The notes beneath the pieces are model-generated. The model saw nothing but the letters and a program-made list of their open reading frames with translations, had not been told where the DNA came from and searched no databases. A program made the translations under genes and the position numbers. A stretch of 64,000 nt of DNA from Styela clava (lineage: Eukaryota; Chordata; Ascidiacea; Stolidobranchia; Styelidae): contig NC_135254.1 in assembly GCF_964204865.1 (NCBI RefSeq), positions 2,547,001-2,611,000 on the forward strand. Reading direction: 5' to 3'. Of the stretch, positions 1-64,000 are shown in pieces; positions within the stretch are counted from its first letter, which is position 1, and each line of letters opens with the position of its first letter.

Positions 1-18
1 TAGTGAGCAAATATATAA

Positions 19-181
19 AAGGGATAGCGCGAACGCAGTCCCCACTAGCAGAAATTACACGACCGAGTTATCCACATTTGGGATAATCGCTAGGGTCAAT
101 TTAGTCTGGGTGCAATGACTAAACCTCGCCTAGGCAGAACCGCCTTTGTGATCGCGGTTGACTGCCTCGTCAGGTAAGTAT
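19..181 (-). ncRNA. U1: U1 snRNA copy 1
   Basis: RNA identical to the majority form. The upstream palindrome is broken by one base (C to A at 247), so the promoter may be weakened. 763-bp type-A unit. Confidence 0.92.
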
Positions 182-781
182 GATTTGTGACGATTGGTTA
201 CGCATCATGTATGAATGTTCTATGCTAAGTGTTGAGAAGAACTTCTAAACATTAAAAACGATATGTGCAAAAGTTGCAATTTTATTTGATTCGTCTGTGG
301 GTAACGTACAATACGATTCATTGCGTTCACTCTTTTATGTGATACATCGCGAGTTCTTTGCCATCCGATGGCAGAGTGAAGTTGAACAACTTTACAAAAA
401 ATAGCAAGGACCAGGGGGTGGCATATTAAACTATAAACAAAGAGCCGCAGCTACGATACGTACCTTAAACAGGGAATAATGATATTTCCGAATCTTGGCG
501 CTCATTCTATTGCTCAATCAATGGCAACACAATCTGAATGTGAAACTGCAAACAAGGAATCAATCTAGAGACGGTTGGATAAAGGGCTAACTTGGATAAT
601 GGCAAGGCATGTCATGGACTAATATCAATAAATAAATTAATAAATGGATTGTAAGATTGGTCATGAGAAATTTAACACACCCAAACGAGGATCAATACGG
701 CCACAACTAATGAAAGCAACGTGGCCGCTCATTGACTTAACTCGTAAGCCAACAAGATATTGGTAGTGAGCAAATATATAA

Positions 782-944
782 AAGGGATAGCGCGAACGCA
801 GTCCCCACTAGCAGAAATTACACGACCGAGTTATCCACATTTGGGATAATCGCTAGGGTCAATTTAGTCTGGGTGCAATGACTAAACCTCGCCTAGGCAG
901 AACCGCCTTTGTGATCGCGGTTGACTGCCTCGTCAGGTAAGTAT
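782..944 (-). ncRNA. U1: U1 snRNA copy 2
   Basis: Majority RNA sequence with intact upstream palindrome. 751-bp type-B unit. Confidence 0.93.
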
Positions 945-1532
945 GATTTGTGACGATTGGTTACGCATCATGAATGAATGTTCTATGCTAAGTGTTGAGA
1001 AGAACTTCTCAACATTAAAAACGATATGTGCAAAAGTTGCAATTTTAATTGATTCGTCTGTGGGTAACGTGGAATACGATTCATTGCGTTCACTCTTTTA
1101 AGTGATACATCGCGAGTTCTTTGCCATCCGATGGCAGAGTGAAGTTGAACAACTTTACAAAAAATAGCAAGGACCAGGGGGTGGTATATTAAACTATAAA
1201 CAATGAGCCGCAGCTACGATACGTACCTTAAACATGGAATAATGATATTTCCGAATCTTGGCGCTCATTCTATTGCTCAATCAATGGCAACACAATCTGA
1301 ATGTGAAACTGCAAACAAGGAATCAATCTAGAGACGGTTGGATAAAGGGATAACTTGGATAATGGCAAGGCATGTCATGGACTAATATCAATAAATGGAT
1401 TGTAAGATTGGTCATGAGAAAGATAACACACCCAAACGAGGATCAATACGGCCACAACTAATGAAAGCAACGTGGCCGCTCATTGACTTAACTCGTAAGC
1501 CAACAAGATATTGGTAGTGAGCAAATATATAA

Positions 1533-1695
1533 AAGGGATAGCGCGAACGCAGTCCCCACTAGCAGAAATTACACGACCGAGTTATCCACATTTGGGATAA
1601 TCGCTAGGGTCAATTTAGTCTGGGTGCAATGACTAAACCTCGCCTAGGCAGAACCGCCTTTGTGATCGCGGTTTACTGCCTCGTCAGGTAAGTAT
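1533..1695 (-). ncRNA. U1: U1 snRNA copy 3
   Basis: One change from the majority: GCAGUAAACC for GCAGUCAACC, in the bulge of stem-loop 1. The upstream region lost one base (762-bp unit). Confidence 0.92.
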
Positions 1696-2294
1696 GATTT
1701 GTGACGATTGGTTACGCATCATGTATGAATGTTCTAGCTAAGTGTTGAGAAGAACTTCTCAACATTAAAAACGATATGTGCAAAAGTTGCAATTTTAATT
1801 GATTCGTCTGTGGGTAACGTACAATACGATTCATTGCGTTCACTCTTTTATGTGATACATCGCGAATTCTTTGCCATCCGATGGCAGAGTGAAGTTGAAC
1901 AACTTTACAAAAAATAGCAAGGACCAGGGGGTGGAATATTAAACTATAAACAAAGAGCCGCAGCTACGATACGTACCTTAAACAGGGAATAATGATATTT
2001 CCGAATCTTGGCGCTCATTCTATTGCTCAATCAATGGCAACACAATCTGAATGTGAAACTGCAAACAAGGAATCAATCTAGAGACGGTTGGATAAAGGGC
2101 TAACTTGGATAATGGCAAGGCATGTCATGGACTAATATCAATAAATAAATTAATAAATGGATTGTAAGATTGGTCATGAGAAATTTAACACACCCAAACG
2201 AGGATCAATACGGCCACAACTAATGAAAGCAACGTGGCCGCTCATTGACTTAACTCGTAAGCCAACAAGATATTGGTAGTGAGCAAATATATAA

Positions 2295-2457
2295 AAGGGA
2301 TAGCGCGAACGCAGTCCCCACTAGCAGAAATTACACGACCGAGTTATCCACATTTGGGATAATCGCTAGGGTCAATTTAGTCTGGGTGCAATGACTAAAC
2401 CTCGCCTAGGCAGAACCGCCTTTGTGATCGCGGTTGACTGCCTCGTCAGGTAAGTAT
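2295..2457 (-). ncRNA. U1: U1 snRNA copy 4
   Basis: Majority RNA. The unit is a recombinant: type-B promoter side with the 12-bp type-A insertion in the spacer (763 bp). Confidence 0.93.
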
Positions 2458-2973
2458 GATTTGTGACGATTGGTTACGCATCATGAATGAATGTTCTATG
2501 CTAAGTGTTGAGAAGAACTTCTCAACATTAAAAACGATATGTGCAAAAGTTGCAATTTTAATTGATTCGTCTGTGGGTAACGTGGAATACGATTCATTGC
2601 GTTCACTCTTTTAAGTGATACATCGCGAGTTCTTTGCCATCCGATGGCAGAGTGAAGTTGAACAACTTTACAAAAAATAGCAAGGACCAGGGGGTGGTAT
2701 ATTAAACTATAAACAATGAGCCGCAGCTACGATACGTACCTTAAACATGGAATAATGATATTTCCGAATCTTGGCGCTCATTCTATTGCTCAATCAATGG
2801 CAACACAATCTGAATGTGAAACTGCAAACAAGGAATAAATCTAGAGACGGTTGGATAAAGGGCTAACTTGGATAATGGCAAGGCATGTCATGGACTAATA
2901 TCAATAAATAAATTAATAAATGGATTGTAAGATTGGTCATGAGAAAGATAACACACCCAAACGAGGATCAATA

Positions 2974-3003
2974 CGGCCACAACTAATGAAAGCAACGTGG
3001 CCG
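2974..3003. repeat. Inverted repeat CGGCCAC...GTGGCCG, 55 bp downstream of U1 3' end (representative)
   Basis: Perfect 7-bp arms flank a 16-bp loop between each unit's spacer and the next U1 gene. The arms stay intact in the divergent units at about 40130-40160 and 49935-49965, although the loop there is longer. Some right-edge units have one broken arm (CGGCAAC). It could influence transcript end processing or replication; role unknown. Confidence 0.6.
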
Positions 3004-3057
3004 CTCATTGACTTAACCCGTAAGCCAACAGGATATTGGTAGTGAGCAAATATATAA

Positions 3058-3220
3058 AAGGGATAGCGCGAACGCAGTCCCCACTAGCAGAAATTACACG
3101 ACCGAGTTATCCACATTTGGGATAATCGCTAGGGTCAATTTAGTCTGGGTGCAATGACTAAACCTCGCCTAGGCAGAACCGCCTTTGTGATCGCGGTTGA
3201 CTGCCTCGTCAGGTAAGTAT
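3058..3220 (-). ncRNA. U1: U1 spliceosomal snRNA, copy 5 (reference description)
   Basis: U1 snRNA base-pairs with 5' splice sites in the first step of spliceosome assembly. Read on the minus strand, the RNA starts AUACUUACCUG, the splice-site-pairing end. Stem-loop 1 follows (CCGC, loop GAUCACAAAG, GCGG, with an outer GCAG/CUGC helix), the site of U1-70K. Stem-loop 2 is UUUAGUC/GACUAAA around AUUGCACCCA, which holds the U1A motif AUUGCAC. Stem-loop 3 is UUAUCC/GGAUAA. The Sm site is AAUUUCUG. Stem-loop 4 is GGGGACUGCG, UUCG, CGCUAUCCC. The length of 163 nt fits the usual ~164. The 3' end is set by the end of stem 4 and may be off by a few bases. The one odd feature is loop 1, CACAAAG where animals normally have CACGAAG. 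This sequence is the array majority form. Confidence 0.95.
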
Positions 3221-3268
3221 GATTTGTGACGATTGGTTACGCATCATGAATGAATGTTCTATGCTAAG

Positions 3269-3290
3269 TGTTGAGAAGAACTTCTCAACA
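3269..3290. promoter_or_regulatory. Candidate snRNA promoter element, palindrome at -49 to -70 (representative)
   Basis: Arms TGTTGAGAAG and CTTCTCAACA pair perfectly across a 2-bp AA spacer, centred 60 bp upstream of the U1 start. Metazoan snRNA genes carry the SNAPc-bound PSE at about -50 to -70, so position suggests this is or overlaps the PSE; the sequence itself matches no PSE consensus I can name. The same element recurs in most units. It is damaged in copies 1, 30 and 32, has one mismatch in GAGAAT units, and is lost in the divergent-family promoters. No TATA box is evident at -25 to -30, which fits a Pol II-type U1 promoter. Confidence 0.5.
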
Positions 3291-3808
3291 TTAAAAACGA
3301 CATGTGCAAAAGTTGCAATTTTAATTGATTCGTCTGTGGGTAACGTGGAATACGATTCATTGCGTTCAATCTTTTATGTGATACATCGCGAGTTCTTTGC
3401 CATCCGATTGCAGAGTGAAGTTGAACAACTTTACAAAAAATAGCAAGGACCAGGGGGTGGAATACAAAACTATAAACAATGAGCCGCAGCTACGATAAGT
3501 ACCTTAAACAGGGAATAATGATATTTCCGAATCTTGGCTCTCATTCTATTGCTCAATCAATGGCAACACAATCTGAATGTGAAACTGCAAACAAGGAATC
3601 AATCTAGAGACGGTTGGATAAAGGGATAACTTGGATAATGGCAAGGCATGTCATGGACTAATATCAATAAATGGATTGTAAGATTGGTCATGAGAAAGAT
3701 AACACACCCAAACGAGGATCAATACGGCCACAACTAATGAAAACAACGTGGCCGCTCATTGACTTAACTCGTAAGCCAACAAGATATTGGTAGTGAGCAA
3801 ATATATAA

Positions 3809-3971
3809 AAGGGATAGCGCGAACGCAGTCCCCACTAGCAGAAATTACACGACCGAGTTATCCACATTTGGGATAATCGCTAGGGTCAATTTAGTCTGGG
3901 TGCAATGACTAAACCTCGCCTAGGCAGAACCGCCTTTGTGATCGCGGTTGACTGCCTCGTCAGGTAAGTAT
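3809..3971 (-). ncRNA. U1: U1 snRNA copy 6
   Basis: Majority RNA, type-A unit of 763 bp. Confidence 0.93.
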
Positions 3972-4571
3972 GATTTGTGACGATTGGTTACGCATCATGT
4001 ATGAATGTTCTATGCTAAGTGTTGAGAAGAACTTCTCAACATTAAAAACGATATGTGCAAAAGTTGCAATTTTATTTGATTCGTCTGTGGGTAACGTACA
4101 ATACGATTCATTGCGTTCACTCTTTTATGTGATACATCGCGAGTTCTTTGCCATCCGATGGCAGAGTGAAGTTGAACAACTTTACAAAAAATAGCAAGGA
4201 CCAGGGGGTGGCATATTAAACTATAAACAAAGAGCCGCAGCTACGATACGTACCTTAAACAGGGAATAATGATATTTCCGAATCTTGGCGCTCATTCTAT
4301 TGCTCAATCAATGGCAACACAATCTGAATGTGAAACTGCAAACAAGGAATCAATCTAGAGACGGTTGGATAAAGGGCTAACTTGGATAATGGCAAGGCAT
4401 GTCATGGACTAATATCAATAAATAAATTAATAAATGGATTGTAAGATTGGTCATGAGAAATTTAACACACCCAAACGAGGATCAATACGGCCACAACTAA
4501 TGAAAGCAACGTGGCCGCTCATTGACTTAACTCGTAAGCCAACAAGATATTGGTAGTGAGCAAATATATAA

Positions 4572-4734
4572 AAGGGATAGCGCGAACGCAGTCCCCACTA
4601 GCAGAAATTACACGACCGAGTTATCCACATTTGGGATAATCGCTAGGGTCAATTTAGTCTGGGTGCAATGACTAAACCTCGCCTAGGCAGAACCGCCTTT
4701 GTGATCGCGGTTGACTGCCTCGTCAGGTAAGTAT
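4572..4734 (-). ncRNA. U1: U1 snRNA copy 7
   Basis: Majority RNA, type-B unit of 751 bp. Confidence 0.93.
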
Positions 4735-5322
4735 GATTTGTGACGATTGGTTACGCATCATGAATGAATGTTCTATGCTAAGTGTTGAGAAGAACTTCTC
4801 AACATTAAAAACGATATGTGCAAAAGTTGCAATTTTAATTGATTCGTCTGTGGGTAACGTGGAATACGATTCATTGCGTTCACTCTTTTAAGTGATACAT
4901 CGCGAGTTCTTTGCCATCCGATGGCAGAGTGAAGTTGAACAACTTTACAAAAAATAGCAAGGACCAGGGGGTGGTATATTAAACTATAAACAATGAGCCG
5001 CAGCTACGATACGTACCTTAAACATGGAATAATGATATTTCCGAATCTTGGCGCTCATTCTATTGCTCAATCAATGGCAACACAATCTGAATGTGAAACT
5101 GCAAACAAGGAATCAATCTAGAGACGGTTGGATAAAGGGATAACTTGGATAATGGCAAGGCATGTCATGGACTAATATCAATAAATGGATTGTAAGATTG
5201 GTCATGAGAAAGATAACACACCCAAACGAGGATCAATACGGCCACAACTAATGAAAGCAACGTGGCCGCTCATTGACTTAACTCGTAAGCCAACAAGATA
5301 TTGGTAGTGAGCAAATATATAA

Positions 5323-5485
5323 AAGGGATAGCGCGAACGCAGTCCCCACTAGCAGAAATTACACGACCGAGTTATCCACATTTGGGATAATCGCTAGGGT
5401 CAATTTAGTCTGGGTGCAATGACTAAACCTCGCCTAGGCAGAACCGCCTTTGTGATCGCGGTTGACTGCCTCGTCAGGTAAGTAT
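5323..5485 (-). ncRNA. U1: U1 snRNA copy 8
   Basis: Majority RNA, type-A unit of 763 bp, part of the 1514-bp dimer series. Confidence 0.93.
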
Positions 5486-6085
5486 GATTTGTGACGATTG
5501 GTTACGCATCATGTATGAATGTTCTATGCTAAGTGTTGAGAAGAACTTCTCAACATTAAAAACGATATGTGCAAAAGTTGCAATTTTAATTGATTCGTCT
5601 GTGGGTAACGTACAATACGATTCATTGCGTTCACTCTTTTATGTGATACATCGCGAGTTCTTTGCCATCCGATGGCAGAGTGAAGTTGAACAACTTTACA
5701 AAAAATAGCAAGGACCAGGGGGTGGAATATTAAACTATAAACAAAGAGCCGCAGCTACGATACGTACCTTAAACAGGGAATAATGATATTTCCGAATCTT
5801 GGCGCTCATTCTATTGCTCAATCAATGGCAACACAATCTGAATGTGAAACTGCAAACAAGGAATCAATCTAGAGACGGTTGGATAAAGGGTTAACTTGGA
5901 TAATGGCAAGGCATGTCATGGACTAATATCAATAAATAAATTAATAAATGGATTGTAAGATTGGTCATGAGAAATTTAACACACCCAAACGAGGATCAAT
6001 ACGGCCACAACTAATGAAAGCAACGTGGCCGCTCATTGACTTAACTCGTAAGCCAACAAGATATTGGTAGTGAGCAAATATATAA

Positions 6086-6248
6086 AAGGGATAGCGCGAA
6101 CGCAGTCCCCACTAGCAGAAATTACACGACCGAGTTATCCACATTTGGGATAATCGCTAGGGTCAATTTAGTCTGGGTGCAATGACTAAACCTCGCCTAG
6201 GCAGAACCGCCTTTGTGATCGCGGTTGACTGCCTCGTCAGGTAAGTAT
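6086..6248 (-). ncRNA. U1: U1 snRNA copy 9
   Basis: Majority RNA, type-B unit of 751 bp. Confidence 0.93.
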
Positions 6249-6836
6249 GATTTGTGACGATTGGTTACGCATCATGAATGAATGTTCTATGCTAAGTGTT
6301 GAGAAGAACTTCTCAACATTAAAAACGATATGTGCAAAAGTTGCAATTTTAATTGATTCGTCTGTGGGTAACGTGGAATACGATTCATTGCGTTCACTCT
6401 TTTAAGTGATACATCGCGAGTTCTTTGCCATCCGATGGCAGAGTGAAGTTGAACAACTTTACAAAAAATAGCAAGGACCAGGGGGTGGTATATTAAACTA
6501 TAAACAATGAGCCGCAGCTACGATACGTACCTTAAACATGGAATAATGATATTTCCGAATCTTGGCGCTCATTCTATTGCTCAATCAATGGCAACACAAT
6601 CTGAATGTGAAACTGCAAACAAGGAATCAATCTAGAGACGGTTGGATAAAGGGATAACTTGGATAATGGCAAGGCATGTCATGGACTAATATCAATAAAT
6701 GGATTGTAAGATTGGTCATGAGAAAGATAACACACCCAAACGAGGATCAATACGGTCACAACTAATGAAAGCAACGTGGCCGCTCATTGACTTAACTCGT
6801 AAGCCAACAAGATATTGGTAGTGAGCAAATATATAA

Positions 6837-6999
6837 AAGGGATAGCGCGAACGCAGTCCCCACTAGCAGAAATTACACGACCGAGTTATCCACATTTGGG
6901 ATAATCGCTAGGGTCAATTTAGTCTGGGTGCAATGACTAAACCTCGCCTAGGCAGAACCGCCTTTGTGATCGCGGTTGACTGCCTCGTCAGGTAAGTAT
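6837..6999 (-). ncRNA. U1: U1 snRNA copy 10
   Basis: Majority RNA, type-A unit of 763 bp. Confidence 0.93.
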
Positions 7000-7599
7000 G
7001 ATTTGTGACGATTGGTTACGCATCATGTATGAATGTTCTATGCTAAGTGTTGAGAAGAACTTCTCAACATTAAAAACGATATGTGCAAAAGTTGCAATTT
7101 TAATTGATTCGTCTGTGGGTAACGTACAATACGATTCATTGCGTTCACTCTTTTATGTGATACATCGCGAGTTCTTTGCCATCCGATGGCAGAGTGAAGT
7201 TGAACAACTTTACAAAAAATAGCAAGGACCAGGGGGTGGAATATTAAACTATAAACAAAGAGCCGCAGCTACGATACGTACCTTAAACAGGGAATAATGA
7301 TATTTCCGAATCTTGGCTCTCATTCTATTGCTCAATCAATGGCAACACAATCTGAATGTGAAACTGCAAACAAGGAATCAATCTAGAGACGGTTGGATAA
7401 AGGGCTAACTTGGATAATGGCAAGGCATGTCATGGACTAATATCAATAAATAAATTAATAAATGGATTGTAAGATTGGTCATGAGAAATTTAACACACCC
7501 AAACGAGGATCAATACGGCCACAACTAATGAAAGCAACGTGGCCGCTTATTGACTTAACTCGTAAGCCAACAAGATATTGGTAGTGAGCAAATATATAA

Positions 7600-7762
7600 A
7601 AGGGATAGCGCGAACGCAGTCCCCACTAGCAGAAATTACACGACCGAGTTATCCACATTTGGGATAATCGCTAGGGTCAATTTAGTCTGGGTGCAATGAC
7701 TAAACCTCGCCTAGGCAGAACCGCCTTTGTGATCGCGGTTGACTGCCTCGTCAGGTAAGTAT
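7600..7762 (-). ncRNA. U1: U1 snRNA copy 11
   Basis: Majority RNA. Second type-A unit in a row, breaking the A/B alternation. Confidence 0.93.
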
Positions 7763-8362
7763 GATTTGTGACGATTGGTTACGCATCATGTATGAATGTT
7801 CTATGCTAAGTGTTGAGAAGAACTTCTCAACATTAAAAACGATATGTGCAAAAGTTGCAATTTTAATTGATTCGTCTGTGGGTAACGTACAATACGATTC
7901 ATTGCGTTCACTCTTTTATGTGATACATCGCGAGTTCTTTGCCATCCGATGGCAGAGTGAAGTTGAACAACTTTACAAAAAATAGCAAGGACCAGGGGGT
8001 GGAATATTAAACTATAAACAAAGAGCCGCAGCTACGATACGTACCTTAAACAGGGAATAATGATATTTCCGAATCTTGGCGCTCATTCTATTGCTCAATC
8101 AATGGCAACACAATCTGAATGTGAAACTGCAAACAAGGAATCAATCTAGAGACGGTTGGATAAAGGGCTAACTTGGATAATGGCAAGGCATGTCATGGAC
8201 TAATATCAATAAATAAATTAATAAATGGATTGTAAGATTGGTCATGAGAAATTTAACACACCCAAACGAGGATCAATACGGCCACAACTAATGAAAGCAA
8301 CGTGGCCGCTCATTGACTTAACTCGTAAGCCAACAAGATATTGGTAGTGAGCAAATATATAA

Positions 8363-8525
8363 AAGGGATAGCGCGAACGCAGTCCCCACTAGCAGAAATT
8401 ACACGACCGAGTTATCCACATTTGGGATAATCGCTAGGGTCAATTTAGTCTGGGTGCAATGACTAAACCTCGCCTAGGCAGAACCGCCTTTGTGATCGCG
8501 GTTGACTGCCTCGTCAGGTAAGTAT
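8363..8525 (-). ncRNA. U1: U1 snRNA copy 12
   Basis: Majority RNA, type-B unit of 751 bp. Confidence 0.93.
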
Positions 8526-9113
8526 GATTTGTGACGATTGGTTACGCATCATGAATGAATGTTCTATGCTAAGTGTTGAGAAGAACTTCTCAACATTAAA
8601 AACGATATGTGCAAAAGTTGCAATTTTAATTGATTCGTCTGTGGGTAACGTGGAATACGATTCATTGCGTTCACTCTTTTAAGTGATACATCGCGAGTTC
8701 TTTGCCATCCGATGGCAGAGTGAAGTTGAACAACTTTACAAAAAATAGCAAGGACCAGGGGGTGGTATATTAAACTATAAACAATGAGCCGCAGCTACGA
8801 TACGTACCTTAAACATGGAATAATGATATTTCCGAATCTTGGCGCTCATTCTATTGCTCAATCAATGGCAACACAATCTGAATGTGAAACTGCAAACAAG
8901 GAATCAATCTAGAGACGGTTGGATAAAGGGATAACTTGGATAATGGCAAGGCATGTCATGGACTAATATCAATAAATGGATTGTAAGATTGGTCATGAGA
9001 AAGATAACACACCCAAACGAGGATCAATACGGCCACAACTAATGAAAGCAACGTGGCCGCTCATTGACTTAACTCGTAAGCCAACAAGATATTGGTAGTG
9101 AGCAAATATATAA

Positions 9114-9276
9114 AAGGGATAGCGCGAACGCAGTCCCCACTAGCAGAAATTACACGACCGAGTTATCCACATTTGGGATAATCGCTAGGGTCAATTTAGT
9201 CTGGGTGCAATGACTAAACCTCGCCTAGGCAGAACCGCCTTTGTGATCGCGGTTTACTGCCTCGTCAGGTAAGTAT
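9114..9276 (-). ncRNA. U1: U1 snRNA copy 13
   Basis: Shares the stem-loop 1 bulge change (GCAGUAAACC) and the 1-base promoter deletion of copy 3. Its spacer mixes type-A and type-B markers. Confidence 0.92.
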
Positions 9277-9875
9277 GATTTGTGACGATTGGTTACGCAT
9301 CATGTATGAATGTTCTAGCTAAGTGTTGAGAAGAACTTCTCAACATTAAAAACGATATGTGCAAAAGTTGCAATTTTAATTGATTCGTCTGTGGGTAACG
9401 TACAATACGATTCATTGCGTTCACTCTTTTATGTGATACATCGCGAGTTCTTTGCCATCCGATGGCAGAGTGAAGTTGAACAACTTTACAAAAAATAGCA
9501 AGGACCAGGGGGTGGAATATTAAACTATAAACAATGAGCCGCAGCTACGATACGTACCTTAAACATGGAATAATGATATTTCCGAATCTTGGCGCTCATT
9601 CTATTGCTCAATCAATGGCAACACAATCTGAATGTGAAACTGCAAACAAGGAATCAATCTAGAGACGGTTGGATAAAGGGATAACTTGGATAATGGCAAG
9701 GCATGTCATGGACTAATATCAATAAATAAATTAATAAATGGATTGTAAGATTGGTCATGAGAAATTTAACACACCCAAACGAGGATCAATACGGCCACAA
9801 CTAATGAAAGCAACGTGGCCGCTCATTGACTTAACTCGTAAGCCAACAAGATATTGGTAGTGAGCAAATATATAA

Positions 9876-10038
9876 AAGGGATAGCGCGAACGCAGTCCCC
9901 ACTAGCAGAATTTACACGACCGAGTTATCCACATTTGGGATAATCGCTAGGGTCAATTTAGTCTGGGTGCAATGACTAAACCTCGCCTAGGCAGAACCGC
10001 CTTTGTGATCGCGGTTGACTGCCTCGTCAGGTAAGTAT
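9876..10038 (-). ncRNA. U1: U1 snRNA copy 14, altered Sm site
   Basis: The Sm site reads AAAUUCUG instead of AAUUUCUG, which may weaken Sm-ring loading. Otherwise majority RNA. Confidence 0.9.
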
Positions 10039-10626
10039 GATTTGTGACGATTGGTTACGCATCATGAATGAATGTTCTATGCTAAGTGTTGAGAAGAACT
10101 TCTCAACATTAAAAACGATATGTGCAAAAGTTGCAATTTTATTTGATTCGTCTGTGGGTAACGTGGAATACGATTCATTGCGTTCACTCTTTTATGTGAT
10201 ACATCGCGAGTTCTTTGCCATCCGATGGCAGAGTGAAGTTGAACAACTTTACAAAAAATAGCAAGGACCAGGGGGTGGTATATTAAACTATAAACAATGA
10301 GCCGCAGCTACGATACGTACCTTAAACATGGAATAATGATATTTCCGAATCTTGGCGCTCATTCTATTGCTCAATCAATGGCAACACAATCTGAATGTGA
10401 AACTGCAAACAAGGAATCAATCTAGAGACTGTTGGATAAAGGGATAACTTGGATAATGGCAAGGCATGTCATGGACTAATATCAATAAATGGATTGTAAG
10501 ATTGGTCATGAGAAAGATAACACACCCAAACGAGGATCAATACGGCCACAACTAATGTAAGCAACGTGGCCGCTCATTGACTTAACTCGTAAGCCAACAA
10601 GATATTGGTAGTGAGCAAATATATAA

Positions 10627-10789
10627 AAGGGATAGCGCGAACGCAGTCCCCACTAGCAGAAATTACACGACCGAGTTATCCACATTTGGGATAATCGCTA
10701 GGGTCAATTTAGTCTGGGTGCAATGACTAAACCTCGCCTAGGCAGAACCGCCTTTGTGATCGCGATTGACTGCCTCGTCAGGTAAGTGT
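10627..10789 (-). ncRNA. U1: U1 snRNA copy 15, altered 5' end
   Basis: The RNA starts ACACUUACCUG (U2 to C), so intron position +7 would pair with G rather than A. A stem-loop 1 C to U change leaves a G-U wobble. The next unit boundary follows a 46-bp spacer deletion (705-bp unit). Sister of copy 21. Confidence 0.9.
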
Positions 10790-11331
10790 GATTTGTGACG
10801 ATTGGTTACGCATCATGAATGAATGTTCTATGCTAAGTGTTGAGAATAACTTCTCAACATTAAAAACGATATGTGCAAAAGTTGCAATTTTAATTGATTC
10901 GTCTGTGGGTAACGTGGAATACGATTCATTGCGTTCACTCTTTTATGTGATACATCGCGAGTTCTTTGCCATCCGATGGCAGAGTGAAGTTGAACAACTT
11001 TACAAAAAATAGCAAGGACCAGGGGGTGGAATATTAAACTATAAACAATGAGCCGCAGCTACGATAAGTACCTTAAACAGGGAATAATGATATTTCCGAA
11101 TCTTGGCGCTCATTCTATTGCTCAATCAATGGCAACACAATCTGAATGTGAAACTGCAAACAAGGAATCAATCTAGAGACGGTTGGATAAAGGGATAACT
11201 TGGATAATGGCAAGGCATGTCATGGACTAATATCAATAAATGGATTGTAAGATTGGTCATGAGAAAGATAACACACCCAAATTGACTTAACTCGTAAGCC
11301 AACAAGATATTGGTAGTGAGCAAATATATAA

Positions 11332-11494
11332 AAGGGATAGCGCGAACGCAGTCCCCACTAGCAGAAATTACACGACCGAGTTATCCACATTTGGGATAAT
11401 CGCTAGGGTCAATTTAGTCTGGGTGCAATGACTAAACCTCGACTAGGCAGAACCGCCTTTGTGATCGCGGTTGACTGCCTCGTCAGGTAAGTAT
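11332..11494 (-). ncRNA. U1: U1 snRNA copy 16
   Basis: CUAGUCGAGG replaces CUAGGCGAGG between stem-loops 1 and 2. Sister of copy 22. Confidence 0.91.
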
Positions 11495-12094
11495 GATTTG
11501 TGACGATTGGTTACGCATCATGTATGAATGTTCTATGCTAAGTGTTGAGAAGAACTTCTCAACATTAAAAACGATATGTGCAAAAGTTGCAATTTTAATT
11601 GATTCGTCTGTGGGTAACGTACAATACGATTCATTGCGTTCACTCTTTTATGTGATACATCGCGAGTTCTTTGCCATCCGATGGCAGAGTGAAGTTGAAC
11701 AACTTTACAAAAAATAGCAAGGACCAGGGGGTGGAATATTAAACTATAAACAAAGAGCCGCAGCTACGATACGTACCTTAAACAGGGAATAATGATATTT
11801 CCGAATCTTGGCGCTCATTCTATTGCTCAATCAATGGCAACACAATCTGAATGTGAAACTGCAAACAAGGAATCAATCTAGAGACGGTTGGATAAAGGGC
11901 TAACTTGGATAATGGCAAGGCATGTCATGGACTAATATCAATAAATAAATTAATAAATGGATTGTAAGATTGGTCATGAGAAATTTAACACACCCAAACG
12001 AGGATCAATACGGCCACAACTAATGAAAGCAACGTGGCCGCTCATTGACTTAACTCGTAAGCCAACAAGATATTGGTAGTGAACAAATATATAA

Positions 12095-12257
12095 AAGGGA
12101 TAGCGCGAACGCAGTCCCCACTAGCAGAAATTACACGACCGAGTTATCCACATTTGGGATAATCGCTAGGGTCAATTTAGTCTGGGTGCAATGACTAAAC
12201 CTCGCCTAGGCAGAACCGCCTTTGTGATCGCGGTTGACTGCCTCGTCAGGTAAGTAT
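12095..12257 (-). ncRNA. U1: U1 snRNA copy 17
   Basis: Majority RNA. The unit has a 17-bp upstream deletion after 12444 (734 bp), shared with copies 23 and 27. Confidence 0.93.
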
Positions 12258-12828
12258 GATTTGTGACGATTGGTTACGCATCATGAATGAATGTTCTATG
12301 CTAAGTGTTGAGAAGAACTTCTCAACATTAAAAACGATATGTGCAAAAGTTGCAATTTTAATTGATTCGTCTGTGGGTAACGTGGAATACGATTCATTGC
12401 GTTCACTCTTTTATGTGATACATCGCGAGTTCTTTGCCATCCGAACAACTTTACAAAAAATAGCAAGGACCAGGGGGTGGTATATTAAACTATAAACAAT
12501 GAGCCGCAGCTACGATACGTACCTTAAACATGGAATAATGATATTTCCGAATCTTGGCGCTCATTCTATTGCTCAATCAATGGCAACACAATCTGAATGT
12601 GAAACTGCAAACAAGGAATCAATCTAGAGACTGTTGGATAAAGGGATAACTTGAATAATGGCAAGGCATGTCATGGACTAATATCAATAAATGGATTGTA
12701 AGATTGGTCATGAGAAAGATAACACACCCAAACGAGGATCAATACGGCCACAACTAATGAAAGCAACGTGGCCGCTCATTGACTTAACTCGTAAGCCAAC
12801 AAGATATTGGTAGTGAGCAAATATATAA

Positions 12829-12991
12829 AAGGGATAGCGCGAACGCAGTCCCCACTAGCAGAAATTACACGACCGAGTTATCCACATTTGGGATAATCGC
12901 TAGGGTCAATTTAGTCTGGGTGCAATGACTAAACCTCGCCTAGGCAGAACCGTCTTTGTGATCGCGGTTGACTGCCTCGTCAGGTAAGTAT
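12829..12991 (-). ncRNA. U1: U1 snRNA copy 18
   Basis: The 3' side of stem-loop 1 reads GACGG for GGCGG, which breaks a pair. One mismatch in the upstream palindrome (GAGAAT). Confidence 0.9.
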
Positions 12992-13579
12992 GATTTGTGA
13001 CGATTGGTTACGCATCATGAATGAATGTTCTATGCTAAGTGTTGAGAATAACTTCTCAACATTAAAAACGATATGTGCAAAAGTTGCAATTTTAATTGAT
13101 TTGTCTGTGGGTAACGTGGAATACGATTCATTGCGTTCACTCTTTTATGTGATACATCGCGAGTTCTTTGCCATCCGATGGCAGAGTGAAGTTGAACAAC
13201 TTTACAAAAAATAGCAAGGACCAGGGGGTGGAATATTAAACTATAAACAATGAGCCGCAGCTACGATAAGTACCTTAAACAGGGAATAATGATATTTCCG
13301 AATCTTGGCGCTCATTCTATTGCTCAATCAATGGCAACACAATCTGAATGTGAAACTGCAAACAAGGAATCAATCTAGAGACGGTTGGATAAAGGGATAA
13401 CTTGGATAATGGCAAGGCATGTCATGGACTAATATCAATAAATGGATTGTAAGATTGGTCATGAGAAAGATAACACACCCAAACGAGGATCAATACGGCC
13501 ACAACTAATGAAAGCAACGTGGCCGCTCATTGACTTAACTCGTAAGCCAACAAGATATTGGTAGTGAGCAAATATATAA

Positions 13580-13742
13580 AAGGGATAGCGCGAACGCAGT
13601 CCCCACTAGCAGAAATTACACGACCGAGTTATCCACATTTGGGATAATCGCTAGGGTCAATTTAGTCTGGGTGCAATGACTAAACCTCGCCTAGGCAGAA
13701 CCGCCTTTGTGATCGCGGTTGACTGCCTCGTCAGGTAAGTAT
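13580..13742 (-). ncRNA. U1: U1 snRNA copy 19
   Basis: Majority RNA, type-A unit of 763 bp. Confidence 0.93.
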
Positions 13743-14342
13743 GATTTGTGACGATTGGTTACGCATCATGTATGAATGTTCTATGCTAAGTGTTGAGAAG
13801 AACTTCTCAACATTAAAAACGATATGTGCAAAAGTTGCAATTTTAATTGATTCGTCTGTGGGTAACGTACAATACGATTCATTGCGTTCACTCTTTTATG
13901 TGATACATCGCGAGTTCTTTGCCATCCGATGGCAGAGTGAAGTTGAACAACTTTACAAAAAATAGCAAGGACCAGGGGGTGGAATATTAAACTATAAACA
14001 AAGAGCCGCAGCTACGATACGTACCTTAAACAGGGAATAATGATATTTCCGAATCTTGGCGCTCATTCTATTGCTCAATCAATGGCAACACAATCTGAAT
14101 GTGAAACTGCAAACAAGGAATCAATCTAGAGACGGTTGGATAAAGGGCTAACTTGGATAATGGCAAGGCATGTCATGGACTAATATCAATAAATAAATTA
14201 ATAAATGGATTGTAAGATTGGTCATGAGAAATTTAACACACCCAAACGAGGATCAATACGGCCACAACTAATGAAAGCAACGTGGCCGCTCATTGACTTA
14301 ACTCGTAAGCCAACAAGATTTTGGTAGTGAGCAAATACATAA

Positions 14343-14505
14343 AAGGGATAGCGCGAACGCAGTCCCCACTAGCAGAAATTACACGACCGAGTTATCCACA
14401 TTTGGGATAATCGCTAGGGTCAATTTAGTCTGGGTGCAATGACTAAACCTCGCCTAGGCAGAACCGCCTTTGTGATCGCGGTTGACTGCCTCGTCAGGTA
14501 AGTAT
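14343..14505 (-). ncRNA. U1: U1 snRNA copy 20
   Basis: Majority RNA. The 3' flank differs by one base (ATACATAAAAG), and the palindrome carries the GAGAAT mismatch. Confidence 0.93.
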
Positions 14506-15093
14506 GATTTGTGACGATTGGTTACGCATCATGAATGAATGTTCTATGCTAAGTGTTGAGAATAACTTCTCAACATTAAAAACGATATGTGCAAAAGTTG
14601 CAATTTTAATTGATTCGTCTGTGGGTAACGTGGAATACGATTCATTGCGTTCACTCTTTTATGTGATACATCGCGAGTTCTTTGCCATCCGATGGCAGAG
14701 TGAAGTTGAACAACTTTACAAAAAATAGCAAGGACCAGGGGGTGGAATATTAAACTATAAACAATGAGCCGCAGCTACGATAAGTACCTTAAACAGGGAA
14801 TAATGATATTTCCGAATCTTGGCGCTCATTCTATTGCTCAATCAATGGCAACACAATCTGAATGTGAAACTGCAAACAAGGAATCAATCTAGAGACGGTT
14901 GGATAAAGGGATAACTTGGATAATGGCAAGGCATGTCATGGACTAATATCAATAAATGGATTGTAAGATTGGTCATGAGAAAGATAACACACCCAAACGA
15001 GGATCAATACGGCCACAACTAATGAAAGCAACGTGGCCGCTCATTGACTTAACTCGTAAGCCAACAAGATATTGGTAGTGAGCAAATATATAA

Positions 15094-15256
15094 AAGGGAT
15101 AGCGCGAACGCAGTCCCCACTAGCAGAAATTACACGACCGAGTTATCCACATTTGGGATAATCGCTAGGGTCAATTTAGTCTGGGTGCAATGACTAAACC
15201 TCGCCTAGGCAGAACCGCCTTTGTGATCGCGATTGACTGCCTCGTCAGGTAAGTGT
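15094..15256 (-). ncRNA. U1: U1 snRNA copy 21, altered 5' end
   Basis: Same two changes as copy 15 (U2 to C and stem-loop 1 wobble) and the same 46-bp spacer deletion, 4467 bp away. Confidence 0.9.
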
Positions 15257-15798
15257 GATTTGTGACGATTGGTTACGCATCATGAATGAATGTTCTATGC
15301 TAAGTGTTGAGAATAACTTCTCAACATTAAAAACGATATGTGCAAAAGTTGCAATTTTAATTGATTCGTCTGTGGGTAACGTGGAATACGATTCATTGCG
15401 TTCACTCTTTTATGTGATACATCGCGAGTTCTTTGCCATCCGATGGCAGAGTGAAGTTGAACAACTTTACAAAAAATAGCAAGGACCAGGGGGTGGAATA
15501 TTAAACTATAAACAATGAGCCGCAGCTACGATAAGTACCTTAAACAGGGAATAATGATATTTCCGAATCTTGGCGCTCATTCTATTGCTCAATCAATGGC
15601 AACACAATCTGAATGTGAAACTGCAAACAAGGAATCAATCTAGAGACGGTTGGATAAAGGGATAACTTGGATAATGGCAAGGCATGTCATGGACTAATAT
15701 CAATAAATGGATTGTAAGATTGGTCATGAGAAAGATAACACACCCAAATTGACTTAACTCGTAAGCCAACAAGATATTGGTAGTGAGCAAATATATAA

Positions 15799-15961
15799 AA
15801 GGGATAGCGCGAACGCAGTCCCCACTAGCAGAAATTACACGACCGAGTTATCCACATTTGGGATAATCGCTAGGGTCAATTTAGTCTGGGTGCAATGACT
15901 AAACCTCGACTAGGCAGAACCGCCTTTGTGATCGCGGTTGACTGCCTCGTCAGGTAAGTAT
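15799..15961 (-). ncRNA. U1: U1 snRNA copy 22
   Basis: Same CUAGUCGAGG variant as copy 16. Confidence 0.91.
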
Positions 15962-16561
15962 GATTTGTGACGATTGGTTACGCATCATGTATGAATGTTC
16001 TATGCTAAGTGTTGAGAAGAACTTCTCAACATTAAAAACGATATGTGCAAAAGTTGCAATTTTAATTGATTCGTCTGTGGGTAACGTACAATACGATTCA
16101 TTGCGTTCACTCTTTTATGTGATACATCGCGAGTTCTTTGCCATCCGATGGCAGAGTGAAGTTGAACAACTTTACAAAAAATAGCAAGGACCAGGGGGTG
16201 GAATATTAAACTATAAACAAAGAGCCGCAGCTACGATACGTACCTTAAACAGGGAATAATGATATTTCCGAATCTTGGCGCTCATTCTATTGCTCAATCA
16301 ATGGCAACACAATCTGAATGTGAAACTGCAAACAAGGAATCAATCTAGAGACGGTTGGATAAAGGGCTAACTTGGATAATGGCAAGGCATGTCATGGACT
16401 AATATCAATAAATAAATTAATAAATGGATTGTAAGATTGGTCATGAGAAATTTAACACACCCAAACGAGGATCAATACGGCCACAACTAATGAAAGCAAC
16501 GTGGCCGCTCATTGACTTAACTCGTAAGCCAACAAGATATTGGTAGTGAGCAAATATATAA

Positions 16562-16724
16562 AAGGGATAGCGCGAACGCAGTCCCCACTAGCAGAAATTA
16601 CACGACCGAGTTATCCACATTTGGGATAATCGCTAGGGTCAATTTAGTCTGGGTGCAATGACTAAACCTCGCCTAGGCAGAACCGCCTTTGTGATCGCGG
16701 TTGACTGCCTCGTCAGGTAAGTAT
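16562..16724 (-). ncRNA. U1: U1 snRNA copy 23
   Basis: Majority RNA. 734-bp unit with the shared 17-bp deletion. Confidence 0.93.
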
Positions 16725-17295
16725 GATTTGTGACGATTGGTTACGCATCATGAATGAATGTTCTATGCTAAGTGTTGAGAAGAACTTCTCAACATTAAAA
16801 ACGATATGTGCAAAAGTTGCAATTTTAATTGATTCGTCTGTGGGTAACGTGGAATACGATTCATTGCGTTCACTCTTTTATGTGATACATCGCGAGTTCT
16901 TTGCCATCCGAACAACTTTACAAAAAATAGCAAGGACCAGGGGGTGGTATATTAAACTATAAACAATGAGCCGCAGCTACGATACGTACCTTAAACATGG
17001 AATAATGATATTTCCGAATCTTGGCGCTCATTCTATTGCTCAATCAATGGCAACACAATCTGAATGTGAAACTGCAAACAAGGAATCAATCTAGAGACTG
17101 TTGGATAAAGGGATAACTTGAATAATGGCAAGGCATGTCATGGACTAATATCAATAAATGGATTGTAAGATTGGTCATGAGAAAGATAACACACCCAAAC
17201 GAGGATCAATACGGCCACAACTAATGAAAGCAACGTGGCCGCTCATTGACTTAACTCGTAAGCCAACAAGATATTGGTAGTGAGCAAATATATAA

Positions 17296-17458
17296 AAGGG
17301 ATAGCGCGAACGCAGTCCCCACTAGCAGAAATTACACGACCGAGTTATCCACATTTGGGATAATCGCTAGGGTCAATTTAGTCTGGGTGCAATGACTAAA
17401 CCTCGCCTAGGCAGAACCGCCTTTGTGATCGCGGTTGACTGCCTCGTCAGGTAAGTAT
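17296..17458 (-). ncRNA. U1: U1 snRNA copy 24
   Basis: Majority RNA. Recombinant unit: GAGAAT promoter joined to a type-A spacer (762 bp). Confidence 0.93.
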
Positions 17459-18057
17459 GATTTGTGACGATTGGTTACGCATCATGAATGAATGTTCTAT
17501 GCTAAGTGTTGAGAATAACTTCTCAACATTAAAAACGATATGTGCAAAAGTTGCAATTTTAATTGATTCGTCTGTGGGTAACGTGGAATACGATTCATTG
17601 CGTTCACTCTTTTATGTGATACATCGCGAGTTCTTAGCCATCCGATGGCAGAGTGAAGTTGAACAACTTTACAAAAAATAGCAGGACCAGGGGGTGGAAT
17701 ATTAAACTATAAACAAAGAGCCGCAGCTACGATACGTACCTTAAACAGGGAATAATGATATTTCCGAATCTTGGCGCTCATTCTATTGCTCAATCAATGG
17801 CAACACAATCTGAATGTGAAACTGCAAACAAGGAATCAATCTAGAGACGGTTGGATAAAGGGCTAACTTGGATAATGGCAAGGCATGTCATGGACTAATA
17901 TCAATAAATAAATTAATAAATGGATTGTAAGATTGGTCATGAGAAATTTAACACACCCAAACGAGGATCAATACGGCCACAACTAATGAAAGCAACGTGG
18001 CCGCTCATTGACTTAACTCGTAAGCCAACAAGATTTTGGTAGTGAGCAAATATATAA

Positions 18058-18220
18058 AAGGGATAGCGCGAACGCAGTCCCCACTAGCAGAAATTACACG
18101 ACCGAGTTATCCACATTTGGGATAATCGCTAGGGTCAATTTAGTCTGGGTGCAATGACTAAACCTCGCCTAGGCAGAACCGCCTTTGTGATCGCGGTTGA
18201 CTGCCTCGTCAGGTAAGTAT
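18058..18220 (-). ncRNA. U1: U1 snRNA copy 25
   Basis: Majority RNA, GAGAAT palindrome mismatch, 751-bp unit. Confidence 0.93.
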
Positions 18221-18808
18221 GATTTGTGACGATTGGTTACGCATCATGAATGAATGTTCTATGCTAAGTGTTGAGAATAACTTCTCAACATTAAAAACGA
18301 TATGTGCAAAAGTTGCAATTTTAATTGATTCGTCTGTGGGTAACGTGGAATACGATTCATTGCGTTCACTCTTTTATGTGATACATCGCGAGTTCTTTGC
18401 CATCCGATGGCAGAGTGAAGTTGAACAACTTTACAAAAAATAGCAAGGACCAGGGGGTGGAATATTAAACTATAAACAATGAGCCGCAGCTACGATAAGT
18501 ACCTTAAACAGGGAATAATGATATTTCCGAATCTTGGCGCTCATTCTATTGCTCAATCAATGGCAACACAATCTGAATGTGAAACTGCAAACAAGGAATC
18601 AATCTAGAGACGGTTGGATAAAGGGATAACTTGGATAATGGCAAGGCATGTCATGGACTAATATCAATAAATGGATTGTAAGATTGGTCATGAGAAAGAT
18701 AACACACCCAAACGAGGATCAATACGGCCACAACTAATGAAAGCAACGTGGCCGCTCATTGACTTAACTCGTAAGCCAACAAGATATTGGTAGTGAGCAA
18801 ATATATAA

Positions 18809-18971
18809 AAGGGATAGCGCGAACGCAGTCCCCACTAGCAGAAATTACACGACCGAGTTATCCACATTTGGGATAATCGCTAGGGTCAATTTAGTCTGGG
18901 TGCAATGACTAAACCTCGCCTAGGCAGAACCGCCTTTGTGATCGCGGTTGACTGCCTCGTCAGGTAAGTAT
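18809..18971 (-). ncRNA. U1: U1 snRNA copy 26
   Basis: Majority RNA, type-A unit of 763 bp. Confidence 0.93.
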
Positions 18972-19571
18972 GATTTGTGACGATTGGTTACGCATCATGT
19001 ATGAATGTTCTATGCTAAGTGTTGAGAAGAACTTCTCAACATTAAAAACGATATGTGCAAAAGTTGCAATTTTAATTGATTCGTCTGTGGGTAACGTACA
19101 ATACGATTCATTGCGTTCACTCTTTTATGTGATACATCGCGAGTTCTTTGCCATCCGATGGCAGAGTGAAGTTGAACAACTTTACAAAAAATAGCAAGGA
19201 CCAGGGGGTGGAATATTAAACTATAAACAAAGAGCCGCAGCTACGATACGTACCTTAAACAGGGAATAATGATATTTCCGAATCTTGGCGCTCATTCTAT
19301 TGCTCAATCAATGGCAACACAATCTGAATGTGAAACTGCAAACAAGGAATCAATCTAGAGACGGTTGGATAAAGGGCTAACTTGGATAATGGCAAGGCAT
19401 GTCATGGACTAATATCAATAAATAAATTAATAAATGGATTGTAAGATTGGTCATGAGAAATTTAACACACCCAAACGAGGATCAATACGGCCACAACTAA
19501 TGAAAGCAACGTGGCCGCTCATTGACTTAACTCGTAAGCCAACAAGATTTTGGTAGTGAGCAAATATATAA

Positions 19572-19734
19572 AAGGGATAGCGCGAACGCAGTCCCCACTA
19601 GCAGAAATTACACGACTGAGTTATCCACATTTGGGATAATCGCTAGGGTCAATTTAGTCTGGGTGCAATGACTAAACCTCGCCTAGGCAGAACCGCCTTT
19701 GTGATCGCGGTTGACTGCCTCGTCAGGTAAGTAT
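19572..19734 (-). ncRNA. U1: U1 snRNA copy 27
   Basis: ACUCAGUCG replaces ACUCGGUCG after stem-loop 3, also seen in copy 32. Carries the 17-bp deletion. Confidence 0.92.
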
Positions 19735-20305
19735 GATTTGTGACGATTGGTTACGCATCATGAATGAATGTTCTATGCTAAGTGTTGAGAAGAACTTCTC
19801 AACATTAAAAACGATATGTGCAAAAGTTGCAATTTTAATTGATTCGTCTGTGGGTAACGTGGAATACGATTCATTGCGTTCACTCTTTTATGTGATACAT
19901 CGCGAGTTCTTTGCCATCCGAACAACTTTACAAAAAATAGCAAGGACCAGGGGGTGGTATATTAAACTATAAACAATGAGCCGCAGCTACGATACGTACC
20001 TTAAACATGGAATAATGATATTTCCGAATCTTGGCGCTCATTCTATTGCTCAATCAATGGCAACACAATCTGAATGTGAAACTGCAAACAAGGAATCAAT
20101 CTAGAGACTGTTGGATAAAGGGATAACTTGGATAATGGCAAGGCATGTCATGGACTAATATCAATAAATGGATTGTAAGATTGGTCATGAGAAAGATAAC
20201 ACACCCAAACGAGGATCAATACGGCCACAACTAATGAAAGCAACGTGGCCGCTCATTGACTTAACTCGTAAGCCAACAAGATATTGGTAGTGAGCAAATA
20301 TATAA

Positions 20306-20468
20306 AAGGGATAGCGCGAACGCAGTCCCCACTAGCAGAAATTACACGACCGAGTTATCCACATTTGGGATAATCGCTAGGGTCAATTTAGTCTGGGTGC
20401 AATGACTAAACCTCGCCTAGGCAGAACCGCCTTTGTGATCGCGGTTGACTGCCTCGTCAGGTAAGTAT
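20306..20468 (-). ncRNA. U1: U1 snRNA copy 28
   Basis: Majority RNA, GAGAAT palindrome mismatch. Confidence 0.93.
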
Positions 20469-21056
20469 GATTTGTGACGATTGGTTACGTATCATGAATG
20501 AATGTTCTATGCTAAGTGTTGAGAATAACTTCTCAACATTAAAAACGATATGTGCAAAAGTTGCAATTTTAATTGATTCGTCTGTGGGTAACGTGGAATA
20601 CGATTCATTGCGTTCACTCTTTTATGTGATACATCGCGAGTTCTTTGCCATCCGATGGCAGAGTGAAGTTGAACAACTTTACAAAAAATAGCAAGGACCA
20701 GGGGGTGGAATATTAAACTATAAACAATGAGCCGCAGCTACGATAAGTACCTTAAACAGGGAATAATGATATTTCCGAATCTTGGCGCTCATTCTATTGC
20801 TCAATCAATGGCAACACAATCTGAATGTGAAACTGCAAACAAGGAATCAATCTAGAGACGGTTGGATAAAGGGATAACTTGGATAATGGCAAGGCATGTC
20901 ATGGACTAATATCAATAAATGGATTGGAAGATTGGTCATGAGAAAGATAACACACCCAAACGAGGATCAATACGGCCACAACTAATGAAAGCAACGTGGC
21001 CGCTCATTGACTTAACTCGTAAGCCAACAAGATATTGGTAGTGAGCAAATATATAA

Positions 21057-21219
21057 AAGGGATAGCGCGAACGCAGTCCCCACTAGCAGAAATTACACGA
21101 CCGAGTTATCCACATTTGGGATAATCGCTAGGGTCAATTTAGTCTGGGTGCAATGACTAAACCTCGCCTAGGCAGAACCGCCTTTGTGATCGCGGTTGAC
21201 TGCCTCGTCAGGTAAGTAT
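21057..21219 (-). ncRNA. U1: U1 snRNA copy 29
   Basis: Majority RNA, type-A unit of 763 bp. Confidence 0.93.
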
Positions 21220-21819
21220 GATTTGTGACGATTGGTTACGCATCATGTATGAATGTTCTATGCTAAGTGTTGAGAAGAACTTCTCAACATTAAAAACGAT
21301 ATGTGCAAAAGTTGCAATTTTAATTGATTCGTCTGTGGGTAACGTACAATACGATTCATTGCGTTCACTCTTTTATGTGATACATCGCGAGTTCTTTGCC
21401 ATCCGATGGCAGAGTGAAGTTGAACAACTTTACAAAAAATAGCAAGGACCAGGGGGTGGAATATTAAACTATAAACAAAGAGCCGCAGCTACGATACGTA
21501 CCTTAAACAGGGAATAATGATATTTCCGAATCTTGGCGCTCATTCTATTGCTCAATCAATGGCAACACAATCTGAATGTGAAACTGCAAACAAGGAATCA
21601 ATCTAGAGACGGTTGGATAAAGGGCTAACTTGGATAATGGCAAGGCATGTCATGGACTAATATCAATAAATAAATTAATAAATGGATTGTAAGATTGGTC
21701 ATGAGAAATTTAACACACCCAAACGAGGATCAATACGGCCACAACTAATGAAAGCAACGTGGCCGCTCATTGACTTAACTCGTAAGCCAACAAGATATTG
21801 GTAGTGAGCAAATATATAA

Positions 21820-21982
21820 AAGGGATAGCGCGAACGCAGTCCCCACTAGCAGAAATTACACGACCGAGTTATCCACATTTGGGATAATCGCTAGGGTCAA
21901 TTTAGTCTGGGTGCAATGACTAAACCTCGCCTAGGCAGAACCGCCTTTGTGATCGCGGTTGACTGCCTCGTCAGGTAAGTAT
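21820..21982 (-). ncRNA. U1: U1 snRNA copy 30, promoter rearranged
   Basis: RNA is the majority form, but the upstream palindrome is gone, replaced by an AACGATATGAACGATAAACG stretch at about 22028-22047. Natural candidate for a promoter-dead copy. Confidence 0.9.
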
Positions 21983-22556
21983 GATTTGTGACGATTGGTT
22001 ACGCATCATGAATGAATGTTCTATGCTAAACGATATGAACGATAAACGATATGTGCAAAAGTTGCAATTTTAATTGATTCGTCTGTGGGTAACGTGGAAT
22101 ACGATTCATTGCGTTCACTCTTTTATGTGATACATCGCGAGTTCTTTGCCATCCGATGGCAGAGTGAAGTTGAACAACTTTACAAAAAATAGCAGGACCA
22201 GGGGGTGGAATATTAAACTATAAACAAAGAGCCGCAGTTACGATACGTACCTTAAACAGGGAATAATGATATTTCCGAATCTTGGCGCTCATTCTATTGC
22301 TCAATCAATGGCAACACAATCTGAATGTGATACTGCAAACAAGGAATCAATCTAGAGACGGTTGGATAAAGGGATAACTTGGATAATGGCAAGGCATGTC
22401 ATGGACTAATATCAATAAATGGATTGTAAGATTGGTCATGAGAAAGATAACACACCCAAACGAGGATCAATACGGCCACAACTAATGAAAGCAACGTGGC
22501 CGCTCATTGACTTAACTCGTAAGCCAACAAGATATTGGTAGTGAGCAAATATATAA

Positions 22557-22719
22557 AAGGGATATCGCGAACGCAGTCCCCACTAGCAGAAATTACACGA
22601 CCGAGTTATCCACATTTGGGATAATCGCTAGGGTCAATTTAGTCTGGGTGCAATGACTAAACCTCGCCTAGGCAGAACCGCCTTTGTGATCGCGGTTGAC
22701 TGCCTCGTCAGGTAAGTAT
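22557..22719 (-). ncRNA. U1: U1 snRNA copy 31
   Basis: Stem-loop 4 reads CGCGAUAUCCC for CGCGCUAUCCC, altering the pair below the UUCG-capped stem. Confidence 0.9.
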
Positions 22720-23319
22720 GATTTGTGACGATTGGTTACGCATCATGTATGAATGTTCTATGCTAAGTGTTGAGAAGAACTTCTCAACATTAAAAACGAT
22801 ATGTGCAAAAGTTGCAATTTTAATTGATTCGTCTGTGGGTAACGTACAATACGATTCATTGCGTTCACTCTTTTATGTGATACATCGCGAGTTCTTTGCC
22901 ATCCGATGGCAGAGTGAAGTTGAACAACTTTACAAAAAATAGCAAGGACCAGGGGGTGGAATATTAAACTATAAACAAAGAGCCGCAGCTACGATACGTA
23001 CCTTAAACAGGGAATAATGATATTTCCGAATCTTGGCGCTCATTCTATTGCTCAATCAATGGCAACACAATCTGAATGTGAAACTGCAAACAAGGAATCA
23101 ATCTAGAGACGGTTGGATAAAGGGCTAACTTGGATAATGGCAAGGCATGTCATGGACTAATATCAATAAATAAATTAATAAATGGATTGTAAGATTGGTC
23201 ATGAGAAATTTAACACACCCAAACGAGGATCAATACGGCCACAACTAATGAAAGCAACGTGGCCGCTCATTGACTTAACTCGTAAGCCAACAAGATTTTG
23301 GTAGTGAGCAAATATATAA

Positions 23320-23482
23320 AAGGGATAGCGCGAACGCAGTCCCCACTAGCAGAAATTACACGACTGAGTTATCCACATTTGGGATAATCGCTAGGGTCAA
23401 TTTAGTCTGGGTGCAATGACTAAACCTCGCCTAGGCAGAACCGCCTTTGTGATCGCGGTTGACTGCCTCGTCAGGTAAGTAT
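23320..23482 (-). ncRNA. U1: U1 snRNA copy 32, promoter spacing deletion
   Basis: ACUCAGUCG variant as in copy 27. A 19-bp deletion just upstream of the RNA start moves the palindrome from -49 to about -30, which should misplace a PSE. Confidence 0.9.
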
Positions 23483-24051
23483 GATATCATGAATGAATGT
23501 TCTATGCTAAGTGTTGAGAAGAACTTCTCAACATTAAAAACGATATGTGCAAAAGTTGCAATTTTAATTGATTCGTCTGTGGGTAACGTGGAATACGATT
23601 CATTGCGTTCACTCTTTTATGTGATACATCGCGAGTTCTTTGCCATCCGATGGCAGAGTGAAGTTGAACAACTTCACAAAAAATAGCAAGGACCAGGGGG
23701 TGGTATATTAAACTATAAACAATGAGCCGCAGCTACGATACGTACCTTAAACATGGAATAATGATATTTCCGAATCTTGGCGCTCATTCTATTGCTCAAT
23801 CAATGGCAACACAATCTGAATGTGAAACTGCAAACAAGGAATCAATCTAGAGACGGTTGGATAAAGGGATAACTTGGATAATGGCAAGGCATGTCATGGA
23901 CTAATATCAATAAATGGATTGTAAGATTGGTCATGAGAAAGATAACACACCCAAACGAGGATCAATACGGCCACAACTAATGAAAGCAACGTGGCCGCTC
24001 ATTGACTTAACTCGTAAGCCAACAAGATATTGGTAGTGAGCAAATATATAA

Positions 24052-24214
24052 AAGGGAAAGCGCGAACGCAGTCCCCACTAGCAGAAATTACACGACCGAG
24101 TTATCCACATTTGGGATAATCGCTAGGGTCAATTTAGTCTGGGTGCAATGACTAAACCTCGCCTAGGCAGAACCGCCTTTGTGATCGCGGTTGACTGCCT
24201 CGTCAGGTAAGTAT
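24052..24214 (-). ncRNA. U1: U1 snRNA copy 33
   Basis: Stem-loop 4 reads CGCUUUCCC, the form seen in vertebrate U1. Otherwise majority RNA. Confidence 0.92.
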
Positions 24215-24814
24215 GATTTGTGACGATTGGTTACGCATCATGTATGAATGTTCTATGCTAAGTGTTGAGAAGAACTTCTCAACATTAAAAACGATATGTG
24301 CAAAAGTTGCAATTTTATTTGATTCGTCTGTGGGTAACGTACAATACGATTCATTGCGTTCACTCTTTTATGTGATACATCGCGAGTTCTTTGCCATCCG
24401 ATGGCAGAGTGAAGTTGAACAACTTTACAAAAATTAGCAAGGACCAGGGGGTGGAATATTAAACTATAAACAAAGAGCCGCAGCTACGATACGTACCTTA
24501 AACAGGGAATAATGATATTTCCGAATCTTGGCGCTCATTCTATTGCTCAATCAATGGCAACACAATCTGAATGTGAAACTGCAAACAAGGAATCAATCTA
24601 GAGACGGTTGGATAAAGGGCTAACTTGGATAATGGCAAGGCATGTCATGGACTAATATCAATAAATAAATTAATAAATGGATTGTAAGATTGGTCATGAG
24701 AAATTTAACACACCCAAACGAGGATCAATACGGCCACAACTAATGAAAGCAACGTGGCCGCTCATTGACTTAACTCGTAAGCCAACAAGATATTGGTAGT
24801 GAGCAAATATATAA

Positions 24815-24977
24815 AAGGGATAGCGCGAACGCAGTCCCCACTAGCAGAAATTACACGACCGAGTTATCCACATTTGGGATAATCGCTAGGGTCAATTTAG
24901 TCTGGGTGCAATGACTAAACCTCGCCTAGGCAGAACCGCCTTTGTGATCGCGGTTGACTGCCTCGTCAGGTAAGTAT
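24815..24977 (-). ncRNA. U1: U1 snRNA copy 34
   Basis: Majority RNA, GAGAAT palindrome mismatch, 750-bp unit. Confidence 0.93.
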
Positions 24978-25564
24978 GATTTGTGACGATTGGTTACGCA
25001 TCATGAATGAATGTTCTATGCTAAGTGTTGAGAATAACTTCTCAACATTAAAAACGATATGTGCAAAAGTTGCAATTTTAATTGATTCGTCTGTGGGTAA
25101 CGTGGAATACGATTCATTGCGTTCACTCTTTTATGTGATACATCGCGAGTTCTTTGCCATCCGACGGCAGAGTGAAGTTGAACAACTTTACAAAAAATAG
25201 CAGGACCAGGGGGTGGAATATTAAACTATAAACAAAGAGCCGCAGCTACGATACGTACCTTAAACAGGGAATAATGATATTTCCGAATCTTGGCGCTCAT
25301 TCTATTGCTCAATCAATGGCAACACAATCTGAATGTGAAACTGCAAACAAGGAATCAATCTAGAGACGGTTGGATAAAGGGATAACTTGGATAATGGCAA
25401 GGCATGTCATGGACTAATATCAATAAATGGATTGTAAGATTGGTCATGAGAAAGATAACACACCCAAACGAGGATCAATACGGCCACAACTAATGAAAGC
25501 AACGTGGCCGCTCATTGACTTAACTCGTAAGCCAACAAGATATTGGTAGTGAGCAAATATATAA

Positions 25565-25727
25565 AAGGGATAGCGCGAACGCAGTCCCCACTAGCAGAAA
25601 TTACACGACCGAGTTATCCACATTTGGGATAATCGCTAGGGTCAATTTAGTCTGGGTGCAATGACTAAACCTCGCCTAGGCAGAACCGCCTTTGTGATCG
25701 CGGTTGACTGCCTCGTCAGGTAAGTAT
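25565..25727 (-). ncRNA. U1: U1 snRNA copy 35
   Basis: Majority RNA. Type-B promoter joined to a type-A spacer (762 bp). Confidence 0.93.
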
Positions 25728-26326
25728 GATTTGTGACGATTGGTTACGCATCATGAATGAATGTTCTATGCTAAGTGTTGAGAAGAACTTCTCAACATTA
25801 AAAACGATATGTGCAAAAGTTGCAATTTTAATTGATTCGTCTGTGGGTAACGTGGAATACGATTCATTGCGTTCACTCTTTTATGTGATACATCGCGAGT
25901 TCTTTGCCATCCGACGGCAGAGTGAAGTTGAACAACTTTACAAAAAATAGCAGGACCAGGGGGTGGAATATTAAACTATAAACAAAGAGCCGCAGCTACG
26001 ATACGTACCTTAAACAGGGAATAATGATATTTCCGAATCTTGGCGCTCATTCTATTGCTCAATCAATGGCAACACAATCTGAATGTGAAACTGCAAACAA
26101 GGAATCAATCTAGAGACGGTTGGATAAAGGGCTAACTTGGATAATGGCAAGGCATGTCATGGACTAATATCAATAAATAAATTAATAAATGGATTGTAAG
26201 ATTGGTCATGAGAAATTTAACACACCCAAACGAGGATCAATACGGCCACAACTAATGAAAGCAACGTGGCCGCTCATTGACTTAACTCGTAAGCCAACAA
26301 GATATTGGTAGTGAGCAAATATATAA

Positions 26327-26489
26327 AAGGGATAGCGCGAACGCAGTCCCCACTAGCAGAAATTACACGACCGAGTTATCCACATTTGGGATAATCGCTA
26401 GGGTCAATTTAGTCTGGGTGCAATGACTAAACCTCGCCTAGGCAGAACCGCCTTTGTGATCGCGGTTGACTGCCTCGTCAGGTAAGTAT
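26327..26489 (-). ncRNA. U1: U1 snRNA copy 36
   Basis: Majority RNA. The palindrome has one change (GAGAGG). Confidence 0.93.
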
Positions 26490-27077
26490 GATTTGTGACG
26501 ATTGGTTACGCATCATGAATGAATGTTCTATGCTAAGTGTTGAGAGGAACTTCTCAACATTAAAAACGACATGTGCAAAAGTTGCAATTTTAATTGATTC
26601 GTCTGTGGGTAACGTGGAATACGATTCATTGCGTTCACTCTTTTATGTGATACATCGCGAGTTCTTTGCCATCCGATGGCACAGTGAAGTTGAACAACTT
26701 TACAAAAAATAGCAAGGACCAGGGGGTGGAATATTAAACTATAAACAATGAGCCGCAGCTACGATAAGTACCTTAAACAGGGAATAATGATATTTCCGAA
26801 TCTTGGCGCTCATTCTATTGCTCAATCAATGGCAACACAATCTGAATGTGAAACTGCAAACAAGGAATCAATCTAGAGACGGTTGGATAAAGGGATAACT
26901 TGGATAAGGGCAAGGCATGTCATGGACTAATATCAATAAATGGATTGTAAGATTGGTCATGAGAAAGATAACACACCCAAACGAGGATCAATACGGCCAC
27001 AACTAATGAAAGCAACGTGGCCGCTCATTGACTTAACTCGTAAGCCAACAAGATATTGGTAGTGAGCAAATATATAA

Positions 27078-27240
27078 AAAGGATAGCGCGAACGCAGTCC
27101 CCACTAGCAGAAATTACACGACCGAGTTATCCACATTTGGGATAATCGCTAGGGTCAATTTAGTCTGGGTGCAATGACTAAACCTCGCCTAGGCAGAACC
27201 GCCTTTGTGATCGCGGCTGACTGCCTCGTCAGGTAAGTAT
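27078..27240 (-). ncRNA. U1: U1 snRNA copy 37
   Basis: Two changes: GUCAGCC for GUCAACC in stem-loop 1, and loss of one C at the base of stem 4 (AUCCUU). Its unit is 1015 bp because of a partial duplication. Confidence 0.9.
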
Positions 27241-27734
27241 GATTTGTGACGATTGGTTACGCATCATGTATGAATGTTCTATGCTAAGTGTTGAGAAGAA
27301 CTTCTCAACATTAAAAACGATATGTGCAAAAGTTGCAATTTTAATTGATTCGTCTGTGGGTAACGTACAATACGATTCATTGCGTTCACTCTTTTATGTG
27401 ATACATCGCGAGTTCTTTGCCATCCGATGGCAGAGTGAAGTTGAACAACTTTACAAAAAATAGCAAGGACCAGGGGGTGGAATATTAAACTATAAACAAA
27501 GAGCCGCAGCTACGATACGTACCTTAAACAGGGAATAATGATATTTCCGAATCTTGGCGCTCATTCTATTGCTCAATCAATGGCAACACAATCTGAATGT
27601 GAAACTGCAAACAAGGAATCAATCTAGAGACGGTTGAATAAAGGGCTAACTTGGATAATGGCAAGGCATGTCATGGACTAATATCAATAAATAAATTAAT
27701 AAATGGATTGTAAGATTGGTCATGAGAAATTTAA

Positions 27735-27986
27735 TATTAAACTATAAACAATGAGCCGCAGCTACGATACGTACCTTAAACAGGGAATAATGATATTTCC
27801 GAATCTTGGCGCTCATTCTATTGCTCAATCAATGGCAACACAATCTGAATGTGAAACTGCAAACAAGGAATCAATCTAGAGACGGTTGGATGAAGGGCTA
27901 ACTTGGATAATGGCAAGGCATGTCATGGACTAATATCAATAAATAAATTAATAAATGGATTGTAAGATTGGTCATGAGAAATTTAA
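27735..27986. repeat. 252-bp partial unit without U1
   Basis: After GAAATTTAA at 27734 the sequence jumps back to TATTAAACTATAAAC and repeats 252 bp of spacer before continuing. A short TTAA-rich microhomology lies at the joint. No U1 gene is included, so the unit of copy 37 is 1015 bp. Confidence 0.85.
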
Positions 27987-28092
27987 CACACCCAAACGAG
28001 GATCAATACGGCCACAACTAATGAAAGCAACGTGGCCGCTCATTGACTTAACCCGTAAGCCAACAGGATATTGGTAGTGAGCAAATATATAA

Positions 28093-28255
28093 AAGGGATA
28101 GCGCGAACGCAGTCCCCACTAGCAGAAATTACACGACCGAGTTATCCACATTTGGGATAATCGCTAGGGTCAATTTAGTCTGGGTGCAATGACTAAACCT
28201 CGCCTAGGCAGAACCGCCTTTGTGATCGCGGTTGACTGCCTCGTCAGGTAAGTAT
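28093..28255 (-). ncRNA. U1: U1 snRNA copy 38
   Basis: Majority RNA; first unit of a run of near-identical type-B units. Confidence 0.93.
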
Positions 28256-28843
28256 GATTTGTGACGATTGGTTACGCATCATGAATGAATGTTCTATGCT
28301 AAGTGTTGAGAAGAACTTCTCAACATTAAAAACGATATGTGCAAAAGTTGCAATTTTAATTGATTCGTCTGTGGGTAACGTGGAATACGATTCATTGCGT
28401 TCACTCTTTTATGTGATACATCGCGAGTTCTTTGCCATCCGATGGCAGAGTGAAGTTGAACAACTTTACAAAAAATAGCAAGGACCAGGGGGTGGTATAT
28501 TAAACTATAAACAATGAGCCGCAGCTACGATACGTACCTTAAACATGGAATAATGATATTTCCGAATCTTGGCGCTCATTCTATTGCTCAATCAATGGCA
28601 ACACAATCTGAATGTGAAACTGTAAACAAGGAATCAATCTAGAGACGGTTGGATAAAGGGATAACTTGGATAATGGCAAGGCATGTCATGGACTAATATC
28701 AATAAATGGATTGTAAGATTGGTCATGAGAAAGATAACACACCTAAACGAGGATCAATACGGCCACAACTAATGAAAGCAACGTGGCCGCTCATTGACTT
28801 AACTCGTAAGCCAACAAGATATTGGTAGTGAGCAAATATATAA

Positions 28844-29006
28844 AAGGGATAGCGCGAACGCAGTCCCCACTAGCAGAAATTACACGACCGAGTTATCCAC
28901 ATTCGGGATAATCGCTAGGGTCAATTTAGTCTGGGTGCAATGACTAAACCTCGCCTAGGCAGAACCGCCTTTGTGATCGCGGTTGACTGCCTCGTCAGGT
29001 AAGTAT
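28844..29006 (-). ncRNA. U1: U1 snRNA copy 39
   Basis: Stem-loop 3 loop is CCCGAAUGUGG (A to G), the marker of the 28.8-32 kb run. Confidence 0.92.
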
Positions 29007-29594
29007 GATTTGTGACGATTGGTTACGCATCATGAATGAATGTTCTATGCTAAGTGTTGAGAAGAACTTCTCAACATTAAAAACGATATGTGCAAAAGTT
29101 GCAATTTTAATTGATTCGTCTGTGGGTAACGTGGAATACGAGTCATTGCGTTCACTCTTTTATGTGATACATCGCGAGTTCTTTGCCATCCGATGGCAGA
29201 GTGAAGTTGAACAACTTTACAAAAAATAGCAAGGACCAGGGGGTGGTATATTAAACTATAAACAATGAGCCGCAGCTACGATACGTACCTTAAACATGGA
29301 ATAATGATATTTCCGAATCTTGGCGCTCATTCTATTGCTCAATCAATGGCAACACAATCTGAATGTAAAACTGTAAACAAGGAATCAATCTAGAGACGGT
29401 TGGATAAAGGGATAACTTGGATAATGGCAAGGCATGTCATGGACTAATATCAATAAATGGATTGTAAGATTGGTCATGAGAAAGATAACACACCTAAACG
29501 AGGATCAATACGGCCACAACTAATGAAAGCAACGTGGCCGCTCATTGACTTAACTCGTAAGCCAACAAGATATTGGTAGTGAGCAAATATATAA

Positions 29595-29757
29595 AAGGGA
29601 TAGCGCGAACGCAGTCCCCACTAGCAGAAATTACACGACCGAGTTATCCACATTCGGGATAATCGCTAGGGTCAATTTAGTCTGGGTGCAATGACTAAAC
29701 CTCGCCTAGGCAGAACCGCCTTTGTGATCGCGGTTGACTGCCTCGTCAGGTAAGTAT
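29595..29757 (-). ncRNA. U1: U1 snRNA copy 40
   Basis: CCCGAAUGUGG loop 3 variant. 751-bp unit. Confidence 0.92.
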
Positions 29758-30345
29758 GATTTGTGACGATTGGTTACGCATCATGAATGAATGTTCTATG
29801 CTAAGTGTTGAGAAGAACTTCTCAACATTAAAAACGATATGTGCAAAAGTTGCAATTTTAATTGATTCGTCTGTGGGTAACGTGGAATACGATTCATTGC
29901 GTTCACTCTTTTATGTGATACATCGCGAGTTCTTTGCCATCCGATGGCAGAGTGAAGTTGAACAACTTTACAAAAAATAGCAAGGACCAGGGGGTGGTAT
30001 ATTAAACTATAAACAATGAGCCGCAGCTACGATACGTACCTTAAACATGGAATAATGATATTTCCGAATCTTGGCGCTCATTCTATTGCTCAATCAATGG
30101 CAACACAATCTGAATGTGAAACTGTAAACAAGGAATCAATCTAGAGACGGTTGGATAAAGGGATAACTTGGATAATGGCAAGGCATGTCATGGACTAATA
30201 TCAATAAATGGATTGTAAGATTGGTCATGAGAAAGATAACACACCTAAACGAGGATCAATACGGCCACAACTAATGAAAGCAACGTGGCCGCTCATTGAC
30301 TTAACTCGTAAGCCAACAAGATATTGGTAGTGAGCAAATATATAA

Positions 30346-30508
30346 AAGGGATAGCGCGAACGCAGTCCCCACTAGCAGAAATTACACGACCGAGTTATCC
30401 ACATTCGGGATAATCGCTAGGGTCAATTTAGTCTGGGTGCAATGACTAAACCTCGCCTAGGCAGAACCGCCTTTGTGATCGCGGTTGACTGCCTCGTCAG
30501 GTAAGTAT
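30346..30508 (-). ncRNA. U1: U1 snRNA copy 41
   Basis: CCCGAAUGUGG loop 3. Shares spacer markers with copy 39, 1502 bp away. Confidence 0.92.
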
Positions 30509-31096
30509 GATTTGTGACGATTGGTTACGCATCATGAATGAATGTTCTATGCTAAGTGTTGAGAAGAACTTCTCAACATTAAAAACGATATGTGCAAAAG
30601 TTGCAATTTTAATTGATTCGTCTGTGGGTAACGTGGAATACGAGTCATTGCGTTCACTCTTTTATGTGATACATCGCGAGTTCTTTGCCATCCGATGGCA
30701 GAGTGAAGTTGAACAACTTTACAAAAAATAGCAAGGACCAGGGGGTGGTATATTAAACTATAAACAATGAGCCGCAGCTACGATACGTACCTTAAACATG
30801 GAATAATGATATTTCCGAATCTTGGCGCTCATTCTATTGCTCAATCAATGGCAACACAATCTGAATGTAAAACTGTAAACAAGGAATCAATCTAGAGACG
30901 GTTGGATAAAGGGATAACTTGGATAATGGCAAGGCATGTCATGGACTAATATCAATAAATGGATTGTAAGATTGGTCATGAGAAAGATAACACACCTAAA
31001 CGAGGATCAATACGGCCACAACTAATGAAAGCAACGTGGCCGCTCATTGACTTAACTCGTAAGCCAACAAGATATTGGTAGTGAGCAAATATATAA

Positions 31097-31259
31097 AAGG
31101 GATAGCGCGAACGCAGTCCCCACTAGCAGAAATTACACGACCGAGTTATCCACATTCGGGATAATCGCTAGGGTCAATTTAGTCTGGGTGCAATGACTAA
31201 ACCTCGCCTAGGCAGAACCGCCTTTGTGATCGCGGTTGACTGCCTCGTCAGGTAAGTAT
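31097..31259 (-). ncRNA. U1: U1 snRNA copy 42
   Basis: CCCGAAUGUGG loop 3. Matches copy 40 at 1502 bp. Confidence 0.92.
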
Positions 31260-31847
31260 GATTTGTGACGATTGGTTACGCATCATGAATGAATGTTCTA
31301 TGCTAAGTGTTGAGAAGAACTTCTCAACATTAAAAACGATATGTGCAAAAGTTGCAATTTTAATTGATTCGTCTGTGGGTAACGTGGAATACGATTCATT
31401 GCGTTCACTCTTTTATGTGATACATCGCGAGTTCTTTGCCATCCGATGGCAGAGTGAAGTTGAACAACTTTACAAAAAATAGCAAGGACCAGGGGGTGGT
31501 ATATTAAACTATAAACAATGAGCCGCAGCTACGATACGTACCTTAAACATGGAATAATGATATTTCCGAATCTTGGCGCTCATTCTATTGCTCAATCAAT
31601 GGCAACACAATCTGAATGTGAAACTGTAAACAAGGAATCAATCTAGAGACGGTTGGATAAAGGGATAACTTGGATAATGGCAAGGCATGTCATGGACTAA
31701 TATCAATAAATGGATTGTAAGATTGGTCATGAGAAAGATAACACACCTAAACGAGGATCAATACGGCCACAACTAATGAAAGCAACGTGGCCGCTCATTG
31801 ACTTAACTCGTAAGCCAACAAGATATTGGTAGTGAGCAAATATATAA

Positions 31848-32010
31848 AAGGGATAGCGCGAACGCAGTCCCCACTAGCAGAAATTACACGACCGAGTTAT
31901 CCACATTCGGGATAATCGCTAGGGTCAATTTAGTCTGGGTGCAATGACTAAACCTCGCCTAGGCAGAACCGCCTTTGTGATCGCGGTTGACTGCCTCGTC
32001 AGGTAAGTAT
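31848..32010 (-). ncRNA. U1: U1 snRNA copy 43
   Basis: CCCGAAUGUGG loop 3. The spacer switches to type A (763 bp). Confidence 0.92.
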
Positions 32011-32610
32011 GATTTGTGACGATTGGTTACGCATCATGAATGAATGTTCTATGCTAAGTGTTGAGAAGAACTTCTCAACATTAAAAACGATATGTGCAAA
32101 AGTTGCAATTTTAATTGATTCGTCTGTGGGTAACGTGGAATACGATTCATTGCGTTCACTCTTTTATGTGATACATCGCGAGTTCTTTGCCAGCCGATGG
32201 CAGAGTGAAGTTGAACAACTTTACAAAAAATAGCAAGGACCAGGGGATGGTATATTAAACTATAAACAATGAGCCGCAGCTACGATACGTACCTTAAACA
32301 GGGAATAATGATATTTCCGAATCTTGGCGCTCATTCTATTGCTCAATCAATGGCAACACAATCTGAATGTGAAACTGCAAACAAGGAATCAATCTAGAGA
32401 CGGTTGGATAAAGGGCTAACTTGGATAATGGCAAGGCATGTCATGGACTAATATCAATAAATAAATTAATAAATGGATTGTAAGATTGGTCATGAGAAAT
32501 TTAACACACCCAAACGAGGATCAATACGGCCACAACTAATGAAAGCAACGTGGCCGCTCATTGACTTAACCCGTAAGCCAACAGGATATTGGTAGTGAGC
32601 AAATATATAA

Positions 32611-32773
32611 AAGGGATAGCGCGAACGCAGTCCCCACTAGCAGAAATTACACGACCGAGTTATCCACATTTGGGATAATCGCTAGGGTCAATTTAGTCTG
32701 GGTGCAATGACTAAACCTCGCCTAGGCAGAACCGCCTTTGTGATCGCGGTTGACTGCCTCGTCAGGTAAGTAT
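32611..32773 (-). ncRNA. U1: U1 snRNA copy 44
   Basis: Majority RNA. Its promoter side starts the 8349-bp duplicated block, and the unit is 840 bp through an internal 89-bp duplication. Confidence 0.93.
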
Positions 32774-33294
32774 GATTTGTGACGATTGGTTACGCATCAT
32801 GAATGAATGTTCTATGCTAAGTGTTGAGAAGAACTTCTCAACATTAAAAACGATATGTGCAAAAGTTGCAATTTTAATTGATTCGTCTGTGGGTAACGTG
32901 GAATACGATTCATTGCGTTCACTCTTTTATGTGATACATCGCGAGTTCTTTGCCATCCGATGGCAGAGTGAAGTTGAACAACTTTACAAAAAATAGCAAG
33001 GACCAGGGGGTGGTATATTAAACTATAAACAATGAGCCGCAGCTACGATACGTACCTTAAACATGGAATAATGATATTTCCGAATCTTGGCGCTCATTCT
33101 ATTGCTCAATCAATGGCAACACAATCTGAATGTGAAACTGCAAACAAGGAATCAATCTAGAGACGGTTGGATAAAGGGATAACTTGGATAATGGCAAGGC
33201 ATGTCATGGACTAATATCAATAAATGGATTGTAAGATTGGTCATGAGAAAGATAACACACCTAAACGAGGATCAATACGGCCACAACTAATGAA

Positions 33295-33383
33295 ATGGAC
33301 TAATATCAATAAATGGATTGTAAGATTGGTCATGAGAAAGATAACACACCTAAACGAGGATCAATACGGCCACAACTAATGAA
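33295..33383. repeat. 89-bp tandem duplication inside a spacer
   Basis: The spacer stretch from TGGACTAATATC to CTAATGAAA occurs twice in a row, making the unit 840 bp. The same duplication is in the second block near 41644-41732. Confidence 0.8.
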
Positions 33384-33450
33384 AGCAACGTGGCCGCTCA
33401 TTGACTTAACTCGTAAGCCAACAAGATATTGGTAGTGAGCAAATATATAA

Positions 33451-33613
33451 AAGGGATAGCGCGAACGCAGTCCCCACTAGCAGAAATTACACGACCGAGT
33501 TATCCACATTCGGGATAATCGCTAGGGTCAATTTAGTCTGGGTGCAATGACTAAACCTCGCCTAGGCAGAACCGCCTTTGTGATCGCGGTTGACTGCCTC
33601 GTCAGGTAAGTAT
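33451..33613 (-). ncRNA. U1: U1 snRNA copy 45, divergent promoter
   Basis: Loop 3 is the CCCGAA form; loop 1 is CACAAAG. The promoter belongs to the divergent family (AGGAAGAAGTTCTCAACAA, palindrome lost): a gene/promoter chimera. Confidence 0.9.
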
Positions 33614-34209
33614 GATTTGTGACGATTGGTTACGCATCATGAATGAATGTTCTATGCTAAGGAAGAAGTTCTCAACAATAAAAACGATTTGTGCAAAAGC
33701 TGCAATTTTAATTGATTCGTCTGTCAGTAACGTAGAATATGATTCATTGCGTTCAAATCTTTTATGTTGATACATCGCGAGTTCTTTGCCATCCGATGGC
33801 AGAATGAAGCTGAACAACTTTACAAGAAATAGCAAGAACCAGGGGTTGAAATATTAAACTATAAACAAAGAGCCACAGCTCCGATACGTACCTTAAACGG
33901 AGAATAATGATATTTCCGAATCTTGGCGCTCATTCTATTGCTCAATCAATGGCAACACAATCTGAATGTGAAACTGCAAACAAGGAATCAATCTAGAGAC
34001 GGTTGGATAAAGGGCTAACTTGGATAATGGCAAGACATGTCATGGACTAATATCAATAAATAAATTAATAAATGGATTGTAAGATTGGTCATGAGAAATT
34101 TAACACACCCAAACGAGGATCAATACGGCCACAACTAATGAAAGCAACGTGGCCGCTCATTGACTTAACCCGTAAGCCAACAGGATATTGGTAGTGAGCA
34201 AATATATAA

Positions 34210-34372
34210 AAGGGATAGCGCGAACGCAGTCCCCTCTAGCAGAAATTACACGACCGAGTTATCCACATTTGGGATAATCGCTAGGGTCATTTTAGTCTGG
34301 GTGCAATGACTAAACCTCGCCTAGGCAGAACCGCCTTTGTGATCGCGGTTGACTGCCTCGTCAGGTAAGTAT
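34210..34372 (-). ncRNA. U1: U1 snRNA copy 46
   Basis: Two changes: CUAGAGGGG before stem 4, and AAAAUGACC for AAAUUGACC after stem-loop 2. Confidence 0.91.
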
Positions 34373-34960
34373 GATTTGTGACGATTGGTTACGCATCATG
34401 AATGAATGTTCTATGCTAAGTGTTGAGAAGAACTTCTCAACATTAAAAACGATATGTGCAAAAGTTGCAATTTTAATTGATTCGTCTGTGGGTAACGTGG
34501 AATACGATTCATTGCGTTCACTCTTTTATGTGATACATCGCGAGTTCTTTGCCATCCGATGGCAGAGTGAAGTTGAACAACTTTACAAAAAATAGCAAGG
34601 ACCAGGGGGTGGTATATTAAACTATAAACAATGAGCCGCAGCTACGATACGTACCTTAAACATGGAATAATGATATTTCCGAATCTTGGCGCTCATTCTA
34701 TTGCTCAATCAATGGCAACACAATCTGAATGTGAAACTGCAAACAAGGAATCAATCTAGAGACGGTTGGATAAAGGGATAACTTGGATAATGGCAAGGCA
34801 TGTCATGGACTAATATCAATAAATGGATTGTAAGATTGGTCATGAGAAAGATAACACACCTAAACGAGGATCAATACGGCCACAACTAATGAAAGCAACG
34901 TGGCCGCTCATTGACTTAACTCGTAAGCCAACAAGATATTGGTAGTGAGCAAATATATAA

Positions 34961-35123
34961 AAGGGATAGCGCGAACGCAGTCCCCACTAGCAGAAATTAC
35001 ACGACCGAGTTATCCACATTCGGGATAATCGCTAGGGTCAATTTAGTCTGGGTGCAATGACTAAACCTCGCCTAGGCAGAACCGCCTTTGTGATCGCGGT
35101 TGACTGCCTCGTCAGGTAAGTAT
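34961..35123 (-). ncRNA. U1: U1 snRNA copy 47
   Basis: CCCGAA loop 3 variant, intact palindrome. Confidence 0.92.
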
Positions 35124-35722
35124 GATTTGTGACGATTGGTTACGCATCATGAATGAATGTTCTATGCTAAGTGTTGAGAAGAACTTCTCAACATTAAAAA
35201 CGATATGTGCAAAAGTTGCAATTTTAATTGATTCGTCTGTGGGTAACGTGGAATACGATTCATTGCGTTCACTCTTTTATGTGATACATCGTGAGTTCTT
35301 TGCCATCCGATGGCAGAGTGAAGTTGAACAACTTTACAAAAAATAGCAGGACCAGGGGGTGGAATATTAAACTATAAACAAAGAGCCGCAGCTACGATAC
35401 GTACCTTAAACAGGGAATAATGATATTTCCGAATCTTGGCGCTCATTCTATTGCTCAATCAATGGCAACACAATCTGAATGTGAAACTGCAAACAAAGAA
35501 TCAATCTAGAGACGGTTGGATAAAGGGCTAACTTGGATAATGGCAAGGCATGTCATGGACTAATATCAATAAATAAATTAATAAATAGATTGTAAGATTG
35601 GTCATGAGAAATTTAACACACCCAAACGAGGATCAATACGGCCACAACTAATGAAAGCAACGTGGCCGCTCATTGACTTAACCCGTAAGCCAACAGGATA
35701 TTGGTAGTGAGCAAATATATAA

Positions 35723-35885
35723 AAGGGATAGCGCGAACGCAGTCTCCACTAGCAGAAATTACACGACCGAGTTATCCACATTTGGGATAATCGCTAGGGT
35801 CAATTTAGTCTGGGTGCAATGACTAAACCTCGCCTAGGCAGAACCGCCTTTGTGATCGCGGTTGACTGCCTCGTCAGGTAAGTAT
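35723..35885 (-). ncRNA. U1: U1 snRNA copy 48
   Basis: Stem 4 has GUGGAGACUG for GUGGGGACUG, losing one G-C pair. Confidence 0.91.
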
Positions 35886-36472
35886 GATTTGTGACGATTG
35901 GTTACGCATCATGAATGAATGTTCTATGCTAAGTGTTGAGAAGAACTTCTCAACATTAAAAACGATATGTGCAAAAGTTGCAATTTTAATTGATTCGTCT
36001 GTGGGTAACATGGAATACGATTCATTGCGTTCACTCTTTATGTGATACATCGCGAGTTCTTTGCCATCCGATGGCAGAGTGAAGTTGAACAACTTTACAA
36101 AAAATAGCAAGGACCAGGGGGTGGAATATTAAACTATAAACAATGAGCCGCAGCTACGATACGTACCTTAAACATGGAATAATGATATTTCCGAATCTTG
36201 GCGCTCATTCTATTGCTCAATCAATGGCAACACAATCTGAATGTGAAACTGCAAACAAGGAATCAATCTAGAGACGGTTGGATAAAGGGATAACTTGGAT
36301 AATGGCAAGGCATGTCATGGACTAATATCAATAAATGGATTGTAAGATTGGTCATGAGAAAGATAACACACCCAAACGAGGATCAATACGGCCACAACTA
36401 ATGAAAGCAACGTGGCCGCTCATTGACTTAACTCGTAAGCCAACAAGATATTGGTAGTGAGCAAATATATAA

Positions 36473-36635
36473 AAGGGATAGCGCGAACGCAGTCCCCACT
36501 AGCAGAAATTACACGACCGAGTTATCCACATTTGGGATAATCGCTAGGGTCAATTTAGTCTGGGTGCAATGACTAAACCTCGCCTAGGCAGAACCGCCTT
36601 TGTGATCGCGGTTGACTGCCTCGTCAGGTAAGTAT
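36473..36635 (-). ncRNA. U1: U1 snRNA copy 49
   Basis: Majority RNA, 762-bp unit to the next copy. Confidence 0.93.
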
Positions 36636-37234
36636 GATTTGTGACGATTGGTTACGCATCATGAATGAATGTTCTATGCTAAGTGTTGAGAAGAACTTCT
36701 CAACATTAAAAACGATATGTGCAAAAGTTGCAATTTTAATTGATTCGTCTGTGGGTAACGTGGAATACGATTCATTGCGTTCACTCTGTTATGTGATACA
36801 TCGCGAGTTCTTTGCCATCCGATTTCAGAGTGAAGTTGAACAACTTTACAAAAAATAGCAGGACCAGGGGGTGGAATATTAAACTATAAACAAAGAGCCG
36901 CAGCTACGATACGTACCTTAAACAGGGAATAATGATATTTCCGAATCTTGGCGCTCATTCTATTGCTCAATCAATGGCAACACAATCTGAATGTGAAACT
37001 GCAAACAAGGAATCAATCTAGAGACGGTTGGATAAAGGGCTAACTTGGATAATGGCAAGGCATGTCATGGACTAATATCAATAAATAAATTAATAAATAG
37101 ATTGTAAGATTGGTCATGAGAAATTTAACACACCCAAACGAGGATCAATACGGCCACAACTAATGAAAGCAACGTGGCCGCTCATTGACTTAACCCGTAA
37201 GCCAACAGGATATTGGTAGTGAGCAAATATATAA

Positions 37235-37397
37235 AAGGGATAGCGCGAACGCAGTCCCCACTAGCAGAAATTACACGACCGAGTTATCCACATTAGGGAT
37301 AATCGCTAGGGTCAATTTAGTCTGGGTGCAATGACTAAACCTCGCCTAGGCAGAACCGCCTTTGTGATCGCGGTTGACTGCCTCGTCAGGTAAGTAT
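37235..37397 (-). ncRNA. U1: U1 snRNA copy 50
   Basis: Loop 3 is CCCUAAUGUGG, a third loop-3 allele. Confidence 0.92.
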
Positions 37398-37985
37398 GAT
37401 TTGTGACGATTGGTTACGCATCATGAATGAATGTTCTATGCTAAGTGTTGAGAAGAACTTCTCAACATTAAAAACGATATGTGCAAAAGTTGCAATTTTA
37501 ATTGATTCGTCTGTGGGTAACGTGGAATACGATTCATTGCGTTCACTCTTTTATGTGATACATCGCGAGTTCTTTGCCATCCGATGGCAGAGTGAAGTTG
37601 AACAACTTTACAAAAAATAGCAAGGACCAGGGGGTGGAATATTAAACTATAAACAAAGAGCCGCAGCTACGATACGTACCTTAAACAGGGAATAATGATA
37701 TTTCCGAATCTTGGCGCTCATTCTATTGCTCAATCAATGGCAACACAATCTGAATATGAAACTGCAAACAAGGAATCAATCTAGAGACGGTTGGATAAAG
37801 GGATAATTTGGATAATGGCAAGGCATGTCATGGAATAATATCAAAAAATGGATTGTAAGATTGGTCATGAGAAATATAACATACCCAAACGAGGATCAAT
37901 ACGGCAACATTTAATGAAAGCAACGTGGCCGCTCATTGACCTAACTCGTAAGCCAACAGGATATTGGTAGTGAGCAAATATATAA

Positions 37986-38148
37986 AAGGAATAGCGCGAA
38001 CGCAGTACCCACTAGCAGAAATTACACGACCGAGTTATTCACATTTGGGACAATTGCTAGGGTCAATTTAGTCTGGGTGCAATGACTAAACCTCGCCTAG
38101 GCAAAACCGGCTTCGTGATCGCGGTTGACTGCCTCGTCAGGTAAGTAT
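37986..38148 (-). ncRNA. U1: U1 snRNA copy 51, divergent, canonical loop 1
   Basis: Loop 1 is the conserved GAUCACGAAG, but its 3' stem reads CCGG and mismatches one pair. Further changes are in stem-loop 3 (CAAUUGUCCC, GUGAAUAAC) and stem 4 (GGGUACUG, AUUCC). The promoter is of the divergent family. Possibly a pseudogene. Confidence 0.8.
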
Positions 38149-38744
38149 GATTTGTGACGATTGTTTGCGCATCATGAATGAATGTTCTATGCTAAGGAAG
38201 AAGTTCTCAACAATAAAAACGATTTGTGCAAAAGTTGCAATTTTAATTGATTCGTCTGTCAGTAACGTAGAATATGATTCATTGCGTTCAAATCTTTTAT
38301 GTTGATACATCGCGAGTTCTTTGCCATCCGATGGCAGAATGAAGCTGAACAACTTTACAAGAAATAGCAAGAACCAGGGGTTGAAATATTAAACTATAAA
38401 CAAAGAGCCACAGCTCCGATACGTACCTTAAACGGAGAATAATGATATTTCCGAATCTTGGCGCTCATTCTATTGCTCAATCAATGGCAACACAATCTGA
38501 ATGTGAAACTGCAAACAAGGAATCAATCTAGAGACGGTTGGATAAAGGGCTAACTTGGATAATGGCAAGGCATGTCATGGACTAATATCAATAAATAAAT
38601 TAATAAATGGATTGTAAGATTGGTCATGAGAAATTTAACACACCCAAACGAGGATCAATACGGCCACAACTAATGAAAGCAACGTGGCCGCTCATTGACT
38701 TAACCCGTAAGCCAACAGGATATTGGTAGTGAGCAAATATATAA

Positions 38745-38907
38745 AAGGGATAGCGCGAACGCAGTCCCCACTAGCAGAAATTACACGACCGAGTTATCCA
38801 CATTTGGGATAATCGCTAGGGTCAATTTAGTCTGGGTGCAATGACTAAACCTCGCCTAGGCAGAACCGCCTTTGTGATCGCGGTTGACTGCCTCGTCAGG
38901 TAAGTAT
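38745..38907 (-). ncRNA. U1: U1 snRNA copy 52
   Basis: Majority RNA, intact palindrome. Confidence 0.93.
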
Positions 38908-39495
38908 GATTTGTGACGATTGGTTACGCATCATGAATGAATGTTCTATGCTAAGTGTTGAGAAGAACTTCTCAACATTAAAAACGATATGTGCAAAAGT
39001 TGCAATTTTAATTGATTCGTCTGTGGGTAACGTGGAATACGATTCATTGCGTTCACTCTTTTATGTGATACATCGCGAGTTCTTTGCCATCCGATGGCAG
39101 AGTGAAGTTGAACAACTTTACAAAAAATAGCAAGGACCAGGGGGTGGTATATTAAACTATAAACAATGAGCCGCAGCTACGATACGTACCTTAAACATGG
39201 AATAATGATATTTCCGAATCTTGGCGCTCATTCTATTGCTCAATCAATGGCAACACAATCTCAATGTGAAACTGCAAACAAGGAATCAATCTAGAGACGG
39301 TTGGATAAAGGGATAACTTGGATAATGGCAAGGCATGTCATGGACTAATATCAATAAATGGATTGTAAGATTGGTCATGAGAAAGATAACACACCTAAAC
39401 GAGGATCAATACGGCCACAACTAATGAAAGCAACGTGGCCGCTCATTGACTTAACTCGTAAGCCAACAAGATATTGGTAGTGAGCAAATATATAA

Positions 39496-39658
39496 AAGGG
39501 ATAGCGCGAACGCAGTCCCCACTAGCAGAAATTACACGACCGAGTTATCCACATTCGGGATAATCGCTAGGGTCAATTTAGTCTGGGTGCAATGACTAAA
39601 CCTCGCCTAGGCAGAACCGCCTTTGTGATCGCGGTTGACTGCCTCGTCAGGTAAGTAT
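39496..39658 (-). ncRNA. U1: U1 snRNA copy 53
   Basis: CCCGAA loop 3 variant. The following spacer is shortened (719 bp to the next copy) and switches to the divergent family at about 40088. Confidence 0.92.
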
Positions 39659-40214
39659 GATTTGTGACGATTGGTTACGCATCATGAATGAATGTTCTAT
39701 GCTAAGTGTTGAGAAGAACTTCTCAACATTAAAAACGATATGTGCAAAAGTTGCAATTTTAATTGATTCGTCTGTGGGTAACGTGGAATACGATTCATTG
39801 CGTTCACTCTTTTATGTGATACATCGCGAGTTCTTTGCCATCCGATGGCAGAGTGAAGTTGAACAACTTTACAAAAAATAGCAGGACCAGGGGGTGGAAT
39901 ATTAAACTATAAACAAAGAGCCGCAGCTACGATACGTACCTTAAACAGGGAATAACGATATTTCCGAATCTTGGCGCTCATTCTATTGCTCAATCAATGG
40001 CAACACAATCTGAATGTGAAACTGCAAACAAGGAATCAATCTAGAGACGGTTGGATAAAGGGCTAACTTGGATAATGGCAAGGCATGAATATAACATACA
40101 TACTCTAACAATAACCCCGACGGCCACAACTAATGGAGCCATACGAAAATAGCGTGGCCGCTCATTGACCTAACTCGTATGCCAACAGGATATTAATAAG
40201 GAGCAAATACACAA

Positions 40215-40377
40215 AAGGGAGAGCGCGAACGCAGTCCCAACTAGCAGAAATTACACGACCGAGTTATCCACATTTGGGATAATCGCTAGGGTCAATTTAG
40301 TCTGGGTGCAATGACTAAACCTCGCCAAGGCAGAACCGGCTTCGTGATCGCGGTTGACTGCCTCGTCAGGTAAGTAT
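40215..40377 (-). ncRNA. U1: U1 snRNA copy 54, divergent, canonical loop 1
   Basis: Loop 1 is GAUCACGAAG with CCGG on the 3' stem. Other changes: CCUUGGCGAGG, GUUGGGACUG and CGCUCUCCC. Divergent promoter. Confidence 0.82.
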
Positions 40378-40959
40378 GATTTGTGACGATTGTTTGCGCA
40401 TCATGAATGAATGTTCTATGCTAAGGAAGAAGTTCTCAACAATAAAACGATATGTGCAAAAGTTGCAATTTTAATTGATTCGTCTGTCAGTAACGTAGAA
40501 TACGATTCATTGCGTTCAAATCTTTTATGTGATACATCGCGAGTTCTTTGCCATCCGATGGCAGATTGAAGCTGAACAACTTTACAAGAAATAGCAAGGA
40601 CCAGGGGTTGAAATATTAAACTATAAACAAAGAGCCGCAGCTCCGATACGTACCTTAAACGGAGAATAATGATATTTCCGAATCTTGGCGCTCATTCTAT
40701 TGCTCAATCAATGGCAACACAATCTGAATGTGAAACTGCAAATAAGGAATTAATCTAGAGACGGTTGTATAAAGGGATAATTTGGATAATGGCAAGGCAT
40801 GTCATGGAATAATATCAAAAAATGGATTGTAAGATTGGTCATGAGAAATATAACATACCCAAACGAGGATCAATACGGCAACATTTAATGAAAGCAACGT
40901 GGCCGCTCATTGACCTAACTCGTAAGCCAACAGGATATTGGTAATGAGCAAATTTATAA

Positions 40960-41122
40960 AAGGGATAGCGCGAACGCAGTCCCCACTAGCAGAAATTACA
41001 CGACCGAGTTATCCACATTTGGGATAATCGCTAGGGTCAATTCAGTCTGGGTGCAATGACTAAACCTCGCCTAGGCAGAAGCGCCTTCGTGATAACGGTT
41101 GACTGCCCCGTCAGGTAAGTAT
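40960..41122 (-). ncRNA. U1: U1 snRNA copy 55, canonical loop 1, chimeric unit
   Basis: Loop 1 AUCACGAAG is conserved but the stem is damaged (CCGUU, GGCGCUU). Loop 2 stem has GACUGAA. After the RNA start the promoter is of the main family, because the 8349-bp duplication junction falls at 41125-41137. Confidence 0.82.
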
Positions 41123-41799
41123 AGTTTGTGACGATTGGTTACGCATCATGAATGAATGTTCTATGCTAAGTGTTGAGAAGAACTTCTCAACATTAAAAAC
41201 GATATGTGCAAAAGTTGCAATTTTAATTGATTCGTCTGTGGGTAACGTGGAATACGATTCATTGCGTTCACTCTTTTATGTGATACATCGCGAGTTCTTT
41301 GCCATCCGATGGCAGAGTGAAGTTGAACAACTTTACAAAAAATAGCAAGGACCAGGGGGTGGTATATTAAACTATAAACAATGAGCCGCAGCTACGATAC
41401 GTACCTTAAACATGGAATAATGATATTTCCGAATCTTGGCGCTCATTCTATTGCTCAATCAATGGCAACACAATCTGAATGTGAAACTGCAAACAAGGAA
41501 TCAATCTAGAGACGGTTGGATAAAGGGATAACTTGGATAATGGCAAGGCATGTCATGGACTAATATCAATAAATGGATTGTAAGATTGGTCATGAGAAAG
41601 ATAACACACCTAAACGAGGATCAATACGGCCACAACTAATGAAATGGACTAATATCAATAAATGGATTGTAAGATTGGTCATGAGAAAGATAACACACCT
41701 AAACGAGGATCAATACGGCCACAACTAATGAAAGCAACGTGGCCGCTCATTGACTTAACTCGTAAGCCAACAAGATATTGGTAGTGAGCAAATATATAA

Positions 41800-41962
41800 A
41801 AGGGATAGCGCGAACGCAGTCCCCACTAGCAGAAATTACACGACCGAGTTATCCACATTCGGGATAATCGCTAGGGTCAATTTAGTCTGGGTGCAATGAC
41901 TAAACCTCGCCTAGGCAGAACCGCCTTTGTGATCGCGGTTGACTGCCTCGTCAGGTAAGTAT
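41800..41962 (-). ncRNA. U1: U1 snRNA copy 56
   Basis: Duplicate of copy 45 (offset 8349): CCCGAA loop 3 with the divergent promoter. Confidence 0.9.
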
Positions 41963-42558
41963 GATTTGTGACGATTGGTTACGCATCATGAATGAATGTT
42001 CTATGCTAAGGAAGAAGTTCTCAACAATAAAAACGATTTGTGCAAAAGCTGCAATTTTAATTGATTCGTCTGTCAGTAACGTAGAATATGATTCATTGCG
42101 TTCAAATCTTTTATGTTGATACATCGCGAGTTCTTTGCCATCCGATGGCAGAATGAAGCTGAACAACTTTACAAGAAATAGCAAGAACCAGGGGTTGAAA
42201 TATTAAACTATAAACAAAGAGCCACAGCTCCGATACGTACCTTAAACGGAGAATAATGATATTTCCGAATCTTGGCGCTCATTCTATTGCTCAATCAATG
42301 GCAACACAATCTGAATGTGAAACTGCAAACAAGGAATCAATCTAGAGACGGTTGGATAAAGGGCTAACTTGGATAATGGCAAGACATGTCATGGACTAAT
42401 ATCAATAAATAAATTAATAAATGGATTGTAAGATTGGTCATGAGAAATTTAACACACCCAAACGAGGATCAATACGGCCACAACTAATGAAAGCAACGTG
42501 GCCGCTCATTGACTTAACCCGTAAGCCAACAGGATATTGGTAGTGAGCAAATATATAA

Positions 42559-42721
42559 AAGGGATAGCGCGAACGCAGTCCCCTCTAGCAGAAATTACAC
42601 GACCGAGTTATCCACATTTGGGATAATCGCTAGGGTCATTTTAGTCTGGGTGCAATGACTAAACCTCGCCTAGGCAGAACCGCCTTTGTGATCGCGGTTG
42701 ACTGCCTCGTCAGGTAAGTAT
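42559..42721 (-). ncRNA. U1: U1 snRNA copy 57
   Basis: Duplicate of copy 46, with the same two changes. Confidence 0.91.
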
Positions 42722-43309
42722 GATTTGTGACGATTGGTTACGCATCATGAATGAATGTTCTATGCTAAGTGTTGAGAAGAACTTCTCAACATTAAAAACG
42801 ATATGTGCAAAAGTTGCAATTTTAATTGATTCGTCTGTGGGTAACGTGGAATACGATTCATTGCGTTCACTCTTTTATGTGATACATCGCGAGTTCTTTG
42901 CCATCCGATGGCAGAGTGAAGTTGAACAACTTTACAAAAAATAGCAAGGACCAGGGGGTGGTATATTAAACTATAAACAATGAGCCGCAGCTACGATACG
43001 TACCTTAAACATGGAATAATGATATTTCCGAATCTTGGCGCTCATTCTATTGCTCAATCAATGGCAACACAATCTGAATGTGAAACTGCAAACAAGGAAT
43101 CAATCTAGAGACGGTTGGATAAAGGGATAACTTGGATAATGGCAAGGCATGTCATGGACTAATATCAATAAATGGATTGTAAGATTGGTCATGAGAAAGA
43201 TAACACACCTAAACGAGGATCAATACGGCCACAACTAATGAAAGCAACGTGGCCGCTCATTGACTTAACTCGTAAGCCAACAAGATATTGGTAGTGAGCA
43301 AATATATAA

Positions 43310-43472
43310 AAGGGATAGCGCGAACGCAGTCCCCACTAGCAGAAATTACACGACCGAGTTATCCACATTCGGGATAATCGCTAGGGTCAATTTAGTCTGG
43401 GTGCAATGACTAAACCTCGCCTAGGCAGAACCGCCTTTGTGATCGCGGTTGACTGCCTCGTCAGGTAAGTAT
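43310..43472 (-). ncRNA. U1: U1 snRNA copy 58
   Basis: Duplicate of copy 47. Confidence 0.92.
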
Positions 43473-44071
43473 GATTTGTGACGATTGGTTACGCATCATG
43501 AATGAATGTTCTATGCTAAGTGTTGAGAAGAACTTCTCAACATTAAAAACGATATGTGCAAAAGTTGCAATTTTAATTGATTCGTCTGTGGGTAACGTGG
43601 AATACGATTCATTGCGTTCACTCTTTTATGTGATACATCGTGAGTTCTTTGCCATCCGATGGCAGAGTGAAGTTGAACAACTTTACAAAAAATAGCAGGA
43701 CCAGGGGGTGGAATATTAAACTATAAACAAAGAGCCGCAGCTACGATACGTACCTTAAACAGGGAATAATGATATTTCCGAATCTTGGCGCTCATTCTAT
43801 TGCTCAATCAATGGCAACACAATCTGAATGTGAAACTGCAAACAAAGAATCAATCTAGAGACGGTTGGATAAAGGGCTAACTTGGATAATGGCAAGGCAT
43901 GTCATGGACTAATATCAATAAATAAATTAATAAATAGATTGTAAGATTGGTCATGAGAAATTTAACACACCCAAACGAGGATCAATACGGCCACAACTAA
44001 TGAAAGCAACGTGGCCGCTCATTGACTTAACCCGTAAGCCAACAGGATATTGGTAGTGAGCAAATATATAA

Positions 44072-44234
44072 AAGGGATAGCGCGAACGCAGTCTCCACTA
44101 GCAGAAATTACACGACCGAGTTATCCACATTTGGGATAATCGCTAGGGTCAATTTAGTCTGGGTGCAATGACTAAACCTCGCCTAGGCAGAACCGCCTTT
44201 GTGATCGCGGTTGACTGCCTCGTCAGGTAAGTAT
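44072..44234 (-). ncRNA. U1: U1 snRNA copy 59
   Basis: Duplicate of copy 48, with the same stem-4 change. Confidence 0.91.
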
Positions 44235-44821
44235 GATTTGTGACGATTGGTTACGCATCATGAATGAATGTTCTATGCTAAGTGTTGAGAAGAACTTCTC
44301 AACATTAAAAACGATATGTGCAAAAGTTGCAATTTTAATTGATTCGTCTGTGGGTAACATGGAATACGATTCATTGCGTTCACTCTTTATGTGATACATC
44401 GCGAGTTCTTTGCCATCCGATGGCAGAGTGAAGTTGAACAACTTTACAAAAAATAGCAAGGACCAGGGGGTGGAATATTAAACTATAAACAATGAGCCGC
44501 AGCTACGATACGTACCTTAAACATGGAATAATGATATTTCCGAATCTTGGCGCTCATTCTATTGCTCAATCAATGGCAACACAATCTGAATGTGAAACTG
44601 CAAACAAGGAATCAATCTAGAGACGGTTGGATAAAGGGATAACTTGGATAATGGCAAGGCATGTCATGGACTAATATCAATAAATGGATTGTAAGATTGG
44701 TCATGAGAAAGATAACACACCCAAACGAGGATCAATACGGCCACAACTAATGAAAGCAACGTGGCCGCTCATTGACTTAACTCGTAAGCCAACAAGATAT
44801 TGGTAGTGAGCAAATATATAA

Positions 44822-44984
44822 AAGGGATAGCGCGAACGCAGTCCCCACTAGCAGAAATTACACGACCGAGTTATCCACATTTGGGATAATCGCTAGGGTC
44901 AATTTAGTCTGGGTGCAATGACTAAACCTCGCCTAGGCAGAACCGCCTTTGTGATCGCGGTTGACTGCCTCGTCAGGTAAGTAT
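44822..44984 (-). ncRNA. U1: U1 snRNA copy 60
   Basis: Duplicate of copy 49, majority RNA. Confidence 0.93.
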
Positions 44985-45583
44985 GATTTGTGACGATTGG
45001 TTACGCATCATGAATGAATGTTCTATGCTAAGTGTTGAGAAGAACTTCTCAACATTAAAAACGATATGTGCAAAAGTTGCAATTTTAATTGATTCGTCTG
45101 TGGGTAACGTGGAATACGATTCATTGCGTTCACTCTGTTATGTGATACATCGCGAGTTCTTTGCCATCCGATTTCAGAGTGAAGTTGAACAACTTTACAA
45201 AAAATAGCAGGACCAGGGGGTGGAATATTAAACTATAAACAAAGAGCCGCAGCTACGATACGTACCTTAAACAGGGAATAATGATATTTCCGAATCTTGG
45301 CGCTCATTCTATTGCTCAATCAATGGCAACACAATCTGAATGTGAAACTGCAAACAAGGAATCAATCTAGAGACGGTTGGATAAAGGGCTAACTTGGATA
45401 ATGGCAAGGCATGTCATGGACTAATATCAATAAATAAATTAATAAATAGATTGTAAGATTGGTCATGAGAAATTTAACACACCCAAACGAGGATCAATAC
45501 GGCCACAACTAATGAAAGCAACGTGGCCGCTCATTGACTTAACCCGTAAGCCAACAGGATATTGGTAGTGAGCAAATATATAA

Positions 45584-45746
45584 AAGGGATAGCGCGAACG
45601 CAGTCCCCACTAGCAGAAATTACACGACCGAGTTATCCACATTAGGGATAATCGCTAGGGTCAATTTAGTCTGGGTGCAATGACTAAACCTCGCCTAGGC
45701 AGAACCGCCTTTGTGATCGCGGTTGACTGCCTCGTCAGGTAAGTAT
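45584..45746 (-). ncRNA. U1: U1 snRNA copy 61
   Basis: Duplicate of copy 50, CCCUAA loop 3. Confidence 0.92.
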
Positions 45747-46334
45747 GATTTGTGACGATTGGTTACGCATCATGAATGAATGTTCTATGCTAAGTGTTGA
45801 GAAGAACTTCTCAACATTAAAAACGATATGTGCAAAAGTTGCAATTTTAATTGATTCGTCTGTGGGTAACGTGGAATACGATTCATTGCGTTCACTCTTT
45901 TATGTGATACATCGCGAGTTCTTTGCCATCCGATGGCAGAGTGAAGTTGAACAACTTTACAAAAAATAGCAAGGACCAGGGGGTGGAATATTAAACTATA
46001 AACAAAGAGCCGCAGCTACGATACGTACCTTAAACAGGGAATAATGATATTTCCGAATCTTGGCGCTCATTCTATTGCTCAATCAATGGCAACACAATCT
46101 GAATATGAAACTGCAAACAAGGAATCAATCTAGAGACGGTTGGATAAAGGGATAATTTGGATAATGGCAAGGCATGTCATGGAATAATATCAAAAAATGG
46201 ATTGTAAGATTGGTCATGAGAAATATAACATACCCAAACGAGGATCAATACGGCAACATTTAATGAAAGCAACGTGGCCGCTCATTGACCTAACTCGTAA
46301 GCCAACAGGATATTGGTAGTGAGCAAATATATAA

Positions 46335-46497
46335 AAGGAATAGCGCGAACGCAGTACCCACTAGCAGAAATTACACGACCGAGTTATTCACATTTGGGAC
46401 AATTGCTAGGGTCAATTTAGTCTGGGTGCAATGACTAAACCTCGCCTAGGCAAAACCGGCTTCGTGATCGCGGTTGACTGCCTCGTCAGGTAAGTAT
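46335..46497 (-). ncRNA. U1: U1 snRNA copy 62, divergent, canonical loop 1
   Basis: Duplicate of copy 51, with the same substitutions. Confidence 0.8.
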
Positions 46498-47093
46498 GAT
46501 TTGTGACGATTGTTTGCGCATCATGAATGAATGTTCTATGCTAAGGAAGAAGTTCTCAACAATAAAAACGATTTGTGCAAAAGTTGCAATTTTAATTGAT
46601 TCGTCTGTCAGTAACGTAGAATATGATTCATTGCGTTCAAATCTTTTATGTTGATACATCGCGAGTTCTTTGCCATCCGATGGCAGAATGAAGCTGAACA
46701 ACTTTACAAGAAATAGCAAGAACCAGGGGTTGAAATATTAAACTATAAACAAAGAGCCACAGCTCCGATACGTACCTTAAACGGAGAATAATGATATTTC
46801 CGAATCTTGGCGCTCATTCTATTGCTCAATCAATGGCAACACAATCTGAATGTGAAACTGCAAACAAGGAATCAATCTAGAGACGGTTGGATAAAGGGCT
46901 AACTTGGATAATGGCAAGGCATGTCATGGACTAATATCAATAAATAAATTAATAAATGGATTGTAAGATTGGTCATGAGAAATTTAACACACCCAAACGA
47001 GGATCAATACGGCCACAACTAATGAAAGCAACGTGGCCGCTCATTGACTTAACCCGTAAGCCAACAGGATATTGGTAGTGAGCAAATATATAA

Positions 47094-47256
47094 AAGGGAT
47101 AGCGCGAACGCAGTCCCCACTAGCAGAAATTACACGACCGAGTTATCCACATTTGGGATAATCGCTAGGGTCAATTTAGTCTGGGTGCAATGACTAAACC
47201 TCGCCTAGGCAGAACCGCCTTTGTGATCGCGGTTGACTGCCTCGTCAGGTAAGTAT
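47094..47256 (-). ncRNA. U1: U1 snRNA copy 63
   Basis: Duplicate of copy 52, majority RNA. Confidence 0.93.
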
Positions 47257-47844
47257 GATTTGTGACGATTGGTTACGCATCATGAATGAATGTTCTATGC
47301 TAAGTGTTGAGAAGAACTTCTCAACATTAAAAACGATATGTGCAAAAGTTGCAATTTTAATTGATTCGTCTGTGGGTAACGTGGAATACGATTCATTGCG
47401 TTCACTCTTTTATGTGATACATCGCGAGTTCTTTGCCATCCGATGGCAGAGTGAAGTTGAACAACTTTACAAAAAATAGCAAGGACCAGGGGGTGGTATA
47501 TTAAACTATAAACAATGAGCCGCAGCTACGATACGTACCTTAAACATGGAATAATGATATTTCCGAATCTTGGCGCTCATTCTATTGCTCAATCAATGGC
47601 AACACAATCTCAATGTGAAACTGCAAACAAGGAATCAATCTAGAGACGGTTGGATAAAGGGATAACTTGGATAATGGCAAGGCATGTCATGGACTAATAT
47701 CAATAAATGGATTGTAAGATTGGTCATGAGAAAGATAACACACCTAAACGAGGATCAATACGGCCACAACTAATGAAAGCAACGTGGCCGCTCATTGACT
47801 TAACTCGTAAGCCAACAAGATATTGGTAGTGAGCAAATATATAA

Positions 47845-48007
47845 AAGGGATAGCGCGAACGCAGTCCCCACTAGCAGAAATTACACGACCGAGTTATCCA
47901 CATTCGGGATAATCGCTAGGGTCAATTTAGTCTGGGTGCAATGACTAAACCTCGCCTAGGCAGAACCGCCTTTGTGATCGCGGTTGACTGCCTCGTCAGG
48001 TAAGTAT
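47845..48007 (-). ncRNA. U1: U1 snRNA copy 64
   Basis: Duplicate of copy 53, CCCGAA loop 3. Confidence 0.92.
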
Positions 48008-48563
48008 GATTTGTGACGATTGGTTACGCATCATGAATGAATGTTCTATGCTAAGTGTTGAGAAGAACTTCTCAACATTAAAAACGATATGTGCAAAAGT
48101 TGCAATTTTAATTGATTCGTCTGTGGGTAACGTGGAATACGATTCATTGCGTTCACTCTTTTATGTGATACATCGCGAGTTCTTTGCCATCCGATGGCAG
48201 AGTGAAGTTGAACAACTTTACAAAAAATAGCAGGACCAGGGGGTGGAATATTAAACTATAAACAAAGAGCCGCAGCTACGATACGTACCTTAAACAGGGA
48301 ATAACGATATTTCCGAATCTTGGCGCTCATTCTATTGCTCAATCAATGGCAACACAATCTGAATGTGAAACTGCAAACAAGGAATCAATCTAGAGACGGT
48401 TGGATAAAGGGCTAACTTGGATAATGGCAAGGCATGAATATAACATACATACTCTAACAATAACCCCGACGGCCACAACTAATGGAGCCATACGAAAATA
48501 GCGTGGCCGCTCATTGACCTAACTCGTATGCCAACAGGATATTAATAAGGAGCAAATACACAA

Positions 48564-48726
48564 AAGGGAGAGCGCGAACGCAGTCCCAACTAGCAGAAAT
48601 TACACGACCGAGTTATCCACATTTGGGATAATCGCTAGGGTCAATTTAGTCTGGGTGCAATGACTAAACCTCGCCAAGGCAGAACCGGCTTCGTGATCGC
48701 GGTTGACTGCCTCGTCAGGTAAGTAT
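48564..48726 (-). ncRNA. U1: U1 snRNA copy 65, divergent, canonical loop 1
   Basis: Duplicate of copy 54. Its unit holds the one difference I noticed between the two 8349-bp blocks (48915 A, 40566 T), outside the RNA. Confidence 0.82.
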
Positions 48727-49308
48727 GATTTGTGACGATTGTTTGCGCATCATGAATGAATGTTCTATGCTAAGGAAGAAGTTCTCAACAATAAAACGAT
48801 ATGTGCAAAAGTTGCAATTTTAATTGATTCGTCTGTCAGTAACGTAGAATACGATTCATTGCGTTCAAATCTTTTATGTGATACATCGCGAGTTCTTTGC
48901 CATCCGATGGCAGAATGAAGCTGAACAACTTTACAAGAAATAGCAAGGACCAGGGGTTGAAATATTAAACTATAAACAAAGAGCCGCAGCTCCGATACGT
49001 ACCTTAAACGGAGAATAATGATATTTCCGAATCTTGGCGCTCATTCTATTGCTCAATCAATGGCAACACAATCTGAATGTGAAACTGCAAATAAGGAATT
49101 AATCTAGAGACGGTTGTATAAAGGGATAATTTGGATAATGGCAAGGCATGTCATGGAATAATATCAAAAAATGGATTGTAAGATTGGTCATGAGAAATAT
49201 AACATACCCAAACGAGGATCAATACGGCAACATTTAATGAAAGCAACGTGGCCGCTCATTGACCTAACTCGTAAGCCAACAGGATATTGGTAATGAGCAA
49301 ATTTATAA

Positions 49309-49471
49309 AAGGGATAGCGCGAACGCAGTCCCCACTAGCAGAAATTACACGACCGAGTTATCCACATTTGGGATAATCGCTAGGGTCAATTCAGTCTGGG
49401 TGCAATGACTAAACCTCGCCTAGGCAGAAGCGCCTTCGTGATAACGGTTGACTGCCCCGTCAGGTAAGTAT
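49309..49471 (-). ncRNA. U1: U1 snRNA copy 66, canonical loop 1
   Basis: RNA equal to copy 55, but here the promoter stays divergent: TGTTGAGA and TCTCAACA arms remain, separated by a longer spacer (TAGAAGT). Confidence 0.82.
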
Positions 49472-50027
49472 AGTTTGTGACGATTGATTGCGCATCATGA
49501 ATGAATGTTCTATGCTAAATGTTGAGATAGAAGTTCTCAACAATAAAAACGATATTTGCAAAAGTTGCAATTTTAATTGATTCGTTTGTCAGTAACGTAG
49601 AATACGATTTCTTGAGTTCAGATATTTTATGTGATAGATCGCGAGTTCTTTGCCATCTAATGGCAGAATGAAGCCGAACAACTTTAAAAGAAATAGCAAA
49701 GAGCCAGGGTTTGAAATATTAAACTATAAACAAAGAGCCACAGCCCCAATACGTACCTTGGACAGCAAATAATGATACTTCCAAATTTTGGCGCTCATCC
49801 TATTGCACAATCAATGGCAACACAATCTGAATGTGGAACTACAAATATGGAATCAATCTAGATACGGTTGGATAAAGGGACAGCTTAGATAATGGCAAGG
49901 CATGAATATAACATACTCTAACAATAATCCCGACGGCCACAACTAATGGAGCCATACGAAAATAGCGTGGCCGCTCATTGACCTAACTCGTATGCCAACA
50001 GGATATTAATAAGGAGCAAATACACAA

Positions 50028-50190
50028 AAGGGAGAGCGCGAACGCAGTCCCCACTAGCAGAAATTAAACGACCGAGTTATCCACATTTGGGATAATCGCT
50101 AGGGTCAATTTAGTCTGGGTGCAATGACTAAACCTCGCCTAGGCAGAACCGGCTTCGTGATCGCGGTTGACTGCCCCGTCAGGTAAGTAT
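50028..50190 (-). ncRNA. U1: U1 snRNA copy 67, divergent, canonical loop 1
   Basis: Loop 1 GAUCACGAAG with CCGG 3' stem, CGCUCUCCC in stem 4, and GUUUAAUUUCUG before the Sm site. The promoter has an extra ~30 bp (773 bp to the next copy). Confidence 0.8.
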
Positions 50191-50800
50191 GATTTGTGAC
50201 GATTGTTTGTGCAATATGAATGAATGTTCTATGCTAAGGAAGAAGTTCTCAACAAATAAAAACGAAATTTGCAAAAGTACGATAAGAACGATATGTGCAA
50301 AAGTTGCAATTTTAATTGATTCGTCTGTCAGTAACGTAGAATACGATTCATTGCGTTCAAATCTTTTATGTGATACATCGCGAGTTCTTTGCCATCCGAT
50401 GGCAGAATGAAGCTGAACAACTTTACGAGAAATAGCAAGGACCAGGGGTTGAAATATTAAACTATAAACAAAGAGCCGCAGCTCCGATACGTACCTTAAA
50501 CGGAGAATAATGATATTTCCGAATCTTGGCGCTCATTCTATTGTTCAATCAATGGCAACACAATCTGAATGTGAAACTGCAAATAATGAATCAATCTAGA
50601 TACGGTTGGATAAAGGGATAATTTGGATAATGGCAAGGCATGTCATGGAATAATATCAAAAAATGGATTGTAAGATTGGTCATGAGAAATATAACATACC
50701 CAAACGAGGATCAATACGGCAACATTTAATGAAAGCAACGTGGCCGCTCATTGACCTAACTCGTAAGCCAACAGGATATTGGAAGTGAGCAAATATATAA

Positions 50801-50963
50801 AAATGATAGCGCGAACGCAGTCCCCACTAGCAGAAATTACACGACCGAGTTATCCACATTTGGGATAATCGCTAGGGTCAATTCAGTCTGGGTGCAATGA
50901 CTAAACCTCGCCTAGGCAGAACCGCCTTCGTGATCGCGGTTGACTGCCCCGTCAGGTAAGTAT
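50801..50963 (-). ncRNA. U1: U1 snRNA copy 68, last copy, canonical stem-loop 1
   Basis: The only copy with both the conserved loop GAUCACGAAG and a fully paired CCGC/GCGG stem. The Sm site and loop 2 are intact. The 3' side of stem 4 is damaged (CGCUAUCAUUU), so the 3' end is weak. It may keep the ancestral form of the array at its decaying edge. Confidence 0.85.
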
Positions 50964-51432
50964 GGTTTGTGACGATTGATTGCGCACCATGAATGAATGT
51001 TCTATGCTAAGGAAGGAGTTCTCAACAATAAAAACGATATTTGCAAAAGTTCCAATTTTAATTGATTCGTTTGTCAGTAACGTAGAATACGATTTCTTGA
51101 GTTCAGATATTTTATGTGATACATCGCGAGTTCTTTGCCATCTAATGGCAGAATGAAGCCGAACAACTTTACGAGAAATAGCAAAGAGCCAGGGTTTGAA
51201 ATATTAAACTATAAACAAAGAGCCACAGCCCCAATACGTACCTTGAACAGCAAATAATGATATTTCCAAATTTTGGCGCTCATTCTTTTGCACAATCAAT
51301 GGCAACACAATCTGAATGTGGAACTACAAATATGGAATCAATCTAGATACGGTTGGATAAAGGGACAGCTTGGATAATGGCAAGGCATGAATATAACATA
51401 CTCTAACAATAATCCCGACGGCTTCTGTCTAA

Positions 51433-53335
51433 CTCTTTGAACTCTGACGGCTCTGAGCGAAGTTACTCGCTCACCCTGAAGGTTCGAGGCGCCGTATTGG
51501 TAGAACAATAAAATAAGTCTAAATACTGGCTATTTGGCACGCTTATCACTTTTTACCAATTATGGGTAGCACGTTGTGTGACATTTCAATCGAAAGAAAA
51601 TTTTATCGTGCATTCAGAATGTATTTTATATTTCGAAATACATTTTGTCAAAATTAATAAAATTGACTCTAATTTAACATGATTTTTCTGCGTGTAAGTG
51701 AGTTATGGCTCAGAATTTTGTTATTTTGGTACAAAATATACTGCCAATAATTGATGATCATAAAGAGTTGTTTATAAGCTTTTTGTTGATATTTTCGATA
51801 AGCGGCCATGGCGCACTGATTACGCAGCTACGCAAAAGCCGATCACGTGACTAACGTCATGAAGATGCTTATAGGTACGTTCGAAACGTATTGCGTGGCA
51901 AAATGCGCAAGATAACTTTCATGACGACGTTCTCAGCGGGACATCGGTCGCCGAGTTTTGATATGATATTAACCCTGTATGGATTGAAGCACTGACGGAA
52001 CACACGTTCGGAGATATGAGCCAGCGCAACGCGAGAGCGTGGAAATAACATGCCCAGCAGCAGCGAAAGCTTATAATTCATTCATGGGAGGACTGATAAA
52101 AACGACCAGTTGACACGCTTACAAAAGTGCAGGAGGCATTATAAATGGCCAAGACGTTTAGTCATGAAGTTTTTCATGTGGGCGACGTACAATTCCTACG
52201 TCCTAATGAATTTTGTCAAACCTCACAACATGAGAGGAAAAAGAGTATTCACAATCCATAGTTTTCTAGAACAACTATTTGAAGATCTCGCTGGAAAAGG
52301 CAAAATGTTGACGAAAAAATTCTGCAAGATTCTGCAACTACAAGAAAACTTAACAGATCTTAAAAGACTGCAACTAAAAGTACGACACGACATATATAAA
52401 CCGCAAAACGCCAGTTCTAATAATAAATGCGTTGTATGGAGCAAAATCAACCTTTGGTATGACTGGCACAACAAAGTGCAATATTGGATTTAGAATGTGT
52501 CTTTTATCTGCAAATATTTTAATGTTCTTCATTGTTCCGAGCACAACAAAGTGCAATATTCAATTTAAAAATATTGGCAAGCAGTCTTTTATGTACATAC
52601 ATTTTCCATGGTATTTATTGGTCCGTTATTTGCTAATAAAATCACAATCTTGTTCATATTGCGTATACATAACCACAACTTAATGGGGCTTGAGCGGGCA
52701 GTCAAAGCGTAGTGCGAAGTTTGAATGCGTAGAATCGGGTTAATTGATTACTTTCTGCGGACATTTAAATAATAACATCTCGACGTAATGTTATTGCGGA
52801 TGTCGTCACGCTTTGTTGAATTTCCATGATATACGTGAAGTTGTGCGTGACGAGACGTAGCCTCGCTTCAATGAGAACGGCATTTTGACGCAGCGTCGCT
52901 GTTGAATCTACAGAAAATCAAACATATTTAGCCATGAAATTTGAATGGCTTATCGTAAAATCGGTGTGGATACGTCTTTAAAAAGCTATTCAAATTCTCT
53001 AGATATATTGTCAATTGTATATTAGGTTATTTAGGCAGGAAATAGTCAATTTTTGATATTTAATTTTTGTTTTCATCAAATAATTTTACACACTCTTTTT
53101 TTGCCAATTATCCTCAGATAATTGGAAAATATAGCAGCAATATTTGAAGTGTAGATAGTTCTAATGACCAGCTTTCATACAGTATAACTCTTACTTCCAT
53201 ATCTATTGTGGTTCTTGAGATATGAAGGAATAAAGTTGATTGATTTTCACGCGATAAACTGGCCGGTAAACCGGCCAGCAGGGTGAGAGAGCAAACTCGG
53301 GCTTGACGGTAAACCGGCCAGCAGGGTTCAAGAGG
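51433..53335 (+). mobile_element. Decayed piggyBac-like element, copy 1
   Basis: Both ends show related inverted termini: CTCTTTGAACTCTG on the left and, reading inward on the minus strand, CCTCTTGAACCCTG on the right. Each is flanked outside by CTAA (51429-51432 and 53336-53339), close to the piggyBac target TTAA. Sub-terminal hairpins follow: GAGCGA/TCGCTC on the left, and CTGGCCGG/CCGGCCAG with a direct repeat of GTAAACCGGCCAGCAGGGT on the right (about 53264-53330). A transposase remnant lies inside. The 3' half shares stretches such as ACGTAGCCTCG and TCATATCTC with copy 2 at 60487-62605. Confidence 0.65.
52009..52493 (+). pseudogene. piggyBac transposase remnant (C-terminal part)
   Basis: Translation from 52009 gives RRYEP then a stretch aligned to YNSFMGG, a frameshift inside the GGTDKNDQ motif (third catalytic Asp region), then LTRLQKCRRHYKWPRRLVMK, closely matching the copy at 61427-62605. 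The end contains VRHDIYKPQNASSNNKC, where the family's C-terminal cysteine-rich region begins. The rest of the catalytic domain is unrecognisable, so no active enzyme is made. Downstream, GACTGGCACAA and TGCAATATT stretches also match the other copy. Confidence 0.8.
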
Positions 53336-53340
53336 CTAAT

Positions 53341-53891
53341 ACTGAAGGGCCAGATTCATATAACTGGGTGAAACCCCGGGCCGCACCTTTCTTTAATATA
53401 GGCTTTTCTAGTGGTTGCAGGCACAAAAATTGGGTTATTGAGATTTTATGACATCCGTTTTTCGTTCGCACAAGCTATCTGTTGGGGCATTGGAACGTCT
53501 TAGGCATGGATAATAAATTGGACTCAGGTATAGACATTGCAACGCAAGGGATTGTAATATTAGCTACTCGCACAAACTAGATTAATTTAAAATCTCGTTT
53601 CGAGGGCCGCACACCATTCAAAAGTGGCGCTTCTGACATAATTAGTGCGCCGCGAAAATTAACAGAATTGTGATAAACATAACTGAAATATGATTGAATA
53701 TTCTACAAATTGCATTCATTTTGAATGTTTAACTGTTTCTTCTTTCAAATGCTGTGTGTATGAATCAATAAATTCATTTCACCTTTCTATGTCGTTTACA
53801 TTTTGTTACCTATTGTCTGCCTATGTTGTTACGTAACAATATAGGTAACCATTATTTGCTGAAATTTTGTGATCTGCAGTCCATTTATCTG
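53341..53891. other. Intergenic, no gene seen
   Basis: AT-rich DNA with two GGGCCGCAC patches (about 53380 and 53605) that resemble degraded hAT-type repeat sequence. A near-perfect 26-bp palindrome sits at 53820-53845. No convincing reading frame. Confidence 0.5.
53820..53845. repeat. 26-bp near-perfect palindrome
   Basis: CCTATGTTGTTAC is followed directly by GTAACAATATAGG; one mismatch and no loop. GTTACC-like copies flank it. No known function. Confidence 0.7.
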
Positions 53892-53953
53892 TGGGCCGGA
53901 TGAAAACTTCGTTAGACCGGATCCGGCCCGCGGTTCGTAATTTACCCACCCTG
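53892..53953. mobile_element. Possible hAT element right end
   Basis: The stretch GGGCCGGATGAAAAC...GGATCCGGCCCGCGG...TTTACCCACCCTG looks like the terminus of common animal hAT repeats ending in CCCACCCTG. No matching left end or target duplication was identified. Confidence 0.4.
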
Positions 53954-54130
53954 GTCTATCTGTAACGTAGCGAGGGTTGAAGGTGACGGCGATCGGCAGT
54001 GTAGAAAAAGACCGTCTTCCTCGCTAACGACTATTGAACTGTCTTTGGAATACAAGCGAAATACTCGGCTATTCTGTTGTCCCAATATACATATAAATCA
54101 GTCAGAAATATCAACACCGCTACAACGGTG
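53954..54130. other. Intergenic, nothing recognised
   Basis: Short unique-looking sequence between two transposon remnants, without a gene. Confidence 0.5.
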
Positions 54131-54138
54131 CACTAGTG

Positions 54139-55572
54139 CAGGGGTTCTCGAACTTTTGGTGTTGCGGAGCCCTTGAAAAGGTTGACTATTATTCACGGAG
54201 CCCCAAAATAAATGTTAAAATTGTTACTTTCAGATTAATATTCCTGAGCAAGTTAAACGTACTTTACTTAATTTAAATGCTGAACCTTTTTTAATAGGGT
54301 TAATGCAAGACAAAATAAATAAATCTCAATTTCAAAGATAAATTATATATACTCTTACTAAAGCTGTAAATTTGACACTTGACAAACATATTAAACTAGG
54401 GGTCGAATCTTTTCCCTTTTGACATTTTCGGAAGGCCGCTAATAACGTGCGCGATTGCATTTTGTCACAATCACCGATAGTTTTCGTCAGCATGGCATGT
54501 TTTTAAACATCTTTACGCCGGTGTTTATTCTCCCTAAATCAAAAATTTTTCTTTGGCATATACATGTGTTGTTCCACAATGACGGCGATAATTGCTTTTT
54601 TGTTCTCGTGGGGAATTATGAGTTTTATGTGAAAAACATGTTACCATATAGTCATCGGCGACGAAGTGCTAAAAATAATAATTAATAATAAAGAGATAAA
54701 TCCGCAACCCAAATTTCTTGATTGAAAAACGGCATTCTAAAATATTAAAACTTAAAATAAAAGATCACACTATATGTTTGGTTTTAGCAGACTCACGTCA
54801 TATTAAAAACGCTTTTATATTCATTGTAAATCACAAAATTTGGTGTTATGTTAGGTTTTCTTCGGTTATTCATCGTATAGTAACTGCGAAATCGAAACAC
54901 AGTCAATTGTGTGCGCGATTTATCTTTTTTATTCTACCGACGGAGCCGCATGCATTAAAATAAATTTTATTCGTTCGTATTTTGCCCAGATCTTGTGAGT
55001 TTTTGAACGGCGATATCTTGCTTAATTATAATCTCAAGTGCAAAAGAACAAATCAAGTTTGACAAATTCCAATATCGCAAAAATACGACTCCAATTTATT
55101 TATAGTTGGCAGTTTATCACGTATTTTATGTTATTTTAGAATAGTATTCTTTCATTTCAGTAATCCTGATAGTAATCTCGAATGAAACGTGAGTAACTAT
55201 GAGTACAATTGAAATATTACGACAAGACACTTTAACGGCCATGCATTGAATATTTTACGCAACAGAAATCTGGTTATCCGTTTTTTTATAATCGCAAAGA
55301 ATGTTGCGCGGAAATTTCCGATTCAAATCCCCACCTCTTAAGAATCCTGGCTGCGCTCCAGCTTATAAATAATGTCATTTTTTAATTCCGCATCTTTGCC
55401 ATTTTTCGAGGCTATATTGTTGTCAAATTTTATCAAAGCTGTTATTGCTTCTTTGAGCAGTTACAAAATTAGACAAGTCATTATTGTGAAAAGTCATCGA
55501 ATAGCTCGCGGAGCCCCTGGGTTTCTCTGGCGGAGCCCTGGGGCTCCGTACGGAGCACTTTGAGAACCTATG
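54139..55572. mobile_element. Non-autonomous hAT element with 8-bp target duplication
   Basis: The left end is CAGGGGTTCTCGAAC and the right end, read inward, is CATAGGTTCTCAAAG. Both are bordered by the exact 8-bp duplication CACTAGTG (54131-54138, 55573-55580). GGAGCCC motifs recur just inside both ends, as in many animal hAT repeats. The duplication fits the NNNTANNN pattern reported for Buster-type hAT elements rather than the Ac-type NTNNNNAN. The 1434-bp interior shows no transposase: its reading frames are short and unrelated to known proteins. It would depend on an enzyme supplied elsewhere. Confidence 0.85.
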
Positions 55573-55580
55573 CACTAGTG

Positions 55581-56474
55581 TATTACAAGTGTTCAGATAG
55601 TGAGATCAGTCAGATGTGCTCATTTACAGTAAGATTCAATAAGATTTAATATGATCATGTGCAGTGCAAGTGAAGCAATATATACGGAATGAATATAATG
55701 AATAAAGTAACCAAAAAAAATACGATATAATGTACAAACGCACAACATACGAGCGTCATACGACAGAACGATAGAACTAACGTACACGCATCAGTAACCA
55801 ACGTAAGACGTATTACGTGACATATCCAATATGCCCGTCATACAACGAAGAACACTCACAGTTAACGAATAAATTTTCTGTCGCGTTAGTTAGCGAACGC
55901 TATAGCATATGTCGTCAAAGATTTATGAGTACGAGCCTCTCAATCAAGACAACAAAACATCTCGTATTTTAACCATTTTCAAAGATGTTCATTGAATGTC
56001 ATTTTGTATGTAGATATATCACAATGTGTTGTCGTACAACAGATTATACTAAAGGCACAGGGTAATAGGGTGCAACAAAAATATTCAGGAAGCGACGTCA
56101 AACAAAACACCACACGCGAATATAAACTGCTTTCAACTGCACAAATATAATAAGTGAATGAAGTTTGGATGCTGCGTCATGCGGATGTTTTATGTTTCAT
56201 TTTTTAGATACAGCACAGATAAAATTGCTGTCTGATCACTTGCTACGGCCAATAGCATATAGCGAACTCGTTGATTCTAAAGCGCCTGCCGACCTGTTTT
56301 CACTGAGTGGTTTTGAATCTAGGTGAACTTGATGTCGTAGAACAATGGTTGATAGATGTTGCATATCTGTTTTGCGTATGTATTGTAAACTATATCATGT
56401 TCATAAATTAATCAGTAATTGTTGTAAGTATTTTTACTTTATTCAATACATCTGTGAGTGCCAAAACATTGTTT
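55581..56474. other. Intergenic, AT-rich, no gene seen
   Basis: Unique-looking sequence with many ACGT/CGTAC words around 55730-55920. Only short reading frames occur, without recognisable domains. Confidence 0.5.
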
Positions 56475-56694
56475 TTATGTTGAGAAAAACTGCCAACTGT
56501 TTCATTTTGTCACACCAAGGTCGGTAAACTTTGTTTGAAATATTGTTTTAAGACTGCACAAATATAAATCGTAAATTGAGTTTTATTGGGTATGGGGTCA
56601 TTGTCATCTATTTTGTTTTCACGTGCAACGTCGGGCGATCTTTTAAAAAAATTTTAAATGTTGTTTTGGGTCTGCACAGTTGTAAATGGCAAAT

Positions 56695-56713
56695 CAATTA
56701 ATTAATTAATTAA
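56695..56713. repeat. (AATT)n microsatellite
   Basis: About five AATT repeats. A T-rich run follows at about 56820-56835. Confidence 0.8.
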
Positions 56714-57707
56714 AAGAAATGGTGTTTTTAGGATGCAGAATTATTAGCCGCAAATTGAGTCAGTTTTATTGCTTATGTCATCTGTTTTGATTTCGCGTGC
56801 AACGTCGGGTGATCTTTTAATTTTTTTTTTTTTTTCAAATGTTCAAAATGCTGTTTTGAGATTGCACAATTGTAAAGAAAAATTACATTGGTTTTTGAGT
56901 AAAATGGACAATATATATAATTTTTTGTGTTAGATATAACAACGGACGAGACTTGAGGTCGATCAAAAATTTACTATTAAAAATAGATGAATCAAATTTT
57001 TTTGTCGAGTAGAACGTTTGGTGTTTGTATATTAGAAATTAGCTTATGGCTAAGGGAAGTTATGTTATACGCGTTTGTTGGACATGCTGCATAATCACAA
57101 CCTATGAGTCAAGATGGCTGCCGCATTGATACTGAGTATTTGCTAGTAGAAAAAAATGGTGGTTTGTGACGCGTGGAAAAATACCAAAGAATTTTACGTT
57201 TTATGAGTCAAGATTCGCTGCGCTAAAGGCGTTTTTACTAATTTACTGCAAAATTTAGCAGAGAGGAGCGAGCATAAAAAGTAAAGTGATTGTGGCCCGC
57301 GTTTCATGGAAAATTTCCAAAACGTATTATTGCGTAATATGTAATTTTAAATGTTGTTAGGACAAGGGCGCGCCAAGTGGCAAACTTCGTTTGAAATACT
57401 GTTTTGAGGCTGCACAATTATACCGCCTAAATTGAGTGTTATTGCTTATGTTATTATTCAGTGCCACATATTTTGTTTTTGTGCGTCAAGGTCGGGCGAT
57501 CTTTTGAATTTTTTTTTGAAATGTAGGAGAGAGCGATCTGTGTTAATTGATGCAAATCAAAAATAATTGCTTTCGGGTTCGCAGTGAGTTCGTCTTCATT
57601 ACTATTCATAACATTAGAATGTCGCTATTTTGGCGCAAATAGCAATAGAACCTCTTTTATTTCAAAGACTGGTATCCATGCGTGTAAATCTTTACGTGCG
57701 CAAAATT

Positions 57708-57800
57708 TCGTGGGTGCAAATGTACGTGGTTGCAAATGTGCCGGGTGCAAATGTCCGCTGGTGCAATTATCCCTGGTGCTAATATACGTGTGTGCAAAAA
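57708..57800. repeat. Short 16-bp minisatellite (second unit)
   Basis: About six degenerate copies of GTGGGTGCAAATGTCC. Confidence 0.8.
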
Positions 57801-58856
57801 TAGTGAAACCAGAGCACAAGAATATTTGAAACGCAAAGATGTGTTGTTTGGGGTAAGTGGGGGCATTCTCGCAACAGAATTTTCTTATCTTTACCAGCAG
57901 CGACAAATTAATTTGGTTTTTAAGTAAAATAGACAATTTATATCATTTTATGTATTAGATATAACAACGAACGAATATTGACGTCGATCAGAAAGTTTTG
58001 CTCGCAAAAAGGGCTTCAAACTGAACTATTAAAAATCGTTGAATTAATTTTTTTTGTCGAGTAAGGTGTTTGATTTATGTATACTAGGAATTAATTTATG
58101 GCAAAGGAAATATACGTAAAACGCGTTCGTTGGGACGCCATAGGCTGTATAATCACAACTTATGAGTCGTGATTGCGGCGGCGTTAATACAGAGTATTCG
58201 CTAGTTTATGTGCTAAATGTAGGAGAGAGCGTAACAAGGAAAAATATTGGTCGGTGTTGCATGGAAAATTACCGAAACATTTTTCACATTTTATAAGTCC
58301 AGATTTGCTTTGCTAAAGGGCGTTTTATTAATTTACTGTTAAATTTAGCGGAGAGGAGTCAGCATAAAAAAATGATTTTGGCCCGCGAGTCATAAAAAAT
58401 TTCCAAAACGTTTTATTGCGCAAAAGCCGTTAATTGTAGTTTTAAATGTTGTCAGGTCAGGGGTGGGTATAAACTTTATGATGAGCAACAGTGCCAGCTG
58501 CTACATTTTGGCGCGCCAAGGTCGGACAATTTTGTTTGAAATGGTGTTTTTAAGGCTGCACAATTAAAAACGTAAATTGAGTTTTACTGCTTATGTTAAT
58601 AATCAGTTTCATCTGTTCTGTTTTCGCGCGCCAACGTCGGGCGATCTTTTGAAATCTTTAAAATGTAGGAGAGAGCGATCTGTGTTACTGGATGGAAATC
58701 TAAATTAATCGCTTTCGGGTTTCAGTGAGTTCGTCTTCATTACTATTAAAAACATTATAATGTCGCTATATTGGCGAAAATGGCAATAGAACCTCTTTTA
58801 TTTTATTTATACGAAGACTGGTATGCATGAGTGTAAATGTTTATCGGCGCAAAATT

Positions 58857-59380
58857 CCATGGGTGCAAGTGTTTATAGATGCGAATATTCGTGGGTGCAA
58901 ATATCATGAGTGCAATTGTACGCGCAGGGTACGTAAGTGCAAATGTCCACGGGTCAAATTTCCGCGGCTGCAAATGTCCTTTGGCACAAATGTCTGTGAG
59001 TGCAAATGTACGTGGGCGCAAATGTCCATGGGTGCAAGTGTCTATGGGTGCAGATGTCTAAGGGTGCAAATGATGGATGTCTGCAAGTATAAATGTTCAT
59101 GGGTGCAAATGTCTATAGGTGCAAATGCCTGCGGGTGCAAATGTCCGTGGGTGCAAATATACGCAGGTGCAATTGTACACGGATGCAAATATACGTGGGT
59201 GCAAATGTACGAGGATGCAAATGTTTGTAGATGCAAATGTCCTCGGGTGCAAATGTCCGTGAATGCATATGTCCGTGGGTGCAAATTCCGTGGATGAAAA
59301 TGTCTATGGTTGCAAATGTTCATGGGTGCAATCTGTATGTGGGCGCAAAAATCTGCGGGTGCAAATGTATGGGTGCAAAG
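58857..59380. repeat. Expanded 16-bp minisatellite (third unit)
   Basis: About 32 degenerate copies of GTGGGTGCAAATGTCC. The long reading frames on both strands here are products of this periodicity (48 nt gives 16 residues) and are not treated as genes. Confidence 0.9.
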
Positions 59381-59862
59381 ATAATGGAGCCAGAAAACAG
59401 GAATATTTGAAACAAAAAGATGTGTCGCTTTGGGTAAGTGGGGTTATGCTCGTAACAGCATTTTTTTGTCTATACATTAGCGACAAATTAATTTGGTTTT
59501 TGAGTAAAATGAACAATTTGTATCATTTTATGTGTTAGATATAACAACGGACAAGTGTTGAAATCGATCGGAAAGGTATGCTCGCAAAAATGCTTCAAAC
59601 TGAACTATTAAAAATGGGTGAATTAAATTCGTGTGTCAAGTAAGGTGTTCTAAATTTTGTATACTAGGAGTTAGTTTATGGCTAAAGGAAGTGACGCAAA
59701 ACGCTGTCACGGGACTCGTTTCCATATACGGATTTATAACTCTCTATGATTGTTTAAAAGCAGCTGGCTATTCTTAATCTAACATATCATTAAATATTTT
59801 TACAGATATTTACTTTATACCTAAGCATTTAGTTGCATCATCAAAGTTTTTTAGTAGCAAAC

Positions 59863-60446
59863 ATGAATTTCGTCAAACTTATTTTGTTCGTCTCTCCCAT
59901 CTGCGGCTTGCTTGCGAATCTAAAAGTTCCGGGTAAGATTTGCTTCGAATTAAATTACTTGATTGATTTTAAAATACTGGCTTACAAAAAATCTTTGCCT
60001 AAATCGGCTTTTAGTACCAAGATTTCTAAAATATGGGAGCTTTTTAAAATCACTCAAAAAATACCACATTTAACAAGTATAGCAACACCTGTAATTTTTG
60101 TCACAAGATGTCGTTGTATTTAACTTCACGTTTTCTTTTTGACAGCTGGATCCTGCGTTTCGAAGATCGTAAATGGGAAACTCGTTCAAGTCGGAGATTG
60201 CGAGGTGAAATAAAGATACTATTTTCATCAGGTGTTTTCACTGTTTGACTCTAAGCTATGCTTTGCCTAGCAGTCGCTTTTATGTAAAAATTTAATATTT
60301 TTGAAGTGACTCGAAGATTTTCTGATTTTTCAAATCCAACTTCTGCATGCCACGTAACTAATATAATCTGAAACAACTTACGTGTTATACTGACTTTACT
60401 AATCATCTGAATTTAATATTTATTTAACAGAAAGACGATGGATCCG
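59863..60446 (+). CDS. Putative small secreted protein, three short exons, incomplete
   Basis: I propose exons 59863-59932, 60146-60204 and 60431-60446. Exon 1 starts MNFVKLILFVSPICGLLA, a typical signal peptide with a basic start, hydrophobic core and small residue at the cleavage site. Donor GTAAGA follows in phase 1. Exon 2 (59 nt) has acceptor TTTTTGACAG and continues the frame as GSCVSKIVNGKLVQVGDCE, with two cysteines. Its donor is GTGAAA, which is weak. Exon 3 (16 nt, acceptor TTTAACAG, donor GTGAGT) adds KDDGS. The frame stays open across all three joints, which argues for a real gene. Later exons were not found: a piggyBac copy begins 40 bp on. Family not recognised; extracellular location is inferred from the signal peptide. 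Microexon structure is inferred, not shown. Confidence 0.45.
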
Positions 60447-61159
60447 GTGAGTTCGCCCTACTTCATGATATATATTATGTTTAAAACTCTTTGAACCCTG
60501 GAAGCCGTTATAGCGGCTTTCCCGAGAAAGTCTTTTCACGCTGAAAGCCGCTTTAGCGGCTTTGGCATCCCGTTTGAGGTATGTAACTTTGAAACCTCAT
60601 ATCTCGCGAACCATATATTATATTTAGACAAGTTTTACATCGGGTGAAAGATAATCTATAGGACAAAATATATTTATAATATTAAGATAAAATATTGTGA
60701 TCGTCTTATGAAAATTGGCAATATTGAAAAGCATAAAAATTTTCTGAAAAAATCCTGAGTTAAATTGAAAAAACTTCAATTTGTTCTTGATTTAACCTAG
60801 TACATTGTCGACAACATTTGTAGAAGTTGAAGATAGCTTTCCAGTGATACCATTAGATTGAAATAATGTTGCACCATTCAAATTTTAGAATCATTTTTAT
60901 TCGTGATTTTATTTGTCGCAACATCGAGGCTACGTCAAGGTGACGTGAACAACGACCTAACACATTTACGCCGTTATGCAGCGACGTTACGCAATTACGT
61001 CGTCCCGTAGCACGTTTGCGTTCCATACGAAAAACATTTTTTCTCCGCAAGCTCGTATCGTCATTTACGTGAGTTCGTACTCGTGAAGCGACCAACGACT
61101 TGTAAACGATACACGGGGAAATTTACGCATTACATCCAGCCTCAAACTCTTCGACTAAA

Positions 61160-61287
61160 ACACACAATATGCAGTGTTATTGCCGTTTAATTGCATGAAA
61201 ATACGAAAAACAGTAATGGCAAAAAATAGCAAAATTGGTCTGACTAACAACACACAATATTCAGTGTTATTGCCGTTCAATTGCATA
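61160..61287. repeat. Direct repeat of ~37 bp, 88 bp apart
   Basis: ACACACAATAT, CAGTGTTATTGCCGTT and AATTGCAT recur in order at 61160-61197 and 61249-61286. It lies in the 3' part of piggyBac copy 2. Confidence 0.8.
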
Positions 61288-61426
61288 AATACATATGAAA
61301 AAATAAGAATAGCAAAAATACGGATTTCTAAAAACGGAATCATGGAACATATTGCTGGATGCACTGTTTAGAGCCAATACTGGACTTTATTGTGCCAGTC
61401 AGACCAATGGTTTTTTTCTTCATTTC

Positions 61427-62605
61427 CTAATCACAGGAAGACGTCGCAATGGGTGCATTTGAACACACTGTTTTGCTCTGCTTCGGCAACTCTTCGTTGG
61501 GAGTTGTGGAGTTAGTATTTTTTGCCATCATGTGTATCTTTCGACAATCAACACACCTGTTGTTTCTACTGGCATTTTGGAGCCTGTATACATCATGGCG
61601 GACATTCAAATTCATCCGTTGTTTACTTTCCACTTCTGGAACTGAAGAAGTTCGTGACTTTCTGGATAATGGTTTGCTTTCTCCAGCGAGCAGTTCGAAG
61701 AGTTGCTCCAAGAAATTATGAAAGGTGAATGGTCTCTTGCCGCGCACATTATGTGGCTTTATAGAATCCATCAAGACGTACGAGTTGTACGCGGCCCAAA
61801 CGAAAAATTTCATAACTAGCCGACGTGGCCACTTGTAGTGCCGTCTGCATTTTTGAAGTCGCGTCATCTGATCGTTCTTATCAGTGCCGCCCATAAAGGT
61901 GTTGTAGCTTTTAACCACTTTAGGGCACGATATTCCAATTCTTTTTCGTTGAGATGCGTCATATCTTAAAACCTCTCTCTCGGGACAATTAAGGTGGGCT
62001 GTGGTCACAAAGTATATCGTCTTTTTATCTTGCCATGCTATCACTCCGACGGTGCTATTGTAGAGTGTGTCTGACTTCCCTTTGTCAAGTTCGTTCTTTT
62101 TCTTTATCATCGTTTTTGGAAAATCTCGTCTGTTTATCATTGTGGTGCCGCAAACTCTCGTATCTTTGTTTTTCAACATATAATCGGCTAATCTAACAGA
62201 TGTATAAAATCTGTCCATATATAGGATATGTTTTTTTCCGGTAAATTGTTCTGAAAGACGAACGACCAAATTGCCAGTGACACCTAAACTGGGTATGGAA
62301 CAAGCATCGTCCCTTTTTCCGGTGTATATTTCGGCGTTGCAAATACAGCCACATTGGCTGTCACAATGTAGAAAAGTTTTTAAACCCCTTTTCGTAGGCC
62401 TATCCTTAATGTACTAATTTGTTCTTTGTCGGGATCATACCTTCATCGAGTGAAAGATTGCAACCCGGTGTGTAGTAATGCTGGAAATTTTTCAAAATTG
62501 AATTGAAAATGGGCCGTGTTTTGTAGATTTTGTCTGTTTTGTCTAATGTAGAATCATCTTCGTCAACGCAATGCAGAACTCAGAAGTTTTATTTCGTCGT
62601 GCATG
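61427..62605 (-). pseudogene. piggyBac (DDE_Tnp_1_7) transposase pseudogene
   Basis: The longest open part (62269 to 61427, 280 residues) holds LYMDRFYTS, the second catalytic Asp region, and GGTDKNDQ, the third. It ends in a cysteine-bearing tail (CVDCRKIH). Upstream in other frames lie RPTKRGLKTF and, further on, YYTPGCNLSLDEGMIPTKNK with the first catalytic Asp. These parts are separated by a frameshift and small deletion near 62413, and by another near 62565. The family normally cuts and pastes DNA at TTAA sites; with two frame breaks and no N-terminus this copy should be inactive. It is better preserved than the copy at 52009. Confidence 0.88.
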
Positions 62606-63116
62606 AAATATTGTACGCAATTAAACAATTATAATGATAATACAAAAATCAATTGAAGACTGAAGTATACATGCATACAATATATCGCAATTGACGCGGA
62701 GCCGCGAAAGACTGCAAAAATATGAATTGGATGATATCATCATGACTTGCTGAGCGAATTTAATTCAGGAAATAAAAAGTAAATATGATGCAAGTCAATC
62801 GGGAAAGAGTGACTGATAAAGTCAGTTTTGCTTTATAATGTTATGCTCGGGTGAGCGTAAAATCAACAAAGAAATTGCTGACTAACATGACGCCGTATAG
62901 CGTAGTTACTTACTAGTTAGCAACCAAAAAAGGGGAGAATTCGTTATATGAGTTAAAGAGACATCAATAATATTTAAATTTGACAAGTGAAATGATTATA
63001 TCGACAGAGGAAGTGAGCAACACTACATAATGTGAGATGAAAATCCATGTATGATGAGATAATAATATTAAAAATATTCAATAATATGCCTTTTAGATTA
63101 CCGTACTTACAGCTGT
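62606..63116. other. Intergenic, AT-rich, no gene seen
   Basis: No reading frame or repeat with recognisable identity; one small TGACT/AGTCA hairpin near 62810. Confidence 0.5.
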
Positions 63117-63164
63117 ACAGACTTATGCATTCATGTAATGGCAGAGCCATATGCCTAAGTCTGT
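63117..63164. repeat. 14-bp imperfect inverted repeat
   Basis: ACAGACTTATGCAT (63117-63130) pairs with ATGCCTAAGTCTGT (63151-63164) at 13 of 14 positions around a 20-nt loop. Could be a small hairpin or a transposon relic. Confidence 0.55.
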
Positions 63165-63263
63165 AAGTGTTATCATTAATATTGATTTTGTGCTTTCAGA
63201 GGTTCATAAAATTTAAGATTATATATTAATGGATATGAGAATTGATACCGTACTGCAGTATTG

Positions 63264-63282
63264 GCAATGCTAGTAGCATTGC
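63264..63282. repeat. 8-bp perfect hairpin
   Basis: GCAATGCT, AGT loop, AGCATTGC. Confidence 0.6.
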
Positions 63283-63400
63283 AGCTTTGTTGAATTATTA
63301 CATAGAGCACACGAAAACAACATTCTGACATATATATTTTATGATTTCGAAGAAAGAGGTAAACCTGACAACAAGCCTTAATGGTATAACATCTGGGAAA

Positions 63401-63640
63401 TTACTGACATATATAAGCATCAAGGTAAAGATTTTTCAACATTTGTTTAAATAGGTTATAATTTTTGGAACGAATTGAATTAGGCAGTGTGTTCCATAGT
63501 TTCACACCGATGCATTTGATACTGTTTTGTGTACTTGAAGAGTAACGAGACACATAATATGAGCTATTGGCAGAAGATCGAGTTGCATATGAGTGAATAC
63601 TGCTTTGCTTAACAAAATATTTCAAATTTCTTCTGGAAAC
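63401..63640 (-). pseudogene. 5'-truncated LINE, tail of the reverse transcriptase ORF
   Basis: The minus-strand translation contains SSIHSYATRSS, then SIKCIGVKLWNTLPNSIRS, then LFKQMLKNLYL. This is the usual C-terminal end of animal non-LTR retrotransposon ORF2 proteins (HSY.TR ... G..LWN.LP..I ... FK..LK). Everything before this is absent: residues encoded above about 63640 are antisense of the kelch-like sequence. Truncation at the 5' end is typical of LINE insertion. The clade cannot be assigned from this part. Confidence 0.75.
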
Positions 63641-63659
63641 TGTCCTCAAAGAACCCATT

Positions 63660-64000
63660 GTTAAGAACAATAAAACAGCTGAGAAATCTGTATTCACTGC
63701 ATTGTTTTCTGATGTCAAAAAACTGGAGACAAACCTTGATATTGACAACTGCTTTATCTTGAAGAATCTCTCTGAAACCAATCAAACTCCTAAACAAACG
63801 ACAGTAAAAAATTCCATTATTCAATTCTTGGAGACAAATTTTGAACAAATTAGCAAGAAAAAGGAATTTCTTGATATCAGCAAGGATGACATACTGAGAC
63901 TTTTGAAATCTTCAGAAACAAAGTATTCTTCTGAGGCTGTCAAATATGAGGGGATGATGAAATGGGTGAAACATGATGTCAAAAACAGAAGAAAAATCTT
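63660..64000 (+). CDS. Kelch-like (BTB-BACK) protein, BACK-domain part, cut by window end
   Basis: One plus-strand frame is open from 63597 to the edge; recognisable sequence starts at about 63711. It reads KKLETNLDIDNCFILKNLSE, then IIQFLETNFEQISKKKEFLD, then LLKSSETKYSSEA and MMKWVKHDVKNRRK. This is the BACK domain pattern of kelch-like substrate adaptors of Cullin-3 ubiquitin ligases (LDIDNC ... FL..NF ... EFL.IS ... LL.S ... WVKHD). The BTB domain should precede and the kelch propeller follow; neither is in view. No start codon or clear exon border is visible, and the LINE fragment ends against it, so this could be an exon, a gene fragment or a pseudogene. Confidence 0.65.

Follow-up and report, generated by a model that had tools for sequence, protein, structure and literature searches.

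The U1 snRNA gene array

The 64-kb stretch of DNA analysed here (the window) contains the right end of a tandem array of U1 snRNA genes (positions 1..51422, 68 units oriented for transcription from the minus strand) that runs past its left edge. The first-pass annotation had counted 68 minus-strand U1 genes and pointed to Infernal with the Rfam model RF00003 as the means of verification. Indeed, cmscan of the window at the Rfam gathering score returned exactly 68 full-length matches and no fragments, all on the minus strand from 19 to 50963, with scores of 122.7–144.3 bits against a cut-off of 69.5 and model positions 1–166 covered in 68/68. The same scan yielded neither 5S nor any Rfam family other than U1 in the window, and no tRNA genes were found there. 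Most units are spaced by 751 or 763 bp, the exceptions ranging from 705 to 1015 bp; the array is missing from the TRF output because the longest period of TRF was 500. Alignment of units shows that homology of the right edge with other array units stops at ~51422, where the spacer upstream of the last U1 gene (50964..51422, minus strand) ends; the earlier placement of the array end at 51419 is therefore correct to within a few bases.

Continuation beyond the left edge, likewise proposed at first reading, was confirmed on the contig of the window (C5), where minus-strand U1 copies continue to a leftmost copy, L028, with its 5' end at C5:2378604. The array spans ~C5:2,378–2,598 kb, about four times the part inside the window, and is estimated to hold ~290 U1 copies. 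BLAST detected 162 U1 matches, all on the minus strand, in the contiguous 134 kb of C5:2477001-2611000; 158 of the 162 were full length by our cut, and three more beyond these 158 were excluded, having no alignment over nt 1–5. Further U1 arrays lie on C5, with hundreds of copies in both orientations at separate places, and pattern counts put array-class U1 in the genome at 854–863.

Anatomy of the arrayed U1 RNA

Exact searches of the window for the 11-nt 5' end ATACTTACCTG and the Sm-like sequence AATTTCTG gave 66 and 67 occurrences, respectively, on the minus strand for 68 genes and 0 on the plus strand. In the 134-kb stretch, the 5' splice-site complement AUACUUACCUG is kept in 147/158 genes and the U1A site AUUGCAC of stem-loop II in 157/158. 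The Sm site AAUUUCUG occurs 67 times for the 68 window genes and in 144/158 genes of the larger stretch, where C131A makes up 13 of the departures. The initial description of a full-length U1 holds for model coverage; one of the parts it names, stem-loop I, is non-canonical in 60/68 window genes, carrying AUCACAAAG instead of AUCACGAAG; the U1-70K loop AUCANGAAG is matched in 8/68. Dispersed U1 genes likewise depart from this loop (AUCACGCAG and similar). By our alignment to human U1, the changed base is G34; the accessible text of PMC4383343 describes C33 and G34 of human U1 as stacked and embraced by loop 3 of U1-70K.

Compared with dinucleotide shuffles, the commonest U1 has the better fold (z −2.46; 1/200 shuffles equally good). 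Within 161 units, divergence is 1.1% in U1 versus 2.9% in the spacer from −400 to −60, and between arrays, when one window unit is compared with units from four other places on C5, it is 1.8% (12/652 sites) in U1 versus 9.1% (209/2291) in the spacer. Part of the array may nevertheless be dead, because at least one reference pair is broken in 37/158 genes, the 5' end is changed in 11/158 and three matches are unaligned at nt 1–5.

Variation among units

Fifty-one of the 68 window units are distinct, and their U1 genes comprise 19 distinct sequences, 30/68 genes being identical (type A). The gene at 19..181, analysed by cmscan, sequence comparison and folding, represents this type, and that at 782..944, located by cmscan and also of type A, belongs to the reference unit for spacer comparison; these and all genes that follow are on the minus strand. 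The gene at 1533..1695 carries C22A and a promoter core with a 1-base deletion, likewise present in the unit at 9114, and the gene at 10627..10789 carries T2C in the 5' end along with C25T, the same changes recurring at 15094. The gene at 23320..23482 has its promoter core at −28 rather than −47. Scores peak at 24052..24214 (144.3 bits) and are lowest at 37986..38148 (122.7 bits), the most divergent gene, with eight substitutions relative to type A and an identical copy at 46335. The 1015-bp unit (27078..28092, U1 gene 27078-27240) contains a duplicated 252-bp spacer stretch (27481-27986). An exact repeat of 7790 bp occupies 32776..40565 and 41125..48914 on the minus strand at an offset of 8349, and its two copies share nine whole identical units (u45–u53 = u56–u64). 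The two genes nearest the right edge, at 50028..50190 (137.6 bits) and 50801..50963 (134.2 bits, the last gene), both have G35 in loop I.

We infer unequal exchange because of the block duplications and the divergent edge units; it would keep the array copies alike, with selection maintaining the U1 part. False repetition of blocks in the assembly would also produce an exact 7790-bp repeat, in which case the length of the array would be partly artefactual. This is highly improbable, given that 51 of the 68 units are distinct, that the two repeat copies have different units on their right-hand side (u54, u65) and that copies occur by the hundreds, in both orientations, at separate places on C5.

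Arrayed and dispersed U1 classes

Eight dispersed-class U1 matches were found in the genome: six ordinary genes, one divergent and one truncated. Arrayed and dispersed U1 differ at 13–16 of 157 aligned positions and in 3' end length (163 versus 164 nt), while the 5' end, U1A loop and Sm site are identical between them. Up to three compensated stem-II pairs separate the classes; in L002, L003, L004 and L006, both partners are altered in three stem-II pairs and every reference pair stays intact. The outcome of a covariation control was mixed: cells with two-sided change numbered 11 against 1.8 in shuffles, but only three such pairs are involved, a number reached by 110/500 shuffles, and pair types are fewer than in shuffles. 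The whole signal depends on the one split between U1 classes. The genome thus has the layout of a dual set, one arrayed U1 isoform plus separate genes for the other.

Promoters

The core TTAGCATAGAACATTCAT lies exactly at −47 in 65/68 window units (211..228 on the minus strand, −47 to −30, for the first U1 gene); over 161 units, 17 of its 18 columns are invariant and the remaining column has three gaps. TTAGCATA is present in 5/6 ordinary dispersed U1 promoters too, and TTAACATA in the sixth. A PSE-like block at −57 to −59 is common to U1 and U2 promoters. With this block and the core at −47, the genes have a proximal element at fixed distance, as expected (at about −60 to −40) of PSE-driven Pol II snRNA genes of animals. 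Downstream of U1, 26 nt are identical in 54/68 window genes, and inspection by eye revealed no match there to the vertebrate 3' box consensus. Scans of the first 1600 bases for bacterial-type promoters and terminators gave no excess.

A second element, the ACCAYA box (near −58; −50 to −68), is found in 18/20 dispersed U1, U2, U4 and U5 genes examined, in 0/93 arrayed U1, U2 and U5 genes and in 7/1000 control windows; within U1 the counts are 7/7 dispersed versus 0/80 arrayed, the arrayed genes in all these counts not being independent of one another. Exceptions are the U4 array, which has the box (3/3), and two U2-like copies on C16, which lack it. By this box, the arrayed and dispersed U1 genes appear to be driven by different promoters.

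Homogenised units, block duplications and the exact 7790-bp repeat are features expected of satellite DNA with U1 as a chance passenger, amplified by unequal exchange and with copies mostly silent. Such an origin would also accommodate the numerous U1 variants with broken pairs or altered 5' ends, as well as a copy number far above the 2–46 U1 copies given for moth and Xenopus assemblies in the accessible text of PMC8190105 and PMC10361878. However, between arrays U1 is about five-fold less divergent than the spacer, the promoter core is invariant in 17/18 columns and compensated stem-II changes separate the array isoform from the dispersed one. On account of this lower divergence, these compensated pairs and the near-exact promoter core, the array genes look functional, and we regard mostly silent satellite DNA as unlikely.

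Other snRNA genes

U2, U4, U5 and U6 each have a cluster or array, located on four other contigs. U5 is concentrated on C13 (42/46 matches), and U4 copies on C4 and C10 overlap in score and both carry the promoter box. The loop UUGCAC of array-type U2 was considered as a U1A-type site and given no weight, because the Rfam U2 consensus itself has UUgCAcU. Elsewhere in the genome, a cellulose-synthase stretch (L052:1233-2054; PF13632, 1.9e-16; PF03552, 8.6e-07) and a GH6 stretch (L051:1495-1776; PF01341, 9.9e-11) lie a few kb apart on the same strand of C9 and may constitute one gene; among animals, a fusion of CesA and GH6 is not known outside tunicates, and the locus thus favours a tunicate as the source. 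An insect origin was considered and dropped because one contig starts with TTAGGG-type repeats. As a weak test of cnidarian or amphioxus origin, the GFP family was searched for and gave no match, a result that does not establish its absence; a search for COX1 likewise found none.

The arrays might provide extra dosage for a single U1 pool in all cells, with no division of labour. A common 5' end, U1A loop and Sm site in both U1 classes fit this proposal, as does the lack of a clear split in U4, whose scores overlap and whose promoter box is present in both sets. We consider it a possible but rather doubtful explanation, since dual sets known in other animals are stage-specific, according to the accessible text of PMC4291461 and PMC11075544, since stem II and the length of the 3' end differ between U1 classes and since the promoter box divides the classes for U1, U2 and U5.

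Comparison with known snRNA gene sets

Both tandem and dual sets of snRNA genes have precedents. The embryonic U1 sets of Xenopus and sea urchin are tandem arrays, and it has been proposed that dual snRNA sets provide embryos with their own spliceosome. The layout described here, arrayed U1 plus a few scattered variants, resembles the sets that supply eggs or embryos in frog, sea urchin and zebrafish. Xenopus oocytes or embryos make U1 isoforms different from those of adults, and the U1 isoforms of sea urchin are under developmental regulation (accessible text of PMC4291461); multiple U1 isoforms are common to these animals and, at the level of gene sequence, to the present case. Copy numbers differ widely: the accessible text of PMC10361878 gives ~20 U1 copies in the X. 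tropicalis assembly and 11 + ~35 in that of X. laevis, compared with 854–863 array-class matches here. The zebrafish maternal snRNA set on chromosome 4 forms one heterochromatic block with other genes included, whereas here every snRNA has its own cluster, each on a different contig.

Clusters of snRNA genes serve as chromosome markers in fish, crustaceans, coral and oyster, and in some animals are linked with 5S rDNA (PMC8167085, in part); these are tandem genes, as here, but the 5S linkage of some has no counterpart in the window. Among tunicates, the larvacean Fritillaria borealis has two versions of U1 that share the same 5' end, like both classes here; the accessible text of PMC13326754, from which this is taken, contains no mention of tandem U1 arrays, the phrase 'U1 snRNA genes' being absent from it. 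A search of the open-access literature, as far as its text was accessible, returned no report of a tunicate U1 array.

Proposed role of the arrays

The data presented above have led us to propose, with reasonable confidence, that the repeat is an array of real U1 genes for bulk supply, differing in promoter class and isoform from the dispersed genes. Each unit would be one autonomous snRNA gene, consisting of a PSE-like element (~−58 to −30), a 163-nt U1 equipped with four stem-loops, an Sm site and the 5' splice-site sequence, and a spacer in which the next promoter lies. Transcription would be by Pol II with a SNAPc-type factor. The arrays would most likely make U1 in bulk from their own promoter class, which lacks the ACCAYA box, probably serving a high-demand stage, be it oocytes, early embryos or another, and dispersed U1 genes would supply the remaining tissues. 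More generally, gene sequences and layout suggest that the arrays are likely a bulk source of snRNA isoforms under promoters of a distinct class, perhaps to supply eggs or embryos.

A broader reading, which we hold as a tentative conjecture and somewhat short of an even chance, is that of a second spliceosomal RNA set in this animal, probably a tunicate: dedicated U1, U2, U4, U5 and U6 arrays on five contigs, with array-specific isoforms, at least for U1 and U2, and promoters lacking the ACCAYA box, would be switched jointly in eggs, embryos or the germ line to give an alternative spliceosome. The isoform differences in question lie in stem II and the U1-70K loop for U1, and in stems III–IV for U2.

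The contiguous array is well suited to the study of homogenisation by unequal exchange across hundreds of gene copies, with divergent copies left at the edge. Known dual-set cases are difficult to dissect, whereas here several fixed bases distinguish the two U1 classes, and arrayed U1, U2 and U5 genes are divided from dispersed ones by a promoter box of constant position. If the animal is an ascidian, its embryos, being fast and well mapped, would suit a stage-resolved study of such a dual set.

The U1 array and its extent

The Rfam search yielded 68 U1 matches in the window, all on the minus strand (68/68) and all full length (68/68), confirming the 51-kb tandem array of 68 minus-strand U1 genes described in the first-pass annotation. 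Units, each a U1 gene with its spacer, are mostly 751 or 763 bp long; 51 of the 68 are distinct, and they carry 19 distinct U1 sequences, the commonest of which folds with a z of −2.46 relative to shuffles. On the right, likeness to other units stops at about window position 51422. The predicted continuation past the left edge was borne out: copies were found leftward to C5:2378604, the 5' end of the leftmost array U1 found, with unit homology beginning about 270 bp left of this point.

The window corresponds to C5:2547001–2611000. The contiguous 134 kb at C5:2477001–2611000 contain 162 U1 matches (162/162 minus), of which 158 pass the full-length cut; of the other four, three align without nt 1–5 and the last is a fragment of 32 nt. 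Among the matches listed, exact U1 matches run nearly unbroken from 2378.5 to about 2450–2451 kb of C5, and further copies lie in both orientations at 2.73–4.66 Mb. We estimate the array at about 220 kb and 290 U1 copies, provided that it is unbroken across 2452–2477 kb. Across the genome (376.6 Mb, 379 contigs), U1 of the array class numbers 854 (427 + 427 by strand) with a pattern allowing up to two mismatches and 863 (433 + 430) with a second pattern allowing up to three. This is the high end of the genomes compared, since moths are credited with 2–31 copies by qPCR (in the portion available of PMC8190105) and Xenopus assemblies with 20–46 (likewise PMC10361878).

Constraint on U1 sequence and structure

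Across 161 units, non-consensus letters average 1.1% in U1 and 4.0% downstream; upstream, the values are 2.9% (−400 to −60) and 2.2% (−40 to 0). When a window unit was compared with units of four other stretches (L005, L007, L008 and L023), 12 of 652 sites differed in U1 versus 209 of 2291 in the spacer (pooled Fisher p 2.9e-12, with one reference unit common to all four comparisons; single comparisons p 0.042 to 1.7e-6). Within the 134 kb, all reference pairs are kept in 121 of 158 genes, nt 1–11 in 147, AUUGCAC in 157 and AAUUUCUG in 144; some copies of the array are probably dead.

Covariation was examined in 36 U1 sequences, 34 of them distinct. Paired cells made up 93.7%, versus 93.1% in shuffles and 28–47% in slid structures; cells with two-sided change numbered 11 versus 1.8 in shuffles, and pair types were fewer than in any shuffle. 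Only three pairs carry the two-sided changes, a number reached by 110 of 500 shuffles. Given these counts, covariation does support the structure, though the support derives from a single split.

Loop I reads AUCACAAAG in 60 and AUCACGAAG in 8 of the 68 window genes; in the 134 kb these forms account for 113 and 30 of 158, with four further forms in the other 15. In our alignment the changed base corresponds to human G34; according to the accessible part of PMC4383343, U1-70K embraces this base, which is stacked with C33. The purine-for-purine change may be tolerated. The forms met in other sampled C5 arrays include AUCACGAAG and AUCACGUAG; in dispersed genes this loop reads AUCACGCAG or a related sequence.

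Dispersed U1 genes

The stem-II pattern of the dispersed class occurs at eight places (four on C10, one on C18, two on C1 and one on C2), six of which are ordinary 164-nt U1 genes. Dispersed U1 differs from type A, the commonest array sequence, at 13–16 of 157 positions. In stem II, three pairs are changed on both sides between array and dispersed genes in L002–L004, L006 and L022, and two in L001; among the dispersed genes compared, one reference pair is broken, in L022, and none in the others. A divergent U1-like gene at C1:1683900–1684400 begins with ATACTTACTTGG, a change within the splice-site-pairing stretch, and its promoter box, ACCACA at −57, is intact, making it a candidate variant U1. 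At C1:24263350–24263850, a dispersed-class U1 with its 5' part missing is flanked by direct repeats AAAATAGTCAAGACTGCC, a pair such as retroposition would leave.

Promoters of arrayed and dispersed genes

The arrayed U1 core TTAGCATAGAACATTCAT, at −47 to −30, is invariant in 17 of 18 columns over 161 units, the 18th having three gaps; in the window it starts at −47 in 65 of 68 units and at −28 in one, while two have a 1-base deletion. In the same place, dispersed U1 genes have TTAGCATAAACG (5/6) or TTAACATAAACG (L004), with CACCACAA 5' of the core. An ACCAYA box, counted as ACCA[CT]A at −68 to −50 with the 5'-truncated C1 copy left out, is present in ordinary dispersed U1 (6/6), the divergent C1 copy (1/1), dispersed U2 (4/4), a low-scoring C10 U2 (1/1), dispersed U5 (4/4) and U4 of both C10 (2/2) and the C4 array (3/3). 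It is absent from arrayed U1 (window 0/68, elsewhere 0/12), arrayed U2 (0/9), arrayed U5 (0/4) and U2-like copies on C16 (0/2); the chance rate is 7 in 1000 windows of flank DNA. Arrayed U1 and U2 partially match, at −58, a block of the dispersed-U1 promoters (15–16/21), and the match of arrayed U5 to this block is no better than shuffles.

Other snRNA clusters

Counts for U2, U4, U5 and U6 are lower bounds because only the best candidates were scored. At least 46 U2 matches comprise 39 at C6:17.53–17.79 Mb, an array of 1169-bp period, four on C10, one on C3 and two on C16; an array-type U2 pattern occurs 228 plus 2 times in the genome, and the C6 array is put at about 230 genes. Nine array U2 genes (L029–L031) differ strongly from four dispersed U2 genes in stems III–IV, and their 5' halves are nearly identical. 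Of at least 46 U5 matches, 42 lie at C13:6.27–6.47 Mb, three on C1 and one on C6, with overlapping array and dispersed scores. U4 (at least 42) has 31 matches on C4, nearly all at 20.09–20.16 Mb, and 11 on C10, ten of them at 7.36–7.43 Mb, where dispersed U1 genes also sit; no clear score split separates the C4 and C10 copies among these matches. U6 (at least 48) has 47 at C1:19.46–19.60 Mb and one on C4. All five major snRNAs are therefore clustered; a distinct array isoform is established for U1 and U2 only. Dispersed U1 and U4 genes occur together within one half megabase at C10:7.31–7.81 Mb.

Neighbouring features

Just right of the array, a plus-strand reading frame (window 52077–52493), without a Pfam match, encodes a protein similar to a longer minus-strand transposase stretch at 61427–62413 (DDE_Tnp_1_7, E 2.1e-35), which we take to be of piggyBac type. 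An imperfect minisatellite of 16-bp GTGCAAATGT-type units occupies 57709–57798 and 58937–59379. The minus-strand frame at 63401–63781, which resembles a non-LTR retrotransposon C-terminus, gave nothing above the Pfam cut-off. Among the long reading frames at C5:2371001–2379000, left of the array, one matches OTU protease below threshold (E 0.002); this stretch may be a mobile element. A 55-bp-type satellite fills C5, C2 and C10 at their right ends, C10 starts with TTAGGG-type telomere repeats, and C5:1–3000 is N. On C9, cellulose-synthase and GH6 stretches lie a few kb apart, which we regard as a tunicate mark.

Implications for snRNA supply

Homogenised arrays would provide the bulk snRNA supply under a promoter class of their own, and the small dispersed set would serve other uses. 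By analogy, the simplest account is that bulk array supply and a small dispersed set coexist in S. clava much like the embryonic or maternal snRNA sets of other animals (portions available of PMC4291461 and PMC11075544).
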